A stretch of 64,000 nucleotides of DNA, taken from contig NZ_JAHQYI010000002.1 of assembly GCF_019061125.1 (NCBI RefSeq), positions 62,001-126,000 of the forward strand, read 5' to 3'. Both the position numbers and the translations under genes were made by a program. The stretch's first letter is position 1. Every line of letters starts with the position of its first letter. Below the pieces are notes generated by a model that made no database searches, had not been told where the DNA came from, and worked only from the letters and a program-made list of their open reading frames with translations. Shown piece by piece: positions 1-64,000 of this stretch. This DNA comes from Microbacterium sp. NC79. GTDB taxonomy: Bacteria; Actinomycetota; Actinomycetes; Actinomycetales; Microbacteriaceae.

Positions 1-1559
1 GTGCGCACGCGCACGCGCTCGGCACCCTCGGGCGATTGCAACATTCGGATTCGATCGGCTTCGGCCCAGTTCATGAAGACTTTCAGGCCCTTCAAGTGGT
101 CGCGAAGATCCGCACCGAGCGCCGTGTACGGCCGCTTGGTCAGCAGCCCGATCGTGATCACGCCCACCAGTCCAACAGCGAGCGCGACCACGATCGGCAG
201 GCCATTGCCGCTCGCCTCGACAATAGAGATGGCCGTCACAATCGCGGCAGCGAAAATCGCCATAACCGCGAGCATGAACCCAATCAGCCACCCGCGTGAC
301 GGCTTGCGGCGCACGCCGCCCTTCAGTTGGGCTTGCTTCGTTTCGCTCAACAGGGCGCGCAGTTTGATCGCTCGGGACGACGACGGCGCATTGCTCACGA
401 TGGTTCCGGGTGTCGTGTTTCCGTTAAACAAAATCGACAGCAACTGCGCACCGTTAACGTCGCCTGCGCGCTGCGCATCCACCAACTCGAGAACGTACGT
501 GCGCCCTGCCCCCTCGCGAATGCGAATGGAACCACGCACCGCCTGCTCGAGAACTTCTGCGGTGAGCGCATGGGGGCTGGAGAGCATGACGCCAGCGTTC
601 ATCGCGTCCACACCCGCGGGCGGCTCATACTGCGCCACGATGATTCCGCGTCCCTTGGCATCGCGCATCACGGTTCCGCGGACCACGAAGGCACCGATCA
701 GCGCCGCAACTCCCGCGCCGGCAACGCCGAGCTGCACGGGCGTCACATCTTGCGACAAATAGGAACCGTCAAACGGCACGATGGTTCCCTCATCAAACCC
801 GATGGCAATCGTGACGCCCTGATACCGGTCAAGCGCCACCCCAGAGAACTCCCACGTCACGCCATCAGCCGTCGAGCGCAATGTGCACGGCTCATTCGAG
901 CCACTGCCACCGCGATAGCACGACGCGTTGCCGTTGAGCCCCGCGGCAAGGGAAGGATCAATGTGCAACGTCATCGACACCTCGCCGAACGGCTGCGCCC
1001 ACTCGGCACCAATGACATCCCAGTAGAACTCGTCAACATCTTCCGCGTCATAGTTGACCATGACGTTTTCGAGCGTGTACGTGAAGACGTAGGTTTGCTT
1101 TCCGTTGACGTAGCCGCCAGCGCGTGACGTCATGAGATAACTGCCGTCTTCGGTTTCTGTTTCGCTCTCGCGGGCGACGCCGTCGCCGTCCGTGATCGAG
1201 ATGAGGTGCGGCTGCAGCGGTGCACCGTTATAGGTCGTCGGCACGATACGACGCATGCCGCGGTTGGTGTCAGGATTAAAGAAGTCGGCGACAAATGTCT
1301 CGGTCACCACCAGCGACCCCGTGCCTTCCTCGCCCGGAATCAGCTCGTAGTCGACGTGCACACTGTCAAACGTGAAGTCATCGACCCCGGCTGCGATAAC
1401 GTCGGCGGACGGAACCATGGCATGGACAGGAGACGAAGCTGCGGCAGGCGGAACCACGGGCGCAGCGGTAGATGCGGCCACGGCGGATGCGGGGAGCGCC
1501 ACAAGCCCGAAGCCGATCGCCACGGTGAGGGCCACGAGATACTTGCGCAGTCTGCTCAT
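1..1559 (-). CDS. DUF2207 domain membrane protein (C-terminus beyond window)
   Basis: The reading frame stays open from ATG at 1559 to the window edge, 519 codons without a stop. It begins with a signal peptide (MSRLRKYLVALTVAIGF, then AS-rich), followed by a large extracellular beta-rich region with motifs such as RGMRRIVPTTYNG and a YTLENV strand. A transmembrane helix lies near residue 275 (VAGAGVAALIGAFVV), and two more hydrophobic helices follow near residues 430-480. The end holds the FMNWAEADRIRMLQSPEGAERV stretch typical of the DUF2207 cytoplasmic part. Function in this family is unknown. It diverges from the MarR gene, with 77 bp between their start codons. Family assignment is good; role is not known. 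Confidence 0.85.
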   Translation of the reverse strand, partial: MSRLRKYLVALTVAIGFGLVALPASAVAASTAAPVVPPAAASSPVHAMVPSADVIAAGVDDFTFDSVHVDYELIPGEEGTGSLVVTETFVADFFNPDTNRGMRRIVPTTYNGAPLQPHLISITDGDGVARESETETEDGSYLMTSRAGGYVNGKQTYVFTYTLENVMVNYDAEDVDEFYWDVIGAEWAQPFGEVSMTLHIDPSLAAGLNGNASCYRGGSGSNEPCTLRSTADGVTWEFSGVALDRYQGVTIAIGFDEGTIVPFDGSYLSQDVTPVQLGVAGAGVAALIGAFVVRGTVMRDAKGRGIIVAQYEPPAGVDAMNAGVMLSSPHALTAEVLEQAVRGSIRIREGAGRTYVLELVDAQRAGDVNGAQLLSILFNGNTTPGTIVSNAPSSSRAIKLRALLSETKQAQLKGGVRRKPSRGWLIGFMLAVMAIFAAAIVTAISIVEASGNGLPIVVALAVGLVGVITIGLLTKRPYTALGADLRDHLKGLKVFMNWAEADRIRMLQSPEGAERVRVR

Positions 1560-1636
1560 GGGGCTATCTTAGGAATCAGCGCATCGTTTCGCCCACACAA
1601 GTCGCGGATTTATATTCATGCGTATACAATGCGATC

Positions 1637-2071
1637 ATGAGCACCCGACGAATCGCGACCGACGCATGGGAGAGTCTCTTCCGCGCCCAGCACGAGATTC
1701 TCGCGGAACTCTCCACCGATTTTGAAGACCGCGACATCTCACAGGGTGAGTACGACGTGCTCCTCACCGTCACCCGCGCCCCCGAGATGACCGCGCGATT
1801 GCGCGATGTGACCGCCCGCATGTTGATCAGCCAGCCGAGCGTCTCTCGCCTCGTCGACCGCATGGTGCAGCGAGGATTGCTCACCAAGTGCACCGATCCT
1901 GAAGACGGCCGCGGGTCGGTTCTGACAGCAACAGAGGCTGGCGCTCACGCTTTCCGCGTGCTCGCCACAGACCACGCGCGCTCCATCGCACATCGCATGT
2001 CGGTGCTCTCCCCCGACGAGCTGCGCACCCTGCACGCGCTCACCAGCAAACTGCGCTCAACCCACCCTTAG
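1637..2071 (+). CDS. MarR family transcriptional regulator
   Basis: The 144-residue protein has the MarR winged-helix layout: an N-terminal helix pair (AWESLFRAQHEILAEL), the recognition region LISQPSVSRLVDRMVQRGLL, and the wing with the DPEDGRGSVLTATEAG motif, where D and R are conserved in the family. Length is typical. It is divergent from the DUF2207 gene, so it may control that gene and itself. There is no Shine-Dalgarno. TACAAT at 1625-1630 is spaced so that transcription would begin at about the A of the ATG, which suggests a leaderless mRNA. The ligand is unknown. Confidence 0.88.
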   Translation: MSTRRIATDAWESLFRAQHEILAELSTDFEDRDISQGEYDVLLTVTRAPEMTARLRDVTARMLISQPSVSRLVDRMVQRGLLTKCTDPEDGRGSVLTATEAGAHAFRVLATDHARSIAHRMSVLSPDELRTLHALTSKLRSTHP

Positions 2072-2127
2072 CCCCGCCGCACCAACCCGCCCACGTAGCC
2101 ACGCCCACGCCGCCGGGCGCACGACGC

Positions 2128-3126
2128 CTACCAGCGGTTGTGGACGTCCTCGGCAAAGCCAACGATGTTGGCAAACTCAACGACCTCGGAGCCGGTGTCG
2201 AAGGTTCCGCTCCAGTAACCGAAGCATTGGTCGGTGCGGTTGCTGAGAATGCCGAGATTCATCGCTGACTGCTTGTTGTAGAACGGCGTCAACGTCGCGT
2301 CGAGGCCGCCGCCGATAATGCGCCAGGGCTCTGCCCAGTTGTCGAGATCGTACGTCCACTGCAACTTCTCGTGGATCTTGTACAGCGTTGTCCCCACCAA
2401 GACCGAGTTCTCGGTTGATCCGGTGCCGTCTGTCCACCGATCTCCCACCTGCAGCCCGATGACCCGGCCGTTCATGGTTCCGGAACCTGCGCCCCAGTTC
2501 CATGCGATGTCGTAGGGCCAGCGGCCGCGACCGTGATCAAGCACCGCCCACGATTCTCCCGCTGGCACCGGGTAGCTACGACCGTGAATGGTGACAGAGC
2601 CCGACGCCGGGCGCGCCACGTCTTTCACGGTGTACTGGAAGCGCTTCGTGCTCCACGGCACCACAACGGCAAGCGACTCGTGTCCTTCGGGGCGCGCAGC
2701 AAACACGTCAAAGGACGCACCCGGAATCGAAGCCTTCAGCCTAGTTCCACCCGGCTCTTCGACGATGTCAATCTCAAGCGCACCGCTCTTGGCGCGCGCG
2801 GAACCATCGCCGAGCGTCGCGGGCAGCACGACGGCGCCGGAACCGATGTCTGTCTTTCCGAGGTGAATCACGTCGCTGGTGGCGCGGTCGAAGACCCACA
2901 CGTCGTTGACCGTCGCGTAATCGAGGCTCGAAACGGTGAGGGCGAGGATGTGCGTCGGGGTGATGACGTTCCAGTACTCCCACCGCTTGTTGCGACCCCA
3001 CGCCGTGCGGCCGTTGATGCCCGCCGTGGTGACGAGCGGTTGGCGCGCCCACCCGACGCTTTCCGGGTTGAGGAGTCCGCGATCATCCGTGAGGCTGACG
3101 GGGGCGGTTAGTTCACGCAGAATCAT
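2128..3126 (-). CDS. DUF2804 family protein
   Basis: The 332-residue protein resembles the DUF2804 family, with the conserved stretches RRWEYW-like KRWEYWNVITPTHILALTVSSLDYA, DHGRGRWPYDIAWNWGAGSG and a C-terminal FGYWSGTF. Function is unknown. I chose ATG 3126 rather than the longer frame up to 3216 because AAAGGA stands just upstream and because this start gives a short overlap with the end of the GH2 gene, as expected for translational coupling. It is the last gene of an apparent MFS-GH2-DUF2804 operon, so a role linked to glycoside use is an inference from context only. Confidence 0.82.
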   Translation of the reverse strand: MILRELTAPVSLTDDRGLLNPESVGWARQPLVTTAGINGRTAWGRNKRWEYWNVITPTHILALTVSSLDYATVNDVWVFDRATSDVIHLGKTDIGSGAVVLPATLGDGSARAKSGALEIDIVEEPGGTRLKASIPGASFDVFAARPEGHESLAVVVPWSTKRFQYTVKDVARPASGSVTIHGRSYPVPAGESWAVLDHGRGRWPYDIAWNWGAGSGTMNGRVIGLQVGDRWTDGTGSTENSVLVGTTLYKIHEKLQWTYDLDNWAEPWRIIGGGLDATLTPFYNKQSAMNLGILSNRTDQCFGYWSGTFDTGSEVVEFANIVGFAEDVHNRW

Positions 3127-4948
3127 CGTCACTGTCCTTTCGGGCGGCGCCATCGCTCTTACCCGCAAACACCCGCCGCAGCTGATCGTTGATCGCGCGG
3201 ACGGCGGATTCATCAAATTTCACAACCTGACGGTCGTACGTCACCATACCGTTGACCTCGTTTTCGACGTCGCTTAGCTGGGTGTACACGGTCGCCGCGA
3301 GTCCTTCCGCGATCGCCGGTGCGATTTGCTCAACGTGCAATCGAATGAATCCGTCGAGCAAGTCGCCCGCAGACGCGAACCGCTTGTAGCCCATGGGTTT
3401 CGCACCCCACGTGTGGCGGCGAATCGCATGGCTGTAGCCGCCATACTCCGTGAGCGCGATGACACGTTCGTCTTTCTTCCACGCGCGGCGCACTTTCACC
3501 GGGCGGAAGTAAATGTGCTTGCTCACCAGGTCGCCCGCACCCTGGTCATGCCAGCCGCTCGCGTGGTCGACGCCGCGTGTCGGGTCAATCGCCTTCACCA
3601 CGTCGGCGATGCGTGCGGCATCGAACTGGCCCCAACCCTCGTTAAATGGCACCCACATCGAGATGCTGGTGACCGAGCGCAGATGCTCGATCATGTCGAC
3701 AAGTTCTGCTTCGCTCATCGCACGCCCGGCTTCATCACTGCGCGCAAAGAGACCGTACGCACGGTCGCTGATCGCGGGCGAGGCGATGGCCGGCATCGTC
3801 ACGATCGGCGGCCGATACTGCTCGCCGCCATTCACGTGGTCTTGCCACACCAGCATGCCGAGGCGATCGCAGTGGTAATACCAGCGCAGCGGCTCAATCT
3901 TGATGTGCTTACGCAGCATCGTGAAGCCCATCCGTTTGGCAAGCTCGATGTCAAAAATCAGTGCGTCATCGCTCGGCGCTGTCAAGCCGCCGTCTGGCCA
4001 GTACCCCTGGTCGAGCAACCCCACCGGGAGGTACGGCGACCCATTGAGAGTCAAACAGGCGTGCCCGACTGGGCTCTTCCCAATGCCAAACGAACGCATG
4101 CCGACGTAGCTGGTGATCCGGTCGTCACCGAGACTCACCGACACGTCGTAGAGAAAGGGATCTTCCGGCGTCCAGGTGCGTACCGGCTCATCCAGTCGTA
4201 CGCGCGTGGGGATGTTGGGTTCGATCTCGGCAAAGCCGTGCCGCTCACCGTGCGCACTTATCTCAACGCGCGCCGTGGTTCCGTCAGCCACCGCATGGCT
4301 CACCACGGTGACCTCGACCTCACGCGACGCTAGCACGGGCGTAAGAATCAGCCGGTCAATCGCGACATCGGGCACGCGCTCGAGCCACACCGTCTGCCAG
4401 ATTCCGGACTGTGGGGTGTACCAAATTCCGCCAGGCTTGGACGACTGCTTACCGCGCGACAGCCACGACTTATCGGTGACGTCACGCACCGCGACAACGA
4501 TCTCGTGTGTTGTCCGCTCGCCGAGCGCATCGGTGATATCGACGGTGAATGGCAAGAAGCCGCCGGTGTTGCCGCCCACTTCGACACCGTCCACAGCGAC
4601 GCGGCACGACTGGTCAACGGCACCAAAGTGCAGCAGCACGCGGCCACCTGCACCACTCGGTGCGGCGAACTCACGCCGGTACCAAAGCACCTCATCTTCG
4701 CCCAGCTGCCTGCCCACTCCGCTCAGCGGCGTCTCAGGCGAGAACGGAACCAGAATCGTGCGGTCAAAAGTAGGCGGATGTTCCGGGTCGGCCACATCGA
4801 GTGGATCAGGCGACGGGAAGCTCGTGAACGCACACTGCCACGTGCCATTCAGGTTTGTCCAAGCGTCGCGCACCAGTTGCGGGCGCGGGTATTCGGCCAG
4901 CGGAATGCCCTCGCGGGCGGCGGCGCTCCAGGGCGTCGTCAATGTCAT
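3113..4948 (-). CDS. Glycoside hydrolase family 2 protein (beta-galactosidase/glucuronidase type)
   Basis: The 611-residue protein shows the GH2 order: sugar-binding jelly-roll (GTWQCAF, WYRREF, LHFGAVDQ, the GIWYTPQSGIWQTVWLE motif), a short immunoglobulin-like domain and a TIM barrel. The acid/base is probably E437 in FNEGWGQ and the nucleophile E501 in LTEYGG. It has no signal peptide, so it acts in the cytoplasm on an imported glycoside. It overlaps the MFS gene upstream by 4 bp and DUF2804 downstream. At 611 residues it is nearer to beta-glucuronidase than to LacZ in size. The substrate cannot be read from the sequence. Confidence 0.9.
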   Translation of the reverse strand: MTLTTPWSAAAREGIPLAEYPRPQLVRDAWTNLNGTWQCAFTSFPSPDPLDVADPEHPPTFDRTILVPFSPETPLSGVGRQLGEDEVLWYRREFAAPSGAGGRVLLHFGAVDQSCRVAVDGVEVGGNTGGFLPFTVDITDALGERTTHEIVVAVRDVTDKSWLSRGKQSSKPGGIWYTPQSGIWQTVWLERVPDVAIDRLILTPVLASREVEVTVVSHAVADGTTARVEISAHGERHGFAEIEPNIPTRVRLDEPVRTWTPEDPFLYDVSVSLGDDRITSYVGMRSFGIGKSPVGHACLTLNGSPYLPVGLLDQGYWPDGGLTAPSDDALIFDIELAKRMGFTMLRKHIKIEPLRWYYHCDRLGMLVWQDHVNGGEQYRPPIVTMPAIASPAISDRAYGLFARSDEAGRAMSEAELVDMIEHLRSVTSISMWVPFNEGWGQFDAARIADVVKAIDPTRGVDHASGWHDQGAGDLVSKHIYFRPVKVRRAWKKDERVIALTEYGGYSHAIRRHTWGAKPMGYKRFASAGDLLDGFIRLHVEQIAPAIAEGLAATVYTQLSDVENEVNGMVTYDRQVVKFDESAVRAINDQLRRVFAGKSDGAARKDSDDDSA

Positions 4949-6330
4949 GCGGTGGGCTCCGTTGGTTGTGCGGGTTCAGGCTGGAATGGGGCATGTGCGG
5001 CGTCAGGCTCAGCAGGCAGGGCACGCAACCACAGTGCGGGGATGATGACGAGCACCGCGATGCCCGCCGCCACCAGGAACATCCATGAGGTCGGCACCTG
5101 CCGCACCACGCCCAGCTCCTCGTAGGTCTCGTTTGCGCCGATGATGACCGCGGCACCGATGAACGGGCCAATCAGCATGGGCACCAGCACCGTCGCGATC
5201 ATACGCAACCCTTGCACCATACCAACGCGACTGCTTGGCGTCGCGTCACGCACGGCCGCCGACGCGGTCGCGCCAGCGAGCATCATGCCCGCCATCATGA
5301 TGGTTCCGGCAACAATCGCAAAGAGCATGTCCCGTGCCATCGTCATCAGCACCAGCCCCGTGATGAGCAGGGCTGTTGCGGGCAGGAGCGCGCGCTGCTT
5401 GCCGATACGGTCGATCACGCGGCCGCCCAGCACACTGATGATGCTTGCCAGAATCAGCACGCTGGCGAGCACGATGGCGTACGCCTCAATCTGCAGCGAG
5501 CGCTGAATATAGATGATCAGATATGGCAGGTAGACCTGCGCGCTGATGCCAAGGACCATCACGGCAAGCAACGTCACATACAGGCGCGGGTGCGCGGCGA
5601 TGTGGGACGGCCGCAGGCCAGCGATGACTGACGATAGGTACGAGCCTGGTGCCCGCTCAATGGTTGTCGATTCGCGCATCACAAACAGCGCGACGACACC
5701 GGTCAGCGCCGTGATCGCCCCGATGATGCCGAAGAACAGCATCCACTGACCAGCGCGGGTCATGGCGTCGAACGCGCCGAAGATGATGAGCATCGCGATG
5801 AGCGGCATGATCGCGAGCACGCTGTCGATGCGACCGCGGTTCGCCGGAGTGCTGGATTCGGTGACCCACGCGTTGAATGCGCCGTCGTTGGCGCCTGAAC
5901 CAAAAAAGCTCATGATGCAGTCGAGGGCAACGATCGCAACGATGGCCGCACCGACCGCTTGGCTCGTCGCGGCCGCTGTGCCGCCATCGACGCCAACGAA
6001 CCCAAACGAGGCGGTCAACAGACCCCAGGCGATGTAACCGACCACGATAAACGGCTTGCGCTTACCTACCCGGTCAGAAAAGGCACCGATCACCATGGTC
6101 GCCAGCGTCGCGGCGACCGCTGATGATGCGACAAGCAGTGCGATAACGGTCGGGTCGGTCGAGATCGTTTCGTAAACGAACACGTTGAGATACATGTTCT
6201 CAACGGCCCAGGCGAGCTGGCCGATCAGACCGAGCACAACAATGGTGGTCCAGGTGCGCGCGCCGACGCCACTAGCGCGCTCCGAACGCGTGGCGCTGGA
6301 GCTCGCGATGGCGCGAGAGTGGGAGGTCAT
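4945..6330 (-). CDS. MFS transporter, probable sugar/glycoside permease
   Basis: About 12 hydrophobic helices are visible in 461 residues. The MFS loop 2-3 motif appears as GAFSDRVGKRKP, and a second copy after helix 8 as GGRVIDRIGKQR. It lies directly upstream of, and overlaps by 4 bp, a cytoplasmic GH2 hydrolase, so it likely imports the glycoside that enzyme cleaves (inference). I prefer ATG 6330 over ATG 6336 because the only Shine-Dalgarno (AAGG) overlaps the earlier ATG and is correctly spaced for 6330. It could also be an exporter; the MFS fold alone does not decide. Confidence 0.85.
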   Translation of the reverse strand: MTSHSRAIASSSATRSERASGVGARTWTTIVVLGLIGQLAWAVENMYLNVFVYETISTDPTVIALLVASSAVAATLATMVIGAFSDRVGKRKPFIVVGYIAWGLLTASFGFVGVDGGTAAATSQAVGAAIVAIVALDCIMSFFGSGANDGAFNAWVTESSTPANRGRIDSVLAIMPLIAMLIIFGAFDAMTRAGQWMLFFGIIGAITALTGVVALFVMRESTTIERAPGSYLSSVIAGLRPSHIAAHPRLYVTLLAVMVLGISAQVYLPYLIIYIQRSLQIEAYAIVLASVLILASIISVLGGRVIDRIGKQRALLPATALLITGLVLMTMARDMLFAIVAGTIMMAGMMLAGATASAAVRDATPSSRVGMVQGLRMIATVLVPMLIGPFIGAAVIIGANETYEELGVVRQVPTSWMFLVAAGIAVLVIIPALWLRALPAEPDAAHAPFQPEPAQPTEPTA

Positions 6331-6447
6331 CGGCATCCTTGCTGATTTGCCGGTCGGGCACCGGTAGTCTTAACAGTAGACAGGATGCAACTTCTACACA
6401 ACGTTCCGCTCGATACTTTGTGCGGAAAGCGCGAACGGGGCATGGCG

Positions 6448-7182
6448 CTACGGCGTGCGGCGGCGCAACGTGAGCGAGGCCAACACGATGGCGCCGAGCA
6501 CGCAAGCGGCAACAATGCCGAGCGGAACCAGCAGGTCGGCTCCGCCCTCGCCGCGGGTGACCGCGTTGACGGCATCAATCGCGTAGCTCAGCGGGAGCCA
6601 ATCCGAAATGCGTTGCAGTACCTCTGTCATGTTCTCGCGCGGCATGATCACCCCGCCCAGGATGATCTGCGGAAACACCAGTACCGGCATGAACTGCACG
6701 ACCTGAAACTCGGTGCGCGCAAACGCGCTGGCGAGCAAGCCAAGCCCGGTGCCAAGCAATGCGTCCACGATTGCAACGAGGGCGAGCTGCCATAGCTCCC
6801 CCTTCACTTCGAGCCCGCACACCATGACTGCGAACGCGACGGTGATGAGCGATTGCACGATGGCCGCAAGTGCGAAGGCAAGAGCGTATCCGGCGATGAA
6901 ATCTGCACGCCCAAGCGGCGTCGTCATCAGCCGCTCCAAGGTTCCGTCTCGCCTTTCCCGCAGCGTCGCGATTGAGGTGATGAGAAACATCACAATGAAT
7001 GGGAAGAGGGCGAGGATCGCAGGGCCGACCGTTTGAAAGACCTGCTCCTGCTCGACGAAGAGCCATGCGAACAGGCCCACGAGCACGCTCGGCGCGATCA
7101 GGAGTAGCGCGAGGGAGCGGTGATCGTGCAAAAGCTGTGCGATCACGCGGCCGGCGGTCGCGAAGGTGCGATTGATGTTCAT
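6448..7182 (-). CDS. ABC-2 type transporter permease
   Basis: The 244-residue membrane protein has six hydrophobic helices and the ABC-2 family hallmarks: the RERRDGTLERLMTTPLGRADFIAGY cytoplasmic segment and the PVLVFPQIILGGVIMPRENM region. Its start overlaps the end of the ATPase gene by 4 bp, so the two make one exporter. This class commonly moves drugs, lipids or polymers out of the cell. With a TetR repressor as the first gene of the block, a drug-type efflux role is plausible but not shown. Confidence 0.88.
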   Translation of the reverse strand: MNINRTFATAGRVIAQLLHDHRSLALLLIAPSVLVGLFAWLFVEQEQVFQTVGPAILALFPFIVMFLITSIATLRERRDGTLERLMTTPLGRADFIAGYALAFALAAIVQSLITVAFAVMVCGLEVKGELWQLALVAIVDALLGTGLGLLASAFARTEFQVVQFMPVLVFPQIILGGVIMPRENMTEVLQRISDWLPLSYAIDAVNAVTRGEGGADLLVPLGIVAACVLGAIVLASLTLRRRTP

Positions 7183-7919
7183 GATGCCCTCCGTCGACTG
7201 TCACCCATGTCACGTTTGATCAGCGTGAGAAATGCCGCGTCGGCATCGGTGGTGTCGGTGGTGTCGAGCAATTCTTGTGGCGTCATGTGCCCCACGAGAC
7301 GCCCGTCGCGCAGCAGGATGACCTCATCGCAGCGCATGGCCTCATCCATCACGTGGCTCGAAACAAGCACCGTTTTTCCGGCATCGGTCAGTTCACGCAT
7401 CACCGTCCAGATCGCCTCGCGAAGCAGCGGGTCAAGGCCAACGGTGGGCTCATCAAGAACGAGAAGTTCGGGGTCGGCGAGCATCGCGACGGCGAGAGAT
7501 ACCCGGCCGCGCTGACCTCCACTCAGCGTCGCGACTCGCTGTTTTGCCTGCGGCTCGAGACCCACAGCCGCGAGCGCACGGTCAGTATCTACGCGCGTGC
7601 CGCCGAGCACGCGGCCGAAGTAGTCCAGGTTTTGTCGCACCGTGAGATCGTCGTACACGGCCGCTGACTGCGTGGAGTAAGAAACCCGCCTGCGCAACCC
7701 ACTGGTTCCGCCCGGTTCATCCAGCACGATAACCTCACCGGATGTAATCCGCTGCGCTCCGACGATGCAGCGCATCAGCGTGGTTTTTCCGCACCCCGAT
7801 GGGCCGAGCAGGCCGACCAGTTTGCCTGCTCGGATGTCCAGGTCGAAGCCGCGAAAGACCGAGATGCTGCCCCGTTTGACCACGAGGTTGCGAATCGACA
7901 CCGCCGTCTTATTCATCAT
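7179..7919 (-). CDS. ABC transporter ATP-binding protein (ABC-2 exporter)
   Basis: The 246-residue ATPase has the Walker A GPSGCGKTT, the signature LSGGQRGRVSLA, the Walker B LLVLDEPTVGLDP and an H-loop SSHVMDEA. A TTGACC box and a CAATAT box with exactly 17 bp between them stand upstream (7955-7927), and an 18-bp palindrome lies over the start codon. The predicted transcript start falls at or next to the ATG, so the mRNA may be leaderless. ATG 7919 and ATG 7916 are both possible starts. It partners the permease that overlaps its end. Confidence 0.92.
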   Translation of the reverse strand: MMNKTAVSIRNLVVKRGSISVFRGFDLDIRAGKLVGLLGPSGCGKTTLMRCIVGAQRITSGEVIVLDEPGGTSGLRRRVSYSTQSAAVYDDLTVRQNLDYFGRVLGGTRVDTDRALAAVGLEPQAKQRVATLSGGQRGRVSLAVAMLADPELLVLDEPTVGLDPLLREAIWTVMRELTDAGKTVLVSSHVMDEAMRCDEVILLRDGRLVGHMTPQELLDTTDTTDADAAFLTLIKRDMGDSRRRAS

Positions 7920-7928
7920 GTGATGAAT
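7911..7928 (-). promoter_or_regulatory. Palindromic operator over the ABC exporter start, with promoter just upstream
   Basis: ATTCATCA and TGATGAAT form perfect 8-bp arms around TG. The site covers the exporter ATG and lies directly after a sigma-70-like promoter on the minus strand, TTGACC (7955-7950), 17 bp, CAATAT (7932-7927). A repressor bound here would block RNA polymerase at the start site. The TetR regulator encoded 47 bp upstream is the obvious candidate (inference). Confidence 0.6.
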
Positions 7929-7966
7929 ATTGCGCCGCGCGATCGCCTAGGTCAAGGGGGTACGCG

Positions 7967-8587
7967 CTACAGGTCCTGCGAAAGGTCGCCAGTCAGGTAG
8001 CGCTGCAGCGTCGCGCCCACCGAGTTCACGAGGTCGTCGGGCTCGCTGCGGGTGAGCGCGGGAAGCTGAATGACGTAACGGGTGAGGATGAGCCCGGCAA
8101 CCTGCGAGACCACGAGCCCCGCGCGTCTATCAGCCTCGGGGCCGCCGATGGCTACGGCGATTCGACCGACGACTTCGCGTGACAAGAATCCACGGGCTAC
8201 GGGGGCAGCGAGCTTGCTGCTCATCGTGGCGCGCAAGAGCGCCACGCCACGGCGGCGCACCGTGGGGTCATCCCACGCCGTGACGATGTACTTCACGATG
8301 CGTTCGCCTGCGCCATCGAGACCGCTCGAGAGAATATCGATGAGGGCAACATCGGGCCGCACGGGGCTGTGCACAACCGCGCTAAACAGGTCGGCTTTTG
8401 CACCGAAATGGTGATGGATGAGCGCGGCATCGACGCCGGCACGCGCAGCAATCGCGCGCATTGTGGCGCCGTCGTAGCCGTGCAGTTCGAACTCTTCTGC
8501 CGCCGCCTGCATGATCTGCTCGCGGGTATCGCCCTCCCCCGCGCGCGGCCGACCGCGGCGTCGCGGTTTCTCGGCGGGAGCAGTCAT
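7967..8587 (-). CDS. TetR family transcriptional regulator of the ABC exporter
   Basis: The 206-residue protein has the TetR N-terminal helix-turn-helix: REQIMQAAAEEFELHGYDGATMRAIAARAGVDAALIHHHFGAKADLFSAVV. The C-terminal half is a helical ligand domain of usual length, resembling the TetR_C_17 group. I took ATG 8587 (GGAGA in front) rather than the upstream in-frame ATG at 8737, which lies inside the serine ammonia-lyase gene. It is followed by the exporter genes with a 47-bp gap that holds a promoter and palindrome, so it probably represses them. The inducer is unknown. Confidence 0.88.
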   Translation of the reverse strand: MTAPAEKPRRRGRPRAGEGDTREQIMQAAAEEFELHGYDGATMRAIAARAGVDAALIHHHFGAKADLFSAVVHSPVRPDVALIDILSSGLDGAGERIVKYIVTAWDDPTVRRRGVALLRATMSSKLAAPVARGFLSREVVGRIAVAIGGPEADRRAGLVVSQVAGLILTRYVIQLPALTRSEPDDLVNSVGATLQRYLTGDLSQDL

Positions 8588-8597
8588 TTCTCCGCGT

Positions 8598-10088
8598 TCA
8601 GCACTCGATGACGTTGACGGCCAGGCCGCCCTCGCTGGTTTCTTTGTACTTCGTTGACATGTCGATGCCGGTTTGGCGCATCGTTTCAACGACCTGATCG
8701 AGCGAGACGTAGTGGGTGCCATCGCCGCGGAGCGCAAGACGCGCGGCGGTCACGGCGGTGGACGCCGCGATCGCGTTGCGTTCGATGCACGGAATCTGCA
8801 CGAGACCACCGACCGGGTCGCACGTGAGCCCGAGGTGGTGTTCCATCGCGATTTCGGCGGCGTTTTCGATTTGGCGGTTGGTGCCGCCCATTACGGCGGT
8901 GAGGCCACCTGCGGCCATCGCGCAAGCGGAACCGACTTCGGCCTGACAGCCGCCTTCGGCTCCAGAGATGGACGCGTTCGCCTTGAACAGGGAGCCGAGC
9001 GCGGTTGCGGTCAGCAGGAAACGGCGGATGCCACGGCGACGATTCGCTTCGGCGAGCTGTTCTTCCGTGAGGTTATCCGGATTCGGATCAGCGGGTTCCG
9101 ATGAGAACCCCAAGAGGGCGCTCCCGACAAGTTCACCGTGCGGCGTGACGGCGTTGCCCTGCCCCAAACCCGAATCCGCCAGGAAGCGCCACCAGTACAT
9201 GGCAACAGCCGGGAGAATTCCTGCGGCACCGTTCGTGGGCGCAGTCACCACGCGACCGCCAGCGGCGTTTTCTTCGTTAACGGCAAGCGCGAATGCGCCA
9301 AGCCATTCGCCTGGTAGTTCGCGGTGTCCATCGGATTCGGAGAGCTCCAGCTGCTCGCGGATCGTGTTCGCGCGGCGCTTCACACCGAGGATGCCCGGAA
9401 GGACGCCGGCCGTGTGCAGCCCCGCATCGACGCACCCCGCCATCGCATCCCAAATCGCGTCGAGACCGGCGGCGACATCAGCCTCGGCACGCAACGACTC
9501 TTCGTTGCGGCGGGCGATTTCGGCAATCGTCAGGTTGTGTTCGTCGCACAGGGCGACGAGGGTTTCGGCGTCGCGGTACGCGTAGGGGAATGACCGGGTG
9601 CCGAGGCTCTCGGCCGCGCCGTCGCGACGAATGAAACCGCCGCCGACCGAGTAGTAGGTCTCTTCGGCAATGGCTTCGGCATCGGCGTAAGCCCACAGCG
9701 TCATCGCGTTGGGGTGGCCGGGCAAGCGGGTGCGCGGCTCAAACGTGATGTCTGACTTAGCGAAAGCGATCTCATGACTGCCGGCGACGAGGAGCGGGGC
9801 ATCCTCGACGTAGTTCGTCCAGGCGTTTCGCACATCGGCGGGGTCAACCGTTTCGGGGTGCTGGCCGCGCAGGCCGGCAACGACGGCGTCCGGCGTGCCA
9901 TGACCAATTCCGGTCGCACCCAGCGATCCGTACAAAACGCAAGCGATGCGCGTGACGCGCTTCATGGTTCCGTCGTGCTGCAACCGCTCGACAAAGTCGA
10001 CGGCAGCGCGCATGGGCCCCACGGTGTGGGAGCTTGACGGGCCTACACCGATGGAGAACAGGTCAAAAGCAGAGACGTACGCAGTCAC
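8598..10088 (-). CDS. sdaA: L-serine ammonia-lyase, single-chain [4Fe-4S] type
   Basis: The 496-residue enzyme starts with the alpha/beta-fused layout SAFDLFSIGVGPSSSHTVGPMRAA. It contains the cysteines that hold the oxygen-sensitive iron-sulfur cluster: GGCQAEVGSACAMAAGG and LTCDPVGGLVQIPCIERNA. It converts L-serine to pyruvate and ammonia in the cytoplasm. Length is usual for the fused form. The start is GTG at 10088, preceded by a GAGG that is very close. The TetR gene follows after 10 bp, but a functional link is not evident. Confidence 0.95.
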   Translation of the reverse strand: MTAYVSAFDLFSIGVGPSSSHTVGPMRAAVDFVERLQHDGTMKRVTRIACVLYGSLGATGIGHGTPDAVVAGLRGQHPETVDPADVRNAWTNYVEDAPLLVAGSHEIAFAKSDITFEPRTRLPGHPNAMTLWAYADAEAIAEETYYSVGGGFIRRDGAAESLGTRSFPYAYRDAETLVALCDEHNLTIAEIARRNEESLRAEADVAAGLDAIWDAMAGCVDAGLHTAGVLPGILGVKRRANTIREQLELSESDGHRELPGEWLGAFALAVNEENAAGGRVVTAPTNGAAGILPAVAMYWWRFLADSGLGQGNAVTPHGELVGSALLGFSSEPADPNPDNLTEEQLAEANRRRGIRRFLLTATALGSLFKANASISGAEGGCQAEVGSACAMAAGGLTAVMGGTNRQIENAAEIAMEHHLGLTCDPVGGLVQIPCIERNAIAASTAVTAARLALRGDGTHYVSLDQVVETMRQTGIDMSTKYKETSEGGLAVNVIEC

Positions 10089-10220
10089 ACCTCAAGAGTA
10101 GGTCGCTCCAGGCCCATGTGGGCGATTCTTCAGGCCCGGCGAGGCGAGACGCTTTAGGCCGTGCGCACGACGTGAGAGAGGATGGAAGGACCACCAGGTA
10201 CAAGACGTCAGGAGATATCG

Positions 10221-10598
10221 GTGTCACTTCGTAAACCGCTCACCACGCTCGGGGCGATCGCCGCAACATTGCTTCTGCTGACCGGGTGCACCTCCAGTGG
10301 CCCCGCCGTTGACGCCACCGGTGAGACGACCGAAGTGACCGTCACCGTTTCTGGCATGACCTATGTGCCCGACGTTATCGAGGTTCCGGTTGGCAACGAG
10401 CTGATCGTCACGTTTGAGAACACCGGAACCGTGGTGCACGACCTCAAGTTTGCAAACGGCGCCGACTCGGGCGACATCGCGCCAGGCAAGACCTCCGTCG
10501 TTGAGGTCGGTGTCATCGGCGCCAATCTTGACGGTTGGTGCTCCGTCGGCAACCACCGCGCCATGGGCATGGAACTGACGGTCGTCGCCGTCGAGTAG
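10221..10598 (+). CDS. Cupredoxin-domain lipoprotein (blue copper type)
   Basis: The 125-residue protein has a lipoprotein signal with lipobox LLTGC (C23), then a cupredoxin fold. Copper ligands are visible as H73 (VVHDLKF), C107, H112 and M117 in the C-x4-H-x4-M loop GWCSVGNHRAMGM. It should sit on the outer face of the membrane and carry electrons or bind copper. I chose GTG 10221 because AGGAG stands at the right distance; the longer ATG frame from 10182 would spoil the signal peptide. No partner oxidase is nearby, so its electron partners are unknown. Confidence 0.85.
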   Translation: MSLRKPLTTLGAIAATLLLLTGCTSSGPAVDATGETTEVTVTVSGMTYVPDVIEVPVGNELIVTFENTGTVVHDLKFANGADSGDIAPGKTSVVEVGVIGANLDGWCSVGNHRAMGMELTVVAVE

Positions 10599-10703
10599 GT
10601 TCGCGGCGCCCAGCGGCGTGGTCGGGCAAGTTTCTTGCGGCATGCGGCTGCGCCGTCGCCGAGAGGCGACCTTGTCGATGGAGCCGGCCGTAACGTCGGG
10701 CGC

Positions 10704-11612
10704 TCAATCGCGCTCGCAGGCGTACCCGTCGTTATCGCGGTCGAGGTCGTACACGTCGTTGCCGACGACCCGCGCGACGCCGTCGAAGTATGACGGCCCG
10801 TTTCCTGTTCCCCACGCACAGTCAACATCATTGGGATCGTTAGGCACGCAGGCATCCGCGTAGTTGGAATTACAATCACTGTCACCGCGACCGGCGAACG
10901 CGGCCGGAGGCGTGTACATGCCGACCGAAACAACTTCGTGGATCGGCTCTACAGTGACGATGTTTGACACTTCGACGCGGGCCGTCTCGACGCCGTCGGT
11001 GTAGGTCACGTCGTACGTAATCGTGCGAGTGCCAGCCACTCCGGCAATCGCGACCCGCGTGGTGCCGGTGGCGAGGTTCCAATCTTCCTGTTGCGAGCTG
11101 CCGAACGGAACGGCCTCGGTGATCGCCTCCTGTTTTACAACGACGACGGGCGTCGGGCTCGGTGACGGCGTGGCAGCGGCCTTCGCCGTTACCTGCGCAC
11201 TCAGCGTGGGCCGAGGTGTGGCTGAAGGCGTCTCACTCGGCAGCGCGGCGATTCCAGCCGGGGCACTCTCGCTAGTGCTCGGTTTTCCGGCGACCGCAGT
11301 TCCGATGCTGGAGAATCCGACCGCAATCACCGCGGAGATAATGATCGCCGCAATGGCGTGTTTTCGTGACGCAAACTTGATCCAGGTGGGTTGGTTCTTG
11401 ACGACAGCCACGATGGCGGTGATCAGAACAACGGCGGCCAGCGCCACGACGAGCTGCCACAGCAGGATGGCGAGCAGAATGGCTGCCGCGACGATGCTGC
11501 CTTTGGCCCACAGCGGCAACTTCGCTAGCGGCCCCCACTTTGATTTCACCCGCTCAATCGTCATCGCTGTTGCGGTGGGTGGTGTCAGTGGAGTCATCGG
11601 ATCGTGCGTCAT
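10704..11612 (-). CDS. Membrane protein with G5 domain and C-terminal excalibur motif
   Basis: The 302-residue protein has two hydrophobic helix groups near residues 35-70 and 85-110, then a Ser/Pro/Thr-rich linker. A G5 domain follows at about residues 165-235 (AITEAVPFGSS... TRTITYDVTYTDGVETARVEVSNIVTVEP). The tail is cysteine-containing and ends in YDLDRDNDGYACERD, the calcium-binding excalibur motif DxDxDGxxCE. G5 domains are thought to bind N-acetylglucosamine polymers, so a cell-wall location is likely. It has no obvious operon partners. The exact role is unknown. Confidence 0.85.
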   Translation of the reverse strand: MTHDPMTPLTPPTATAMTIERVKSKWGPLAKLPLWAKGSIVAAAILLAILLWQLVVALAAVVLITAIVAVVKNQPTWIKFASRKHAIAAIIISAVIAVGFSSIGTAVAGKPSTSESAPAGIAALPSETPSATPRPTLSAQVTAKAAATPSPSPTPVVVVKQEAITEAVPFGSSQQEDWNLATGTTRVAIAGVAGTRTITYDVTYTDGVETARVEVSNIVTVEPIHEVVSVGMYTPPAAFAGRGDSDCNSNYADACVPNDPNDVDCAWGTGNGPSYFDGVARVVGNDVYDLDRDNDGYACERD

Positions 11613-11785
11613 TACAGCTCCCGGGTCAGCAAGGGCCCCACCAAGATGAGAGCCTTCTCATCTGTGATGTTAGCGACAAGACCCGATCGCGCGAAACATG
11701 ATTTCTACGCTCGTGCCAAGCGTGCCGAAGAAGCTTCGCTGGGCCGACTAGGCACGAGTTGAAGTCAGTTATGCATGAGGCAATT

Positions 11786-11868
11786 CAGTTGTGCATGAGC
11801 CAAACGCCCAACCGGCGTGAAAACACGGCGTGTCGAGGCCAATTTACCCCTTCACTCATGCAGAACTG
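11786..11868. repeat. About 84-bp palindromic intergenic repeat, copy 1 (inverted relative to copies 2 and 3)
   Basis: The ends CAGTTGTGCATGAG (11786-11799) and CTCATGCAGAACTG (11855-11868) are inverted repeats. Read on the minus strand, the middle holds CGACACGCCGTG, which matches the middle of the copies at 27900 and 47378. An outer pair, 11766-11779 and 11875-11888, repeats the arm sequence again (13 of 14 bases), so the element is nested. The gap between 11613 and 12157 holds no credible gene; it contains this element, a minisatellite and a tRNA terminator. Confidence 0.6.
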
Positions 11869-11998
11869 AGAACGCTCATGCATAACTCGGGAGCGCGGCG
11901 ATGCGGTCGATTCTGGGGCATGTGGCTCCGGCCACGGGCAGAGCAAGCCGGCCACAACCTCGGCAAGCGGGCTAAGTGCCAAGGCCGCCGGTCGTAGG

Positions 11999-12103
11999 AC
12001 CAGGACTTACGAGAACAGAACATACGGAACCAAGACATGCGAAAACAGAACCGACGGAACCAGGACCTGCGGAACCAGGACCTGCGGAACCAGGACCTGC
12101 GGA
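11999..12103. repeat. 15-bp tandem repeat, seven units
   Basis: Seven consecutive 15-bp units run without a break from 11999. The last three are identical (ACCAGGACCTGCGGA), and the first four are diverged copies. The array lies just past the terminator of tRNA-Arg. It contains the hexamer GGAACC at the unit junctions. Because the unit is a multiple of three, it reads through in some frames, but I see no real gene across it. Confidence 0.85.
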
Positions 12104-12110
12104 AACGAAG

Positions 12111-12136
12111 AAAGCCTCTGCTTTCGCAGAGGCTTT
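12111..12136 (-). terminator. Rho-independent terminator of tRNA-Arg
   Basis: AAAGCCTCTG and CAGAGGCTTT form a perfect stem around a short loop. On the minus strand it is followed by a T-rich stretch (TTTCTTCGTTT). It lies 21 bp beyond the 3' end of the tRNA. Confidence 0.85.
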
Positions 12137-12157
12137 CTGTACTGTCTCAACACAGTG

Positions 12158-12230
12158 TGCGCTCGAAGGGACTCGAACCCCCAACCTTCTGATCCGTAGT
12201 CAGATGCTCTATCCATTGAGCTACGAACGC
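12158..12230 (-). tRNA. tRNA-Arg (anticodon ACG)
   Basis: The 73-nt cloverleaf can be drawn in full. The acceptor stem pairs GCGTTCG with CGAGCGC, the D arm is TAGCTCAATGGATAGAGCA, the anticodon loop is CTACGGA with anticodon ACG, and the T arm carries GGGTTCGAGTCCC. The discriminator is A, and CCA is not encoded. It decodes CGN arginine codons after the usual A34 deamination. A clear terminator follows. Confidence 0.97.
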
Positions 12231-12375
12231 CCAGCCTTTGCTTTCGCTTGGCCGTAGATAAGCTTACAACACCTTCGGCGTTCCGGCGAATCGGCACGGT
12301 TGCGCCGGAATCCCGGGCGCGCCGCGTGCGATGCGCCCGCACGGCTTAGACCAGAGAAGCCCTGGTTCGGGCGGG

Positions 12376-12936
12376 CTATTTGGTTTCCCAGTCCTTCTTT
12401 TTCTTCGCCTGCGCCGCGAGATTCTGCAAATCAACCATCACGAGGGCCTGCATGCGCGCTTCGCGCATGCGCTCGTAGTCAGGGTCAGCCTCGGGGCGCA
12501 TAGCCTCGACGCGCAACCGGTTTTGCAGGTTGTTGGCCACATCGATCCATGCTGCCTCGCGGCTGGATTCGACGAGCTCCCGCACCGCTGCTTCATCATC
12601 AATCATCGTGCGCAGACGAGCAGCCACTTGCTCCGAGTGCTTGCGACGTTGACGGAGGTTCTTCACGTCGCGATCACGGTAGTCGTGGGTGCCGTCAGAA
12701 AGCGAATAACGCCCGAACGCTGCGCGCTGCATCTTCTTCAGGCGGCGCGCGCCCTTCTCTGATTCTTTTGCGAGCGTCTCGATGGCGTCGCGTGCCACCG
12801 CATCAAACTCGCCGGGGTCAAAGCTCTCACCGCCGGCAATGGTGTCAACGAGGATATGGTTCTTCACGATCAGGCGAGCCGCGGCGAGCGCGATGGCGAC
12901 ACCTTCCGCGATGGCATCTGCGTGCTTCTTCCTCAT
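12376..12936 (-). CDS. Conserved hypothetical charged helical protein
   Basis: The 186-residue protein is almost entirely helical and rich in Arg, Lys, Glu and Ala, with no membrane segment or signal. It contains a basic stretch KESEKGARRLKKMQRAAFGRYSL and ends in AAQAKKKKDWETK. I do not recognise a family with confidence. I chose ATG 12936 because GGGAGGG stands 4 bp upstream; longer starts at 12951 and 12969 include that Shine-Dalgarno. It diverges from the SDR gene at 13104. No function is proposed. Confidence 0.7.
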   Translation of the reverse strand: MRKKHADAIAEGVAIALAAARLIVKNHILVDTIAGGESFDPGEFDAVARDAIETLAKESEKGARRLKKMQRAAFGRYSLSDGTHDYRDRDVKNLRQRRKHSEQVAARLRTMIDDEAAVRELVESSREAAWIDVANNLQNRLRVEAMRPEADPDYERMREARMQALVMVDLQNLAAQAKKKKDWETK

Positions 12937-13103
12937 TGAACCCTCCCTCATGAATGAGCGTAGTCGCACCCGCGCGCGAGGTCACGACCCAGGCCATCTC
13001 TGAGCCGCCGTGCACAAAATGCCGCGGCATGGCGTGCACAAAACAGGGTCGCGCTACGACACGATATGACTGTGTGCAACGTTGCCGCGAAAGGATCCCC
13101 CGA

Positions 13104-13955
13104 ATGCCTCGACTCAACGTCACCGGCCACACGGCTGCCATCACCGGCGCGGCCGCTGGCATGGGTGCCGCCGTTGCGCGTCAGCTCGCCCAACAGGGCG
13201 CACATCTCGCCCTCATCGATCGCGATGCTGATGCGCTTGCTGCTGTGGCCTCAGAACTTCGCGCTCTGGCCCCCACGAGCACGGTCACCACGCACGTCGT
13301 CGACCTCGTCGATGACGATGCTGTGGCGCACGCCTGCGCTGACATCATCGATAAACACACGACGCTTCAGGCACTGATCACGTGCGCAGGCTCGTCCATG
13401 CTGGGCTCGATAGACCAGCTCACGATGGCAGAAATGCGCTGGCTCATGGACGTCAATCTGTGGGGCACAGTCAACATCACACAGGGCCTGCTTCCGGCGC
13501 TGCGTGCATCGCCACACGCGCACATCACACACCTGGCGAGCATCTACGCGCTGGCTGCCCCCGGCGGGCGCATCCCCTACGCGATGAGCAAATTTGCGGT
13601 GCGCGGCTTCTCCGAAGCACTGCGCCATGAGCTTGCTGACTCCACCGTCTCGGTTGGAACCATTTACCCCGCAGGGGTAAAAACCGGCATCATCCTGCAC
13701 GGGAGATACGCCGCCGCCCTTGATCCGGCCATTGCCGATCGCGCGGCGGCCGCTCAGGCACGCATGTACGACACGGAACCTGACGTCGCCGCCAGCATCA
13801 TCGTGAACGCAACCATCCGGAGGCGAGCGCGCACCATGATCGGCCGCAAGGCCTACCTCGTCGACGCACTCGTGCGCCTGCTGCCGGTGAATCACTGGTC
13901 GTTCATGCGCGCACCACTGCGCAAAGCGACCGACACCACAACGCCTGTGCAGTAG
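13104..13955 (+). CDS. Short-chain dehydrogenase/reductase
   Basis: The 283-residue classical SDR has the cofactor motif TGAAAGMG near residue 12 and the active-site pattern S (HLASIYAL) then YAMSK. The C-terminal part is longer than usual and ends with LVRLLPVNHWSFMRAPLRK, as in SDRs near mycolate/fatty-acid genes. ATG 13104 has AAAGGA upstream; longer frames start inside the promoter region. The substrate is unknown. Just upstream GTGCACAAAA occurs twice (13010-13045) around TGCCGCGGCA, a possible operator. Confidence 0.85.
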   Translation: MPRLNVTGHTAAITGAAAGMGAAVARQLAQQGAHLALIDRDADALAAVASELRALAPTSTVTTHVVDLVDDDAVAHACADIIDKHTTLQALITCAGSSMLGSIDQLTMAEMRWLMDVNLWGTVNITQGLLPALRASPHAHITHLASIYALAAPGGRIPYAMSKFAVRGFSEALRHELADSTVSVGTIYPAGVKTGIILHGRYAAALDPAIADRAAAAQARMYDTEPDVAASIIVNATIRRRARTMIGRKAYLVDALVRLLPVNHWSFMRAPLRKATDTTTPVQ

Positions 13956-14044
13956 CGGAACCACAACGCGCACTCGCAAAGAATCAACGGAACCATGGTG
14001 CTGGTTCCGACGCCCGCACCGCTGAAAAGTCATAGGCTACTTCG

Positions 14045-15112
14045 GTGACCAATCTTCACGACGTGAACGTACGCGGATTCGCTTCTGACAACTACTCCGG
14101 CATCCACCCCGAGGTGCTTGCGGCTATTGCCGCGGCAAACGGTGGCCACCAGATCGCCTACGGTGACGATCAGTACAGCGAGCGCCTGCAGCAGGTATTT
14201 GCCTCGCACCTCGGCGAGGGCGTTGAAGCTTTCCCGGTCTTCAACGGAACCGGCGCGAACGTCGTCGGGTTGCAGTCGATGCTTCCGCGCTGGGGCGCCG
14301 TGATCGCCGCATCGACCGCCCACATTAACGTCGACGAGGGCGGTGCGCCCGAGCGCGTAGGCGGCATCAAACTGCTCACCGTCGAAAGCCCTGACGGCAA
14401 GCTGACCCCCGAACTGATCGACAAAGAGGCGTGGGGTTGGGGCGATGAGCACCGCGCGCAGCCGCTCGTCGTTTCCATCACGCAGACCACCGAGCTCGGC
14501 ACGCTCTACTCGATCGACGAGATTCGCGCGATCACCGAACACGCTCACAGCCTCGGCATGACCGTGCACATGGACGGCGCTCGTCTCGCGAATGCGGCAG
14601 CTGCACTCGGACAACCGATGCGCGCATTCACTCGCGACGCCGGCGTCGACGTGATGAGCTTCGGCGGAACCAAGAACGGCGCCATGCTCGGCGAAGCGAT
14701 CGTCGTGATGAACCCCGAGGCATCGACCGGGCTCACTTACCTCCGCAAACTCAACATGCAGCTGTCGTCAAAAATGCGTTTCGTGTCGGCACAGCTCATC
14801 GCCCTACTGGAGGGCGACCTGTGGTTGCGCAACGCCTCGCACGCGAACGCGATGGCCACGCGCCTGCGCGCTGCCCTCGAAGCGGGCGTTGCCGATGGTT
14901 CCATCCGCGGCGTGGGCTTCACCCAGGAGACCCAGTCCAACGGCGTCTTCGCAACGCTCCCTGAGGGTGTCGCCGACCGGGTGCGCGAAACGTTCCGCTT
15001 CTACGATTGGGACGCGGCAAACCGCGAGGTACGCCTCATGTGCAGCTTCGACACGAGCGAGGCAGACATCGATGCGCTCGTCAGCCTGATCGCTCAAGAA
15101 ACGACGCGCTAA
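14045..15112 (+). CDS. Low-specificity L-threonine aldolase family (PLP)
   Basis: The 355-residue fold-type I PLP enzyme has the substrate-site start FASDNYSGIHPEVLAAIAAAN, the acidic MDGARLANAAAAL motif and the Schiff-base lysine K210 in SFGGTKNGA. It cleaves L-threonine or allo-threonine to glycine and acetaldehyde. The start is GTG 14045 and lacks a strong Shine-Dalgarno, so GTG 14063 is an alternative. It is monocistronic and ends in a strong terminator. Confidence 0.9.
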   Translation: MTNLHDVNVRGFASDNYSGIHPEVLAAIAAANGGHQIAYGDDQYSERLQQVFASHLGEGVEAFPVFNGTGANVVGLQSMLPRWGAVIAASTAHINVDEGGAPERVGGIKLLTVESPDGKLTPELIDKEAWGWGDEHRAQPLVVSITQTTELGTLYSIDEIRAITEHAHSLGMTVHMDGARLANAAAALGQPMRAFTRDAGVDVMSFGGTKNGAMLGEAIVVMNPEASTGLTYLRKLNMQLSSKMRFVSAQLIALLEGDLWLRNASHANAMATRLRAALEAGVADGSIRGVGFTQETQSNGVFATLPEGVADRVRETFRFYDWDAANREVRLMCSFDTSEADIDALVSLIAQETTR

Positions 15113-15125
15113 CCACAAAACGACA

Positions 15126-15164
15126 GCGGTCCTCGGAACCATCACCTTTGGTTCCGAGGACCGC
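15126..15164 (+). terminator. Terminator of the threonine aldolase gene
   Basis: GCGGTCCTCGGAACC and GGTTCCGAGGACCGC form a perfect 15-bp stem with a 9-nt loop, then ATGTTTTT. The stem carries the GGAACC/GGTTCC hexamer that is frequent in this window. Confidence 0.92.
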
Positions 15165-15177
15165 ATGTTTTTGGCGC

Positions 15178-15630
15178 TTACACCGGCACGGGGCCGCTCG
15201 TCGCGACCTCAGCAAACGACGGACCGTCGTACTGCATGAGGCACACGCGAATGCCGCCAAACGTTGCGCCGTCAAAAATGACCTCGCGGATCGGGCCGGC
15301 ATACAGGTCACGGACGACGGTCATACCCTCGGCGATAAAGTGCGCCTTGGCTGCTTCGATGTCGTCAACGCGGTAGTGAATATTGCGGAAGCCGGGCTGC
15401 TCATCAGGCAACTCGATGAGCTCAAACATGCCAGAGGTGTCCATGGCGATGCGTCCGCCCGCCGGAATCTGCGCTGCTGAATCATTGATGGCGATGGCGT
15501 CGGCGAGTGGGTAGGACTCCCCCGGCGTGAAGATGTGAAACTCCAGGCCAAAAAGGCGGGTGTAGCGGTCGACTGCTTCGTCCAAGTCAGTCACGACAAC
15601 GCCGAGCAGTTCCATGCGATCGATCTTCAT
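15178..15630 (-). CDS. VOC family protein (glyoxalase/bleomycin-resistance fold)
   Basis: The 150-residue protein has the paired beta-alpha-beta-beta-beta modules of the VOC superfamily: MELLGVVVTDLDEAVDRYTRLFGLEF, then NIHYRVDDIEAAKAHFIAEGMTV. The metal-binding residues are not certain. ATG 15630 is preceded by AGGAGG; the longer frame to 15717 overlaps the divergent gene's leader. It shares a promoter region with the SnoaL-like gene, so the two may act on one substrate. That substrate is unknown. A half-site ACCAAGCAAG lies between them at 15663. Confidence 0.82.
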   Translation of the reverse strand: MKIDRMELLGVVVTDLDEAVDRYTRLFGLEFHIFTPGESYPLADAIAINDSAAQIPAGGRIAMDTSGMFELIELPDEQPGFRNIHYRVDDIEAAKAHFIAEGMTVVRDLYAGPIREVIFDGATFGGIRVCLMQYDGPSFAEVATSGPVPV

Positions 15631-15717
15631 TGATCCTCCTGTTTCGTTGTCCGACACGTTATACCAAGCAAGCACCCGTTTGGGATAGCGTGAACGAAAC
15701 AGTTCAAGGAGGAACAC

Positions 15718-16182
15718 ATGCCCACCGTCGAAGAACGACTAGAACAGCTCGAATCCCGCCTTCAGGTGGCCGAAGACCGGCTGGCGATCGCGAATCTCAT
15801 CGCGTCGTATGGCCCCGCCGTTGACCGCCGCGACGGTGCAGCCACCGAGGCACTCTGGTCTACGGAGGGCACCTATGTCATTGGCGACGAAGTGGTTCCG
15901 TTTACCGGCCTTGCCGACATCGTCGACCGTCCGGGTCACCTCCGCTACGTCACCGCTGGGTGCAGTCACTTCCTCAGTCCGGCGCGCATCGAGGTCACTG
16001 ACGACACTGCGGTCGCGGTGAACTACTCGATGGTTGTTATGCACGAGGGCGAGCGCTGGGTGGTTGACCGCCTCAGCGCAAACCGCTGGGAGCTCGTGCG
16101 CACCGACGGAGGCTGGAAGGTCGAGCGTCGAGCAAATCGCACGATTACCGGTGTCGAAGAGGCCCGCGCCCTGTTGGCGTAG
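15718..16182 (+). CDS. SnoaL-like / NTF2-fold protein
   Basis: The 154-residue protein begins with a short coiled coil (VEERLEQLESRLQVAEDRLAIANLIASYG) and then the NTF2-like cone of SnoaL_4 proteins (YGPAVDRRDGAATEALWSTEGTY, plus RRANRTITGVEEA at the end). This fold serves as isomerase, dehydratase, cyclase or plain binder, often on steroids or polyketides. AAGGAGG precedes the ATG. It diverges from the VOC gene and ends with a strong terminator. The exact activity is open. Confidence 0.85.
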   Translation: MPTVEERLEQLESRLQVAEDRLAIANLIASYGPAVDRRDGAATEALWSTEGTYVIGDEVVPFTGLADIVDRPGHLRYVTAGCSHFLSPARIEVTDDTAVAVNYSMVVMHEGERWVVDRLSANRWELVRTDGGWKVERRANRTITGVEEARALLA

Positions 16183-16199
16183 TTATCCATCGCCCTGTG

Positions 16200-16229
16200 A
16201 CGGGGCTCGCACTTCGGTGCGGGCCCCGT
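16200..16229 (+). terminator. Terminator of the SnoaL-like gene
   Basis: ACGGGGCTCGCAC and GTGCGGGCCCCGT pair around TTCG, with one G-T pair, and are followed by TTTTCGTT. Confidence 0.92.
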
Positions 16230-16639
16230 TTTTCGTTGCGTCCACCGGGCGCATTCGCATTGTTGGACTGAGGGCGTTAACCCTCCGTACGTAGGCCTAG
16301 GAGCGCTCCCACTTTAGGGGCGATTCGGGAGAATCGGTCGAATTGGGAGCGAATTTTACTGACCCGGAGCAGGTGCACTTACGCAGACACGCCAACAAAA
16401 TTACGGCGATGGGGTCGCAAAGCACTGAGAAAACCGTGAATCCGTGCCGGAGAAGCCCTGAACATGAGTGCATTCGTCCCAGCAAACCCGAAAAAGGAAT
16501 ACCGTCAAGTTGAAATTCAACGATGGCATTTCTGGCCTCAATCCGCGTTTCCGAGAACGTCGGCTCGAGGCTCATTGCACCAAAGGCAGTACCCAGCACC
16601 ACACAATAAAACCCGTTCACCTCCCACAGGTCGTTTGTC
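16230..16639. other. 410-bp intergenic region upstream of the LuxR gene
   Basis: I see no convincing gene here. The stretch is less GC-rich than its surroundings. It holds a palindrome GGAGCGCTCC (16302-16311) and a 13-bp palindrome GTTGAAATTCAAC (16509-16521). An antisense frame of 127 codons lacks family features and overlaps the LuxR start. The region probably carries the promoter of the LuxR gene. Confidence 0.5.
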
Positions 16640-19147
16640 ATGCAAAACACAGATTTTTCGTCTCCGAGGACGACGCCCACCGATTCGGTTTCGCCGTTGT
16701 ATTACGGCCGCGCCGAGACCGTTACGGCGATTCTTGAGGCTTTGGCTTCGAATCGCGACGTGATCGTTGAGGCTGAGCCTGGCCTCGGAAAGAGCATGCT
16801 GCGCGCCACCGTCGCTCGCGCCGCCCGCGTCGAAGGATGGCGCACCATCCGGCTTGATCAGCCGAGCCCGATGAGCAGCAAGGATCGCGCCATCGTAATC
16901 GCCGACCTCGATGCGCTCAGCGCGACGGATCTGAGCCGACTTGCCGATCTGCAGCGTTCCGACGGCGTCCGGTTCTTCGCAACCCGCCGCCCACCACACC
17001 CCTTCGCTGACCCCACCGACAGCACGGCACGCACGCCCGTACTGGCCCGCGCCACCACGATGACTCTGCTCCCGCTCACGCTGACACAGTGCGATGCTCT
17101 CATCGAAGAACAGGTGAGCGTCACCCCCATGCATGCCGAGCCCACGCTCGTCGAGCGCCGGTGGGTGTGGGCGCAAAGCGGCGGATTTCCGCGCGTTGCC
17201 GTGTCACTGCTCCACACGCTGAACGATTCGCCTGTCGAAGAAGACAGCCTGTCGACACCATCGCGTCGCACACTGATCGAGGCATCGGGTGTGCTCGCTG
17301 GCTTGCCCCCCGCATTACAACGATTCGCGAGCTCACTCCTGCCGCTCGTCGGCGTGAGTTTCACCCGCATTCGCCGCTTCTTCAACCGCGTTGAACTGTC
17401 GCTACTCATCGAATCACACGTGATCAGCGATCACCGTGACACCCTGTGCATTCCGCTACCATTCCAGTCTGCGCTGCGCATGATGTCTGAGCCCGAAATG
17501 ACGGCCCTCGCGCAAGACATCATCGCTGACATTTGCGCGTCTGTTGTTATCGACGCCGAATGCAGCGAGAGCGAAGTTAACGTGGCTGCACGCGCGCTCA
17601 CGGTCGACGCGACGCTGCGCGCGCTGATCGACAGCGACGCACAACTCGCAGTATTGAGCATGGCAATGTGGCTCGCTCGTCGTCGCGGCGAGTCGGAACC
17701 AGCGGCTGCGATTGCACGTCGCATCCTGACGATGCACCCTGCCGCCGCGACGGACGGTCTGCGACGAATCGCCCGCCAGGAGAGTGACGACTTCGAACGG
17801 TTGGCTGCTGACCTCCGCGCCGGCCAAAAGATTCCGGTCGCCGACCTATCCCTGTGGGCGCTGTGTCTGCAGATGCCGTTGACCGCCACCGTGGCTGGCC
17901 TCGACGACCTGCTCGCCGAAATTGGCGAACAGCAGAGCGACACCATCGACCGGTACGGACTCGAAGCGCACCGCGCCAGCCTCGTCGCCGCAGGAGCCCT
18001 AGATCTCGGCGACTTCGATGAGGCGCTGCGCCTGACGGCCCCCCTGCTGGTTCCGTCTCACCGCAACACACTCGCGGCGCTCCGCGGATACAGCGTGAAC
18101 GCTCTGGTACACGCGCGACGCCTCGACCATGCGGCGCTACGGACCACTGCCGAGGCTTTTGCTCAATTGGCGACCGCGACGACGTTTGAGCGTGGCCTCA
18201 AGGCCGACCTGACGCGGCGCATGACACTCGACGCGCTCACCGTCATCACGTGTGCGTTCGGCGCTGCCGGGCAGCGTGTGCCGATCAGCTTCGAGCAGGT
18301 CATTGACCGGTTCATCACCGAGGGGTTGCTGCATGAAGACCTCTCGATGAGCACGGCTGCCGCCATTTGTCACCTGATCATTTCGGCACAGCACGACCAG
18401 CAAGATGAGATGCAGGGCGACATTCGCTTCCTGACGCGCCAGGCGCGGACCGACGTATCCGCCTGGGTTCTCGCTGCGGTGGGCGGACACCAGCCCGAGC
18501 CGCTGTTCTCTCCCGTGACTTCGCCACTGTCGCAGGCCGTGACCCTGGCACTCGCGCTGACTATTGAGTTGCAGCGCGGTCAGGTGGCCTTCTCCGATGC
18601 CATCAGTGCCCTTCCTGACGCATCGGTTCCTCTTGTAAAACTCGCTCAGCGCTTCCTGACGTCAGCCTCCACCGGAATCGGTGCAGGTAGCCCCATCGAT
18701 GACATTGCCGGCATCGAGGAGGCAACGATTCCTGGGGCCATGCTGGATTTCTGCATCGGCATCGAAGAGGGGGATCCTTCACGACTTCGACGGGCCGCCT
18801 TCACCTTCCAGTCGATGGGTGGCGGTGAGCAGGCACAGGCCGCTTTGACTGCGCTTACTCCGCTGGTGAGCGGGGATCACGCGTTTGAGAAGTCGGTGCG
18901 CCCGCTCAAGCGCACCGTGACGTCACGATTGCGTGCGATGGAAGAGAAGGCGGAACCATTGACGCCGCGCGAATACGAGATTGCGCTGCTTGCCGCGCAA
19001 GGACACCGCAATGCTGACATCGCACAGCGGCTGTTCCTTTCGGTTCGCACGGTCGAGTCGCACCTCTACCGCGCGATGCGAAAGCTCGCAGTTGACCGCG
19101 ACGGATTGCACCCTTCGGTATTGCTGCGGCTCGGAATCGAATCGTAA
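16640..19147 (+). CDS. Large LuxR-family regulator with N-terminal ATPase (MalT/LAL-like)
   Basis: The 835-residue protein has an N-terminal P-loop AEPGLGKS near residue 45, a probable Walker B VIADLDAL, a long helical repeat-like middle and a C-terminal LuxR helix-turn-helix (LTPREYEIALLAAQGHRNADIAQRLFLSVRTVESHLYRAMRKL). This is the STAND/LAL regulator design, where ligand and ATP binding control DNA binding. The Shine-Dalgarno at the ATG is weak. It stands alone, so its targets are not evident. Confidence 0.88.
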   Translation: MQNTDFSSPRTTPTDSVSPLYYGRAETVTAILEALASNRDVIVEAEPGLGKSMLRATVARAARVEGWRTIRLDQPSPMSSKDRAIVIADLDALSATDLSRLADLQRSDGVRFFATRRPPHPFADPTDSTARTPVLARATTMTLLPLTLTQCDALIEEQVSVTPMHAEPTLVERRWVWAQSGGFPRVAVSLLHTLNDSPVEEDSLSTPSRRTLIEASGVLAGLPPALQRFASSLLPLVGVSFTRIRRFFNRVELSLLIESHVISDHRDTLCIPLPFQSALRMMSEPEMTALAQDIIADICASVVIDAECSESEVNVAARALTVDATLRALIDSDAQLAVLSMAMWLARRRGESEPAAAIARRILTMHPAAATDGLRRIARQESDDFERLAADLRAGQKIPVADLSLWALCLQMPLTATVAGLDDLLAEIGEQQSDTIDRYGLEAHRASLVAAGALDLGDFDEALRLTAPLLVPSHRNTLAALRGYSVNALVHARRLDHAALRTTAEAFAQLATATTFERGLKADLTRRMTLDALTVITCAFGAAGQRVPISFEQVIDRFITEGLLHEDLSMSTAAAICHLIISAQHDQQDEMQGDIRFLTRQARTDVSAWVLAAVGGHQPEPLFSPVTSPLSQAVTLALALTIELQRGQVAFSDAISALPDASVPLVKLAQRFLTSASTGIGAGSPIDDIAGIEEATIPGAMLDFCIGIEEGDPSRLRRAAFTFQSMGGGEQAQAALTALTPLVSGDHAFEKSVRPLKRTVTSRLRAMEEKAEPLTPREYEIALLAAQGHRNADIAQRLFLSVRTVESHLYRAMRKLAVDRDGLHPSVLLRLGIES

Positions 19148-19173
19148 CCTGGCGGGTCGCGAGGCGAGTGCGC

Positions 19174-20085
19174 CTAGCTATCGGTGACGGCCGTGGCTTC
19201 GCGTTGCGCCACCAGGTCGGTGAGGTAACGCTCCACGTCGGCCATCGATTCGCAAAAGTGTCGCGGGTGCGCAATCACAGTGTGAGCCCCGGCCTGCCAG
19301 AGTCCTGCGGCTTGAGCGAACGGATCATCGACCGCGCTCATCACGGTGCCGCGCGGGTGAATGGAGAGCGCTCCGGTGAAGTGCATCGGCTTTGTGCCAG
19401 CGGCATCGGTGATCGTGGCAACCGCGTCGGCGAACTCTGCCGCGGGCATCGGCGGCGCCTGCCACCCATCAGCCAGCGTCACCACGCGCTGCACGCCGCG
19501 GGGTGTGAGTGCGAGGCCGAGATAGATCGGCAGCGCCGCCCCCTGCACGGGTTGCGGCATCGACCACGCGTCATCGAATGACACCTTCTTGCCCACGAAC
19601 TGGGCGTCTCCGCCCGCCCACAGCGCGCGACATGCCGCGATCTGCTCGTCCATGGTTCCGAATCGTCCCTCAAACGCCCGTTCAGCCGCGTCATACTCCT
19701 CCCGCTGCCACCCGACCCCGAAGGCAGCGTCGAGGCGTCCGCCGCTCAGCGCATCGAGCGTGGCGAGCTGCTTGGCAAGCAGTGGAGCAGGGCGCAATGG
19801 CGCAATCATCACATTTGTGCTGAGGCGGGCGTTGCGGGTCACCGCGGCGATGGCGCCGAGCGCCACCATCGGGTCGAACCACGATGCCTCAACGGGATAG
19901 GGAAAGCCTTCGCGGTTGGCGTGCGCTTGGCGGGAAATCAGCACATGCTCAGGCAACACAATCTTGTCGACCCCCATCTCATCGGCCATGATGGCGAGAT
20001 CACGCATCGCGGCAAACCCGGCGGGCTCACCCGATGCGCTGGGCAGTGAGTCGATGTCCATCAGGTTGATGGCAAGAAAAGTCAT
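19174..20085 (-). CDS. LLM-class flavin- or F420-dependent oxidoreductase
   Basis: The 303-residue protein has the luciferase-like monooxygenase barrel, with MADEMGVDKIVLPEHV, RNARLSTNVMIAPLRPAPLLAKQLATLDALSGGRLDAAFGVGWQREEYDAAE and the late TDLVAQ region. The ATG at 20085 has AAAGGAG upstream; the earlier ATG at 20100 does not. Whether it uses FMN or F420 cannot be settled here. Similar proteins occur in mycobacterial sterol gene clusters, and this one lies next to the steroid island, so a link is possible but no operator is present. Confidence 0.85.
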   Translation of the reverse strand: MTFLAINLMDIDSLPSASGEPAGFAAMRDLAIMADEMGVDKIVLPEHVLISRQAHANREGFPYPVEASWFDPMVALGAIAAVTRNARLSTNVMIAPLRPAPLLAKQLATLDALSGGRLDAAFGVGWQREEYDAAERAFEGRFGTMDEQIAACRALWAGGDAQFVGKKVSFDDAWSMPQPVQGAALPIYLGLALTPRGVQRVVTLADGWQAPPMPAAEFADAVATITDAAGTKPMHFTGALSIHPRGTVMSAVDDPFAQAAGLWQAGAHTVIAHPRHFCESMADVERYLTDLVAQREATAVTDS

Positions 20086-20135
20086 GGTGCTCCTTTGCAC
20101 GAGATGCGCCCGTAGGCTGGGCGACGGAGGTTGCG

Positions 20136-20762
20136 ATGCGAATCATTGCGATTACCGGTGGCATCGGCGCCGGGAAAAGTACGGTGGCTCGGGCGCTGGC
20201 CGAACGCGGCGCTCATCTTCTCGACGGCGATCAGGTGGCACGCGCCGTTGTTGACCCGGCCGATCCGATTGGCGCTGTCACGGTCTCGCAGATTCGGGAC
20301 TTGCTCGGCGACGACGCCTTCCATGCCGACGAAACGTTGGACCGCGAAGCGGTTGGCGCGCGGGTGTTCTCTGACCCTGAGCTTCGGAGCGCCTACAACC
20401 GCATTCTGTTTCCCGCGATCGAGCGGGCCACCGTTGTGCGCATCGCTGCAGTACGCGCCAGCGACCCGCAAGCGACCCTCATCCATGAGATTCCGCTGTA
20501 CACCGGTCGCACCCTGCCATGGACATACGACTACGTTGTGACCGTCGAGGCCGACGATGCGGTGCGAGCCGAGCGCCTCATCAGCGGTCGCGGGTATTCG
20601 CCACAGCACGCAGCCGATCGCATCGCGGCGCAGGGCGCTGCCGGGCCGCGCGAGGCGATCGCCGATCGGGTGATTCGCACAGACGGAACCATGGCGCACA
20701 CGCTGGAGCAGGTGGAGGCTCTGTGGCATGATGCCCAGAGCCTCCCCCACACCGCGCACTGA
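20136..20762 (+). CDS. coaE: Dephospho-CoA kinase family protein
   Basis: The 208-residue protein has the P-loop GGIGAGKST at residues 8-16 and the CoaE-type acceptor region LDGDQVARAVVDPADP. Its order matches dephospho-CoA kinase, with HEIPLYTGRTLPWTYDYVVTVEA where CoaE has the VPLL...D motif and with RLISGRGYSPQHAADRIAAQ near the end. It would phosphorylate dephospho-CoA to CoA. Several motif residues are altered from the usual CoaE (VPLLFE is IPLYTG), so it may be a second, diverged copy beside a cluster that consumes CoA. GGAGG precedes the ATG. Confidence 0.75.
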   Translation: MRIIAITGGIGAGKSTVARALAERGAHLLDGDQVARAVVDPADPIGAVTVSQIRDLLGDDAFHADETLDREAVGARVFSDPELRSAYNRILFPAIERATVVRIAAVRASDPQATLIHEIPLYTGRTLPWTYDYVVTVEADDAVRAERLISGRGYSPQHAADRIAAQGAAGPREAIADRVIRTDGTMAHTLEQVEALWHDAQSLPHTAH

Positions 20763-20766
20763 CGCC

Positions 20767-21690
20767 CTAGCTACGCGGCGGCAGTGCGTCGACAGCCGCC
20801 ACAATGGCCGCGAGTTCGCGGCGCACATCATGGCGGTCGTATCCGAGCAGGGCTGTTTCGGCGGCGTCAGGCTCGTAAGCGATGACATTGCCGCGGCCCT
20901 GCACAATGAAGCGATCCGGCTGGAAAGGGTGCTCTTCGTCGCGCTCTTCAATGGTGTGCGATGAGCCCGCGGCATCGGCAATCCACTGCCAGTATTCGGA
21001 GTAGCTCAGGCTCTCGTCGCCGACGAGATAGGCCTTGCCAGGCTCGCCGCGGTCGAGGGCGCCGATCAGCGCCTGCGCGAGGGAACGCACCGACATGTAG
21101 TTCGTGCCACCAGCTGGGCCCCAGAGACCTGGTTCCGCTCGCTCGCCGCGCACCCAGCTGACGAGGCGAGCAAACCCGCGCACCCCGCGGTCTGAGTTCG
21201 CGCCGACGATCGACGGCGGGTTCACGGTGATCGCCGCGAACGTCTCATCCGTCAGAGCACGCGCCCCCTCATCGGCTGCCTTTCTGGCGGCGATGTAGAG
21301 GTCGTTTGCGGCCCACTCGGGGTGCAGCTGGTGGTAGTACGATCCGACCTGCACGAACCGGGCAACTCCGGCCTTTTTCGCGGCGGCGGCGAACGCTGGA
21401 ACACCATCGCGTTGCACGCGACCCCAGAACGCTTCGTCATCGTCGCCTGCGGCAACGTGACGAATGTCGTGTCCTGCTGCGAAAATGATGCCGTCGAACC
21501 CGGAGAGGTCCACCGCTTCCGGTGCCATGTAGTCGCCAAGGAGTCGTTCGACTCCCGCGATGTGGCGGGGGTCACCCTCTGCCTCTTCGCGACGCGACAG
21601 AATGACGACGTCATCGCCACGCTCACGGAGCTGGCGCACGACCTCAGAGCCGATAAAACCGGTGCCGCCGACAACCAGAACACGACTCAT
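20767..21690 (-). CDS. Atypical SDR / NAD-dependent epimerase-like reductase
   Basis: The 307-residue protein starts with the Rossmann motif VVGGTGFIGSEVVRQL and has the extended-SDR layout. The catalytic region reads SYYHQLHPEWAANDLYIAARKAADE, so the usual YxxxK is shifted (the lysine comes five places after the tyrosine). It overlaps the hydratase gene upstream by 4 bp and is third in the operon led by the Hsd4A-like SDR. The operon starts at three KstR2-type operator sites. It probably reduces or oxidises a steroid-derived CoA ester or acid (inference). Confidence 0.8.
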   Translation of the reverse strand: MSRVLVVGGTGFIGSEVVRQLRERGDDVVILSRREEAEGDPRHIAGVERLLGDYMAPEAVDLSGFDGIIFAAGHDIRHVAAGDDDEAFWGRVQRDGVPAFAAAAKKAGVARFVQVGSYYHQLHPEWAANDLYIAARKAADEGARALTDETFAAITVNPPSIVGANSDRGVRGFARLVSWVRGERAEPGLWGPAGGTNYMSVRSLAQALIGALDRGEPGKAYLVGDESLSYSEYWQWIADAAGSSHTIEERDEEHPFQPDRFIVQGRGNVIAYEPDAAETALLGYDRHDVRRELAAIVAAVDALPPRS

Positions 21691-22472
21691 GCGAACGTCG
21701 CCTTTCCGGCTGCGATCACAACGGTTCCGTCGCGTTCAATGTCAAACGATTCGCCCCACGTGCGAATCTGCAGGTGGTCGCCCGGAATTACCATTCCCGA
21801 GAACCGACCCTCAAGCTCGACGAGGTCGGCCGGGTGCTTACCTGCCGCGTCAGCCAGCGGAATCAACGCACCGGCAATCGTGGCGAGGCCCTGCAGGATC
21901 GGCTTTTCCTGGCCGATCCTGGCGGCGGCTGCCGGGTCAATGTGAATGTGGTGGCGATCGCCGGTGAGGCGGTACAGCGCAGCTGAGTTCAGCGCAACGT
22001 TGTATTCGAGAACGTCACCCTCCCCCTCCCGCACCGCAGGTTCCGCTTTCGCTCCGCGTTCGCCGCCCCAGCCACCTGTGCCCGGGGCAAAGATCGACCA
22101 TGTGGCGGTGAAGTACTCGCAGGTGACCTCGATCTCAAAGATCGAGGCGGCACCCTTGTCCCACACGTTACCTACGCGCGCGCTCATCGAAATTTCGCCC
22201 TGTCGTGGCAGTTCCTTGTGCACGACGAGCTTCTGCGAGCCGTGCACCGACGTGTTGTCCCACGCGCCTTCGGTGGCGAGAACGTCGGGAGCCCACTGTG
22301 CAAGCGTCAGGCCAAACGTCGGCATCACCCGGAACTGATCTTCAAAGACCAGGTCGAGGCGATCGGCTGGCGCACCGACGGCGAGCGCGTAGAGAATCGC
22401 ATCCCACTCGGTGTAGCTCACGACGCGGTCACCAATGGGGCGACCGGCCCAGTCTCCGGCGGTTGCGGTCAT
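21687..22472 (-). CDS. MaoC-type enoyl-CoA hydratase (Hsd4B-like double hotdog)
   Basis: The 261-residue protein has the two-hotdog layout of MaoC/hydratase-2 enzymes: an N-terminal half ending near FAPGTGGWGG, and a C-terminal half with the catalytic motif LTGDRHHIHIDPAAAARIGQEKPILQGL, where D and H are the hydratase pair. It hydrates 2-enoyl-CoA to the (R)-3-hydroxyacyl-CoA. ATG 22472 overlaps the stop of the SDR upstream (ATGA). The pairing with that SDR mirrors the split multifunctional enzyme type 2 found in actinobacterial sterol clusters. Confidence 0.87.
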   Translation of the reverse strand: MTATAGDWAGRPIGDRVVSYTEWDAILYALAVGAPADRLDLVFEDQFRVMPTFGLTLAQWAPDVLATEGAWDNTSVHGSQKLVVHKELPRQGEISMSARVGNVWDKGAASIFEIEVTCEYFTATWSIFAPGTGGWGGERGAKAEPAVREGEGDVLEYNVALNSAALYRLTGDRHHIHIDPAAAARIGQEKPILQGLATIAGALIPLADAAGKHPADLVELEGRFSGMVIPGDHLQIRTWGESFDIERDGTVVIAAGKATFA

Positions 22473-23374
22473 GATCCGTACACCGGCTCGGGTGCGGGGG
22501 CAGCGGCGATCAGATCGCGCACGGCGGCGCCGACTTCGGCAGCCTCCCAGCGGCGACCAAGGTCGTTGGCAGGGCCGTGTGCCCAGCCGTTCTCGAGGCA
22601 AATCTTGCCGCCTTCGATTTCGATGACACGGCCCGTGACATCCGCTGCGTCTTCACTCGCGAGCCACGCGACAACCGGCGATACGTTTGCCGGGTTCATC
22701 TTGTCGAAGCCGTCCTCGGGCGCCGCCATCGCTTCAGCGAACGGCCCCTCGGTCATGCGGGTACGCGCCGACGGCGCAATGGCGTTGACGGTGACGCCGT
22801 AGCGACCCATCTCAGCTGCGGCAACAATCGACAGCGCCGCGATGCCTGCCTTGGCTGCCGAGTAGCTGGCCTGACCGATCGAGCCCTGCAGGCCTGCGCC
22901 CGACGACGTGTTGATGACGCGAGCGACCGGCTGGCGGCCCTCCTTGGATTCGGTGCGCCAGTATGCACCGGCGTGACGCATCGTTGCGAAGTGCCCCTTC
23001 AGGTGCACGCGAATAACGGCGTCCCACTCGTCTTCGCCGGTGTTGACCAGCATGCGGTCACGCACGAAGCCCGCGTTGTTGACGAGAATGTCGAGGCGTC
23101 CGAACGTGTCGATGGCCTGCTGCACGAGCTGGCCAGCCTGCTCGAAGTCTGCGATGTCGGAACCATTGGCGACGGCTTCGCCACCAGCGGCACGAATGAT
23201 GTCAACAACTTCCTGCGCGGGGCCGACGGATTCTCCGTCGCCACCGAGCGTCGTGCCGAGGTCGTTGACGACAACCTTGGCGCCCTGACGGGCAAGTTCG
23301 AGGGCGTGCTCGCGCCCGAGTCCGCGTCCGGCACCCGTCACGATTGCAACGCGTCCATCCAGAATTCCGGCCAT
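22469..23374 (-). CDS. SDR 3-hydroxyacyl-CoA dehydrogenase (Hsd4A-like)
   Basis: The 301-residue SDR has TGAGRGLG near residue 14, NNAGFVRDRMLVNT, S (INTSSGAGLQG) and YSAAK. The long insertion LKGHFATMRHAGAYWR and the tail EGWAHGP-like ENGWAHGPANDLGRRW are typical of the dehydrogenase domain of multifunctional enzyme 2. It would oxidise a (R)-3-hydroxyacyl-CoA with NAD and works with the MaoC protein that follows. AGAGGAGG precedes the ATG. It diverges from echA20 across three operator sites. Confidence 0.88.
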   Translation of the reverse strand: MAGILDGRVAIVTGAGRGLGREHALELARQGAKVVVNDLGTTLGGDGESVGPAQEVVDIIRAAGGEAVANGSDIADFEQAGQLVQQAIDTFGRLDILVNNAGFVRDRMLVNTGEDEWDAVIRVHLKGHFATMRHAGAYWRTESKEGRQPVARVINTSSGAGLQGSIGQASYSAAKAGIAALSIVAAAEMGRYGVTVNAIAPSARTRMTEGPFAEAMAAPEDGFDKMNPANVSPVVAWLASEDAADVTGRVIEIEGGKICLENGWAHGPANDLGRRWEAAEVGAAVRDLIAAAPAPEPVYGS

Positions 23375-23424
23375 GTGCCAGCCTCCTCTTTGAGTCTTGA
23401 AGTCTTACGCTAGCGCGCATGCCT

Positions 23425-23442
23425 ACCAAGCAATTGCTAGGT
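23425..23442. promoter_or_regulatory. KstR2-type operator 1 (Hsd4A-like / echA20)
   Basis: The site reads ACCAAGCAATTGCTAGGT, a near-perfect 18-bp palindrome with half-sites ACCAAG and CTAGGT. It lies in the 146-bp divergent region between the Hsd4A-like operon and echA20. Confidence 0.82.
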
Positions 23443-23469
23443 ATCTCTATCCTGCCCTTTTGCGAGCAA

Positions 23470-23487
23470 CCAAGCAAGTGCTAGGGT
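23470..23487. promoter_or_regulatory. KstR2-type operator 2 (Hsd4A-like / echA20)
   Basis: The site reads ACCAAGCAAGTGCTAGGG. Its start is 45 bp from that of operator 1. Confidence 0.75.
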
Positions 23488-23489
23488 CA

Positions 23490-23507
23490 AGCAAGCAAAC
23501 GTTAGGT
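23490..23507. promoter_or_regulatory. KstR2-type operator 3 (echA20-proximal)
   Basis: The site reads AGCAAGCAAACGTTAGGT, less symmetric than its neighbours. It lies 13 bp before the echA20 ATG, where binding would block initiation. Confidence 0.65.
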
Positions 23508-23520
23508 TACGAGGTTGTCC

Positions 23521-24279
23521 ATGACGCTTACATCCCAGATGCACGACAAAGGTGTTCGTGTCATCACGATGAACTACCCACCCGTGAACGCCCTGCCCGT
23601 GCAGGGCTGGTTCGACGTGGCCGATGCCATGATCGAAGCGGGCAAAGACGCAGACACGCGCGTTGTCGTACTGCGCGCCGAAGGCAAGGGCTTTAACGCC
23701 GGTGTCGATATTAAAGAGATGCAGAAGATCGAAGGCTTCTCCGGCATCCTCGGCGCAAACCGCGGCTGCTACGAGTCGTTCAAGGCGATTTACGAGTGCC
23801 CCGTGCCCGTGATCGCTGCGATCAACGGCTTCTGCGTCGGCGGCGGCGTTGGCTTCGCTGGCAACGCCGACACGATCATCGCTTCAGAAGACGCGTACTT
23901 TGGCGTTCCCGAGGTTGACCGCGGTGCCCTGGGCGCGGCAACGCACCTCAGCCGCCTGGTTCCGCAGAACCTGCTGCGCTCGATGTACTACTCCAGCCGC
24001 ACCATCACCGCCCAGCGTCTGTACGAGCTCGGCACGGTGTGGGACGTGGTTCCGCTCGACAAGCTCGAGGAGACCGCGCTCTCCTTCGCCAGCGAGATCG
24101 CGGCGAAGGACCCGCGTGTTATTCGCGCTGCGAAGGCGGCGCTGAACGGCATCGACCCGATGGACGTCAACGCGTCGTACCGCTTCGAGCAGGGCTTCAC
24201 GTTTGAACTCAACCTCGCCGGTGTCGCTGACGAGCACCGCGATGAGTTCGTCGCGACCGGCAAGAACCTCGACACGTAA
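23521..24279 (+). CDS. echA20: EchA20-like steroid ring-D CoA hydrolase (crotonase fold)
   Basis: The 252-residue crotonase closely follows mycobacterial EchA20 from memory: MNYPPVNALP, GFNAGVDIKEMQ, the oxyanion loop NGFCVGGGVGFAGNAD, GAATHLSRLVPQNL and the tail RFEQGFTFELNLAGVADEHRDEFV. EchA20 hydrolyses ring D of the indene-carboxyl-CoA intermediate of steroid breakdown. It opens an operon echA20-ipdA-ipdB-ipdC in the same order as in Mycobacterium, 9 bp ahead of ipdA. ATG 23521 with GAGG upstream is preferred to TTG 23515. Confidence 0.93.
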   Translation: MTLTSQMHDKGVRVITMNYPPVNALPVQGWFDVADAMIEAGKDADTRVVVLRAEGKGFNAGVDIKEMQKIEGFSGILGANRGCYESFKAIYECPVPVIAAINGFCVGGGVGFAGNADTIIASEDAYFGVPEVDRGALGAATHLSRLVPQNLLRSMYYSSRTITAQRLYELGTVWDVVPLDKLEETALSFASEIAAKDPRVIRAAKAALNGIDPMDVNASYRFEQGFTFELNLAGVADEHRDEFVATGKNLDT

Positions 24280-24288
24280 GTTTGATCG

Positions 24289-25131
24289 ATGAGCAACAAG
24301 CGCCTGCGGGATGAGGAGGTTCCCGGTCTCTTCCGCGATGGCATGACGATCGGGATTGGCGGCTGGGGGTCGCGGCGCAAGCCGATGGCCCTCGTGCGCG
24401 CCCTCATTCGCTCCGGCGTGCGCGGGTTGACGATTGTCAGCTTCGGCGGTGCCGATGTTGGCATGCTGTGCGCGACCGGGCAGGCCGCCCGCGTCATGCA
24501 CGGCTTCGTGTCGCTTGACACGATCGCGATCGAACCGCACTTCGCGGCGGCTCGGGTTGCCGGAACCATTCGCAACACCGATTTGGATGAGGCCATGCTG
24601 GTCTCGGGGTTGCGGGCAGCAGCTCACCGGCTGCCTTTTGAGGTCACGCGAGCGGGGCTCGGCTCTGACGCTGTGTTGCGCAATCCGGACATCAAGATGA
24701 TTCGCTCGCCGTACGCCGATGGCGAGGAACTCGTGGCAATGCCCGCGATTGAGCTCGATGTCGCGCTGATTCACGTGGATCGCGCCGATGAGCGCGGCAA
24801 CGGTCAAGTGCTCGGCGACGACCTGTTCTTCGACGACTACTTTGCCGCCGCAGCGGACGTAACGATCATGAGTGCAGAATCTGTGGTTCCGTCGCTGTCT
24901 GCCGAGCCCCTGCAATCGCTCGTCATTCCGCGCTTGAATGTCTCTCACATTGTCGAGGCTGAGCAGGGCGCAGCGCCGACCGCCTGCCTGCCGTCGTACC
25001 CGCGGGACGAGGCATTTCAGAAGATGTATGCCGCCTCTGTGGGTGACTGGGAGGCGTTTGCGTCTCGCTATGCGAACGTCTCACATGAGGAGTTCCGGCG
25101 GGCATATGCCGCGTTTGGGGAGGCGTCGTGA
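24289..25131 (+). CDS. ipdA: IpdA-like subunit, first copy (ring-C hydrolase / CoA-transferase fold)
   Basis: The 280-residue protein has the class I CoA-transferase-like alpha-subunit fold of IpdA: MTIGIGGWGSRRKPMALVRALIRSGV, FGGADVGML, GFVSLDTIAIEPHF, LDEAMLVSGLRAAAHRLPF, RAGLGSD and LFFDDYF. IpdAB opens ring C of the COCHEA-CoA intermediate. Compared with the copy at 42588 it departs further from the mycobacterial sequence: it has DEAM for DEGM, FEVTRAGLG for FLPIRAGLG, and no EAPNGAHFT motif. It lies inside the echA20-ipdABC operon and overlaps ipdB by 4 bp. Confidence 0.85.
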   Translation: MSNKRLRDEEVPGLFRDGMTIGIGGWGSRRKPMALVRALIRSGVRGLTIVSFGGADVGMLCATGQAARVMHGFVSLDTIAIEPHFAAARVAGTIRNTDLDEAMLVSGLRAAAHRLPFEVTRAGLGSDAVLRNPDIKMIRSPYADGEELVAMPAIELDVALIHVDRADERGNGQVLGDDLFFDDYFAAAADVTIMSAESVVPSLSAEPLQSLVIPRLNVSHIVEAEQGAAPTACLPSYPRDEAFQKMYAASVGDWEAFASRYANVSHEEFRRAYAAFGEAS

Positions 25132-25967
25132 CTCTTTCTTCGGACGTGACCGGTGGTTCCGACGTGACTGCTGGTGCTGAAGCGACTGCTGGTGCTGACG
25201 TGACGGATGTTTCGGACGTGGCGGATGTTTTGGACGTGACGCGCGCCGAGGTGTGTGCGGTTGCGATCAGCGATCTGTTTGTTGGTGCCGGCGAGATTCT
25301 GGCGAGCCCGACCGGGTTGGTTCCCCAACTCGGCGCCCGTCTAGCTCGCCTCACGCACGCGCCCGAGCTGATGCTGAGCGACGGCGAGGCCACGATGTTT
25401 GCGGATACGCCGGCGATCGATGAGCCATTCACCGAGCCGGAGCACTACCTGCCGTACCGCGCGCTGTTTGATCTGATTGCTCGCGGTAAGCGCCACGTCG
25501 TCATGGGCGGCTCGCAGCTCGATCAGTACGGCAATCACAACTTCTCCGCGATCGGTAATTGGCAGCGGCCGTCACACCAATTGCTCGGCGCGCGCGCCGC
25601 TGCGACGAACACCGCGAACCACGCGGTGAGCTATTGGATCCCGCGGCACGCGCCGCGCGTCTTCGTGCCCGCCGTCGACACCGTCTGCGGTGCTGGTTCC
25701 GTTCGACTTGCCGACGCCCGCTTCGCTGACCTGCGCCGCGTGGTGACAAATCTTGCGGTGCTCGACTTCTCCGGCCCAGGCGGCACAATGGCGCTCGTGA
25801 GCGTGCACCCCGGAGTATCTGTAGCCGAGGTGGCGGCAGCCACCGGTTTTGACCTTCATATTGCTGACGAGGTTCCGACGACCCGTCTTCCCACTGCTGG
25901 CGAACTCGCGCTGATTCGCGAGCGCCTTGACCCGCGCGATGCGCGATACCGAGAGGTTCCCCGCTGA
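25128..25967 (+). CDS. ipdB: IpdB-like subunit, first copy, with repetitive N-terminal extension
   Basis: This is the beta subunit of the IpdAB ring-C hydrolase: TRAEVCAVAISDLF, GARLARLTHAPELMLSDGEA, VVMGGSQLDQYGNHNFSAIGNWQRPS and VSVHPGV. From GTG 25128 it has 279 residues, but the first 36 are a low-complexity DVT/GAD repeat absent from the family. An internal GTG at 25236 would give a normal 243-residue protein starting MTRAEVCAVA. The conserved VRGxPGN motif is changed to ARAAATN, and DxVSGxG to DTVCGAG, so the activity may differ from the second copy. Confidence 0.83.
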   Translation: MTLSSDVTGGSDVTAGAEATAGADVTDVSDVADVLDVTRAEVCAVAISDLFVGAGEILASPTGLVPQLGARLARLTHAPELMLSDGEATMFADTPAIDEPFTEPEHYLPYRALFDLIARGKRHVVMGGSQLDQYGNHNFSAIGNWQRPSHQLLGARAAATNTANHAVSYWIPRHAPRVFVPAVDTVCGAGSVRLADARFADLRRVVTNLAVLDFSGPGGTMALVSVHPGVSVAEVAAATGFDLHIADEVPTTRLPTAGELALIRERLDPRDARYREVPR

Positions 25968-27040
25968 TGACCACTCCGCAGATGATTCGTACTGCTCTGA
26001 CCGACCTGACCGGCGTTGCGCACCCCGTGGTGCAGACCGGTATGGGTTGGGTGGCAGGCGCCAAGCTCGTGTCAGCCACCGCTAACGCTGGCGCACTGGG
26101 CATCCTGGCGTCGGCGACGATGACGTATGACGAGCTCGAGAAGGCGATCATCGAGACGAAGGAGCGCACCGACAAGCCGTTCGGCGTGAACCTGCGCGCC
26201 GATGCCGGTGACGCCGTTGAGCGTAGCGAGCTGCTGATCAAGCATGGCGTGAAGGTGGCGTCGTTCGCGCTGGCTCCGAAGGAGGCGCTGATCAAGCGTC
26301 TGAAGGATGCCGGCGTCGTTGTCATTCCGTCGATTGGGGCCGTGAAGCACGCGGAAAAGGTTGCTGCGTGGGGCGCAGACGCTGTGATGATTCAGGGCGG
26401 CGAGGGTGGCGGCCACACCGGTGCCGTGCCGACGTCGATCCTGCTGCCGTCTGTGGTGTCTTCTGTCGACATTCCGGTGATCGCGGCCGGTGGTTTCTCC
26501 GACGGACGCGGCCTCGCTGCCGCCCTTGCCTATGGCGCGGTCGGCGTTGGCATGGGAACGCGCTTTCTGCTGACCTCGGACTCGTCGGTTCCGGAGGCGA
26601 TCAAGCGCCGCTACCTGGAGTTTGGCCTCGACGGCACGGTCGTCACGACCAAGGCCGACGGCATGCCGCACCGCCTGTTGCGCACCGAGTTTGTTGAGGG
26701 CTTGGAGAACACCAACATCATCACGAACCTGCCTGCAACGCTCAAGCGTTCGCTGCAGTTCAAGAAGATGAGTGGCCTTTCATGGCCAGCGCTCGTGAAG
26801 GACATGTTCGCGATGAAGAAGGCGACCGGCCGCAGCTGGGCACAGATGTCGCAGGCCGCGAACACCCCGATTCTGCTCAAGCAGGGCCTCGTTGAGGGCG
26901 ACATGTCTGCCGGTATGCTCGCGTCTGGCCAGGTCGTCGGCGTGATCAATGACCTGCCGTCGTGTGAAGAGCTCGTCGACCGCGTCGTTCGCGAGGCCGC
27001 CGTACGCCTCGAAGCCCTCGGCGGACTGCTCGTTCGCTAG
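25967..27040 (+). CDS. ipdC: IpdC-like flavin oxidoreductase (nitronate monooxygenase fold)
   Basis: The 357-residue TIM-barrel flavoprotein has the family motifs PVVQTGMGWVAGAKLVSATANAGALGIL, ADAVMIQGGEGGGHTG and VIAAGGFSDGRGLAAALAYGAVGVGMGTRFLLT, with FMN-phosphate binding at AAGGFSDG and GMGTRF. IpdC acts on a CoA-thioester indane intermediate in ring C/D degradation. It overlaps ipdB by 1 bp and closes the operon. A strong terminator follows after about 90 bp. Similarity and position together make the assignment firm. Confidence 0.9.
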   Translation: MTTPQMIRTALTDLTGVAHPVVQTGMGWVAGAKLVSATANAGALGILASATMTYDELEKAIIETKERTDKPFGVNLRADAGDAVERSELLIKHGVKVASFALAPKEALIKRLKDAGVVVIPSIGAVKHAEKVAAWGADAVMIQGGEGGGHTGAVPTSILLPSVVSSVDIPVIAAGGFSDGRGLAAALAYGAVGVGMGTRFLLTSDSSVPEAIKRRYLEFGLDGTVVTTKADGMPHRLLRTEFVEGLENTNIITNLPATLKRSLQFKKMSGLSWPALVKDMFAMKKATGRSWAQMSQAANTPILLKQGLVEGDMSAGMLASGQVVGVINDLPSCEELVDRVVREAAVRLEALGGLLVR

Positions 27041-27110
27041 GTTTTTCCCGCTCATTAGCTAGGTTTTACACGCTCGTTAGGCGAGGCTTTACCCGCTCGT
27101 GAGGCGAGGC
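27029..27110. repeat. 23-bp imperfect direct repeats at the end of ipdC
   Basis: About three units of 22-23 bp built on GGTTTTACACGCTCGTTAGGC follow each other, plus a partial unit that includes the ipdC stop codon. They fill the space up to the terminator. I see no inverted symmetry. Confidence 0.65.
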
Positions 27111-27127
27111 GCACAGCGCCCGTCTGA

Positions 27128-27165
27128 ACGCGCCGCCCGTGGTCAGTGGACTACGGGCGGCGCGT
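27128..27165 (+). terminator. Terminator of the echA20-ipdABC operon
   Basis: ACGCGCCGCCCGT and ACGGGCGGCGCGT form a perfect 13-bp stem with a 12-nt loop, then TTTTGC. Confidence 0.92.
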
Positions 27166-27198
27166 TTTGCGTGGTTCCGCCGCCGCCTGGCCGGCTGC

Positions 27199-27274
27199 AA
27201 TGTCGCGAGAACAGGAGAATGTCGCGACAGCGGGAAGAAATCCGCCAAAATCTATGGCTGTCGCGACAATCTCC
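27199..27274. repeat. About 76-bp dispersed palindromic repeat, copy A
   Basis: Perfect 12-bp arms TGTCGCGACAGC (27220-27231) and GCTGTCGCGACA (27257-27268) enclose GCCAAAATC. The whole 76 bp aligns without gaps to two copies at 38620 and 38749. After it, GGAACC-centred direct repeats run to about 27370. Apart from these repeats the gap from 27166 to 27519 holds no gene. Confidence 0.7.
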
Positions 27275-27519
27275 TCCTCTCAGGACACCGGAACCACGGG
27301 AGCGGGAGCATCGGAACCACGGGTGCGGGAGCGGCGGAACCACGAATGCGGGTGCGGCGGGTACGAGGGCGGGGGCAGCACGCAACGCACACGGCGCCTG
27401 GGGGTCGATCTGTCAACCCCTGTTATGAGATCGTGCGCTCGCCTAGGCTCGACGCGACGGCGCGAGTATCGCAGCTCGCATGAAAGCCGCACCAGGCACG
27501 ACGGCGTAAGGGGCCCGAC

Positions 27520-27792
27520 ATGATCAAGAAACTGTTTGCAACCGTTCTCTGTGCCGCGGCGTTCGCCGTCGCCTCCCCCGCGCTGGCAACCGCCGCTCCA
27601 GTGGTTCCGACGGTCGTGGTTCCGGCGGTCATCGACGACTACGGAACGTACGTCGAAAACCCCGTCGAGGGGTTCTTTCCGAACGCGAACATTTGCAACG
27701 CCGAGCGGCTGAGTTTCAGGAGCCAGGGCTACTGGACCGGCGGCTGCTTCTACTCCGCCACCAACCGCGGCTGGGGCTTCTACTACAACTAA
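27520..27792 (+). CDS. Small secreted protein of unknown function
   Basis: The 90-residue protein has a clear signal peptide (MIKKLFATVLCAAAFAVASPALATAAP). The mature part is about 63 residues with two cysteines (NICNAERL and GGCFYSA) that could form a disulfide, and an aromatic, Gly-rich end GWGFYYN. I do not recognise a family. It stands alone between two repeat-rich gaps. The frame and signal peptide support a real gene; function is unknown. Confidence 0.65.
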   Translation: MIKKLFATVLCAAAFAVASPALATAAPVVPTVVVPAVIDDYGTYVENPVEGFFPNANICNAERLSFRSQGYWTGGCFYSATNRGWGFYYN

Positions 27793-27899
27793 CCCACGCT
27801 CCGCCCGCTTCCTCCCTCGCCCAAGCCCGCACGCTTCCTCCCTCACCCGCGCTCCCCTTGCCCCACGGCTCCCACCCGCGCCATTCCCGCCGCATTCTC

Positions 27900-27982
27900 C
27901 TGTTCTGCACGACGAAATGGCGCGGACAGCGCGACACCCCGTGATTTCGGCACCATCGAGTGGCGCCATCGTGCAGAACAGG
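27900..27982. repeat. About 84-bp palindromic intergenic repeat, copy 2
   Basis: The ends CCTGTTCTGCACGA and CGTGCAGAACAGG are inverted repeats, extended inward by ATGGCGC/GGCGCCAT. The middle GCGACACCCCGTGATTTCGG matches copy 3 at 47378 and, inverted, copy 1 at 11786. The rest of the gap 27793-28146 holds C-rich, low-complexity sequence and no credible gene. Confidence 0.72.
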
Positions 27983-28146
27983 GTGGTGGGGTGCGGAACC
28001 ACGGGTGCGGCGAGCAAAGCAGGGCGGAACCAAGGCCGACGAGCCAGGGTACGGACGCCGAGTGGGAACCAATGGAGCAGGCACAGAACACAGGAACCAC
28101 AAAGCACGCACGCGACGGAAGCACAGAAGCACCCGCACACAAAAAA

Positions 28147-28175
28147 TCGGCCCGCTGGGGGAACCAGCGGGCCGA
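28147..28175 (-). terminator. Terminator of the fadE30-ipdF-fadA6 operon
   Basis: TCGGCCCGCTGG and CCAGCGGGCCGA form a 12-bp stem. On the minus strand the stem is followed by TTTTTT (28146-28141). It lies 13 bp past the fadA6 stop. Confidence 0.92.
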
Positions 28176-28188
28176 TTGTGGGGAGGGC

Positions 28189-29340
28189 TTAGAGGCGCTC
28201 GATGATGGTGACGTTGGCGAGTCCGCCGCCCTCACACATCGACTGCAGGGCGTAGCGGCCGCCGCGGCGCTCGAGCTCGTTGAGCATCGTCGTCATGAGG
28301 CGGGTGCCGGTCGCGCCGATCGGGTGGCCGAGGGCGATACCGCCACCGTTGACGTTGACGCGGTCGTGGGTAGCGCCGGTCTCCTTCATCCACGCGAGGA
28401 CGACGGGCGCGAAGGCCTCGTTGATCTCGAACAGGTCGATGTCGTCGATCGACAGACCGGTCTTCTCCAGCGCGTACTTGGTCGCCGGAATCGGAGCGGT
28501 CAGCATGAAAACGGGGCTGTCACCACGCACTGAGATGTGGTGGATGCGAGCGCGCGGGGTGAGGCCGTGGTCCTTCACAGCCTGCTCCGATGCGACAAGC
28601 ACAGCCGACGAAGCGTCGGAAATCTGCGACGCGACAGCCGCCGTGAGGCGTCCGCCATCGACGAGCGTCTTGAGCCCCGCCATGCGCTCAAGCGTCGTGT
28701 CACGGCGGATTCCCTCATCCAAGGCCAGGCCGTTCAGCGGCGAGATCTCGTTGTCGAAGTATCCGGCGTCCTGTGCCGCTGCCGCGCGCTGGTGGCTCGC
28801 AAACGCGAACTCTTCCATCTCTTCGCGGGTGATGTTCCACTTTTCGGCGATCATTTCAGCGCCACGGAACTGCGAAATCTCTTCGCCAGGGTAGCGGGCG
28901 TTCCAGCCCTCTGACTCTGCGAACGGCGTGGTGAAACCGAACTGCTCGCCCACCATCATGGCCGCCGAAATCGGAATCTGCGACATGTTCTGCAGGCCAC
29001 CGGCGATCACGAGGTCCTGCGTGCCCGAGAGCACCCCCTGTGCCGCGAAGTGCACGGCCTGCTGGCTCGAACCGCACTGGCGGTCAATCGTCACACCCGG
29101 CACGTGCTCAGGAAATCCTGCCGCAAGCAGCGCGGAGCGGCCGACGTTACCCGATTGCCCACCGATGGTGTCCGTGGTTCCGATGATCACGTCATCAACG
29201 GCGCCAGCGTCAATTCCGGTGCGCTCAACGAGCGAACGCAGGGCGTGCGCGCCGAGGTCGATCGGGTGTACGCCTGCGAGCGAGCCACCGCGCTTTCCGA
29301 CGGGAGAGCGAACAGCGTCAACGATGTATGCTTCTGCCAT
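28189..29340 (-). CDS. fadA6: FadA6-like thiolase
   Basis: The 383-residue thiolase closely follows mycobacterial FadA6: AYIVDAVRSPVGKRGG, nucleophile C89 in TIDRQCGSSQQA, QNMSQIPISAAMMVGEQFGFT, EISQFRGAEMIAEKWN, the GHPIGATG histidine and the final cysteine CEGGGLANVTIIERL. In the ring C/D pathway FadA6 cleaves a beta-keto CoA ester made after ring opening (MOODA-CoA branch). It is third in an operon after fadE30 and ipdF, 14 bp past ipdF. AGGACA precedes the ATG. Confidence 0.93.
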   Translation of the reverse strand: MAEAYIVDAVRSPVGKRGGSLAGVHPIDLGAHALRSLVERTGIDAGAVDDVIIGTTDTIGGQSGNVGRSALLAAGFPEHVPGVTIDRQCGSSQQAVHFAAQGVLSGTQDLVIAGGLQNMSQIPISAAMMVGEQFGFTTPFAESEGWNARYPGEEISQFRGAEMIAEKWNITREEMEEFAFASHQRAAAAQDAGYFDNEISPLNGLALDEGIRRDTTLERMAGLKTLVDGGRLTAAVASQISDASSAVLVASEQAVKDHGLTPRARIHHISVRGDSPVFMLTAPIPATKYALEKTGLSIDDIDLFEINEAFAPVVLAWMKETGATHDRVNVNGGGIALGHPIGATGTRLMTTMLNELERRGGRYALQSMCEGGGLANVTIIERL

Positions 29341-29354
29341 TTTCTTGTCCTAAC

Positions 29355-30146
29355 TTATGCGTGCTGGCTGCTGACCGAGATGACTTCACCCGTCATGTAC
29401 GACGAGTAGTCGCTCGCGAGGAACACCATGACATTGGCGATCTCCCACGGCTCGGCTGCACGGTTAAAAGCTTCTTTCGCCTTGAGTTCGGTGAGCAGCT
29501 CAGCGCTGGTGACCTTCTCCAAGAACGGGTGCATCGCGAGCGAAGGCGACACCGCGTTCACGCGGATCCCCTCGGTCGCGAGGTCTTTCGCAGCCGAGCG
29601 GGTCAGCGCCATAACGCCAGCCTTCGCTGCCGCGTAGTGGGCCTGGCCCTCCTGCGCACGCCAGCCGATAACCGACGCGTTGTTCACGATGACACCGCCG
29701 TTACCTGCGGCCTTCATGCGCTGGCCGACAGCGCGGATGCAGCGGAACGTACCCGTCAGCGTGACGTTCAGCACGAGGTTCCACTGGTCGTCGGTCATCT
29801 CCAGAATCGATGCCGTGCCACCCAGGCCCGCGTTGTTGATCATGACGTCGATCGGACCAACGGCCTCAGCCGCGTCGAGCAACGCCTGCACTTGCTCTTC
29901 GTTCGTGACGTCGCACGCCTTCGCGAACACGCGGTCGTCGCCGAAGCGCTCGCGCAGTTCTGCCAGCGACGTGTCGAGACGCCCCTGGTGGGTGTCCGAA
30001 ATCATGACCGAGGCGGCGCCCTCTTCGAGACACTTGATGGCCGCTGCGGAACCAATGCCTGCGCCCGCAGAGGCGGTCACGACGACGCGCTTTCCGGCGA
30101 GCAGGCCGTGGCCCGGGACGTATTGAGGGTTCAGAGCCTGGTTCAT
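29355..30146 (-). CDS. ipdF: IpdF-like SDR
   Basis: The 263-residue SDR matches IpdF: GHGLLAGKRVVVTASAGAGIGSAAAIKCLEEGA, NNAGLGGTASILEMTDDQWN, VIVNNASVIGWRAQEGQAHYAAAKAGVMALTRS and SDYSSYMTGEVISVSSQHA. The active site is S in NNASV and YAAAK. IpdF handles the ring hydroxyl/keto group of HIP-CoA derivatives. It overlaps fadE30 by 4 bp. Gene order fadE30-ipdF is the same as in Mycobacterium tuberculosis. Confidence 0.93.
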   Translation of the reverse strand: MNQALNPQYVPGHGLLAGKRVVVTASAGAGIGSAAAIKCLEEGAASVMISDTHQGRLDTSLAELRERFGDDRVFAKACDVTNEEQVQALLDAAEAVGPIDVMINNAGLGGTASILEMTDDQWNLVLNVTLTGTFRCIRAVGQRMKAAGNGGVIVNNASVIGWRAQEGQAHYAAAKAGVMALTRSAAKDLATEGIRVNAVSPSLAMHPFLEKVTSAELLTELKAKEAFNRAAEPWEIANVMVFLASDYSSYMTGEVISVSSQHA

Positions 30147-31312
30147 GCGCGTGCCTCCCTTGGCAAGCCGAGAATACGTTCGGCAATCACGTTTCGCTGT
30201 ACCTCATCGCTACCGCCATACAGGGTGTCGGAGCGGCTGAAGAGGAACAGGGTTTGGAGTTCATCAAGTTCGTAGGGCGCTTCCTTCACAAGGATCGACA
30301 GCGCCCCCTCTGCTGCCATCGCCAGCTCGCCGAGGTCACGGTGCCACCGCGCCCACAGGAGTTTCGTGACAGAAGCGTTCAGTCCCTGCTCGCCGCCGAG
30401 CGTGCGGAGGGCGTGCAGGCGAATGATTTCAAGACCCTGGTGCGCACGCACGATGGCGTCACGCAGAATCGGGTCGTCAATGGTTCCGCTCTTCTTCGCC
30501 GTCTCGATCACGAGATCCAGCTCAGCGCGGAATGCGATCTGCTGCGCGAGGGTCGAAACGCCGCGCTCGAAGCCGAGGGTCGCCATTGCGACCTTCCAGC
30601 CGTTGCCCGCGCCACCGACCACGAGGTCAGCGTCAGTCACCGCGTCGGTGAAGAACACCTCGTTGAATTCGCTCGTGCCGGTGAGCTGCAGGATGGGGCG
30701 CACTTCGACGCCCGGCTGGTCGACCGGAACCAGGAGGTAGCTGAGGCCAGCGTGGCGCGATGAGCCCTCTTCGGTGCGCGCGACGACGAAGCACCACTGC
30801 GCGTGCTGGGCAAGTGACGTCCACACCTTCTGGCCGTTGACAACCCACTGATCGCCGTTGAGGCGTGCCTGGGTGGCGACAGCGGCGAGGTCAGAGCCGG
30901 CGCCCGGCTCGGAGTAGCCCTGGCACCACAGTTCTTCCACGGCCACGATCGTCGGCAAGAAGCGTGCCTTCTGCTCGGCGGTGCCGTGCTCGATCAGTGT
31001 CGGGCCGAGAAGCTCCTCGCCGAGGTGGTTGACGCGCGCCGGAGCGCCCGAGCGGGCATACTCCTCGTGGAAAATCACCTGTTGCTGGATCGAGAGGCCG
31101 CGTCCGCCGTATTCAACCGGCCACGCGACACACGACCAACCAGCGGCCGCCATGTGACGGTTCCACTCCAGTCGCTCTTCAAAAGCTTCGTGCTCGCGGC
31201 CAGAGCCGCCCTTGCCGCGCAGCTCGGCAAATTTGCCGATGAGGTTGGCTTCGAGCCAGGTGCGAATTTCAGCACGGAACGCTTCGTCCTCAGCCGAGTA
31301 GGTGAGCTCCAT
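30143..31312 (-). CDS. fadE30: FadE30-like acyl-CoA dehydrogenase
   Basis: The 389-residue flavoprotein has the acyl-CoA dehydrogenase order: an N-terminal helical part with GWSCVAWPVEYGGRGLSIQQQVIF, the QGYSEPGAGSDLAA motif and the C-terminal LFSRSDTLYGGSDEVQRNVIAERILGLPR. FadE30 introduces the double bond in the propionyl side chain of HIP-CoA. AAGGAGG precedes the ATG. It leads the operon fadE30-ipdF-fadA6 and diverges from the enoyl-CoA hydratase operon at operator 4. Confidence 0.92.
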   Translation of the reverse strand: MELTYSAEDEAFRAEIRTWLEANLIGKFAELRGKGGSGREHEAFEERLEWNRHMAAAGWSCVAWPVEYGGRGLSIQQQVIFHEEYARSGAPARVNHLGEELLGPTLIEHGTAEQKARFLPTIVAVEELWCQGYSEPGAGSDLAAVATQARLNGDQWVVNGQKVWTSLAQHAQWCFVVARTEEGSSRHAGLSYLLVPVDQPGVEVRPILQLTGTSEFNEVFFTDAVTDADLVVGGAGNGWKVAMATLGFERGVSTLAQQIAFRAELDLVIETAKKSGTIDDPILRDAIVRAHQGLEIIRLHALRTLGGEQGLNASVTKLLWARWHRDLGELAMAAEGALSILVKEAPYELDELQTLFLFSRSDTLYGGSDEVQRNVIAERILGLPREARA

Positions 31313-31378
31313 TGCGCCTCCTTGATGTCGGGCCTTCTTCGGCCATCGACGTATGTGTCGATGTCATGCTAGCGTACA

Positions 31379-31396
31379 ACCAAGCAATTGTTTGGT
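31379..31396. promoter_or_regulatory. KstR2-type operator 4 (fadE30 / enoyl-CoA hydratase)
   Basis: The site reads ACCAAGCAATTGTTTGGT, one of the most symmetric copies. It lies between two divergent operons that together hold seven catabolic genes. Confidence 0.85.
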
Positions 31397-31431
31397 TGTT
31401 TTTGGTTTTCGAGTTCAGTGAGGAGCTCCCC

Positions 31432-32286
31432 GTGGCTGAAGCAGAAGTCGACGTGGTCACCTACGAGGTGCACGGTTCGACCGCGATCGTGCGACTCAAC
31501 CGCCCGCAATACCGTAACGCTCAGAACTCCGCCGTGACCTACGCGCTCGACGCCGCATTTACGCGTGCTGTCAACGACGATGAGGTCAAGGTCATCGTTC
31601 TCGCTGGAAATGGCGATCACTTCTGCGCTGGTCACGACATCGGAACCCCGGGTCGCGACATCGACAAGAGTTTCGAGCGCAAGGCGGTCATTTGGTACGA
31701 CCACGTCGGCGCTTCCGGCGTCGACGCGCGATTCGCCCGCGAGAGCGAGGTGTATCTCGGAATGTGCCGCCGCTGGCGTGAGATTCCGAAGCCCATGATC
31801 GCCATGGTGCACGGTGCCTGCATCGCCGGTGGCCTCATGCTCGCGTGGTCGTGTGACTTCATCGTCGCCAGCGACGACGCATTCTTCCAAGACCCGGTCG
31901 TTCGCATGGGCATCCCCGGTGTCGAGTACTTCGCACACCCGTGGGTCACCAACCCGCGCTTCGCGAAGGAAATGCTGTACACCGGTGAGCGCGTTCCTGC
32001 GCAGCGTGCGTACGAAGTCGGCATGGTAAACCACGTGGTTCCGCGTGCCGAACTCGAAGAGCGCACCATGGCCATCGCCGAGCGCATCGGTCAGATGCCC
32101 CGCATTGGCCTCACCCTCACGAAGAAGGCCGTCAACCAGGCAGAAGACCTGATGGGTCAGCGCGCTGGCATGGACAGTGTCTTTGGCCTGCACCACGCAG
32201 CCCACGCCCACAACGCCGAAGTCGGAGGCGACTCCCTCGGCGGCGTTAACCACAAGACCATCCGCGACGCGGAGGAGAAGAAGTGA
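31432..32286 (+). CDS. Enoyl-CoA hydratase/isomerase family protein
   Basis: The 284-residue crotonase has LNRPQYRNAQNSAVTYALD, the oxyanion loops AGNGDHFCAGHDIGTPG and VHGACIAGGLMLAWSCDF, and a long insertion (FERKAVIWYDHVGASGVDARFARESEVYLG) not seen in EchA20. GTG 31432 has GAGGAG upstream; the longer ATG frame from 31312 would run through operator 4. It overlaps the fadE31 start (GTGA). It is the first gene of a four-gene plus-strand operon, so it likely hydrates a product of the dehydrogenases that follow. Confidence 0.88.
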   Translation: MAEAEVDVVTYEVHGSTAIVRLNRPQYRNAQNSAVTYALDAAFTRAVNDDEVKVIVLAGNGDHFCAGHDIGTPGRDIDKSFERKAVIWYDHVGASGVDARFARESEVYLGMCRRWREIPKPMIAMVHGACIAGGLMLAWSCDFIVASDDAFFQDPVVRMGIPGVEYFAHPWVTNPRFAKEMLYTGERVPAQRAYEVGMVNHVVPRAELEERTMAIAERIGQMPRIGLTLTKKAVNQAEDLMGQRAGMDSVFGLHHAAHAHNAEVGGDSLGGVNHKTIRDAEEKK

Positions 32287-33455
32287 ATCTCGATTTCACC
32301 CCCGAGCAGGAAGCGTTTGCCGCCGAGGCACGCGCTTGGCTCGCCGAGAACGTGCCCACCGAGCGCTTGGCATCGATGGACACCGCCGAAGGTTTCGAAC
32401 AGCACCGTGAGTGGGAGCGCACGCTCGCCTCGGGTAACTGGTCGGTTGTTTCCTGGCCCGCCGAATACGGCGGCCGCGAAGTTGGCATCACCGAGTGGGT
32501 CATCTTCGAAGAGGAATACTACCGCTCCGGCGCACCCACGCGTGTGGCTCAGAACGGTATCTCGCTACTCGCGCCGATCGTGTTTGAGCACGGTACGCCC
32601 GAGCAGAAGGCGAAGTACCTGCCGCTGATGTCAAACGGCACCGAGATTTGGGCGCAGGCCTGGTCAGAGCCCGGCGCTGGTAGCGACCTGGCTGCAATCC
32701 GCGCCACGGCGACGCGTGATGACGCGCGCGGTGGCTGGCTGCTGAACGGTCAGAAGATCTGGTCGTCGCGCGCCGTGTGGGCTGACCGTGGCTTCGGACT
32801 GTTCCGCTCCGACCCCGAGGCCCAGCGCCACCGCGGTCTCACCTACTTCCTGTTCCCGATGGACGCTCCCGGCATCACCGTGCGCGCAATCGAACAGCTC
32901 GATGGTTCCACCGGCTTTGCCGAGGTGTTCTTCGACGACGTATTCGTGCCCGACGAGGACGTGCTGGGTGCGCCTGGCGACGGCTGGAACGTCGCGATGT
33001 CGACCGCAGGCAACGAGCGCGGCTTGTCGCTGCGTGCGCCCGGTCGCTTTCTTGCCCCGGTCGATCGCCTGATCGACCTGTGGGACGAGCGCGGCGAGAG
33101 CGAGCCGAGCGCCCGCGACGCTGTCGTTGACAGCTGGATCGGCGCCGAGGCGTACAAGCTGTTCACGTGGCAGACCGTTTCGCGTCTGTTGCAGGGCGGC
33201 GACGTTGGAGCCGAAGGCTCGATCAACAAGGTGTTCTGGTCAGAACTCGACATTCACATTCACGAGACGGCGCTGCGCCTGCTCGGCCCTGAGGCTGAGC
33301 TGATTGGCGATGGCGCCCCCGTGGGTGGCAAGTGGGCCGAGGACTACCTCTTCGCCCTCGCCGGACCGATTTACGCCGGCACTAACGAAATTCAGCGCAA
33401 CATCATCGCGGAGCGAATCCTCGGACTCCCCCGCGGCGACCGAAGGAAGGCATGA
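32283..33455 (+). CDS. fadE31: FadE31-like acyl-CoA dehydrogenase
   Basis: The 390-residue protein has LASGNWSVVSWPAEYGGREVGITEWVIFEEEYYRSGAPTR, AWSEPGAGSDLAAI and the full C-terminal FALAGPIYAGTNEIQRNIIAERILGLPRG. This set is the FAD- and CoA-binding frame of the family. In mycobacteria FadE31, FadE32 and FadE33 belong to the KstR2 regulon and dehydrogenases of this type there form heteromers. The gene starts with GTG overlapping the upstream stop and overlaps fadE32 by 4 bp. Order fadE31-32-33 is conserved. Confidence 0.9.
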   Translation: MNLDFTPEQEAFAAEARAWLAENVPTERLASMDTAEGFEQHREWERTLASGNWSVVSWPAEYGGREVGITEWVIFEEEYYRSGAPTRVAQNGISLLAPIVFEHGTPEQKAKYLPLMSNGTEIWAQAWSEPGAGSDLAAIRATATRDDARGGWLLNGQKIWSSRAVWADRGFGLFRSDPEAQRHRGLTYFLFPMDAPGITVRAIEQLDGSTGFAEVFFDDVFVPDEDVLGAPGDGWNVAMSTAGNERGLSLRAPGRFLAPVDRLIDLWDERGESEPSARDAVVDSWIGAEAYKLFTWQTVSRLLQGGDVGAEGSINKVFWSELDIHIHETALRLLGPEAELIGDGAPVGGKWAEDYLFALAGPIYAGTNEIQRNIIAERILGLPRGDRRKA

Positions 33456-34420
33456 TGCAGTTCCTCCCTACTGACGAACAGACCGCATTCGCCGAGGCGA
33501 TCGACGAGATCGTAACCGCCAACGGCGGCGCCGACGTCGTGCAGGCGTGGGCTGCGGGCGACAAGGCCGCGGGCTTGGCACTGTGGGAACAGTTCTCCGA
33601 GCTCGGCCTCGGCGGACTCCGCGTTGCCGAAGAAGACGGCGGCCTGGGCGCCAGCGCCGTTGACCTCGCGATCGTGTTCGAGCGCCTCGGTTACCACGGC
33701 GTTCCTGGCCCCTACATCGAGTCCCTCGCTTTCCTTCCGGCCGTCGTCTCTGACGAGGTTCGGGCGGAGATTTGCGGCGGCGCAATGGCGACCGCAACCT
33801 ACGCGCCGTTCGTGCCATACGCACTCGACGCTGACGTGGCTTCGCTTCGATTCGCCGTTGACGGTTCCGGTGTCACTCCGGCCGACGCTGGCGACGCGAT
33901 CTCTTCGATGGCTAAGACCCGCACGCTTTTCCCGCTTTCTGGTTCCGGAACCACGACTGCAGTCTCTGCGGAAGCTCTGGACCGTGGATTCGCGGAGGCA
34001 GCACTCGCCACCGCGGCGATGCTCGTCGGTGCGGGCGAGCGCCTGCTCGATGAGGCCGTGGAGTACGCGAAGATTCGTGAGCAGTTTGGTAAGCCGGTTG
34101 GCGAGTACCAGGCGCTCAAGCACCACCTCGCGAACGTGCGTGTGGCGTTGAGCTTCGCGCGCCCGCTCATGCTGCGTGCCGCGCTCGACATTGACAGCCC
34201 CAACCGTGACCGCGATGTGTCGGCCGCGAAGGTTTCGGCCGCTGATGCCGCGACGCTCGCCGCGAAGCTGTCGCTGCAGGTGCACGGGGCGATCGGCTAC
34301 ACCGCCGAGCACCACGTGGGCCGCTGGGTTACGCTGGTGCCCGCGCTTGTGCAGTCGTGGGGTTCGACGTCGTTCCACCGCGACCGCGTTGCCGCCGCAA
34401 TTTTGAACCAGGGGGCATGA
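33452..34420 (+). CDS. fadE32: FadE32-like acyl-CoA dehydrogenase (short subunit)
   Basis: The 322-residue protein is shorter than a standard dehydrogenase (about 380). It keeps the N-terminal helical domain (FSELGLGGLRVAEEDGGLGASAVDLAIVFERLGYHGVPGPYIES) and the C-terminal YAKIREQFGKPVGEYQALKHHLANVRVA. It lacks the typical SEPGAGSD loop. This is usual for the non-catalytic or half-site partner in actinobacterial heteromeric steroid dehydrogenases. It is coupled to both neighbours by ATGA overlaps. Confidence 0.88.
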   Translation: MMQFLPTDEQTAFAEAIDEIVTANGGADVVQAWAAGDKAAGLALWEQFSELGLGGLRVAEEDGGLGASAVDLAIVFERLGYHGVPGPYIESLAFLPAVVSDEVRAEICGGAMATATYAPFVPYALDADVASLRFAVDGSGVTPADAGDAISSMAKTRTLFPLSGSGTTTAVSAEALDRGFAEAALATAAMLVGAGERLLDEAVEYAKIREQFGKPVGEYQALKHHLANVRVALSFARPLMLRAALDIDSPNRDRDVSAAKVSAADAATLAAKLSLQVHGAIGYTAEHHVGRWVTLVPALVQSWGSTSFHRDRVAAAILNQGA

Positions 34421-35508
34421 TGCAGTTCGATCCCACCGAAGAGCAGGAAGAGCTCGTCGGCATGCTGCGCGACCTGCTGTCGTCCCGCTCGGACTCGGGT
34501 GCGGTGCGCCGCGCCATGGAGTCAGAATCGGGCTACGACGCTGACCTGTGGCGCGTGCTGTGCGAAGAGATTGGTGCCGCGTCGCTTGCGATTCCTGAGG
34601 AGTTCGGCGGCGCTGGCTTTACCGCTTTTGAGACGCACCTCGTGCTCGAAGAGCTGGGCGCCGCGATGACGCCGTCGCCGTACCTCGGAACCGTCGCGAT
34701 CGCCGCCCAGGCCGTGCTCTGCTCTGGCGATGCCGACGCATGCGAGCGCCTGCTGCCCGGTATTGCCGCCGGTGAAACCACGGCAGCGCTCGTGTGGGCT
34801 GATGATCGAGGACTCTTCGATGCCACGCGTTTTGGTGTTTCGTTTGACGGGGCTTCGTTGAGCGGAACCGCACCGCTGGTGATCGACGGATCGACCGCCG
34901 ACGTGCTGCTGGTGTTGGCTGCGACCTCTGACGGCGTTGGCCTGTTTGAGGTTGCTGGCGATGCTGCCGGCGTCACCCGCGTGGCGACCCCGGCGATGGA
35001 CACCACGTTGCGCTTCGCCCAGGTGACGTTCGACGGCGCCGCCGCCGTTCGTATCGGCAATGCTGTTGACACCGAGCGCCTCCGCGACATCGCGGCCACG
35101 GCCGTCACCGCACTGCAGGTTGGTGGCGCCCGCCGCATTCTCGACCTCACCGTTGAGTACTCGAAGCAGCGTGTGCAGTTCGGCCGTCAGATCGGTTCGT
35201 TCCAGGCCCTGAAGCACCGCATGGCCGATATGCACTTGCTCGTGGAGACCGCGACCACGGCCTCGCGCGCTGCGGCTTCCGCCGTGGCGTCCGGCGCTGA
35301 ACTGGGGCCGCTCGCCGCACTCGCGAAGACATGGGCATCGGATGCTTTCAGCACCGTCGCTGGCGAGGCTGTGCAGTTGCACGGCGGTATCGCGATCACG
35401 TGGGAGCACGACGCGCACCTGTACTTCAAGCGCGCTCACGCGACGCGTGAACTGTTCGGCTCGCCCGAGGCGATCCGCGTGCGTGAAGCTGAGCGCCTGC
35501 TGGCGTAA
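34417..35508 (+). CDS. fadE33: FadE33-like acyl-CoA dehydrogenase
   Basis: The 363-residue protein begins MMQFDPTEEQEELVGMLRDLL and has LAIPEEFGGAGFTAFETHLVLEELGAAMTPSPY, TVEYSKQRVQFGRQIGSFQALKHRMADMH and the C-terminal QLHGGIAITWEHDAHLYFKRAH. It likely works with FadE31 or FadE32. The start is ATG 34417 overlapping the fadE32 stop; ATG 34420 is better spaced from the GGGGG. The longer frame from 34357 overlaps fadE32 coding sequence and is unlikely. A terminator follows. Confidence 0.9.
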   Translation: MMQFDPTEEQEELVGMLRDLLSSRSDSGAVRRAMESESGYDADLWRVLCEEIGAASLAIPEEFGGAGFTAFETHLVLEELGAAMTPSPYLGTVAIAAQAVLCSGDADACERLLPGIAAGETTAALVWADDRGLFDATRFGVSFDGASLSGTAPLVIDGSTADVLLVLAATSDGVGLFEVAGDAAGVTRVATPAMDTTLRFAQVTFDGAAAVRIGNAVDTERLRDIAATAVTALQVGGARRILDLTVEYSKQRVQFGRQIGSFQALKHRMADMHLLVETATTASRAAASAVASGAELGPLAALAKTWASDAFSTVAGEAVQLHGGIAITWEHDAHLYFKRAHATRELFGSPEAIRVREAERLLA

Positions 35509-35523
35509 GTATTCGTTTCGTTC

Positions 35524-35556
35524 AGAGGGCTCGTACCGTCGCGGTGCGGGCCCTCT
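35524..35556 (+). terminator. Terminator of the fadE31-32-33 operon
   Basis: AGAGGGC and GCCCTCT pair, and the loop side extends the stem (TCGTACC / GGTGCGG). A short T stretch (GGCGTTTG) follows. Confidence 0.75.
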
Positions 35557-35579
35557 GGCGTTTGCCGGTTGGGGGTTGC

Positions 35580-36008
35580 TTAGTCTTGTCGTTTGGCCGT
35601 TCGGCAGCTGTTCATCAAGACGGAAACGCCCCAGAAAACACTCCACCAAAGTGTCGGCACGACAACGAAGGCGGCAAACGCCAGTGCGAAGCCCGGGCCC
35701 ACACCCCACCCTTGTGTCATGCCCACAAACAGCCCATAAATCAGAACGCCGCCGGCGAATACGATCACGGGAGTCGCCAACGCGTGCCTTGCGGATAGCT
35801 CGCGCCGCGTGATCTTGAGGATGACGACCACGACGACAGCCCCAGCGAGGCCTACGCCCGCCACATTAGCCCATGCGAGAACGGTACCGCCGGTCGGGTG
35901 TGAGACCTCACTAAAGCCCCACCAGATCGCAAAAGCGAGGAGCCAGCTCCCGATGCCCAGCAGCACGAAAACGGCATCCGCGCGCCAATCGACCCAGGCT
36001 TCCCTCAT
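35580..36008 (-). CDS. Small integral membrane protein, unknown function
   Basis: The 142-residue protein has four predicted membrane helices: VFVLLGIGSWLLAFAIWWGF, VLAWANVAGVGLAGAVVVVVIL, ALATPVIVFAGGVLIYGLFVGM and FALAFAAFVVVPTLWWSVFWGVSVLM. I do not recognise a family. Its start overlaps the end of the alpha/beta hydrolase by 4 bp, so the two are co-transcribed. Confidence 0.72.
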   Translation of the reverse strand: MREAWVDWRADAVFVLLGIGSWLLAFAIWWGFSEVSHPTGGTVLAWANVAGVGLAGAVVVVVILKITRRELSARHALATPVIVFAGGVLIYGLFVGMTQGWGVGPGFALAFAAFVVVPTLWWSVFWGVSVLMNSCRTAKRQD

Positions 36009-36820
36009 GGAAGAAACGTACTACCTCGCCCCAAGAACTTGAGCACGCGGCGCGTGGTGGGGGCGGCGTTGCGGATCATGGACTGGTGGCTCGTGTCGGG
36101 CAACGTGTCGTACGTGGCATCGGGGATCAGCCGCGCTGCTTCCTGAGCCCATGGTTCCGGAACCACGCAGTCGTGTTCGCCGCGCAGGATGAGGGTTTTC
36201 TGCGTGAGACGAGGGTAGCTGCGCTCCGGACTGTGCACCATCATGGCGCGCATTTTGCGGATGAGGTGGGGGCCGGCGCGCAGATACTCGTAGCCGCCGA
36301 GCAGCACAACCTTGGGGCTCTCTCCCCACAGATCACGCAGGAGGCGGCCGATTTGGATCATGATGCGGCGGGCGGATTCGTCGACGGTTGGCGCGATCAT
36401 GACGAGTTCACTCACGAGCTTCGGGTGGCGCACCGCGAGTTCAGCGACGACCTGCGTGCCCATCGAGTGGCCGATCGCCGTGACACCGCTCACGCCGCGA
36501 TCACACAGCAGGGCCGCCAGCATGTCGGCGGTGCGTTCCATCGTCGGCGTGCGTGGTGGTTCCGGCGAATCGCCATAGCCCGGCTGGTCGATCGCGATCA
36601 CGCGGCCAATCTTCTTGAGGTCGTCGATGAGCTCGGCGAAGACGACACGGCCCATACCGATGCCGTGCACGAGGACGAACACCGGGGTTCCGGAGCCAAA
36701 CTCCTCGAACACCATGTCGGCGCCCTGCCACGAAAACGTGTCGACGCGGCCGTCGAGTGCGGGCGCACCAGCGGTCTCAGCGACGGCGTCGGAGAGGATA
36801 TCGTCGGGGTTATCGGCCAT
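36005..36820 (-). CDS. Alpha/beta hydrolase
   Basis: The 271-residue protein has the fold signatures FVLVHGIGMG (oxyanion), IAIDQPGYGDSPEP, the nucleophile elbow GHSMG, LILRGEHDCVVP with the acid, and the late histidine in LPDTSHQSMI. It would hydrolyse an ester, lactone or C-C bond. It is between an HSD-like SDR and a small membrane protein, in a block without KstR2 operators. A GGGGG lies directly before the ATG. Confidence 0.87.
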   Translation of the reverse strand: MADNPDDILSDAVAETAGAPALDGRVDTFSWQGADMVFEEFGSGTPVFVLVHGIGMGRVVFAELIDDLKKIGRVIAIDQPGYGDSPEPPRTPTMERTADMLAALLCDRGVSGVTAIGHSMGTQVVAELAVRHPKLVSELVMIAPTVDESARRIMIQIGRLLRDLWGESPKVVLLGGYEYLRAGPHLIRKMRAMMVHSPERSYPRLTQKTLILRGEHDCVVPEPWAQEAARLIPDATYDTLPDTSHQSMIRNAAPTTRRVLKFLGRGSTFLP

Positions 36821-36834
36821 GCCCCCAGCATAAA

Positions 36835-36866
36835 AGCGCCCGGCCCCGAAAACGGAACCGGGCGCT
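36835..36866 (-). terminator. Terminator of the 3-alpha-HSD-like gene
   Basis: AGCGCCCGG and CCGGGCGCT form a 9-bp stem. On the minus strand TTTTAT follows. It separates the SDR from the hydrolase gene. Confidence 0.88.
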
Positions 36867-36888
36867 CAATCCGCGAGATGCGAGAGGT

Positions 36889-37689
36889 TTACTTCGGGTC
36901 GTTCCACGACCAGATGTCGTCGCCGCGCAGCGACGCGTCAGCGCCACCGTCAACGTAGATCGTCTGGCCAGCCATGTGCGTGTTTGCGGGGCTCGTCAGG
37001 AAGATCAGCACCTCGGCGATCGACTCGGGCTTCTGGTGGTAGTTCAGCGGCATCGGAACGCTCGCGTCGACCATCTTGACCGTGTCGGGGTCGCTCAGCA
37101 GGCCCTCGGTCATCGGCGTCAGCACGGTTCCGGGAGCCACGGCGTTCAGCGCAATGCCAGCGCCGGCGTAGTCGGCCGAAATCGATGCACGACGCACCCA
37201 GCGCGACAGCGCACGCTTGGACGACGGGTAGACCGCGTAACCAACCTGCGGGCCCTGCTCAGCGAGCTTGTCAGCAATCTCGACGGCCTTAGCCTCATCG
37301 CCAGCGAGAGCCGCGTCAACGATCTCGGGCGAGTTCGGCTGCAACGAGGCCATCGACGACACAACAGCAACGCGCGGAGCGTCGCTCTTGCCGAGGGCAG
37401 GCAGCAGCTCCTGCAGCAGGTTGACAACACCGAAGTAGTTCACCGAAATCGTCAGTGCACGCGGAGCAGAAATACCAGCGCACGCAATCACAGCGTCAAC
37501 GACGCCACCCGAAAGCTCAACAATCTTGGCGGCAGCGGCAACGCGACCCTCCTGGGTTGAGAGGTCAGCCTCCACATCGGCGTTCTTCAGATCGACGCCG
37601 ATGACCTTTTCGCCACGCTCCGTGAGCATGCGCGAGGTCGTCGCGCCAATGCCCGAAGCAGAACCCGTCACAACGTACGTACGAGCCAT
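36889..37689 (-). CDS. SDR resembling 3-alpha-hydroxysteroid dehydrogenase/carbonyl reductase
   Basis: The 266-residue SDR resembles the Comamonas HsdA group. It starts MARTYVVTGSASGIGATTSRML, has the short VEADLSTQEGR region, CAG in place of NAG (VIACAGISAPR), VSVNYFGV-like ISVNYFGVVNLLQELLPAL, and the active site VSSMAS then YPSSK. That group oxidises 3-alpha-hydroxysteroids with NAD. It diverges from a TetR gene 69 bp away and has no KstR2-type operator. A 3-alpha-hydroxysteroid or another ring alcohol is a reasonable substrate (inference). It ends in its own terminator. Confidence 0.82.
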   Translation of the reverse strand: MARTYVVTGSASGIGATTSRMLTERGEKVIGVDLKNADVEADLSTQEGRVAAAAKIVELSGGVVDAVIACAGISAPRALTISVNYFGVVNLLQELLPALGKSDAPRVAVVSSMASLQPNSPEIVDAALAGDEAKAVEIADKLAEQGPQVGYAVYPSSKRALSRWVRRASISADYAGAGIALNAVAPGTVLTPMTEGLLSDPDTVKMVDASVPMPLNYHQKPESIAEVLIFLTSPANTHMAGQTIYVDGGADASLRGDDIWSWNDPK

Positions 37690-37758
37690 GACATTTCCGC
37701 CTTTCGTCAGGGAAATTTACATTTGTCATATTACGCCAAAAAGTGGCAAAGTGGAACC

Positions 37759-38364
37759 ATGCGTGCAGAAGCGACAACACCCGCGAAGGGCCGTGGCCGG
37801 CCCTCCATCGTTGACGCCATGGCGATCTCCGAAGCTGCCATCGCGCTGTGGCACGAGCATGGCTATGCAAACACCGGTTGGCGAGAAATTTCGGATGCCA
37901 CCGGCGTCAGCACCCGCACGCTGATGCGCCACTTTTCCAGTCGCGCCGAACTCGCGTGGATCGGCGTGCAGCCCGCAACGGAACGCATGGCGGCAGCCGC
38001 ACCCCTGGTTCCGCTGGACATCCCCCTCGGCGACGCACTGCGGCAACTCATCAGCGCCTCGGTGACGCGCGACCCGAAGGTCACGGCACTTGGTCCGGAT
38101 TTCTTCAGCCTCGTCAGCAGCGAGCCCGAAATCGCAGCGCTCGCTCCCAGCGCCCACAACCCGTGGATCGCCGAGGTCGCATCGTTCATCGCAGCGCGCC
38201 GCCCTGATCTCCCGCCAGCAATCACCCGCGCGATCGCGACGGCGTATCAATCAGCGCTGTTTGCCGCGCTGACCGAGTGGGCGGAAAACGGCGACACCAG
38301 GGCGGGGGACGCTGTCGACACCGTCGACGCCATGCTCGCTCACCTCGGCCTCCTCGGCGAGTAG
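37759..38364 (+). CDS. TetR family regulator divergent from the HSD-like gene
   Basis: The 201-residue protein has the HTH MAISEAAIALWHEHGYANTGWREISDATGVSTRTLMRHFSSRAELAWIG and a helical C-terminal domain. The ATG at 37759 lacks a normal Shine-Dalgarno; the longer frame from 37723 is less likely because it runs into the promoter region. It likely controls itself and the HSD-like SDR, as TetR regulators do for HsdA in Comamonas. The intergenic region is AT-rich and holds TTTGTCATATTACG but no clean palindrome. Confidence 0.82.
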   Translation: MRAEATTPAKGRGRPSIVDAMAISEAAIALWHEHGYANTGWREISDATGVSTRTLMRHFSSRAELAWIGVQPATERMAAAAPLVPLDIPLGDALRQLISASVTRDPKVTALGPDFFSLVSSEPEIAALAPSAHNPWIAEVASFIAARRPDLPPAITRAIATAYQSALFAALTEWAENGDTRAGDAVDTVDAMLAHLGLLGE

Positions 38365-38955
38365 CCCAATCCCCTCGCGGCGGGTTGGTGGGTTGGCCTT
38401 CGGCGTCACGAGCCCACTCCGCCCTGCAGAATGCAACGGATCATGTGACAGAAGTAAATCAACGTGACGCATGAGCATGACATTTCGCATTCTCTGATGC
38501 ATTTTGTGGGCGCCGCGTGGCGAGCGGAACGACGAGCACCGACGTGGAGCACCGATCGACTCGGAGAGACGTGGAGCGACGCAGAGCGACGCGCGGCACC
38601 CGACCCGCCCTGCGGTTCCAATGTCCTGAGAACGACACTTTGTCGCGACAGCGATACTTTACGAGCGAAAATCACTCGCTCTCGCGACAATCCCTCGCCC
38701 TCGCGACAATCCCTCGCCCTCGCGGCACCCGACCCGCCCTGTGGTTCCAATGTCCTGAGAACGACACTTTGTCGCGACAGCGATACTTTACGAGCGAAAA
38801 TCACTCGCTCTCGCGACAATCCCTCGCCCTCGCGACATCGCACCGCACCCGTTTCGGGGCACCACCACCGCCGTTCCGGGGCACCGCAGCACCCGTTGCG
38901 GGGCAGTGCAGCGCCCGAACCACCGCAACACCACCCAGCACCCAAACCGGAACCG
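38365..38955. other. 591-bp gap made of repeats
   Basis: No credible gene lies here, although overlapping frames of about 175 codons exist because the repeats lack stops. The stretch consists of GAGCACCGA-type short repeats, a 129-bp tandem duplication and C-rich sequence with GTTGCGGGGCA-like units. It separates the TetR gene from the convergent PaaY-like gene. Confidence 0.6.
38595..38837. repeat. 129-bp tandem duplication carrying 76-bp repeat copies B1 and B2
   Basis: The unit starting GGCACCCGACCCGCCCTG is present at 38595 and again at 38724, nearly identical (one visible C/T change), with the second copy ending near 38837. Each unit holds one 76-bp element (38620-38695 and 38749-38824) with arms TGTCGCGACAGCG and CGCTCTCGCGACA, a 12-of-13 inverted repeat. 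An 18-bp repeat CTCGCGACAATCCCTCGC follows the element inside each unit. Confidence 0.85.
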
Positions 38956-39561
38956 TCAGTCGCGCTGTTTGTGGAGGGGTTGAGACACGTCTGACCCGGT
39001 CGAAACACGGGGGCGGTTTTCTTCCACCGCGGCCAGCGGCGTGACTGGCACGAGCGTCTCCCGCGAGCGCACCGCGAGCTGCTGATACACGTGGGTGCCG
39101 TTTCGTTTCCAGGCCACGGTCTCGTCGTCGAGCTCGCGAACGACTTTCGCAGGCGAGCCAAGCACCAGTGACCGCTCGGGAACCACAGTGCCTGCCGTCA
39201 CCAACGCCCCGGCACCGACGAGGCAATCGGCACCAATCGAGGCGCCATCCAGAATCGTCGCGCCAATGCCGATGAGCGCATACGAACCAATGCGGCACCC
39301 GTGCAGAACAGCGGCGTGGCCCACGTGAGAAGCGGGTTCGAGTACGCAATCGTCACCAGGAAAAGCGTGAATCACAGCCGAATCCTGCACGTTCGAGCCC
39401 TCCCCCACGATGATGCGACCGAAGTCACCGCGAAGCGACGCGTGCGGGCCGATGTAACAGCCGGGCCCGATGATCACGTCACCGATCAGCACCGCTGTTT
39501 CGTGCACGAACGCAGTCGGGTCAACGACCGGAACCACGCCATCGATCGCGTAGCAGGGCAT
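38956..39561 (-). CDS. Gamma-carbonic anhydrase / PaaY-like hexapeptide-repeat protein
   Basis: The 201-residue protein is a left-handed beta-helix: repeated hexapeptides such as VIIGPGCYIGPHASLRGDFGRIIVGEGSNVQDSAVIHA, then HVGHAAVLHGCRIGSYALIGIGATILDGASIGADCLVGAGALV. The metal-site histidines H (VIHAF), H (SHVGH) and H are in place. The family includes gamma-carbonic anhydrases and the thioesterase PaaY. Next to CoA-ester catabolism a thioesterase role is attractive (inference). Its ATG overlaps the SDR stop. Confidence 0.87.
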   Translation of the reverse strand: MPCYAIDGVVPVVDPTAFVHETAVLIGDVIIGPGCYIGPHASLRGDFGRIIVGEGSNVQDSAVIHAFPGDDCVLEPASHVGHAAVLHGCRIGSYALIGIGATILDGASIGADCLVGAGALVTAGTVVPERSLVLGSPAKVVRELDDETVAWKRNGTHVYQQLAVRSRETLVPVTPLAAVEENRPRVSTGSDVSQPLHKQRD

Positions 39562-40301
39562 TACGCTGTTTTTCCGCCGTCGACGACGAAGTCCTGGCCC
39601 GTGCAGTAGCTTGACGCGTCCGAGGCGAGGAAAGCCACCATGGCAGAGACCTCGTCGGGGCGCCCGATACGTGCGGCCGGAATCGTCGTGATGAAGCCAA
39701 TGCCATTGCGGGTGTCGTCGCTGGCCATGACGGTGTCAATGGCGCCAGGGAGCACCGTGTTGACGCGAATGCCGTAGGGGCCCCACTCGTGTGCCATGGA
39801 GCGTGTCAGTCCGCGCAGCCCGAACTTCGTCGACGAGTAGTGCGCGCGTTCGGCGTAGCCCTGCAGGCCCGACGTGGAGGAGATATTGATGACGGAACCA
39901 CCCTGCTGCTTGAGAAGCGGGAGCAGTGCCTGCATGCCAAGCATGGGCCCGAGAAGGTTGATGTCAATGATCGTGCGCAGTTGCGCTTCGGTCATATCTT
40001 CCAGCTTGCCAACGGGCGACACGGCAGCGTTGTTCACGAGCACATCAACGCGACCAAACTTCTCCTCGGCGGCCGCGGCAACGCGCGCCCAGTCTGCCGA
40101 CGACGCGTTGTCGTGCTTCAACGCGATCGCGTCATCACCGTAAGCGGACGCAACCTCGCGCACCGCGTCTTCGACGATGTCCGTGAGCACAAGGCGTGCG
40201 CCGAGCTCGTGAAAGAGCGCGGCGTGTGCACGCCCCTGACCGCCAGCAGCACCGGTGATAACGGCGACCTTGCCGTCGAGGCGAACGAAGGGATTCGTCA
40301 T
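39561..40301 (-). CDS. Short-chain dehydrogenase/reductase
   Basis: The 246-residue classical SDR has [30 protein letters not shown] in [16 protein letters not shown] and the C-terminal VVDGGKTA. It resembles bile-acid and 3-alpha/20-beta HSD-type reductases in length and sequence. It is co-transcribed with the PaaY-like protein and divergent from a VOC gene. AAAGG precedes the ATG. The substrate is unknown. Confidence 0.87.
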
Positions 40302-40386
40302 GGAATGACCTTTCCAGTATCTTGAACAAATATTTGATTGGTTACGAGACGAAGCAACGATGCTCGACCTCGGGGATGGAAAAGCA

Positions 40387-40827
40387 ATGGCGCGACTGCA
40401 TCACATGGGAATCACCGTCAGCAACACCGAAGAAGCGATCGCGTTCTACTCCTCGCTGACCTGCGGAACCGTCACCGGCCCGCTCGTCAAGCAAGGCCCG
40501 GCTGTCGAGGCGGTCACCGGCTACCCCGGCGCGCAGATCCTGATCACCTTCATCGCGTTCGACGGCGGCGACAGCGTGATCGAACTCGCCGAGTACCGCG
40601 GAACCGGAAACCAACGTCTGATTCCCGACAACGGCAAAGCTGGTTCCGCTCATCCCGCGATCGTGGTGCGCGACATCGAAGGCGAAATCACACGCCTCGC
40701 AGCCAACGGCTACGCCGCCACCAGCGCGCCGATGGTCGCGACCGCGGGCCCCATGGAGGGCTACCGCTACGCGTACATCATCGGGCCTGACGACGTACGC
40801 GTCGAGCTGTTGGAAGAACCGCACTAA
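40387..40827 (+). CDS. VOC family protein
   Basis: The 146-residue protein shows the two-module VOC fold: [23 protein letters not shown], then [21 protein letters not shown] and a final [18 protein letters not shown]. His and Glu in these positions are metal ligands in methylmalonyl-CoA epimerase and dioxygenases, so one of those roles is possible. ATG 40387 has GGGATGG upstream; ATG 40360 is an alternative. Its end overlaps the convergent aldo/keto reductase by 4 bp. Confidence 0.82.
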
Positions 40828-41717
40828 ACCGCCACCAAAGTCGGGCGACGAGCGGAACCAAAAGCAAAGGTGTTGAGGGCCGCAAGTTCGTGGGGTTCGA
40901 GCGTCAAGCCCGGCGCCGCGGTGCTGTCAATAATGCTCGAGGGGCGACGCCCGCCCGGAATCGGGATCATCGTGGGCGAAAGCGCCAGCATCCACGCGAG
41001 CACGACGCGGTACACGCTGACGCCGTGCAGGCGTGCCACGCGTAGGAAGGGCGGAACCACCTGGCCAAGCCCTTGCGCCGCGCGCAGGCCGCCAAACGGT
41101 CCCCATGCAAGAAAAGCGATGCCGTTCGCCTCGCAGATCTCGAGCAGGTTGAGACTCTCGGTGCGCAACGGTGAAAACTCATTTTGCACACTGACGAGCT
41201 GGTGTCCGAGCACATCACTCGCAATGGCAAGCTGGCGCGCGTCAACGTTGGAGACCCCGACGCGTTGCACGACACCGTCATCAATCAACTGCGCGAGCGC
41301 CTCAATCGATGCCCGAAATTCGACTCGGGGGTCTGGGCGGTGCAGGTGATACAGCGGAAGAGAATCAACGCCGAGGCGCTGGGCTGAGTCGCGCGCAGCA
41401 CGGGCAAGGTGCTCAGGCGAGCCGTCGAGCCACCAGGAGGCGTTCTCGTGGCGCGTGTGGCCGCCCTTTGTACTGACCACAACGTCGTTCATGCGGGAGC
41501 CTAAGAGGCGCGCAAGTTCGCGTTCGTTCACGCCCATCTCAGACGTCGGTCCGTACGAGTCTGCCGTGTCGAACAGCGTGATGCCCGTTTGCAGCGCGGT
41601 GTCCACCGCGCGACGCGCAGTCTCCGAGTCGAAGTCCGGGAGCTGGGTGAGAGTCATCGCGCCGAGGCCGACGGCAGAAACCTCGAGGTCTCCAATGGTG
41701 CGCATCGAGCCGATCAT
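40824..41717 (-). CDS. Aldo/keto reductase
   Basis: The 297-residue barrel has the AKR motif GITLFDTADSYGP with D and Y of the tetrad, the lysine in VVVSTKGG, the histidine in LPLYHLHRPD and the NADPH-binding IPIPGGRRPSSI. It reduces a carbonyl or oxidises an alcohol with NADP(H). The start ATG 41717 overlaps the SDR stop (ATGA), so both genes form an operon under operator 5. The steroid-derived substrate is an inference. Confidence 0.88.
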   Translation of the reverse strand: MIGSMRTIGDLEVSAVGLGAMTLTQLPDFDSETARRAVDTALQTGITLFDTADSYGPTSEMGVNERELARLLGSRMNDVVVSTKGGHTRHENASWWLDGSPEHLARAARDSAQRLGVDSLPLYHLHRPDPRVEFRASIEALAQLIDDGVVQRVGVSNVDARQLAIASDVLGHQLVSVQNEFSPLRTESLNLLEICEANGIAFLAWGPFGGLRAAQGLGQVVPPFLRVARLHGVSVYRVVLAWMLALSPTMIPIPGGRRPSSIIDSTAAPGLTLEPHELAALNTFAFGSARRPTLVAV

Positions 41718-42436
41718 TTACCGACCGCCGTCCACCCGCCATCGACCGCAACACACTGTCCGGTGACGTAGGTCGCGTCGGCAAGCAGGAAGCAAATCGC
41801 ATCAGCCTGCTCTGCGGGCGACGCCAAGCGTCCGAGCGGCGTGCGTTCGGCAACGGGCTGGGTGTCGTAGCCGTTGTCGATCATGTCTTGCACCATCGGC
41901 GTCAGCGTGTGCCCGGGCGCGACGGCGTTCACGCGCACTCCGAGCGGCGCCCATTCCACCGCGAGGTTCTCTGTGAGCTGTTTGACGGCCGCCTTCGCGG
42001 TTCCGTAGTCCGCTTGCTTCGCCCAGCCGCGGTAGGCGGTGGTGGACGCAATGAAAACGAGGGAAGCCGGAACCCCGTGCAGCCGCCGCACGACTTCTCG
42101 CGATACCGAGAGGGTGCCGACGAGGTGCACGTTGTAGAGCAAGCGCATGCGGTCAAGGCTCATCTCCAGGGCAGGCACGAACTCGCCGCGAATGCCATGG
42201 CATGCCACGAGCTCGGTAATGGTTCCGCCTCGTTGGGCCGCTGCCTCGACGGCGGCAACCACCGCAGTCTCATCGGTGACGTCAACGATTTCTGTCGGAA
42301 CGCCGTTGGCCGCGGGAGCGAGGTCAAACACCGTCACCGTGCGGCCGCGCGCCACAAGCGCGTCAACAACGGCCGCACCGATGCCGCTGGCGCCGCCAGT
42401 AACGATGACGTGCGGTGCGATCGGGGTATCCGACAT
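41714..42436 (-). CDS. Short-chain dehydrogenase/reductase
   Basis: The 240-residue SDR has TGGASGIGAAVVDAL, ACHGIRGEF where NNAG is usual, S in VFIASTTAYRG, YGTAK and the late CVAVDGGWTAVG. ATG 42436 has GGAGG 5 bp upstream; the longer frame to 42532 runs across operator 5. It diverges from the second ipdAB operon and so should be KstR2-controlled. The substrate is unknown. Confidence 0.88.
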   Translation of the reverse strand: MSDTPIAPHVIVTGGASGIGAAVVDALVARGRTVTVFDLAPAANGVPTEIVDVTDETAVVAAVEAAAQRGGTITELVACHGIRGEFVPALEMSLDRMRLLYNVHLVGTLSVSREVVRRLHGVPASLVFIASTTAYRGWAKQADYGTAKAAVKQLTENLAVEWAPLGVRVNAVAPGHTLTPMVQDMIDNGYDTQPVAERTPLGRLASPAEQADAICFLLADATYVTGQCVAVDGGWTAVGK

Positions 42437-42523
42437 TTGGCCTCCATTGGCGACATTGCCTCGTGCTTTTCGCCGGGGAACGATGCCCCCGTTTTGGTGC
42501 GATGGGATCATGCTAGCCTTGCA

Positions 42524-42541
42524 ACCAAACAAACGCTAGGT
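42524..42541. promoter_or_regulatory. KstR2-type operator 5 (SDR-AKR / ipdAB second copy)
   Basis: The site reads ACCAAACAAACGCTAGGT. It lies between the divergent SDR-AKR and ipdA2B2 operons. Confidence 0.78.
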
Positions 42542-42587
42542 TTGTTGGCAGCGCGAGCTTTGAAAACTCGCATCGAGGGAGTCAAGG

Positions 42588-43451
42588 ATGACCGACAAGA
42601 CAGTGTCGATCGCCGAGGCCATTGCCGGAATTGAAAGCGGCATGACCATCGGTATTGGCGGGTGGGGATCCCGCCGCAAACCCATGGCGTTGGTGCGCGC
42701 ACTCGCGCAGTCCGATGTGACCGACCTCACGGTCGTCGCATTCGGTGGACCCGACGTCGGCCTGCTGGCAGCAGCGGGCAAGATCAAGAAGCTCATCTAC
42801 GGCTTCGTCACGCTGGACTCGATCCCGCTCGACCCGCTGTTCACGCAGGCTCGTGAACGTGGCGCGTTCGATATCGAAGAGTATGACGAGGGCATGTACG
42901 TTGCCGGTCTCCGTGCCGCCAACCAGCGTCTGGACTTCCTGCCTATTCGCGCAGGTCTTGGTTCCGACGTACTGCCCGCCAACCCGCAGCTGAAGCTCGT
43001 CGAGTCGCCGTACTCGGACGAGGTTTACGTCGCGATGAAGGCACTGCCGCTCGACGTTGCACTGGTGCACGTCAACCGCGCAGATGCATCGGGCAACGCC
43101 CAGTTCTTGGGCCCGGACCCGTACTTCGACGACCTGTACGCGATGGCAGCCAAGCGCACCATTGTGTCAACGGAGAAGATCGTTGAGACGAACGAGCTGC
43201 TGAACGAGGGCTCGTTCCACACGCTGCTGTTCAGCCGCATTTACACGTCGGCTGTCGTCGAGGCTCCAAACGGCGCACACTTCACGTCGTGCGAGCCGGA
43301 CTACAACCGCGACGAGGCTTTCCAGAAGCACTACGTCGCATCGGCGAAAGACCCGGAGGCATGGAAGGCGTTCACCGAGCGCTTCCTGTCGACCGATGAG
43401 GCTGGCTACCACGCCGCCGTCGCGAAGTTCCACGAGGAGGCACAGGCATGA
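42588..43451 (+). CDS. ipdA: IpdA, second copy (canonical-looking ring-C hydrolase alpha subunit)
   Basis: The 287-residue protein is closest to mycobacterial IpdA: SGMTIGIGGWGSRRKPMALVRALAQSDVTDLTVVAFGGPDVGLL, IYGFVTLDSIPLDP, EYDEGMYVAGLRAANQRLDFLPIRAGLGSDV, GPDPYFDDLYAMAAKR, VEAPNGAHFTSCEPDYNRDEAFQKHYVAS and FLSTDEAGYHAAVAKF. With IpdB it opens ring C of COCHEA-CoA. Its motifs are more conserved than those of the copy at 24289. It overlaps ipdB by 4 bp and follows operator 5. Confidence 0.93.
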   Translation: MTDKTVSIAEAIAGIESGMTIGIGGWGSRRKPMALVRALAQSDVTDLTVVAFGGPDVGLLAAAGKIKKLIYGFVTLDSIPLDPLFTQARERGAFDIEEYDEGMYVAGLRAANQRLDFLPIRAGLGSDVLPANPQLKLVESPYSDEVYVAMKALPLDVALVHVNRADASGNAQFLGPDPYFDDLYAMAAKRTIVSTEKIVETNELLNEGSFHTLLFSRIYTSAVVEAPNGAHFTSCEPDYNRDEAFQKHYVASAKDPEAWKAFTERFLSTDEAGYHAAVAKFHEEAQA

Positions 43452-44203
43452 CCGATGCAACCATTGCTGAGATCTGCGTTGGCGCCGTCGCCGACACCTA
43501 TCTCGAATCCGGCGAGGTTCTCGCGCACGCTGTCGGCCTGATTCCGGCCATCGGCGCGCGTCTGGCTAAGCTCACGACCGCACCCGACATCGTCCTGAGC
43601 GACGGTGAAGCGTTCTTCATGGCTGAGCCGCCTGCGCTCGGCAAGTCGGCCGCTTCCGGCGGCGTCATCGAGGGCTGGGCACCGTTCCGCCGCATCTTTG
43701 ACATTCTGGCTACCGGCCGTCGTCAGTCGATGATGGGCGCGAGCCAGATCGACGCATTCGGCAACCAGAACATCTCGCTTATCGGCGACTGGAAGACCCC
43801 GAAGCGTCAGCTCATCGGTGTGCGTGGCGCCCCGGGCAACACGGCAAACCACCGCGTTGACTACTGGATCTCGCGCCACTCTGCGCGCATCTTTGTCGAC
43901 AACGTTGACATGGTTTCCGGCGTCGGCAACGACCGCGCACGCGCCGTCGGCGATGTGCTGCGGTTCCACCACCTGGGTGCGATCATCACCAACCTGTGCG
44001 TCTTCGGCTTCGACGCCGACGGCCGCATCATGGTGAAGTCGGTTCACCCGGGCGTTGACCCCGCCGAGGTTGAGCGCGAGACCGGCTTCACGGTCGACGC
44101 CCAGTCGGCTCCGCTGACGCGGGTGCCGAGCGACGAAGAGCTGCGCCTGATCCGGGAGGTCATTGACCCCCGCGGACTGCGCACTCGCGAGGTCGCGAAC
44201 TAA
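43448..44203 (+). CDS. ipdB: IpdB, second copy (canonical-looking beta subunit)
   Basis: The 251-residue protein has IPAIGARLAKLTTAPDIVLSDGEA, PALGKS, IEGWAPFRRIFDILATGRRQSMMGASQIDAFGNQNISLIG, IGVRGAPGNTANHRVDYWI and DMVSGVGNDRA, all as in mycobacterial IpdB. No N-terminal extension is present. It runs convergently into kstR2, overlapping it by 4 bp. Together with IpdA it is the likely main ring-C hydrolase of this strain. Confidence 0.93.
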   Translation: MTDATIAEICVGAVADTYLESGEVLAHAVGLIPAIGARLAKLTTAPDIVLSDGEAFFMAEPPALGKSAASGGVIEGWAPFRRIFDILATGRRQSMMGASQIDAFGNQNISLIGDWKTPKRQLIGVRGAPGNTANHRVDYWISRHSARIFVDNVDMVSGVGNDRARAVGDVLRFHHLGAIITNLCVFGFDADGRIMVKSVHPGVDPAEVERETGFTVDAQSAPLTRVPSDEELRLIREVIDPRGLRTREVAN

Positions 44204-44808
44204 TCCGCGAGGAGCCCGGCGTGAAGCAGGTTCAGCAGGTGGTTGGTGAGGCTCTCGGCGGTGTGACGACCGCCGGGGCGGAACCAACGAACCGTGGACC
44301 ACACCGCATCACGAATGAAGCGGTAGCTGAGCGCCGGGTCCAGTTCCTCACGGAACACGCCGTCATTCTGACCGGCAACGAGAGCAGAAATCCAAATGGT
44401 CTCGATGCGGTTGGACTCTTCGGTCAAAAACTCAAAACCGGGAACAGTCGACAAGAACGCCGACTCCTGCTGGTAAAGCCCAACGGCGTCCGGCTGCTGC
44501 TCGATGGTCTCAAAGGCCACCGCAATGAGGCGGTCAAGCTGAACGCGCGGGTCGGATTCTTCCGTCTGAATGCGCTCCAGCTTTGCCAGCAACGTCGCCA
44601 TGAAGTTACGCAGGATCTCCTGCAGAATCGCTTCCTTCGACGAGAAGTGGTGGTAGAGGCTGCCCGACAGAATGCCAGCTTCATCGGCAATGTCGCGAAC
44701 AGTGGTCGCCGAGTAGCCACGGCGGGCAATCAGGTGAGCGGCAATCGCCATGATTTGGTCGCGGCGCTCCGAACTCTGGTCGTTGCGGGTTCGCGTTCCT
44801 ACTGGCAT
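44200..44808 (-). CDS. kstR2: KstR2-like TetR repressor of steroid ring C/D genes
   Basis: The 202-residue regulator closely follows KstR2 from memory: RRGYSATTVRDIADEAGILSGSLYHHFSSKEAILQEILRNFM in the HTH, and a ligand domain with AFETIEQQPDAVGLYQQES and YRFIRDAVWSTVRWFRPGGRHTAESL. KstR2 is released by HIP-CoA, the product of FadD3. Here it is divergent from fadD3, with operator 6 between them, so autoregulation is likely. I infer it binds all eleven 18-bp palindromes in the window. Confidence 0.93.
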   Translation of the reverse strand: MPVGTRTRNDQSSERRDQIMAIAAHLIARRGYSATTVRDIADEAGILSGSLYHHFSSKEAILQEILRNFMATLLAKLERIQTEESDPRVQLDRLIAVAFETIEQQPDAVGLYQQESAFLSTVPGFEFLTEESNRIETIWISALVAGQNDGVFREELDPALSYRFIRDAVWSTVRWFRPGGRHTAESLTNHLLNLLHAGLLAD

Positions 44809-44828
44809 GTCTTATCTCCTACACCTTC

Positions 44829-44846
44829 ACCAAGCGTTTGTTCAAC
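44829..44846. promoter_or_regulatory. KstR2-type operator 6 (kstR2 / fadD3)
   Basis: The site reads ACCAAGCGTTTGTTCAAC. Its left half is perfect and the right half is weaker. It lies 20 bp before the kstR2 start and 71 bp before fadD3. Confidence 0.7.
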
Positions 44847-44917
44847 TTCAGTTCTACCACCGAAGTGGCGTAAATCCTCCGCATACGCTACACAGAAACT
44901 TCCAAGAAAGGGCAACG

Positions 44918-46531
44918 ATGTCCCACTTTTTGTCTCGTGCTGACACGATTCCCGCGCTCCTCGCTGAGAAGGCTGCGCTCGGAGATCACCCTGCAATCGT
45001 CGACGGCGACGTGCGGATCAGCTACGCAGAACTCAAGGAAAAGGCCGACGCTGTAGGCCGCGCATTCATCGCGGCAGGCGTCGAGCACGGTGACCGTGTT
45101 GCCATTTGGATTCCCAACCGTGCAGAATTCATTCTCGCAATGTTGGGCGCTCAGTCCGTCGGCGCAGCGGTGGTTCCGCTCAACACGCGCTACACCGGAC
45201 ACGAAGCCGCCTACATCCTGAACCGCTCGCGTGCGACGGCCATCGTGCTCAACAATGGCTTCCTCGGCAAAAACTACTCCGCCATGTTGCGCGAGGGAGC
45301 CCTCGAAGCCGGAACCGATGGTTCCGTCGTCGTCGGCATTCCGTCGCTCAAGGTGGTCGTCAGCGTCGACGACGACATGCACGACGATGCGACCGTCGCA
45401 TGGGATGAGTTTGTCGCCAGCGGAACCTCGGTGAGCGATGCGGCGCTGCAGGCACGTCTCGAGGCGGTCACGGCAGACGACATGGTCGACATGTTGTTCA
45501 CGTCGGGAACGACGGGCAACCCTAAGGGCGTCATGTGCTCGCACCGTCAGACCACCCAGATTGCGTACTCGTGGGCGCTCGGCGCAGACCTCACGCCAGA
45601 AGACCGCTACGGCATCGTGAACCCGATGTTCCACGGCTTTGGATACAAGGCGGGGCTCACGTCGTCGCTCATCGCGGGCGCGACCGTGTACCCGCTGCAG
45701 GTCTTCGAACCGGTTGCACTGATGCAGCTCATTGAGACAGAACGCATCAGCGTGCTGCCGGGTGTGCCGACGATCTTCACGACGCTGATCGATCACCCCG
45801 ACCGCGAAAAGTACGACCTGTCTTCGCTGCGCTTTGCGGTTGCTGGCGCGACGGCTGCTCCCGAGACGCTGTTCCACGACATGGTCAACAAGCTCGGCTT
45901 TGAGCGTGTCGCGCAGGCCTACGGCCTCACCGAGTGCCTGGTTGCGACGTTCTCCCGCAAGGGTGAGTCGCTCGAGCACACCGCGACGACGACCGGGCCC
46001 GCTGTCTACGGCCTCGAAATCCGCACCATCAACCCGGACGGCACCGACGCGGGCCTGAACGAAGACGGCGAGATTCTCATCCGCGGCGGCAGTGTCATGA
46101 TGGGCTACTTCGAAGACCCGGAGGCCACCGCCAAGGCGCTCGACGCCGACGGCTGGCTGCACACCGGCGACATCGGCCAGCTCGACGAACACGGCTGCCT
46201 GAAGATCACCGATCGCATCAAAGACATGTTCATCGTCGGCGGGTTCAACGTGTACCCCGCCGAGGTGGAGAACGTGCTGCGCAAGCACCCAGCGATCAAC
46301 GAGTCGGCCGTCATCGGCGTCGAGGACCCGCGCCTCGGCACGGTCGGCCGCGCGTACGTCGCTGTGCTGCAGGCCGCCGAGAAGCCCACCGTCGAAGAGC
46401 TGGACGCCTTCTGCCGCCAGCGCCTCGCCAACTTCAAGGTGCCACGCGAGTTCGTTTTCGTTGACGAGTTCCCTCGCAACGCGACGGGCAAGATCCTCAA
46501 GGGTGAACTGCGCGAATCCGCATCGGCATAA
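44918..46531 (+). CDS. fadD3: FadD3-like HIP-CoA ligase
   Basis: The 537-residue adenylate-forming enzyme has the phosphate loop LFTSGTTGNPKG, AYGLTECLVATF, GWLHTGDIGQLDE, the hinge DRIKDMFIVGGFNVYPAEVE and the catalytic lysine in PRNATGKILKGEL. FadD3 activates HIP (the indanedione propanoate left after ring A/B loss) with CoA and ATP, producing the inducer of KstR2. ATG 44918 has AAAGGG upstream; the longer frame to 44750 covers kstR2. It is divergent from kstR2 and ends in a terminator. Confidence 0.9.
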   Translation: MSHFLSRADTIPALLAEKAALGDHPAIVDGDVRISYAELKEKADAVGRAFIAAGVEHGDRVAIWIPNRAEFILAMLGAQSVGAAVVPLNTRYTGHEAAYILNRSRATAIVLNNGFLGKNYSAMLREGALEAGTDGSVVVGIPSLKVVVSVDDDMHDDATVAWDEFVASGTSVSDAALQARLEAVTADDMVDMLFTSGTTGNPKGVMCSHRQTTQIAYSWALGADLTPEDRYGIVNPMFHGFGYKAGLTSSLIAGATVYPLQVFEPVALMQLIETERISVLPGVPTIFTTLIDHPDREKYDLSSLRFAVAGATAAPETLFHDMVNKLGFERVAQAYGLTECLVATFSRKGESLEHTATTTGPAVYGLEIRTINPDGTDAGLNEDGEILIRGGSVMMGYFEDPEATAKALDADGWLHTGDIGQLDEHGCLKITDRIKDMFIVGGFNVYPAEVENVLRKHPAINESAVIGVEDPRLGTVGRAYVAVLQAAEKPTVEELDAFCRQRLANFKVPREFVFVDEFPRNATGKILKGELRESASA

Positions 46532-46543
46532 CCCGTTTTTCTC

Positions 46544-46587
46544 GGCTCCGGAACCATCCCCTGCATCTGCAGGGAGGTTCCGGAGCC
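46544..46587 (+). terminator. Terminator of fadD3
   Basis: GGCTCCGGAACC and GGTTCCGGAGCC form a 12-bp stem; a second small stem CCCTGCA/TGCAGGG stacks in the loop. TTTTGCTT follows. Confidence 0.92.
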
Positions 46588-46628
46588 TTTTGCTTGACGC
46601 AGATCGCGGAAGCCAAGAGGCTTGAGGA

Positions 46629-47258
46629 ATGCGACATGCAGATGACCGCCGCCGAGAGCACATGAAGGTGCTGGAGCTGGGCACCGGGGCTCTGGTGTCA
46701 GACCTTATCCCCCGCACGCATGCTGATCTGCGGATTGCTCGGGTGTTCTTTCCGTTCGAGACGAAGGACGGGGAGCTGGTGCCGTGGACAAGGTTCGTCC
46801 CCGGCGACACCGCGTTCTCGGCGAGCACGACGTGGCGTGATCTGCTGGAATCTGCGGGGCAAGACCCGGCGAGCTACAACGCAGCCAGCGGCCAGCTCGA
46901 TGAGCGCACCGCCGAAGGGCTGCGCGAACTCATCGGCGACCTCACCATGACCGGTCTCATGTGGCGCGGATACTGGGGAACATTGGGCGAACCCGACTAC
47001 CTCGCGACGACGTGGAGCAACAGCACCGAGGTGTACGTCTCTCGCCGCTTCACTGCCGACTTCATTCGAGCTGGCATGCAGGTTCCGGAGTTCGCGTGGG
47101 ACGATGAGGGCCGCCTCGCGTGGGGTGGATTCTTGTACCCAGATTCGCTCGCCGTCGCTGTCGAACCCGCGCGTCTCGACGCGCTCTATGGTTCCGGTCT
47201 TCTCACCGCCACCGGCGCCCGCCCCGACGACACGATGCCGGCCAGCTCAGGCGACTAA
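46629..47258 (+). CDS. Conserved hypothetical protein, unknown function
   Basis: The 209-residue protein has no signal, membrane helix or motif I recognise. It contains HADLRIARVFFPFETKDGELVPWTRFVPGDTAFSASTTWRDLL and ends with a Gly/Ala-rich tail. GAGG precedes ATG 46629; an internal ATG at 46662 (MKVLELGTGALVSDLI) is an alternative start. It lies after the fadD3 terminator with no operator. Codon usage looks like that of its neighbours, which supports coding. No function is proposed. Confidence 0.68.
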   Translation: MRHADDRRREHMKVLELGTGALVSDLIPRTHADLRIARVFFPFETKDGELVPWTRFVPGDTAFSASTTWRDLLESAGQDPASYNAASGQLDERTAEGLRELIGDLTMTGLMWRGYWGTLGEPDYLATTWSNSTEVYVSRRFTADFIRAGMQVPEFAWDDEGRLAWGGFLYPDSLAVAVEPARLDALYGSGLLTATGARPDDTMPASSGD

Positions 47259-47377
47259 CCACGCCCGGCTTCACTCAGGCACCCACCCCCGGCGTCCGCC
47301 TGCACCAACCCGAGTACGGCCTGCACCCGAGTACCGCCTGCGCCCCAGCCCGAGCACGGCCTGCACCCCACCTGCAT

Positions 47378-47461
47378 CCTGTTCTGCACGACGAGATTCG
47401 CCCGCCCGGCCGACACGCCGCGATTATCGGCGTCGCTGGCGCATCCACCGTGCACAACAGG
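47378..47461. repeat. About 84-bp palindromic intergenic repeat, copy 3
   Basis: The ends CCTGTTCTGCACGACGA and ACCGTGCACAACAGG are inverted repeats, and the middle CGACACGCCGCGATTATCGGC aligns without gaps to copy 2. It abuts the terminator that follows. Before it (47300-47377) lie degenerate CGAGTACGGCCTGCACC direct repeats. Confidence 0.72.
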
Positions 47462-47465
47462 AAAA

Positions 47466-47504
47466 GCCGTCGGTCTCGGGCTGAAACAGACCGAGACCGA
47501 CGGC
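47466..47504 (-). terminator. Terminator of the SDR-thiolase-SDR operon
   Basis: GCCGTCGGTCTCGG and CCGAGACCGACGGC form a perfect 14-bp stem with an 11-nt loop. TTTTC follows on the minus strand. It is 12 bp beyond the SDR stop. Confidence 0.92.
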
Positions 47505-47516
47505 AGAAAACAGAGG

Positions 47517-48368
47517 CTAAACCTGCATTGCTGGCGCGCCAGCGCCGAGACCGACAGGGGCCAAGCCAACCGACAATCGACCGGCGAGGGCTTCGTCAAT
47601 CGTGTCGAGGTTCCAATCGCGCCCAGGAACGGCGTGCGTAAACGCGGGCGGCGCCATGAGCGCCAGCTGCGTGCCGTCCGCACGAAGTACCTGACCGTTC
47701 AACGCGGCCGAGCGGTCAGACAGCAGGTAGACGGCAGCCGGTGCAATCGCGTCAGCCGCGCCGCCCTTGCCTGCGTCGTCCCCACCCATCTCGTTGCTCA
47801 TGTCAGTCCACGCAAGCGGCGCGAGCGCGTTCACGCGCACGCCGATCTTCGCACCCTCAAGCGCCCACCCGTAGGTGAGGCCCAAAACGGCGGCCTTCGT
47901 CGCGCCGTACAGGGCGAGACGATCGGAACCAAGGAGGGCTCCCGACACGATGTTGACGATCGCGCCGCCACGGCCAGACATTGCACGCATCGCGGCGGTG
48001 CCACAGTTGATGACTCCGGTGACGTTGGTGTCGATGGTGTGACGAATCGTCGCGGCGTCCTGCTCGGTCGCGAGACCAGGGCTCAAGATTCCGGCGTTGT
48101 TGATGAGTCCGTCAACGGTCCCGAACGCGTCACGGCACAACTGCACGAGTGCTTCACCGGTTCCGGCTGCCGAGACGCTCGCGGCGTGCGATACGGCATA
48201 GCCGCCGCCGATCGCAATCTCTGAAGCGACCGCTGCCGCCCCGACAGCGTCAATGTCGGCAACCACGACCGCGGCGCCCTGTTGGGCGGCCGCGATCGCG
48301 TATGCGCGTCCGAGACCCCGCGCCGCTCCGGTCACAATGACGGCGCGATCTTCGAGGGCTCTTGTCAT
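47517..48368 (-). CDS. Short-chain dehydrogenase/reductase
   Basis: The 283-residue SDR has TGAARGLGRAYAIAAAQQGA, NNAGILSPGL, S in VNIVSGALLGS, YGATK and a long C-terminal tail with HAVPGRDWNLDTIDEAL, similar in layout to multifunctional hydroxyacyl-CoA dehydrogenase domains. ATG 48368 overlaps the thiolase stop (TAATG). It is third in an operon with an Rv3549c-like SDR and a thiolase, which suggests the hydroxyacyl-CoA step of one beta-oxidation turn. Confidence 0.86.
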   Translation of the reverse strand: MTRALEDRAVIVTGAARGLGRAYAIAAAQQGAAVVVADIDAVGAAAVASEIAIGGGYAVSHAASVSAAGTGEALVQLCRDAFGTVDGLINNAGILSPGLATEQDAATIRHTIDTNVTGVINCGTAAMRAMSGRGGAIVNIVSGALLGSDRLALYGATKAAVLGLTYGWALEGAKIGVRVNALAPLAWTDMSNEMGGDDAGKGGAADAIAPAAVYLLSDRSAALNGQVLRADGTQLALMAPPAFTHAVPGRDWNLDTIDEALAGRLSVGLAPVGLGAGAPAMQV

Positions 48369-49588
48369 TAGCTGAGGCGTTCGAGAATCATGGCCATACC
48401 CTGGCCACCAGCAACACACATCGTCTCAAGTGCGAACTGCTCATCGCGCTCCTGCAGAGCGTGAATCGCGGTCGTCGTGATGCGCGCACCGGTCATACCA
48501 AACGGGTGGCCGAGCGCGATGGCGCCACCGTTGACGTTGACCTTGTCAGCGTCGATACCGATGTCGTCGATGGAGGGCAGCACCTGGGCGGCGAACGCCT
48601 CGTTGATCTCCATGATGTCCATGTCACCGATCGACATCTTTGCGTTCGCGAGCGCCTGCTGTACAGCGCCGACCGGGCCGAGACCCATGATTTCAGCGCT
48701 CACCGACGAAACACCGGTGGACACAATACGAGCCAGCGGCGTCAGGCCAAGCTCCTTCGCACGCACGTCACTCATGATGACGAGAGCTGCGGCACCGTCG
48801 TTGAGCGGGCAGCAGTTGGCGGCGGTGACGGTGCCGTCAGCGCGGAACACCGGCTGCAGACCCGAGATGCCTTCCAGCGTGACGCCGGCACGCGGGCCGT
48901 CGTCAGTGGACACGATGGTTCCGTCGCCCAGCGTGACGGGCGTGATGTCCTTCTCCCAGAAGCCGCGCGCCTTGGCGGCTTCTGCGCGGTTCTGCGAGCG
49001 CACAGCCCACTCATCCTGAGCCTGGCGCGACACCGAGCGGAGACCGGCAACGTTCTCAGCGGTCTCGCCCATCGCAATGTAAATGTCGGGGCGGTCGCCG
49101 CGCTCGCGTGGGTCGCTCCAGACGAAGCCGGGGGTCTGCGCGTTGGCAGCGGTGCGCTCCATCTCAGCAGCCCATGCCGGGTGCTTCGTGTTCTCCATGC
49201 CGTCAGCCTTGCCCAGGCCGAAGCGGGAAACGGCCTCGACACCAGCAGAGATGAAGACGTCGCCTTCACCGGCCTTGATCGCGTGGAAAGCCATGCGCGA
49301 GGTCTGCAACGACGACGAGCAGTAACGCTGAACGGTCACGCCAGGAACGGTGTCCAGGCCAATCTGCTGTGCCACGATGCGCGCGATGTTGTAACCCTGC
49401 TCGCCCGCGGGCTGAGCGTTACCCATCATCAGGTCAACGACCGTGGTGGGGTCAAGCTCCGGAACCGCGGCGAGAGCGGCGCGCACCATTTGCGACGCAA
49501 GGTCGTCGGCGCGCATGTCCTTAAGAGATCCCTTGAACGCGCGGCCAATTGGCGAGCGAACAGCGGAGACGATGACGGCTTCAGGCAT
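48368..49588 (-). CDS. Thiolase (acetyl-CoA acetyltransferase family), second in the island
   Basis: The 406-residue thiolase has EAVIVSAVRSPIGRAFKGSLKDMRADDL, nucleophile C90 in VQRYCSSSLQT, GVEAVSRFG, EINEAFAAQVL, the histidine in GGAIALGHPFG and the second cysteine CVAGGQGMAMI. It differs clearly from FadA6 and would cleave another beta-keto CoA ester. ATG 49588 has AAAGGG upstream and overlaps the SDR before it by 8 bp; the frame to 49924 is too long. Substrate unknown. Confidence 0.9.
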   Translation of the reverse strand: MPEAVIVSAVRSPIGRAFKGSLKDMRADDLASQMVRAALAAVPELDPTTVVDLMMGNAQPAGEQGYNIARIVAQQIGLDTVPGVTVQRYCSSSLQTSRMAFHAIKAGEGDVFISAGVEAVSRFGLGKADGMENTKHPAWAAEMERTAANAQTPGFVWSDPRERGDRPDIYIAMGETAENVAGLRSVSRQAQDEWAVRSQNRAEAAKARGFWEKDITPVTLGDGTIVSTDDGPRAGVTLEGISGLQPVFRADGTVTAANCCPLNDGAAALVIMSDVRAKELGLTPLARIVSTGVSSVSAEIMGLGPVGAVQQALANAKMSIGDMDIMEINEAFAAQVLPSIDDIGIDADKVNVNGGAIALGHPFGMTGARITTTAIHALQERDEQFALETMCVAGGQGMAMILERLS

Positions 49589-50369
49589 CTTCTGCCCTTT
49601 CTGCGGGGAACGCATCAGCGTTCGGGGTGTGAGCGAGGAAGGCGGGCCATTCGCCGCCGCCGTCGACATTGAGGATGGCGCCTGTCGTGTGCGAAGACAG
49701 GTCAGACGCGAGCATGACACATGTTGCACCAAGCTCAAGCGGGTTTGCCAGGCGCCCCCGCGGGATTGTGGCGGCAACCCCGGCAAGCTGCTCAGGGGTT
49801 CCGTAGTGTCCATCAGCTGACTCCGTGCCCACGAGGCCCGAGCTAATGGCGTTGACGCGAATGCGCGGCGCCCATTCAGCGCCAAGCGATCGGGTGAGGT
49901 TTTCCAGCGCTGCCTTCGCCGCACCGTACACGGCGGTACCGGGGCTGGGGCGACGAGCAGAAATCGACGTGATGTTCACGACGTTGCCGCCGGTCTTCTC
50001 CAGGTGCGGGTACGCCGCGTGGCATGCGTACGAGGCGGAGAAGAAGTTAATCTCCATGATCGCCTTCTGGTAGCGCGGCGATCCGTCTTTGAAAGCCGAG
50101 AAGGGCGATCCGCCCACGTTGTTCACGAGCACATCGAGGCGCCCGTGGCGCTCAGCGATACCGTCGATCCATGCCGCCACCTGCTCAGCGTCACGCACGT
50201 CAACGGCGGTGAAAGCGGCGGAACCAATGGGTGTCTCTGGCGCCGTGCGCGCGCAGTACTCAACGGTTGCGCCCGCTTCAAGAAAACGGGTGACGATTCC
50301 TCGTCCGACACCCTTGCTGCCACCGGTGATGGCAACAACCTTGCCGGTGAAGTCCAATGCGATACTCAC
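49581..50369 (-). CDS. Rv3549c-like SDR
   Basis: The 262-residue SDR resembles the KstR2-regulon protein Rv3549c: GIALDFTGKVV-like SIALDFTGKVVAITGGSKGVGRGI, DVRDAEQVAAWIDGIAERHGRLDVLVNNVGGSPF, VNITSISARRPSPGTAVYGAAKAALENLTRSLGAEWAPRIRVNA and the GGGEWPAFLA end. Active site is S and YGAAK. It begins with GTG preceded by AAGGAGG. It leads the operon with a thiolase and another SDR and diverges from the SDR at 50433 across operator 7. Confidence 0.88.
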   Translation of the reverse strand: MSIALDFTGKVVAITGGSKGVGRGIVTRFLEAGATVEYCARTAPETPIGSAAFTAVDVRDAEQVAAWIDGIAERHGRLDVLVNNVGGSPFSAFKDGSPRYQKAIMEINFFSASYACHAAYPHLEKTGGNVVNITSISARRPSPGTAVYGAAKAALENLTRSLGAEWAPRIRVNAISSGLVGTESADGHYGTPEQLAGVAATIPRGRLANPLELGATCVMLASDLSSHTTGAILNVDGGGEWPAFLAHTPNADAFPAERAEDA

Positions 50370-50407
50370 GCGTCCTCCTTGCGCATCTTTGCGTCCCTTC
50401 CGAGGCT

Positions 50408-50425
50408 ACCAAACAAATGCTAGGT
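50408..50425. promoter_or_regulatory. KstR2-type operator 7 (Rv3549c-like / SDR)
   Basis: The site reads ACCAAACAAATGCTAGGT. It lies 7 bp before the ATG of the plus-strand SDR, so a bound repressor would also cover its ribosome or transcription start. Confidence 0.8.
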
Positions 50426-50432
50426 TGTGTGA

Positions 50433-51263
50433 ATGATCGACAACGAAGTCTCCACTCCCCGCAACGTCATCGTCACCGGTGGCGCCCTCGGAATTGGTGG
50501 CGGCATCAGCCGCCGATTCGCAAACGACGGTGACAACGTTCTGCTGGTAGACATCAATAATGATGCCGCGACCCAGACCGCCGAGGCCATCGTCTCAGCT
50601 GGCGGAACCTGCGCGCCACTGATTGCCGATGTCACGACCGCAGAGGGCGTGGCAACCGTCGCTGCCTTCGTCGACGCAGCGTGGGGCGGCCGCGTTGATG
50701 TGCTCGTCAACAACGTGGGAGATTTCCGTCCGGCCAAGCCCGTCTTCGTGAAGTCCACCCCCGAGATGTGGGAGCAGCTGTACCGCATCAACCTTTGGCA
50801 CGTGCTGGCGATGACGCACGAATTTGCGCCACGCATGATCACGCACGGCACCGGAAACATCATCAACGTCTCCACCGTCGAAGCCTTCCGCGGGATTCCG
50901 GGTCACGCCGCCTACTCGGCGTACAAGGCCGGCGTTTCTGCCTTCACCAAGAGCATGGCGGTCGAGCTCAGCCCCAACGGCATCCGCGTGAACGCCATCG
51001 CCCCTGACCTCACCGATACCCCGCAAACCTCGCACGACGCGATGCTGAACGGCCGCGACCCCGAGCTGATCCCCTCCTGGATTCCGCTCGGCCGTTTCGG
51101 CCAGGCAGGCGACCACGCCGACGTCGTCGCGTTCCTCGCCTCCAACGATTCCCGCTTCGTCACGGGCGTCACGATCCCGGTCGATGGCGGAACCTTGGCC
51201 GCAAGCGGTTGGCACGGCAAGGCGCGCTCACGCGGCTGGACCAACATGCCCGACGGCGCCTAA
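50433..51263 (+). CDS. Short-chain dehydrogenase/reductase
   Basis: The 276-residue SDR has TGGALGIGGGISRRFANDG, NNVGDFRPAKPVF, S in INVSTVEAFRG, YSAYK and the end PVDGGTLAASGWH. No Shine-Dalgarno lies before ATG 50433, and operator 7 is directly upstream, which suggests a leaderless or nearly leaderless mRNA. It has its own terminator. The substrate is presumably a ring C/D intermediate (inference from the operator). Confidence 0.86.
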   Translation: MIDNEVSTPRNVIVTGGALGIGGGISRRFANDGDNVLLVDINNDAATQTAEAIVSAGGTCAPLIADVTTAEGVATVAAFVDAAWGGRVDVLVNNVGDFRPAKPVFVKSTPEMWEQLYRINLWHVLAMTHEFAPRMITHGTGNIINVSTVEAFRGIPGHAAYSAYKAGVSAFTKSMAVELSPNGIRVNAIAPDLTDTPQTSHDAMLNGRDPELIPSWIPLGRFGQAGDHADVVAFLASNDSRFVTGVTIPVDGGTLAASGWHGKARSRGWTNMPDGA

Positions 51264-51285
51264 TCCGCCCCGCGCACCGATTCTC

Positions 51286-51312
51286 GGCCCCGGACCACTC
51301 GGTTCCGGGGCC
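51286..51312 (+). terminator. Terminator of the SDR at 50433
   Basis: GGCCCCGG and CCGGGGCC form an 8-bp stem, followed by a T-rich stretch (CTCTTCTTT). Confidence 0.8.
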
Positions 51313-51428
51313 CTCTTCTTTGCCCCTCTACCTGGTTCCGGAACCGGGGAGCACGCACGATACAGTCGCCCCCACGCGACACGAAGGCGGCCGCACGGGA
51401 ATCCGCACGGCCGCCTTCGCAACTGAAC

Positions 51429-52154
51429 TTAGTGAGACTGCACGCCGAAGTACGCAGCCTGCAGGTCTTCGACCGTGATGTCGGCAGCCTTGCCCGAAAT
51501 CACGTTCTTGCCCATGTCGATGACCGCGACTTCGTCGGCGATCGCAACAGAGTCCTGCACGGCCTGCTCGATGAGCAGGATGCCGAGGCCAGTGGCCTTC
51601 AGCGAATGCACGCGATCCATGACCTCTTTGACGATGACCGGCGCCAGACCCTGGCTCGGCTCGTCAAGAATCAGCAGCTTCGGGTTTGCCATCAGCGCCT
51701 GTCCGATCGCCAGCATCTGCTGCTGACCACCCGACATGCTGGCAGCCGTCAGCGACCGCTTCTCACCGAGGATCGGGAAGAACTCGTAGATCTCCTCCAC
51801 CTTCGGCATCAGCGCACGCTTCTTCTGCTTCGTCGAGAAGCCACCGAGCAGCAGGTTCTGTTCGATCGTGAGCTCGTGGAAGACGCGCTTGCCTTCCTGC
51901 ACGTACGACAGGCCCTCGGCCACACGCTTGTGCGCGGGCACGTCGGCAATCGACTGGCCGAGGTACGTGACGGAACCGCCCTGCACCTTGTTGAGGCCGG
52001 TGATGGCTCGCAGTGTGGTCGTTTTGCCAGCACCGTTACGGCCAAGCAGAACTGTGATCTCACCCGAACGAACCGTGAGCGACACGTCGCGAACAACCGT
52101 CAGGTCGCCGTAGCCGGTCTTCAGGTTCTGGACGTCAAGAAGAACTTCAGACAT
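51429..52154 (-). CDS. LivF-type ABC transporter ATP-binding protein
   Basis: The 241-residue ATPase has Walker A GRNGAGKTT, the LivF-typical EGKRVFHELTIEQNLLLG, signature MSGGQQQMLAIGQAL, Walker B LLILDEPSQGLAP and IEQAVQDS. It is the second ATPase of a branched-chain-amino-acid-type importer. ATG 52154 overlaps the LivMG gene by 8 bp. Its operon starts at operator 8, so its cargo is probably a steroid breakdown product rather than an amino acid (inference). Confidence 0.9.
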   Translation of the reverse strand: MSEVLLDVQNLKTGYGDLTVVRDVSLTVRSGEITVLLGRNGAGKTTTLRAITGLNKVQGGSVTYLGQSIADVPAHKRVAEGLSYVQEGKRVFHELTIEQNLLLGGFSTKQKKRALMPKVEEIYEFFPILGEKRSLTAASMSGGQQQMLAIGQALMANPKLLILDEPSQGLAPVIVKEVMDRVHSLKATGLGILLIEQAVQDSVAIADEVAVIDMGKNVISGKAADITVEDLQAAYFGVQSH

Positions 52155-53982
52155 CGCTTTCTCCACTCGTGACGTCAACCTCCGCTGCGATACCAAGGTA
52201 TTCCTCCTTGACGCGCGGGTTGTTCTCAATCTCTTCCGAGGTTCCGTGTGCCATGACCTTGCCCTGTGCGAGCACGTAGATCGAGTCGGCCAGACGCAGC
52301 ACCAGCTGGAAGTTGTGCTCCACGAGCACGATCGTGAGGCCCGCGTCGCGCAAGCGACGAATCAGGGCTTCCAGCACCTCAAGCTCGTCCTCGTCAAGAC
52401 CAGAAGCGGTCTCATCGAGGAGCAGAACGCGAGGGTTGGCGACCAGGGCGCGTGCGACCTCGAGCAGACGACGCTGGCCAAGGGGCAGTGCGTCGGCTTC
52501 CATGTCGCGCTGTTCTGCGAGGCCGACGAGCGCAAGCGCACGGTCAGTCTCAATCCGGTCGTTCTTGCGTACCTTCAGGAACTTCGGGGTACGGAAGATC
52601 GCACCGGCAATCGAAACGCGGTCAGAGCCGATACGGCCTGCTTCCACCGCCTCGAAAACCGTGAGCTTCTCCGGAATGTGCGGCGTCTGGAACGTACGCG
52701 AGACACCCGCACGCGAGACCTTGAACGACGGCAGGCCGGCAATCTGGTCCTGGTCGAGGCTGATCGCGCCCGAGTCGGTCTTGTAGAAGCCCGAGATCAT
52801 GTTCAGCAGCGTGGTCTTACCTGAACCGTTCGGACCGATGATGGCCGTCACCTTGCCAGGCTGAGCGTCGACAGACACGTTGGACAGCGCTTTGTTTCCG
52901 CCGAACGCCTTCGAGACATCCGTGACAACGAGCGGTGCACCATTGAGCTTTTCGATCTCGACGCTTGCGGCCGACGACGAGTCCGTCGTCAACGCACGCT
53001 TCACGGTTCCGGTCTTATTAGCAGCCCAGTTGTCAATCTTCCTGACGAGGCTGCGACCGAGGCCAGCGAGGCCACCGGTGAAGACCACACCACCGAACAC
53101 CAGGAATGCACCCGTGATGATGATGTTCCAGCCACCGAGGTTGGACGCCTGGTTCAGGCCGAACTGCAGTACCGCTGCGCCGATCGCCGCACCATATACC
53201 GAAGCGGAACCACCGAAGATGGAAGCCGCAAGAACGGTCATGGCGAAGGAGAACGCGAACGCCTCGGGTGAGATGTAGCCGTCAAGGTTGGCAAACAGCA
53301 CACCGGCAACACCGGCAGGGATCGCACCGAGTGCGTAGGCCGACAGCTTCATGCTGAAGACCGAGATACCCATCGATGAGGCGAGCACGGGGCTGCGCTT
53401 GAGCACCTGCAGTGCGAGACCGTTGCGCGAAACAATGATGTTGCGCATCACGGCGAACCACAGGATCGCAATCACACAAAGCAGGATGTAGTACGTTGCC
53501 GGGTCGAGCGGGCCGCCGAAGAAGGTCGCAGGAACCACGGTCATGCCGTTACGGCCGCCGGTGCTTTCCTTGAAGATCGACAGCACGTCGGGAATCAGCA
53601 GGATCAGGAAGAACGACGTCATCGCGAGCGACCAACCGCCAAGGCGGAGGCCGGGGATACCGGAGATCAAACCGATCAGCAGTGCAACAGCGGCACCAGC
53701 CAGCAGCTGCAGGAAGATGTCAGTGACACCCGCCTTACTCATGAGACCGGCGGTGTAGGCACCACCGGCATACATAGCCACCTGACCCATGGCCAGCTCG
53801 CCTGCATAACCGAGGCTGAGGTTGAGGCCTGTCACGATGAGCGCAAGCAGGATCGTCAGCTGAACCTGACGTGTCACGGCATAGCCGAGGCCCATGTACG
53901 GCACGAAAATGAGTGCGATGCCGAGGATGAGCGGAACGATGAAGCCCGGAAGGGCGCGGAATTTAAGCCACAGTGCAGCCAT
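52147..53982 (-). CDS. LivM-LivG fusion: ABC permease joined to ATP-binding protein
   Basis: The 611-residue protein is a fusion. Residues 1 to about 320 are a LivM-like permease with eight or more helices (LSLGYAGELAMGQVAMYAGGAYT, GMSVFSMK-like GISVFSMKLSAYALGAIPAGVAGVLFA). Residues about 350-611 are a LivG-like ATPase with GPNGSGKTT, RTFQTPHIPEKLTVFEAV, an unusual signature LPLGQRRLLEVARAL and LLLDETASGLDE. Fused LivMG occurs in some actinobacteria. It sits between LivH and LivF, 2 bp from LivH. Confidence 0.92.
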   Translation of the reverse strand: MAALWLKFRALPGFIVPLILGIALIFVPYMGLGYAVTRQVQLTILLALIVTGLNLSLGYAGELAMGQVAMYAGGAYTAGLMSKAGVTDIFLQLLAGAAVALLIGLISGIPGLRLGGWSLAMTSFFLILLIPDVLSIFKESTGGRNGMTVVPATFFGGPLDPATYYILLCVIAILWFAVMRNIIVSRNGLALQVLKRSPVLASSMGISVFSMKLSAYALGAIPAGVAGVLFANLDGYISPEAFAFSFAMTVLAASIFGGSASVYGAAIGAAVLQFGLNQASNLGGWNIIITGAFLVFGGVVFTGGLAGLGRSLVRKIDNWAANKTGTVKRALTTDSSSAASVEIEKLNGAPLVVTDVSKAFGGNKALSNVSVDAQPGKVTAIIGPNGSGKTTLLNMISGFYKTDSGAISLDQDQIAGLPSFKVSRAGVSRTFQTPHIPEKLTVFEAVEAGRIGSDRVSIAGAIFRTPKFLKVRKNDRIETDRALALVGLAEQRDMEADALPLGQRRLLEVARALVANPRVLLLDETASGLDEDELEVLEALIRRLRDAGLTIVLVEHNFQLVLRLADSIYVLAQGKVMAHGTSEEIENNPRVKEEYLGIAAEVDVTSGESDV

Positions 53983-53984
53983 GA

Positions 53985-54842
53985 TCAGACCGTCCTTTCC
54001 TTGCGGCGCGTGAACAAACCGGTCGGCTTGATCATGAGAATGATGACCAGGATCGCGAAGACAGTGATCGCCGCGTAGTCAGCACCCCAGTAGCGGCCGG
54101 CGATGGCCTCGGCGAGACCCACAATGGCGCCACCGACGAGAACACCCCACATCGAGCCGAAACCACCGATGGCAAGAACCACGAAGCCCTTAAGCGCGAG
54201 CGACGCACCGAGGGTGGCCACCGCGTACGTCTTCGGACCGACGATAACGCCGAGGAAGCCAGCGATCATTCCGGTCGCGACGAATGCAAGGAAGGCAAAG
54301 CGGCGCACGTTGACACCGCGCAGCACAGCGGCCTCGCGGTCTTCACTCATGCCGAGCAGAGCAATACCGACCATGGAGCGCTTCGAGAACTGCGTGAGAG
54401 CCACAACGAGCAGCACAACAACCACGACAATCGCGATTTCGACGGGCAGGACAGCGCCGCCTGCGATCTCCAGCGGCTTGTTGCCGAGGAAGAACGGAAC
54501 CGCGTGGGGCTCGCCGCCCCAGATCAGCTGAGCGACGCCCTCAATAACGAAGGAGGCACCCAGCGTGGTGACAAGCAGGTTGTGCATGTCTTTGACGGGG
54601 CGGACGGCCACGCGCTCTTCGAGCGCGGCAATCAGACCGACGATGATCGCGGCACCAATGCCAACGAGCCACCAGGGAAGGCCCCACACCGCGATGCCCA
54701 GGTATGCCAAGAAGGCACCGAACATCATGAGTGTTGCTTGGGCGAAGTTAAAGGTCTTCTGGGAAAGGAAGACGATGTTGTAGCCAATAGCGACGAGTGC
54801 GTAGATTGCACCGAGCGCTAGGCCCGAAAAAATAATTGTCAT
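53985..54842 (-). CDS. LivH-type ABC transporter permease
   Basis: The 285-residue membrane protein has about eight helices and the LivH motifs GLALGAIYALVAIGYNIVFLSQKTFNFAQATLMMFGAFLAY, LLVTTLGASFVIEGVAQLIWG and LGASLALKGFVVLAIGGFGSMWGVLVGGAIVGLAEAI. It pairs with the LivM half of the fusion to form the channel. GGAG precedes the ATG. A long hairpin lies between it and the binding-protein gene upstream. Confidence 0.92.
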   Translation of the reverse strand: MTIIFSGLALGAIYALVAIGYNIVFLSQKTFNFAQATLMMFGAFLAYLGIAVWGLPWWLVGIGAAIIVGLIAALEERVAVRPVKDMHNLLVTTLGASFVIEGVAQLIWGGEPHAVPFFLGNKPLEIAGGAVLPVEIAIVVVVVLLVVALTQFSKRSMVGIALLGMSEDREAAVLRGVNVRRFAFLAFVATGMIAGFLGVIVGPKTYAVATLGASLALKGFVVLAIGGFGSMWGVLVGGAIVGLAEAIAGRYWGADYAAITVFAILVIILMIKPTGLFTRRKERTV

Positions 54843-54878
54843 GATTGCCGTCTCCGGGAGGGGCGGGAGTGGGCGGAG

Positions 54879-54913
54879 ATGGGGGCTTCAGAGCTGAGCT
54901 CTGAAGCCCCCAT
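54879..54913 (-). other. Strong stem-loop between the binding-protein and LivH genes
   Basis: ATGGGGGCTTCAGAGCT and AGCTCTGAAGCCCCCAT are perfectly complementary. No T stretch follows on the minus strand, so it is more likely an mRNA-stabilising hairpin or partial attenuator, giving more binding protein than membrane parts, than a full terminator. Confidence 0.8.
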
Positions 54914-54924
54914 CACTTACATAG

Positions 54925-56154
54925 TTACTGGAACTGGCCGTTAACCAGCGGGCCGGGCGAGATGAAGAGGAACTCATCCGTACCCAGGCTCGGGCTGTGC
55001 TTCTCCGGCGTGAAGCCGTAGTTCTTGATCAGGATGGTTCCGGCGTCCTTCTGCACCTGCGCGTCGGTGATTCCCTTAACGAGGGCCTCAGCGTCGAGCG
55101 AGCCTTCCTTCTCAGCGGCAGCCTTGACGAGCCACATCGCGTCGAGGTTGTAGGCCAGGATGAGCGAGGTCTTGATGTCGCCTGCCTCAACCATGTGCTT
55201 GACACCGTCGTTGACGGCTGCGTCGTTCTTGTCGAACTTGGTCGACGTGAAGACCTGCATCGTCAGGTTCTTAACCTGGTCGGTGCCGAGAACACCCGTC
55301 GGGGGCTCCGTTGCGATGAGCGTCGTTGCCGAGACCGAGGTGTTGCCCATGATCGGGATGTCCCAGCCGAGCTTCTCGATGCCCTGGAGCACGTAGCCGA
55401 GCGGTGCGCCGTAGGCGTCAAGAACGAGGACGTCCGGGTTCTTCGACTTGAGAGCCTCGAGCTGAGCCGTCATGTCAAGAGCGGCGACGTCGTAGCCTTC
55501 GTTACCGACAACCGTGAAGCCGGACTCACCGAAGATCTCGCTGGTGCCCTTACCGAACAGCTCGCCGTACGCGCTCGAGCCGTGCAGGATCGCGACGTCT
55601 TCGTAGCCCTTGTCTTCCATCGTGGGCACGAATGCCTTGATGTAGTCGTTGGCCGAAGGCGAGAGGTCGAAGTTGTAGGGCGACTGTGCCGGGTCAGCCG
55701 ACGTTGCCGTCGGGCCGATGTTGAACGACAGAATCTTGTTCTGCGTGAGGATCGGAATCATCGCGTCAGCGACGGTCGAGGGGCCCGAGTTCATGACGGC
55801 AACGGGCTTGTCGCCGCTTGCCAGCAGTTCCTTGAGCTTGGTAACAGCAACGGTCGGGTCACCGGTGTCGTCAATAACTTCAATCTCGACCTGGCGGCCG
55901 TCGATACCACCAGCAGCGTTAACGCTGGCGACCGATGCCTTCGCTGCCGTAATCGAGGTCGCAGCGTTGTTGGCCAGGATGCCTTCAGCGCTAACACCAC
56001 CGAAAACGACAACCTTGATGGGCTCGCTCGAGGACGAACCGCCCTCGGAAGGCTTTGAGGTTTCGGGTGAGGTGCTGTTGCCGGAGCAGCCCGCGAACGT
56101 GAGCGTCGCGACCGCGAGTGCCGCTACGGATGCGGCGAGTTTTTTGCGGTGCAT
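54925..56154 (-). CDS. LivJ-type substrate-binding lipoprotein
   Basis: The 409-residue protein has a lipoprotein signal with lipobox FAGC (C23), a Ser/Glu-rich linker and the type I periplasmic-binding fold of the branched-chain amino acid family (IKVVVFGGVSAEGILANNAATSITAAKASVASVNAAGGIDGRQVEIEVIDDTGDP). AAAGG precedes the ATG. Operator 8 lies 30 bp upstream, placing the whole transporter under the KstR2-type system. The ligand could be HIP or another steroid-derived carboxylate (inference). Confidence 0.9.
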   Translation of the reverse strand: MHRKKLAASVAALAVATLTFAGCSGNSTSPETSKPSEGGSSSSEPIKVVVFGGVSAEGILANNAATSITAAKASVASVNAAGGIDGRQVEIEVIDDTGDPTVAVTKLKELLASGDKPVAVMNSGPSTVADAMIPILTQNKILSFNIGPTATSADPAQSPYNFDLSPSANDYIKAFVPTMEDKGYEDVAILHGSSAYGELFGKGTSEIFGESGFTVVGNEGYDVAALDMTAQLEALKSKNPDVLVLDAYGAPLGYVLQGIEKLGWDIPIMGNTSVSATTLIATEPPTGVLGTDQVKNLTMQVFTSTKFDKNDAAVNDGVKHMVEAGDIKTSLILAYNLDAMWLVKAAAEKEGSLDAEALVKGITDAQVQKDAGTILIKNYGFTPEKHSPSLGTDEFLFISPGPLVNGQFQ

Positions 56155-56183
56155 GTGAGGGGACCTTTCTCGTCATTGAGTGC

Positions 56184-56201
56184 AGCAAACAAATGCTTGG
56201 T
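56184..56201. promoter_or_regulatory. KstR2-type operator 8 (liv-type transporter)
   Basis: The site reads AGCAAACAAATGCTTGGT and lies 30 bp upstream of the binding-protein start. Confidence 0.8.
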
Positions 56202-56236
56202 TAGTCAACCACAGGCTGTTCCGTTAGGCAAGACCA

Positions 56237-56254
56237 ACGAAGCGTTTGCTTGGT
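56237..56254. promoter_or_regulatory. KstR2-type operator 9 (SDR at 56287)
   Basis: The site reads ACGAAGCGTTTGCTTGGT. It is 53 bp from operator 8 and 33 bp before the divergent SDR, so the divergent pair has one site each. Confidence 0.78.
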
Positions 56255-56286
56255 TTCTACTGTAGCGCAGTGCTACCGTGCCGAGC

Positions 56287-57045
56287 ATGACCCACGTTGA
56301 ACCAGCTCAAGATTTCGCTCAGCTTCCCGGCGTTGCCGTCGTGATCGGAGGTTCTGGTGGCATTGGCGCCGCGTGTGTGCACCGCCTGACTGCCGGTGGC
56401 GCGCACGTTGTAGCCACCTATCGTTCGACAGCTCCAACCAACCTGGGTTCCGCCGATTTGGCGCGCCTCGACGTCACAGACGCCAATGCTGCTACCGCCC
56501 TTTTCGACGAGATTGCGGAGCGTCACGGGGGCATCCACACGGTGGTCCATGCGGCGGGTCCGCACGTTCCGATGAGGTACCTGTCTACTGTGTCGCCTGC
56601 GGAGTTCGCGGCGCAAGTTGACGGGGATCTCGTGGGTTTCTACAACATCGTGCACGCGGCCGTTCCGCACCTTCGCACGTCTCGCGGCTCCCTCACCGTC
56701 GTGTCATCGGCTGGCACCAAGCGCTACCCCGTGCGCGACGGCCTGTCCGCCGCACCGAAGGGCGGCGTTGAGGCGCTTGCTCGCGGTATCGCCGCAGAAG
56801 AAGGCAAGTACGGTGTGCGAGTAAACAGCGTCGGGCCCGGCATGCTGCACGATGGCATGTCAGCCAAACTTCAAGCATCGGGCGACCTCGATCAGCGCGC
56901 GTTGGACGTCGCGACGGCGAACATTCCGATGCGGCGATACGGCTATGCCAGCGACATCGCGGAGGCCGTGGCCTTCCTTGCTTCCCCGCGCGCCAACTTC
57001 ATCACGGGTCAGAAGCTCGACGTCGACGGCGGCTACGGCATCTAA
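56287..57045 (+). CDS. SDR-fold protein lacking the catalytic tyrosine
   Basis: The 252-residue protein has the SDR frame: VVIGGSGGIGAACVHRL, HAAGPHVP, S in VVSSAGT, and a normal C-terminal FITGQKLDVDGGYGI. At the active site, however, the YxxxK motif reads SAAPK (RDGLSAAPKGGVEA), so Ser replaces the catalytic Tyr while Lys is kept. It may be a non-redox SDR, a binding protein or an enzyme with a displaced tyrosine (RYPVRDG lies nine residues earlier). ATG 56287 has no Shine-Dalgarno; GTG 56278 is an alternative. Operator 9 precedes it. Confidence 0.83.
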   Translation: MTHVEPAQDFAQLPGVAVVIGGSGGIGAACVHRLTAGGAHVVATYRSTAPTNLGSADLARLDVTDANAATALFDEIAERHGGIHTVVHAAGPHVPMRYLSTVSPAEFAAQVDGDLVGFYNIVHAAVPHLRTSRGSLTVVSSAGTKRYPVRDGLSAAPKGGVEALARGIAAEEGKYGVRVNSVGPGMLHDGMSAKLQASGDLDQRALDVATANIPMRRYGYASDIAEAVAFLASPRANFITGQKLDVDGGYGI

Positions 57046-57148
57046 CGTCGCACGATTCCACTGGTGTTGATTCACAACTTCACGGAAAGCCGGGGCGCGT
57101 GGTGCAGATGCACCATTGCCAACTACACGGTCCAAAGATAAGGTCTCC

Positions 57149-57166
57149 CCCAAGCAATCGCTTGAT
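57149..57166. promoter_or_regulatory. KstR2-type operator 10 (P450 operon)
   Basis: The site reads CCCAAGCAATCGCTTGAT, with core CAAGCAATCGCTTG nearly perfect. It ends 11 bp before the P450 ATG and just before the GGAG ribosome site. Confidence 0.78.
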
Positions 57167-57177
57167 CGGAGATTACT

Positions 57178-58389
57178 ATGGCAATGGCGCCAAAACCCAT
57201 CGACGTACACACCCAAGAGTTCCTCGAGGACCCCAACGCAATGCTGGGCTGCCCGTTCTCTCGCATCCAACATGCAAATAGCCCAACGGGTGAGGAATTT
57301 TTCTCCTACGAAAGCGTTCGATCGCTATTCCGTGACCCCCGCGTGCGCCCCAAGAATGCCCAAGTCTTCCGCGACCTCGGTGTGACCGAAGACAGCCCGA
57401 TCATGAAATTCGTGACCACAGGCAACTTCAATATGATGTCCGCCGAAGATCACGCACGTATTCGCCCCATCATCGTGCGCGGGTTTCGCCCAGCGCGCAT
57501 CAAAGCGACCGAACCGCGAATCCAGGCCATCGCCGACGAGCTCGCGGACGCCATCGTCATGAATGGCAGTACCGCAAACGTTGTCGCCGACTACTCGCAC
57601 TATGTTTCGATCCGCACGATCTCTGCCTTCATCGGAGTGCCGCCGGAAGACATTGACAAGTTTGAAAGCGCATCGGTCGAGCTGATCCTACTCAGTGCGG
57701 TACCTTTCGAACCATCCCGGCCTCGCCTGGAGGCAGCACTCACAACAGTGCACGCCTACGTCGGCAGTCTTATCGAGCGTCGTCGCGCAGCTCCGCAAGA
57801 CGACTTCATCAGCGATCTGATCGCCATCCAAGACGCGGGTGAGAAGCTTTCGCAGGACGAGCTCATCTGGTCGATTGTTTTCATTCTGCTCGCGGGGCAC
57901 GACACGACGCGCTCCCAGATTGCCTCGACCGCTCGCATGCTGATTGACAACGGCTTATGGGAACAGGCCTACACCGACCGCACGTTGGTGGCACGGGCTC
58001 TCAAAGAGTCGCTACGGATCTACCCTGCCGCATACCGGTTCGCTCGTGTGGTTGAAGAAGACATGACGTATGGTGACGTCACGTTCGCCGCAGGTGGCCG
58101 CGTCGCGCTCAATCTGGCGGCAGCTGGCCGTGATCCCGAGGTCTTTGAAAACCCGGATGAGGTTGTCCTCGACCGCGCCGCTCCAGGCTTCGACATCGGT
58201 TTCGGGTACGGCAATCATCACTGCATCGGCTGGGCGCTCGCCACAGCCGAGATCACGATCGGCGTGCAGACACTTGTCGACCGCCTTCAGGCCGTCACGT
58301 TGCGGTCCCCCGTCGAATACAAAGTTGGCGGAACCATTGCTGGCCCAGAAAAAGTGGAGATTGAGTTTCAGCCGAGGACCGCACAATGA
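57178..58389 (+). CDS. Cytochrome P450
   Basis: The 403-residue soluble P450 has the I-helix LLAGHDTTRSQ, the K-helix ESLR, the meander FENPDEVVLDRAAPGFDIGFG and the heme loop FGYGNHHCIGWALA with ligand C349. I cannot assign a CYP family. The class is usual for actinobacterial three-component systems, and its electron donors, a ferredoxin and a reductase, are encoded two and three genes downstream. GGAG precedes ATG 57178. Its stop overlaps the epoxide hydrolase start. The steroid-derived substrate is an inference from operator 10. Confidence 0.92.
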   Translation: MAMAPKPIDVHTQEFLEDPNAMLGCPFSRIQHANSPTGEEFFSYESVRSLFRDPRVRPKNAQVFRDLGVTEDSPIMKFVTTGNFNMMSAEDHARIRPIIVRGFRPARIKATEPRIQAIADELADAIVMNGSTANVVADYSHYVSIRTISAFIGVPPEDIDKFESASVELILLSAVPFEPSRPRLEAALTTVHAYVGSLIERRRAAPQDDFISDLIAIQDAGEKLSQDELIWSIVFILLAGHDTTRSQIASTARMLIDNGLWEQAYTDRTLVARALKESLRIYPAAYRFARVVEEDMTYGDVTFAAGGRVALNLAAAGRDPEVFENPDEVVLDRAAPGFDIGFGYGNHHCIGWALATAEITIGVQTLVDRLQAVTLRSPVEYKVGGTIAGPEKVEIEFQPRTAQ

Positions 58390-59657
58390 CAATCGATCTT
58401 TCACGGGTTGAGAAGTTTGACATCACCATCGGTCAAGACGTTCTTGATGACTTGAAACGCCGCCTCGACGATACCCGTTGGCCCAATCTCCAGGTGGCGG
58501 CCGAAGAAAGCTCGATTTACGGCATAGACCAGGCCACGCTCGCGCGACTTGTGGAGCGGTGGCGAGGCGGGTTCGACTGGCGCGCGGCTGAGACCGAGCT
58601 CAACAAGTACAACCACTATCGCGCCACAGTGCAGGGACAAACCATCCACTTCATGCACCGTCCGTCAAAGCGATCCGATGCAATACCGGTGATCGCGACG
58701 CACGGTTGGCCGTGGACTTTCTGGCATTGGAGCAAGGTCGTCGATGAGCTCTCGGACCCAACGGGTGCGGATGCCGACGGCGTTCCAGCGTTCGATCTCG
58801 TAATTCCGTCATACCCAGGGTTCGGGTTTTCGACACCGTTGCACGACCCGACGCTCACCTTTTGGCGCGTTGCGGACCTCTGGCAAGAACTCATGGTTGA
58901 TGTCCTCGGCTACGAAACATACGGCGCTGTGGGCGGCGACTTCGGCGCCATGGTCACTGCACAGATGGGGCACAAATATGCGGACTCTCTCGTAGCAATC
59001 CACGTCAGCACGCCAACACCGTTGGATATTTTTCACGGTGAGCGATGGTGGGACATCACTGAGGGTCGGATATCACCCGAGGGCGCAAGCGACATTGAGC
59101 GCGACGGCCTGCAACGATACATGAAGAAGTTTGTCGCACATATCGCGGTCCACATGCTGGACCCGCAGACGCTCACGTACGGACTCTCTGACTCTCCCGT
59201 AGGAATGCTTGCCTGGATCGTCCGTCGCTACCAGCTCTGGGTTGATCACGACAATGACCTTGAGTCCGTATTCTCGACCGATGACCTCCTGACAATCGCA
59301 ACGATCTTCTGGGCGACCAACTCCATCGGCTCAAGCATTCGCACATACGCGAACACCGCACACTATCGCTGGCAACCCTCACACGACCGCGTTCCCGCGA
59401 TTGAAGCACCGGCCGGAATCACATTCCTTGGGTTTGAGAATCCACCTGGCGTCACCGCCCAGCAACGCGCTGACGCATATCGTTCGGCCGCGTCTAAACG
59501 CAGCCCGAGCGACCGCAGCGCTCGCTGGTACAACCTAGTCAACGTAAAAGCCCATGAACACGGCGGCCATTTCGCGCCGTGGGAGAACCCCGAGGGCTGG
59601 ATTGTCGATATGCGCGAGACATTCGCGCTCGCGCAGAAAGCAAAGTCGAATGGGTAA
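58386..59657 (+). CDS. Epoxide hydrolase (EHN-domain, microsomal/juvenile-hormone type)
   Basis: The 423-residue protein has the N-terminal EHN domain (FDITIGQDVLDDLKRRLDDTRWPNL...GFDWRAAETELNKYNHYRATVQG), the oxyanion motif HGWPW, the nucleophile D185 in GAVGGDFGAMV and the C-terminal histidine region HEHGGHFAPWENPEGWIVDMRE. Ring tyrosines are present in the cap. It hydrolyses an epoxide to a diol. Coupling to a P450 by a 4-bp overlap suggests that the P450 makes the epoxide it opens (inference). Confidence 0.92.
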   Translation: MTIDLSRVEKFDITIGQDVLDDLKRRLDDTRWPNLQVAAEESSIYGIDQATLARLVERWRGGFDWRAAETELNKYNHYRATVQGQTIHFMHRPSKRSDAIPVIATHGWPWTFWHWSKVVDELSDPTGADADGVPAFDLVIPSYPGFGFSTPLHDPTLTFWRVADLWQELMVDVLGYETYGAVGGDFGAMVTAQMGHKYADSLVAIHVSTPTPLDIFHGERWWDITEGRISPEGASDIERDGLQRYMKKFVAHIAVHMLDPQTLTYGLSDSPVGMLAWIVRRYQLWVDHDNDLESVFSTDDLLTIATIFWATNSIGSSIRTYANTAHYRWQPSHDRVPAIEAPAGITFLGFENPPGVTAQQRADAYRSAASKRSPSDRSARWYNLVNVKAHEHGGHFAPWENPEGWIVDMRETFALAQKAKSNG

Positions 59658-59967
59658 CATCACATTTCTCGATGAGCACGGAGAAGAGTCGCTGACCGCT
59701 GATATGTCGATGGATGACACCGTCATGGAAGTTGGTCGCCGTGAGGGTGTGCGCGGCATCATCGCTGAGTGCGGTGGTGTGATGTCGTGCGGCACGTGCC
59801 ACGTCTGGCTCGAGCCAGACGTCAACGAGAAGTTCGAACCAAAGGAAGACGTCGAAGACGAGGTTCTGGCTGAATTGCATGGGTACTGCGAAAACAGCAG
59901 ACTGGGCTGCCAGCTCTACCTCGTGGAAGATGCAGATGTCGTGGTGCAGGTTCCGGAACGGTTGTGA
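59650..59967 (+). CDS. [2Fe-2S] ferredoxin, adrenodoxin type
   Basis: The 105-residue ferredoxin has cluster ligands C41, C47, C50 (ECGGVMSCGTC) and C87 (RLGC), as in adrenodoxin- and putidaredoxin-like proteins. An extra cysteine is at C80. It carries electrons from the reductase to the P450. ATG 59650 lies inside the end of the epoxide hydrolase gene (8-bp overlap); the longer frame from 59554 is a shadow of that gene. Confidence 0.92.
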   Translation: MGNITFLDEHGEESLTADMSMDDTVMEVGRREGVRGIIAECGGVMSCGTCHVWLEPDVNEKFEPKEDVEDEVLAELHGYCENSRLGCQLYLVEDADVVVQVPERL

Positions 59968-59971
59968 AAGC

Positions 59972-61153
59972 ATGACAAATCATCGTGCGGTTGATGTTCT
60001 GATCGTCGGTGGCGGTCAGGCAGGCTCTGACGTTGCTTTTGCCCTCCGTGAGAGCAACTACCCCGGCAGCATTTTGATCGTCGGGGCGGAACCACACCTG
60101 CCGTACCAGCGACCACCGCTTTCCAAGACATTTCTCTCGAGCGAGGCAGCACCGGACTCCCTGGTGTTGCGGGGAACCGGTGCATACGAGCGCGGAAACA
60201 TTGGGGTCGAGCTCGGAAGAGCAGTGGCAAACATTGATCTTGGTGCACGGTGCGCGCAACTTGACGATGAGCAAACCATCACCTTCGAGAATGTCGTGCT
60301 TGCCCAGGGCGGAACCCCTCGCCAGTTGACGGTGCCGCCCGACGTACAGTCCAGGACGCATTACCTTCGTTCAGCTGCCGACGGCGAGCGGCTGCGCGCC
60401 GAGCTCGACGCCGCACAGCGTGTCGTGGTGATTGGGGGCGGCTTCATCGGACTCGAGCTGGCGGCATCTGCACGGAAGCGCAGCAAAACGGTCACCGTGA
60501 TCGAAATGACCGATCGCTTACTCGGCCGCGTCGTGCACCCGGTGATATCGAACGCTTATGCCGACATTCACCGTCGCCGTGGCGTCGATGTGATTCTGAG
60601 CGCAAATATTGCCTCGATGACGTCAGTGGCATCTGGATCCGTTCTCATCACGCTGGGCGATGGTCGTGAGCTAGAAGCTGACCTGATCGTGGTGGGCATC
60701 GGGTTGGATCCTGACACGTCACTCGCGGCAGCACTAGGACTCGAAATCGAACGCGGCGTGGTCTGCAACGAGGATGGCCGCACGAGTCACCCCATCGTGT
60801 TTGCCGCCGGTGACTGCTCCTCAGTTCGCGACGCGCACGGCAGGATCAGCCGCATCGAGTCGGTGCATAACGCGACTGAACAAGCGAAGTCGGTCGCGGC
60901 AACAATCGCTGGCGCGGCGCGACGGCCGCGGCAGACTCCCTGGTTCTGGTCGGACCAATACGACGTCAAGCTACAAATTGTCGGGGCAACCGGCGCTGAG
61001 GTTGAAGCAGAAATCGATGGCGACATCGACGCCGAATCATTTGTCATAAGACATTGCCAGAATGGTGAGCTGGTCGGCCTTACCGCGGTGAACCGCCCGC
61101 GCGACTTCATGGCAGCGAGACGCCAACTCGACGCGCAGAAGACGCTCGCATAA
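59972..61153 (+). CDS. NAD(P)H-dependent ferredoxin reductase (putidaredoxin/rhodocoxin reductase type)
   Basis: The 393-residue flavoprotein has the FAD motif VDVLIVGGGQAGSDVAFAL, LPYQRPPLSKTFL, the NAD motif VVVIGGGFIGLELAASA and the late FAD motif VFAAGDCSS. The C-terminal part (WFWSDQYDVKLQIVGA) is typical of P450 ferredoxin reductases. ATG 59972 lies 4 bp after the ferredoxin stop with a weak GAAAG. It completes a self-sufficient P450 system in one operon. Confidence 0.92.
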   Translation: MTNHRAVDVLIVGGGQAGSDVAFALRESNYPGSILIVGAEPHLPYQRPPLSKTFLSSEAAPDSLVLRGTGAYERGNIGVELGRAVANIDLGARCAQLDDEQTITFENVVLAQGGTPRQLTVPPDVQSRTHYLRSAADGERLRAELDAAQRVVVIGGGFIGLELAASARKRSKTVTVIEMTDRLLGRVVHPVISNAYADIHRRRGVDVILSANIASMTSVASGSVLITLGDGRELEADLIVVGIGLDPDTSLAAALGLEIERGVVCNEDGRTSHPIVFAAGDCSSVRDAHGRISRIESVHNATEQAKSVAATIAGAARRPRQTPWFWSDQYDVKLQIVGATGAEVEAEIDGDIDAESFVIRHCQNGELVGLTAVNRPRDFMAARRQLDAQKTLA

Positions 61154-61279
61154 CGAGCGCCGTCACCGCCGTTCCGTGGGCTAAAAGAATCTTGTTGCAG
61201 AACCCATTTCGCATCCGCTCTTACGAAAAGCGCCACGTTCCGCGGCAACGCAATACACGGCCGGAACCACGGGTCGCGG

Positions 61280-62146
61280 TTAACGCACGACCGCGTCGCT
61301 GAAGCGGGGCGGGTCGCCCAGGAGCGGGCGGCGTGATGCTGGCTGACGGCCATCAACATCGGTCACACCCAGCACACCCGCAAGCTCTGCGGCGACCAGG
61401 ACCCGCCCGGTGAAGCGCTCTTTGTCTGCGTGGGCGTCCAACGCCGCGATAACCCGGCCAGGGAACTCGGGCGATTCCGTCGTCTGGTCAACACCGCGGT
61501 ACTTGTCGGGCTCCGCTGCGAGCACGCGAGTCGTGCGCTCAGTGCGCAAGAGGCCCATCCAGATAGACACCGCCGTCACACCGTGCGGCTTCAAATCAAC
61601 CGCGAAGTCGTGTGCCATCTTGTCGACGCCCGCCTTGACCGCACCATATGCCGGGCCGTGCATGAAACACGTGCCGCCGAATCCGGACGTGTTCACAACG
61701 AGCCCACGACGCGATGGGTCAGCGATCAGCAGCGGTGCCGCGAGCGCCGTCATGACATACGTCGAGCGCAGACCGATGTCGAACATCTGATCCATGTCGA
61801 GCGATTGTTCCCAAAACGGCAGCGGCGTGACGAGCCCATCGGGTGCGGCGAAGACGTTGTTGACGAGCACATCGACGTAGCCGTGTTCTGCACGTACCTG
61901 TTCCACGAGCGCCGCGACCGACTCATCAGAGCTGTGATCAACGGCGACCGCGATACCGCGCCCGCCGCGTGCCGTCACTTCTGCGGCCGTCGCTGTGATG
62001 GTTCCGGGAAGATCCCCCGTGGGGCTTTCGGTCGAGCGTCCGGTGACGTACACCGTCATGCCTGCCTCGCCAAGGGCCAACGCGATACCCTTTCCGGCTC
62101 CGCGGCTCGCTCCGGTCACAATGGCAACGCGGGGTGTGTCGGTCAT
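61280..62146 (-). CDS. Short-chain dehydrogenase/reductase (DHRS1-like)
   Basis: The 288-residue SDR has TGASRGAGKGIALALGEAG, the extended NNVFAAPDGLVTPLPFWEQSLDMDQMFDIGLRS, S in VVNTSGFGGTCFMHGPAYGAVKAGVDKMAHDFAVDL (YGAVK) and a C-terminal VTDVDGRQPASRRPLLGDPP tail, all features of the DHRS1-like group. ATG 62146 is preferred to the longer frame to 62191. It diverges from the SDR at 62238 over operator 11. Function unknown, KstR2 control likely. Confidence 0.86.
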   Translation of the reverse strand: MTDTPRVAIVTGASRGAGKGIALALGEAGMTVYVTGRSTESPTGDLPGTITATAAEVTARGGRGIAVAVDHSSDESVAALVEQVRAEHGYVDVLVNNVFAAPDGLVTPLPFWEQSLDMDQMFDIGLRSTYVMTALAAPLLIADPSRRGLVVNTSGFGGTCFMHGPAYGAVKAGVDKMAHDFAVDLKPHGVTAVSIWMGLLRTERTTRVLAAEPDKYRGVDQTTESPEFPGRVIAALDAHADKERFTGRVLVAAELAGVLGVTDVDGRQPASRRPLLGDPPRFSDAVVR

Positions 62147-62206
62147 CTCGTGCTCTCTTTCGGTACATGGGATTGTCGCGGCACGCGCCACACGCTAGCA
62201 TTCTGA

Positions 62207-62224
62207 CACAAGCAAATGCTTGGT
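62207..62224. promoter_or_regulatory. KstR2-type operator 11 (two divergent SDRs)
   Basis: The site reads CACAAGCAAATGCTTGGT. It lies 13 bp before the plus-strand SDR and 60 bp from the minus-strand one. Confidence 0.8.
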
Positions 62225-62237
62225 TGAAAGGAGCATC

Positions 62238-62978
62238 ATGGGCGATGCAAACTTCGGATTCTCCGACGACGCGATTCTGATCACCGGCGCCGGCAGCGGC
62301 ATTGGCCGTGCCACGGCACTGCGCGCCGTAGGCATGGGCCTGCGCGTCTCAGGTTGGGACCTCAACCCGACCGGCCTGGCAGAGACGGCAGAACTGGTGA
62401 CGGCCGCGGGCGGAACCTTCCACTCGTGGGTTGCCGACGTGTCTGACGACGAGGCGGTCACCGCCGGCGTCGCATCGGCGACCGAAGCGCTCGGCTCGAT
62501 TCGCTACCTGCACAACAACGCTGGCCCCGCATCCAGCGCGCCCATCCCGTTCGACCAGGCCCTCCTCATCTCCGTTGGTAGCGTCCGTCGCGTCACCGAT
62601 GCGTGGGCCGCCGCTGGCCCTGGCGACGGTGCCGCCATGGTGGCAACCGCATCGGTTGCAGGCAACAAGGTCGGCACCAACTCAGACTGGTATTCGGCAA
62701 GCAAGGCCGCGATCATGGGCTACGTTCGGCACCTCACCGCCTACCGTTCGCACGAGTTCCGTAGCAACGCGGTCGCCCCTGGCATGACAGACACCCCGCG
62801 CCTGACCGGCTTCGCCGAAAGCGAGGTTGGCCAGCGGGTCATGGAGCGCATTCCGCTGAACCGGATGGCAACTCCCGACGATATCGCCTACGCCACCCTC
62901 TTCCTCCTCTCCCCCGTAGCCAGCTACATCAACGGCGTCTTCCTGCCCGTTGACGGCGGCTGGACGGTGACGCAGTGA
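62238..62978 (+). CDS. Short-chain dehydrogenase/reductase
   Basis: The 246-residue SDR has TGAGSGIGRATALRAV, NNAGPASSAPIPF, S in VATASVAGNKVGTNSDWYSASKAAIMGYVR (YSASK) and the end FLPVDGGWTVTQ. AAGGAG precedes ATG 62238; the TTG 62220 frame overlaps operator 11. It overlaps the thioesterase by 4 bp and begins an operon with a thioesterase and an MFS transporter. Confidence 0.88.
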   Translation: MGDANFGFSDDAILITGAGSGIGRATALRAVGMGLRVSGWDLNPTGLAETAELVTAAGGTFHSWVADVSDDEAVTAGVASATEALGSIRYLHNNAGPASSAPIPFDQALLISVGSVRRVTDAWAAAGPGDGAAMVATASVAGNKVGTNSDWYSASKAAIMGYVRHLTAYRSHEFRSNAVAPGMTDTPRLTGFAESEVGQRVMERIPLNRMATPDDIAYATLFLLSPVASYINGVFLPVDGGWTVTQ

Positions 62979-63397
62979 CCCTGTCTCCCGTTCTGCACTC
63001 ACACACGTCACGGCTGAGCTACGCCGACACCGACCCCGCGGGGATTCTCTACTACGCGGCCTGGTTTCCGATGATGGAGCGCCTGCAGTCAGAGTTCATG
63101 TATCTCCAGGGGCTTCGTCAGGACACTCTGAAAGACACCCACGGCTGGTGGACGGTCTCCCGCGCAACACAGTGTGAGTACCTCGCCGCTGCCGTGCTCT
63201 TTGATGAGATTCGCATCGACCTGCGCATCGGCGACATCAGCCGCTCCTCGTTCAAGTTTCACCACGAGATGGTGCGCACGAGCGACAACGTGACCGTGGC
63301 CCGCTCATGGATTCACGTCGTCACGGTGTCACCCGAGCAGAAGGCAATTTCCATTCCCGAAGGTCTCCGCGCGCAGCTCGACGCGTGGATGCAGTGA
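62975..63397 (+). CDS. 4-hydroxybenzoyl-CoA thioesterase-type hotdog protein
   Basis: The 140-residue single-hotdog protein has the 4HBT active-site stretch SYADTDPAGILYYAAWFPMMERLQSEFM with the catalytic Asp, and KFHHEMVR in the central strand. It would hydrolyse an acyl-CoA to release CoA. The start is GTG overlapping the SDR stop. In this operon it could free CoA from dead-end steroid-CoA esters (inference). Confidence 0.87.
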   Translation: MTLSPVLHSHTSRLSYADTDPAGILYYAAWFPMMERLQSEFMYLQGLRQDTLKDTHGWWTVSRATQCEYLAAAVLFDEIRIDLRIGDISRSSFKFHHEMVRTSDNVTVARSWIHVVTVSPEQKAISIPEGLRAQLDAWMQ

Positions 63398-64000
63398 CGC
63401 GCCCGGCCGATCGCCGCGTGCTGTGGGCGATCGCGTCCACAGGTTTTGTCTCCTCCCTGCAGTTCACCCTGATGGTTCCGGCCCTCCCATCATTTCCGGA
63501 GCTCCTCAACGTTTCAGTCAGCGACGCATCGTGGATCGTCACGATCACCCTGCTGACCGGAACTGTCGTCACGCCGATTCTTGCGCGCCTCGCTGACATG
63601 CGGGGGCGCAAGAGGATGCTGCTGATTGCGATGATCACGCTCGGCGTCGGCTCGCTGATCGCCGCTATCTGGTCTTCTCATTTCTGGTTGGTGATGCTGG
63701 GGCGCGCCATGCAGGGCTTCGGAACCACGATCGTGCCGATTGGGGTGAGCCTGCTGCGCAGTATTTTGCCGCGCGATCGGGCCGTCATCGGTATTGCGAT
63801 GCTGAGCGGAACCGTTGGTATCGGCAGCGGATTCGGGTTGCCGTTGGCGGGTGTCCTGCTGGCAAGCGGCGGACTACCGTTTACCTTCTTGTTTTCTGCA
63901 CTTGGCGCTGCCATCACCGCCACCCTGGTGTGGCGGTGGGTGCCCGAACAGCACAACCGTGCAAACGGCTCCTTCGATCTCGTGGGTGCCAGCGTGCTGG
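63394..64000 (+). CDS. MFS transporter, DHA2-like (C-terminus beyond window)
   Basis: From GTG 63394, which overlaps the thioesterase stop, the frame is open to the window edge (202 codons). It shows six hydrophobic helices and MFS motifs: ILARLADMRGRKRMLL after helix 2, GRAMQGFGTTIVPIGVSLLRSILPRDRA as in drug/H+ antiporters with 14 helices, and SGTVGIGSGFGLPLAGVLL (motif C of exporters). It is likely an exporter. Being third in an operator-11 operon with a thioesterase, it may expel a released acid (inference). Confidence 0.87.
   Translation, partial: MTRPADRRVLWAIASTGFVSSLQFTLMVPALPSFPELLNVSVSDASWIVTITLLTGTVVTPILARLADMRGRKRMLLIAMITLGVGSLIAAIWSSHFWLVMLGRAMQGFGTTIVPIGVSLLRSILPRDRAVIGIAMLSGTVGIGSGFGLPLAGVLLASGGLPFTFLFSALGAAITATLVWRWVPEQHNRANGSFDLVGASVL

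Follow-up and report, generated by a model that had tools for sequence, protein, structure and literature searches.

What is a full gene set for steroid rings C and D doing in a genome from which, judging by homology searches, the usual ring A/B enzymes appear to be missing? The locus lies in a 64,000-nucleotide stretch (the window) of the Microbacteriaceae genome of Microbacterium sp. NC79 (2.86 Mb, 99% complete), where it forms an island of about 43 kb (20767..63397). It holds the KstR2/HIP set, that is kstR2, fadD3, fadE30-33, ipdF, echA20, ipdC, fadA6, both SDRs and two ipdAB pairs, and each of the 14 genes that the accessible part of PMC5380842 tabulates for the regulon has an island counterpart, assigned from a family model or from gene order. 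The sequence-only reading had listed kstR2, fadD3, fadE30-33, ipdF, ipdC, echA20, fadA6, ipdAB and an Rv3549c-like SDR within these 43 kb, and hmmscan, PDB matches and gene order bear the list out; helix region, operator scoring and gene content all agree with its further view that this is probably a KstR2-type ring C/D regulon. Its claim that the island exceeds the mycobacterial regulon likewise stands, since extra SDRs, a second thiolase (PRK07801), an ABC transporter and a P450 operon are seen. Seven models were matched above cut-off by hmmscan (PRK07938, PRK07831, PRK07851, PRK07791, PRK07856, PRK08290 and PRK07801) and the FadD3 model fell narrowly below; fadE30-33 matched ACAD models below cut-off only, and their numbering follows gene order alone. 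We take the PRK07938 protein to be EchA20, with which gene order agrees, and the PRK07791 and PRK07856 SDRs to be Rv3548c-like and Rv3549c-like, respectively. The ipdA copy nearest the solved IpdA belongs to the pair 42588/43448; the second ipdAB copy sits in the echA20-ipdC operon, and its IpdA is 49% identical to the former. For ipdC, 79 related loci were found. The features are as follows, with operator scores from the relatives' matrix introduced below.

20767..21690, minus: NAD-dependent epimerase/dehydratase-like protein (PF01370; in relatives' islands)
21687..22601, minus: MaoC-type double hydratase, candidate HIP-CoA beta-oxidation hydratase (PF22622 and PF01575; in relatives)
22469..23374, minus: SDR of PRK07791 type (482 bits, cut-off 373)
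23425..23442: predicted KstR2 operator (30.3)
23469..23486: predicted KstR2 operator (24.0)
23490..23507: predicted KstR2 operator (19.8)
23515..24279, plus: echA20, HIEC-CoA hydrolase, ring D opening (PRK07938, 409 bits, cut-off 260)
24289..25131, plus: second ipdA-like subunit (242 bits to PDB 6co6)
25128..25967, plus: second ipdB-like subunit (follows second ipdA; shared by the majority of Micrococcales loci read; no NCBIfam match)
25967..27040, plus: ipdC, 5-OH HIC-CoA reductase (FabK model 225 bits, below cut-off 453)
28189..29340, minus: PRK07801 thiolase, candidate HIP side-chain thiolase (684 bits, cut-off 591)
29355..30146, minus: ipdF (PRK07831, 418 bits, cut-off 336)
30143..31312, minus: fadE30-type acyl-CoA dehydrogenase (ACAD models below cut-off; gene order)
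31379..31396: predicted KstR2 operator (30.4; same place in several actinobacterial families)
31441..32286, plus: PRK08290 enoyl-CoA hydratase (444 bits, cut-off 280; ORF opens at 31312, homology from about residue 44)
32283..33455, plus: fadE31-type ACAD (ACAD model below cut-off; gene order)
33452..34420, plus: fadE32-type ACAD (ACAD model below cut-off; gene order)
34357..35508, plus: fadE33-type ACAD (IpdE2 model 274 bits, cut-off 450; gene order)
38956..39561, minus: PaaY-like hexapeptide protein (TIGR02287, 259 bits, cut-off 320)
39561..40301, minus: SDR
40325..40342: predicted KstR2 operator, weakest of the eleven (14.9)
40824..41717, minus: aldo-keto reductase (PF00248)
41714..42532, minus: SDR (start probably about 42420, because homology begins at about residue 38)
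42524..42541: predicted KstR2 operator (25.2)
42588..43451, plus: ipdA, COCHEA-CoA hydrolase alpha subunit (329 bits to PDB 6co6)
43448..44203, plus: ipdB (adjoins ipdA; in relatives; no NCBIfam match)
44200..44808, minus: kstR2, TetR repressor (PDB matches below)
44829..44846: weak predicted KstR2 operator (9.6; first 14 bases are the mycobacterial motif with 1 mismatch)
44945..46531, plus: fadD3, HIP-CoA ligase (PRK07656, 640 bits, cut-off 657; ORF opens at 44750, homology from residue 66)
48368..49588, minus: fadA6-type thiolase (PRK07851, 701 bits, cut-off 580; ORF opens at 49924, homology from residue 113)
49581..50369, minus: PRK07856 SDR (313 bits, cut-off 255)
50408..50425: predicted KstR2 operator (27.4)
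50433..51263, plus: SDR
51429..56154, minus: Liv-type ABC transporter (livF, fused livM-livG, livH, livK), putative importer of HIP-type acids
56184..56201: predicted KstR2 operator (23.4)
56237..56254: predicted KstR2 operator (21.7)
56278..57045, plus: SDR
57149..57166: predicted KstR2 operator (23.1)
57178..58389, plus: cytochrome P450, uncharacterised type (PF00067)
58386..59657, plus: epoxide hydrolase-like protein (PF06441 and PF00561)
59650..59967, plus: 105-aa protein, presumably a [2Fe-2S] ferredoxin from the cysteine pattern of its translation
59993..61153, plus: ferredoxin reductase (HcaD model 345 bits, cut-off 450; PF07992 and PF14759; ORF opens at 59879)
61280..62191, minus: SDR
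62207..62224: predicted KstR2 operator (24.0)
62220..62978, plus: SDR (start probably about 62259, because homology begins at about residue 14)

The best PDB matches of the repressor are 2ibd (E 1.5e-48) and 4w1u/4w97, both named KstR2 (4.3e-46), and the region of its DNA-contacting helix, TTVRDIAD.AGILSGSLYHHF, hardly differs from that of the solved KstR2 chains. With an operator matrix built on 46 distinct 18-mers from relatives (threshold score at least 14), the window has 11 sites in eight regions where 50 Markov shuffles give 0.2 per 64 kb, a test that is not fully independent because the training sites were collected with a pattern taken from the window's own motif. The eleven palindromes of the sequence-only reading are thus retained but lie in eight intergenic regions rather than seven, and their confinement to such regions holds once starts are set where homology begins but not for the longest ORFs, which sites 31379, 42524 and 62207 overlap. 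The same matrix gives three M. tuberculosis gel-shift operators (oligonucleotides from PMC3068626) scores of 23.7, 17.3 and 24.1, which identify the 18-bp palindrome, at the level of sequence, as the predicted KstR2 operator. Two tests were independent of the window. The published 14-bp motif, at no more than one mismatch, occurs 7 times against 1.0 expected, and six of these occurrences are at five of the eleven sites or at the weak twelfth site between kstR2 and fadD3 (44829). A matrix made from the gel-shift operators only has its top 8 hits all at predicted sites (the eighth at 14.1; shuffles 10.1), with four hits elsewhere directly after them (13.4-14.0) and with sites 23490, 40325, 42524 and 50408 absent from its top 20. 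Loci of Nocardioides, Amycolatopsis and Arthrobacter also have operators of this class upstream of their echA/fadE31 and echA20 operons.

The genome-wide matrix scan that the sequence-only reading had proposed, run with the relatives' matrix, found strong candidate sites elsewhere before an ETF operon, a ligase gene and an ABC operon. One candidate (C1:204032, high score) precedes an etfB-etfA-cytochrome b561-like operon; another (C1:567325) precedes a FadD8-like acyl-CoA ligase gene, itself following CasI-, thiolase- and CasG-like genes; a third (C1:46930) lies 43 bases upstream of an HsaD-like hydrolase gene (298 bits) that is accompanied by an oligopeptide-type ABC operon. The regulon type is already known from M. 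tuberculosis, M. smegmatis and R. jostii RHA1 (PMC3068626, PMC5380842), with a nearly identical DNA-contacting region of the repressor and the same operator class, core genes and local order. What differs is the number of sites (11 in eight regions of the window, with three or more strong candidates outside it, versus three predicted per genome in the available part of PMC3068626), the common site (an 18-bp palindrome versus the published 14-bp motif), the addition of a second ipdAB pair, an extra hydratase and thiolase, and ABC and P450 operons, and a genome in which neither KstD, KshA nor HsaC was found.

The last difference extends across the family. Among 24 island-bearing genomes (13 from outside the Microbacteriaceae and 11 from within), KstD is present in 13/13 of the former and 0/11 of the latter (E<=1e-40), KshA_C in 13/13 and 0/10 (E<=1e-3; G118 apart), and HsaC in 13/13 and 0/10 (E<=1e-10; G118 left out). 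The eleventh Microbacteriaceae genome, G118, has one distant KshA_C match of 98.7 bits inside the island span (best elsewhere 272-319). At these same thresholds our own genome gave no match to KstD, KshA (PF19298) or HsaC; the KstD search recovered KstD-like proteins of other families, of about 44% identity, at about 1e-74. Homologues of ring A/B enzymes that score below the model cut-offs do occur in it. Two HsaD-like proteins reach 298 and 215 bits (cut-off 400), where Micrococcaceae with KshA and HsaC score 273-285, and an HsaA-like protein reaches 335 bits (cut-off 450), where most of those Micrococcaceae score 377-384 and G017 scores 250. There is also an HsaB-like gene, and a catechol-2,3-dioxygenase (C23O)-type extradiol dioxygenase gene beside the HsaA-, HsaB- and HsaD-like genes, in a cluster that adjoins an IclR gene and has no site at a score of at least 9.

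The core genes, including kstR2, fadD3, ipdAB and fadA6, recur mostly in the same order in seven further Microbacteriaceae, one of them labelled a complete chromosome, so that assembly gaps are an unlikely cause of the missing A/B genes; core genes and operators are found across Microbacterium, Salinibacterium and Microcella. Micrococcaceae islands (Arthrobacter, Glutamicibacter, Paeniglutamicibacter) have nearly the same C/D gene order and share the second ipdAB pair, but KstD, KshA and HsaC are present in all seven of the Micrococcaceae genomes searched, and in G006, G008 and G012 these three lie on the island contig with a second KstR2-like and FadD3-like gene. The IpdC tree places the Microbacteriaceae with the Micrococcaceae, and the families around them carry ring A/B genes wherever this was checked, a placement that makes loss of A/B genes or partial transfer likely.

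Given a full, tightly regulated C/D set and the apparent lack of the usual A/B enzymes, the organism probably feeds on half-digested steroids left by other bacteria. We favor, with a probability of about 0.6, the reading that the island is a complete KstR2 regulon run as a stand-alone pathway by a scavenger of C/D-ring (perhydroindane) steroid remnants. The cell would import perhydroindane acids (HIP and relatives), possibly through the Liv-type ABC operon, and FadD3 would convert HIP to HIP-CoA, which, if it is the effector here as in other actinobacteria, would free KstR2 from about a dozen operators. The propanoate may then be lost by beta-oxidation through fadE30, the PRK08290 or MaoC hydratase, an SDR and the PRK07801 thiolase; from the chemistry of their orthologues, IpdF/IpdC, EchA20 (ring D), IpdAB (ring C), FadA6 and FadE31-33 would complete the breakdown. 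Release of such substrates has been described: RHA1 transiently releases cholate metabolites, perhydroindanes included, and takes them up again (PMC8399759, review), and HIP is an extracellular estrogen metabolite (PMC12507874, review). By described function, the proposed importer may be likened to RHA1 camABCD/camM, which take up released remnants including perhydroindanes by ABC or MFS transport (PMC8399759), although here it is a Liv-type ABC operon.

Remnants still bearing part of the steroid side chain are also likely substrates, because our genome and one relative have a side-chain module next to, or interspersed with, predicted KstR2 sites. Our own cluster holds CasG-, CasI-, ChsH2- and Ltp2-like genes; its 18 kb with ACAD, ChsH2- and Ltp2-like genes have no site scoring at least 9, and the last ligase gene alone has one. 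In Microbacterium sp. CFH 31415, livH and livK are separated by CasI-, ChsH2- and Ltp2-like genes, and there are predicted sites at L209:15755, 17458 and 19008; an Ltp2-like side-chain aldolase is found in only 2/11 Microbacteriaceae. It is conceivable, at somewhat less than even odds, that a lineage of Microbacteriaceae has kept rings C and D alone as an independent way of life, in which KstR2 controls the lineage's importers, an ETF operon and, for some members, a side-chain module as well, and that it cross-feeds on leaked perhydroindanes, side chain included.

Two alternatives would restore an attack on ring A. An estrogen degrader using the 4,5-seco route, in which the P450 with the KstR2 site or the HsaA/B-like hydroxylase makes a catechol of an A ring that is aromatic from the start, a C23O-like enzyme cleaves it and the island finishes HIP, seems unlikely to us. 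This route, as reviewed, uses enzymes other than KstD, KshA and HsaC, for Microbacterium strains, conversion of estradiol or of its metabolites has been reported, and the actinobacterial aed (4,5-seco) pathway runs through HIP and uses a P450 (PMC12507874). Our genome has a P450 and a C23O-type dioxygenase that may or may not correspond to the AedA P450 and the AedB dioxygenase of that pathway. The P450 operon (with epoxide hydrolase, ferredoxin and reductase) has a predicted site (57149), and the C23O-type gene has HsaA-, HsaB- and HsaD-like neighbors, but this second cluster has no KstR2 site. Moreover, the family-wide pattern is left unexplained because the genes are rare among relatives: a close P450 (65%) occurs in 1/10 other Microbacteriaceae (G010), the only one among the other island genomes searched and absent from Micrococcaceae islands, and HsaA-like proteins in only 2/11. 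Slightly less probable again is a complete steroid degrader with non-homologous or too divergent A/B enzymes, for example a P450 for KshA and a C23O-type enzyme for HsaC. The HsaA-, HsaB-, HsaD-like and extradiol dioxygenase genes, the candidate site before one HsaD-like gene and the side-chain cluster would suit it; the lack of any KstD match in a search of the reach given above, and of any KshA_C match, argues against it, as does the fact that most other A/B-less relatives are also without HsaA- and P450-like genes.

The two remaining alternatives concern the use of the island itself. A KstR2 regulon re-purposed for another hydrindane or cyclic terpenoid acid would account for the extra SDRs, P450, epoxide hydrolase and second ipdAB pair, unneeded for plain HIP; we regard it as improbable, since KstR2, FadD3, IpdC, EchA20, IpdAB and the operators are common to genomes with ring A/B genes, and a second ipdAB pair occurs also in A/B-bearing Micrococcaceae and is reported in R. 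equi (PMC5380842). That the island is a decaying leftover of a once complete pathway, now out of use, would fit the loss or partial transfer suggested by the IpdC tree, but is hardly credible when the window's core reading frames are open, relatives share the core genes and operators, and the added modules have sites.

If the scavenger reading is true, leaked HIP-type acids feed specialised consumers, some environmental steroid mineralisation is shared out among species, and the 'central' C/D pathway can be passed on as a module in its own right. These bacteria would also be soil-type hosts for studying HIP uptake, KstR2 and the HIP-CoA hydratase (given as unknown in RHA1 by PMC8399759) without the upstream pathway. 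In the portions of the literature available to us, we found no description of a steroid-degrading lineage without ring A/B. The available text of the steroid-degrader genome survey of PMC4810484 counts an organism as a complete 9,10-seco degrader if it has six or more of eight key enzymes, with KshA and HsaC obligatory, and such a survey would miss these organisms because both are required.

The Liv operon is present in 7/8 of the Microbacteriaceae islands read and in 1/5 of the Micrococcaceae islands, but it is no clean mark of the A/B-less state, because Glutamicibacter G008 carries both Liv and A/B genes. A further site, at C2:128807, possibly precedes an unannotated gene; it falls within the longest ORF and would be upstream only with a later start of that gene.

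The KstR2 regulon is in itself a known type; what is new here is a lineage that carries it without KstD, KshA and HsaC, mostly together with its own transporter and partly with a side-chain module next to KstR2 sites. At the level of sequence, Microbacterium sp. NC79 displays the repressor, its predicted operators, the enzyme set, site-adjacent transporter and ETF operons, and no match to these three ring A/B markers. In the accessible portions of the open-access literature (PMC3068626, PMC7593942, PMC12175502, PMC5380842, PMC4810484, PMC5790920, PMC12507874, PMC8399759) no statement on C/D-only steroid degraders in Microbacteriaceae was found, which is not proof of absence. The genome comprises 2,861,126 bases in 3 contigs (C1 and C2 among them), with 99.06% completeness and 0.34% contamination.

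Gene calls and family scans bore out the C/D gene list of the sequence-only reading, from kstR2 and fadD3 to fadA6 and ipdAB. The kstR2 gene (44200-44808, minus strand) has KstR2 structures within its best three PDB matches, and the DNA-contacting region is near-identical. The window holds two ipdAB pairs, whose IpdA copies share 49% identity; the copy at 42588 is closer to the solved IpdA (329 vs 242 bits). A second pair occurs in 16 of the 17 Micrococcales loci examined (the exception is locus L006) and, according to PMC5380842, also in R. equi. Homologues of the P450 bear names no finer than "cytochrome P450" and "family 103", and the Rfam scan matched tRNA and no other RNA family. Past the last SDR gene come a thioesterase-like frame, an MFS transporter gene and an oxidoreductase gene of old yellow enzyme type (62979-64000 of the window and 24-1969 of the own-genome locus L097), and the island may extend to C2:128.8 kb.

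The island palindromes were scored with a matrix of 46 distinct 18-mers, which occur 80 times (partly in loci that overlap) across 31 loci of relatives, leaving out the window and its near-copy L003. The 18-mers were chosen at no more than 2 mismatches to a pattern derived from the window motif, so that this training set is not blind. Eleven sites in the window score at least 14, against 0.2 expected per 64 kb (50 Markov shuffles), and a weak twelfth (9.6) lies between kstR2 and fadD3; the 18-bp consensus is ACCAAGCAATTGCTTGGT. With three gene starts refined, all eleven fall between genes of the island. An earlier matrix iterated within the window had admitted weak sites (26 at score 12, 3.6 expected) and was superseded.

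Two blind checks bear on the identity of this palindrome. The published 14-bp motif, at no more than 1 mismatch, occurs at seven places in the window (1.0 expected), six of them operator sites; and with a matrix built only from the three oligonucleotides that served for KstR2 gel shifts (PMC3068626), the top eight matches are operator sites and the next four lie elsewhere, with four of the eleven sites falling outside the top 20. Those oligonucleotides score 23.7, 17.3 and 24.1 on the relatives' matrix, and a site upstream of echA/fadE31 is common to Nocardioides, Amycolatopsis, Arthrobacter and Microbacterium loci. On the strength of the gel-shift operator scores, the blind checks and this shared site, the palindrome is predicted to be the KstR2 operator, with a certainty that varies between copies. 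The idea that the 18-bp site differs in kind from the 14-bp motif was not upheld, since the gel-shift operators score 17-24 on the 18-bp matrix; the echA/fadE31 site, which matches both motifs, and the six places where the 14-bp motif coincides with operator sites also speak against two palindromes. Among repeats, the 20 families listed mostly reflect, where examined, SDR or ACAD coding-region similarity. A 117-bp stretch is present twice, at 38592 and 38721 (99% identical, spanning 38592-38837), and contains 19-bp repeats of the type GCGACAATC; a third copy at 27171 is 61% similar. This duplication has no relation to the operators.

The ring A/B markers were sought in a panel drawn from 79 loci with an IpdC relative; the nearest named one belongs to an uncultured Microbacterium (98%), and all titles are actinobacterial except the distant L080 (Filobacillus, 35%). 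The panel comprises the genomes of 22 of these loci (L017 left out) and that of NC79, 23 in all: nine other Microbacteriaceae (all those among the 79 loci), 7 of the 8 Micrococcaceae there, and 6 others. Among the assemblies, G009 is titled a complete chromosome and G001 comes from an uncultured sample. KshA_C (PF19298) is found in 13 of the 23, that is in all 13 outside Microbacteriaceae and in none of the 10 Microbacteriaceae, and HsaC (E<=1e-10) in the same 13 and likewise in 0 of 10. The HsaC query, which scores 582 bits to PDB 2zi8, was taken from a record that bears the title Rhodococcus rhodnii; this assembly (G020, locus L058), at 12.4 Mb, seems large and may be mislabelled or mixed, and it serves only as HsaC source and as one of the 13 positives. 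KstD, queried from an Arthrobacter (G006) at E<=1e-40, matches 13 of 25 genome handles and none of the 11 distinct Microbacteriaceae, among them G118; G297 and the Microcella genome G010 share contig coordinates and are counted once. Across 299 Microbacteriaceae genomes, which represent 85 genera, IpdC (E<=1e-60) is restricted to three (NC79, G118 and G297/G010). KshA_C (E<=1e-3) matches 12 of them, six above the cut-off of 23.3 bits; eleven matches are partial, at no more than 26.9 bits, and the only full-length one (98.7 bits) is a distant KshA-like Rieske oxygenase in the C/D island span of G118 (L170:19150-19776; G118:C1:1357149-1357775), a genome without a KstD match.

HsaD and HsaA were dropped as decisive markers. 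HsaD exceeds the cut-off in 6 of 23 genomes, and Micrococcaceae with KshA and HsaC reach 273-285 bits, below the 298 of NC79; HsaA exceeds it in 6 of 25 and is found at E<=1e-30 in all 13 non-Microbacteriaceae, NC79 (335 bits) and G118 (140 bits). The strongest rival explanation for NC79 is degradation of estrogen by a 4,5-seco route. At C1:2101-2107 kb (L126:8168-14539) the genome has a catechol-2,3-dioxygenase/HpaD-type dioxygenase (238 and 220 bits, in each case under the cut-off) with HsaD-like (216), HsaA-like (335), IclR and HsaB-like (176, cut-off 230) genes, and no site scoring at least 9 is present in the 20 kb scanned there. A second HsaD-like gene, at C1:46 kb (298 bits), starts 43 bases after a candidate KstR2 site. 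Because of these genes, the claim of a missing A/B half in NC79 rests on KstD, KshA and HsaC.

We favour the reading of NC79 as a scavenger of C/D remnants. In orthologous systems HIP-CoA is the KstR2 effector, FadD3 is the HIP-CoA ligase and the chemistry of IpdF, IpdC, EchA20 and IpdAB is established (PMC5380842); reviews describe how other bacteria release perhydroindanes and HIP (PMC8399759, PMC12507874). HIP-type acids would be imported through the Liv operon (livF, fused livM-livG, livH and livK; 51429-56154), HIP side-chain beta-oxidation could be completed by the PRK08290 or MaoC hydratase with the PRK07801 thiolase, and perhydroindanes with a side chain may also be substrates. Both are candidate HIP-CoA hydratases, an enzyme that PMC8399759 lists as unknown for RHA1. 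The PRK08290 hydratase (31441-32286) and the MaoC double hydratase (21687-22601) accompany C/D genes in many actinobacterial loci.

Outside the window, candidate sites came from a genome-wide pattern search (71 matches vs 21 for a reversed control), which misses some known window sites, so that the list is incomplete. All 55 outside matches were scored, and four reach 14: C1:204032, C1:567325, C1:660426 (within reading frames) and C1:2207879 (15.1). A scan of 186 kb of other NC79 DNA, in stretches picked partly for having matches, gave six sites of at least 14 with the relatives' matrix; L096:8427 and L125:4489, within reading frames, were left out of the count.

Candidate KstR2 sites outside the window (position; score; context)
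C1:204032; 27.6; upstream of etfB, etfA and the gene of a cytochrome b561-domain protein (566 aa)
C1:567325; 24.8; upstream of a FadD8-like ligase
C1:46930; 19.0; upstream of the HsaD-like hydrolase and an oligopeptide/nickel-type ABC operon
C2:128807 (L097:2807); 20.7; possibly before an unannotated gene; falls within the longest ORF

The etfB-etfA-cytochrome b561 operon (L094:9033-12633) is divergent from a MarR gene; could it be a fitting, dedicated electron outlet for the ACADs (FadE enzymes) of the island? Upstream of the FadD8-like ligase lie CasI-like (597 of 900 bits), PRK07850 steroid thiolase (above cut-off), SDR and CasG-like (641 of 750) genes; none of the ACAD, MaoC, ChsH2-like and Ltp2-like (Thiolase_C_1) genes farther upstream has its own site. 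The island of Microbacterium sp. CFH 31415 (G015) carries CasI-, ChsH2- and Ltp2-like genes between its livH and livK, and has sites at L209:15755, 17458 and 19008. At E<=1e-40, 2 of 11 Microbacteriaceae and 10 of 13 others have Ltp2-like genes.

The core genes, including kstR2, fadD3, ipdAB and fadA6, recur in seven further Microbacteriaceae (G002, G004, G007, G009, G010, G015, G118) in a largely conserved order, with echA20-ipdAB inverted in G009 and insertions in G118 and G015; G001, G003 and G005 were covered only at their IpdC-search loci. The Liv operon is found in 7 of 8 Microbacteriaceae islands, including the window, and is absent from the 60 kb covered in G118; among five Micrococcaceae it occurs in G008 and not in the 40-80 kb covered in G006, G012, G016 and G017. 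A/B genes lie near the C/D island on the same contig in G006, G008 and G012. In a quick-method tree of IpdC (79 rows, excluding L075 and L080), Microbacteriaceae and Micrococcaceae group together (SH-aLRT 93, not starred), nested in families whose tested members carry A/B genes. An ancestral C/D-only state is less likely than loss of the A/B half or transfer of the C/D half only. A plasmid search with IpdC returned 33 records, the best at 66% (Nocardia); the organism tally names no genus of Microbacteriaceae. Beside the G009 island (L164:8699-16130) lie diverged copies of ipdC, ipdB and ipdA (54%, 39% and 56%) together with two more kstR2-like genes and operator-like sequences with 2-3 mismatches, possibly a parallel pathway.
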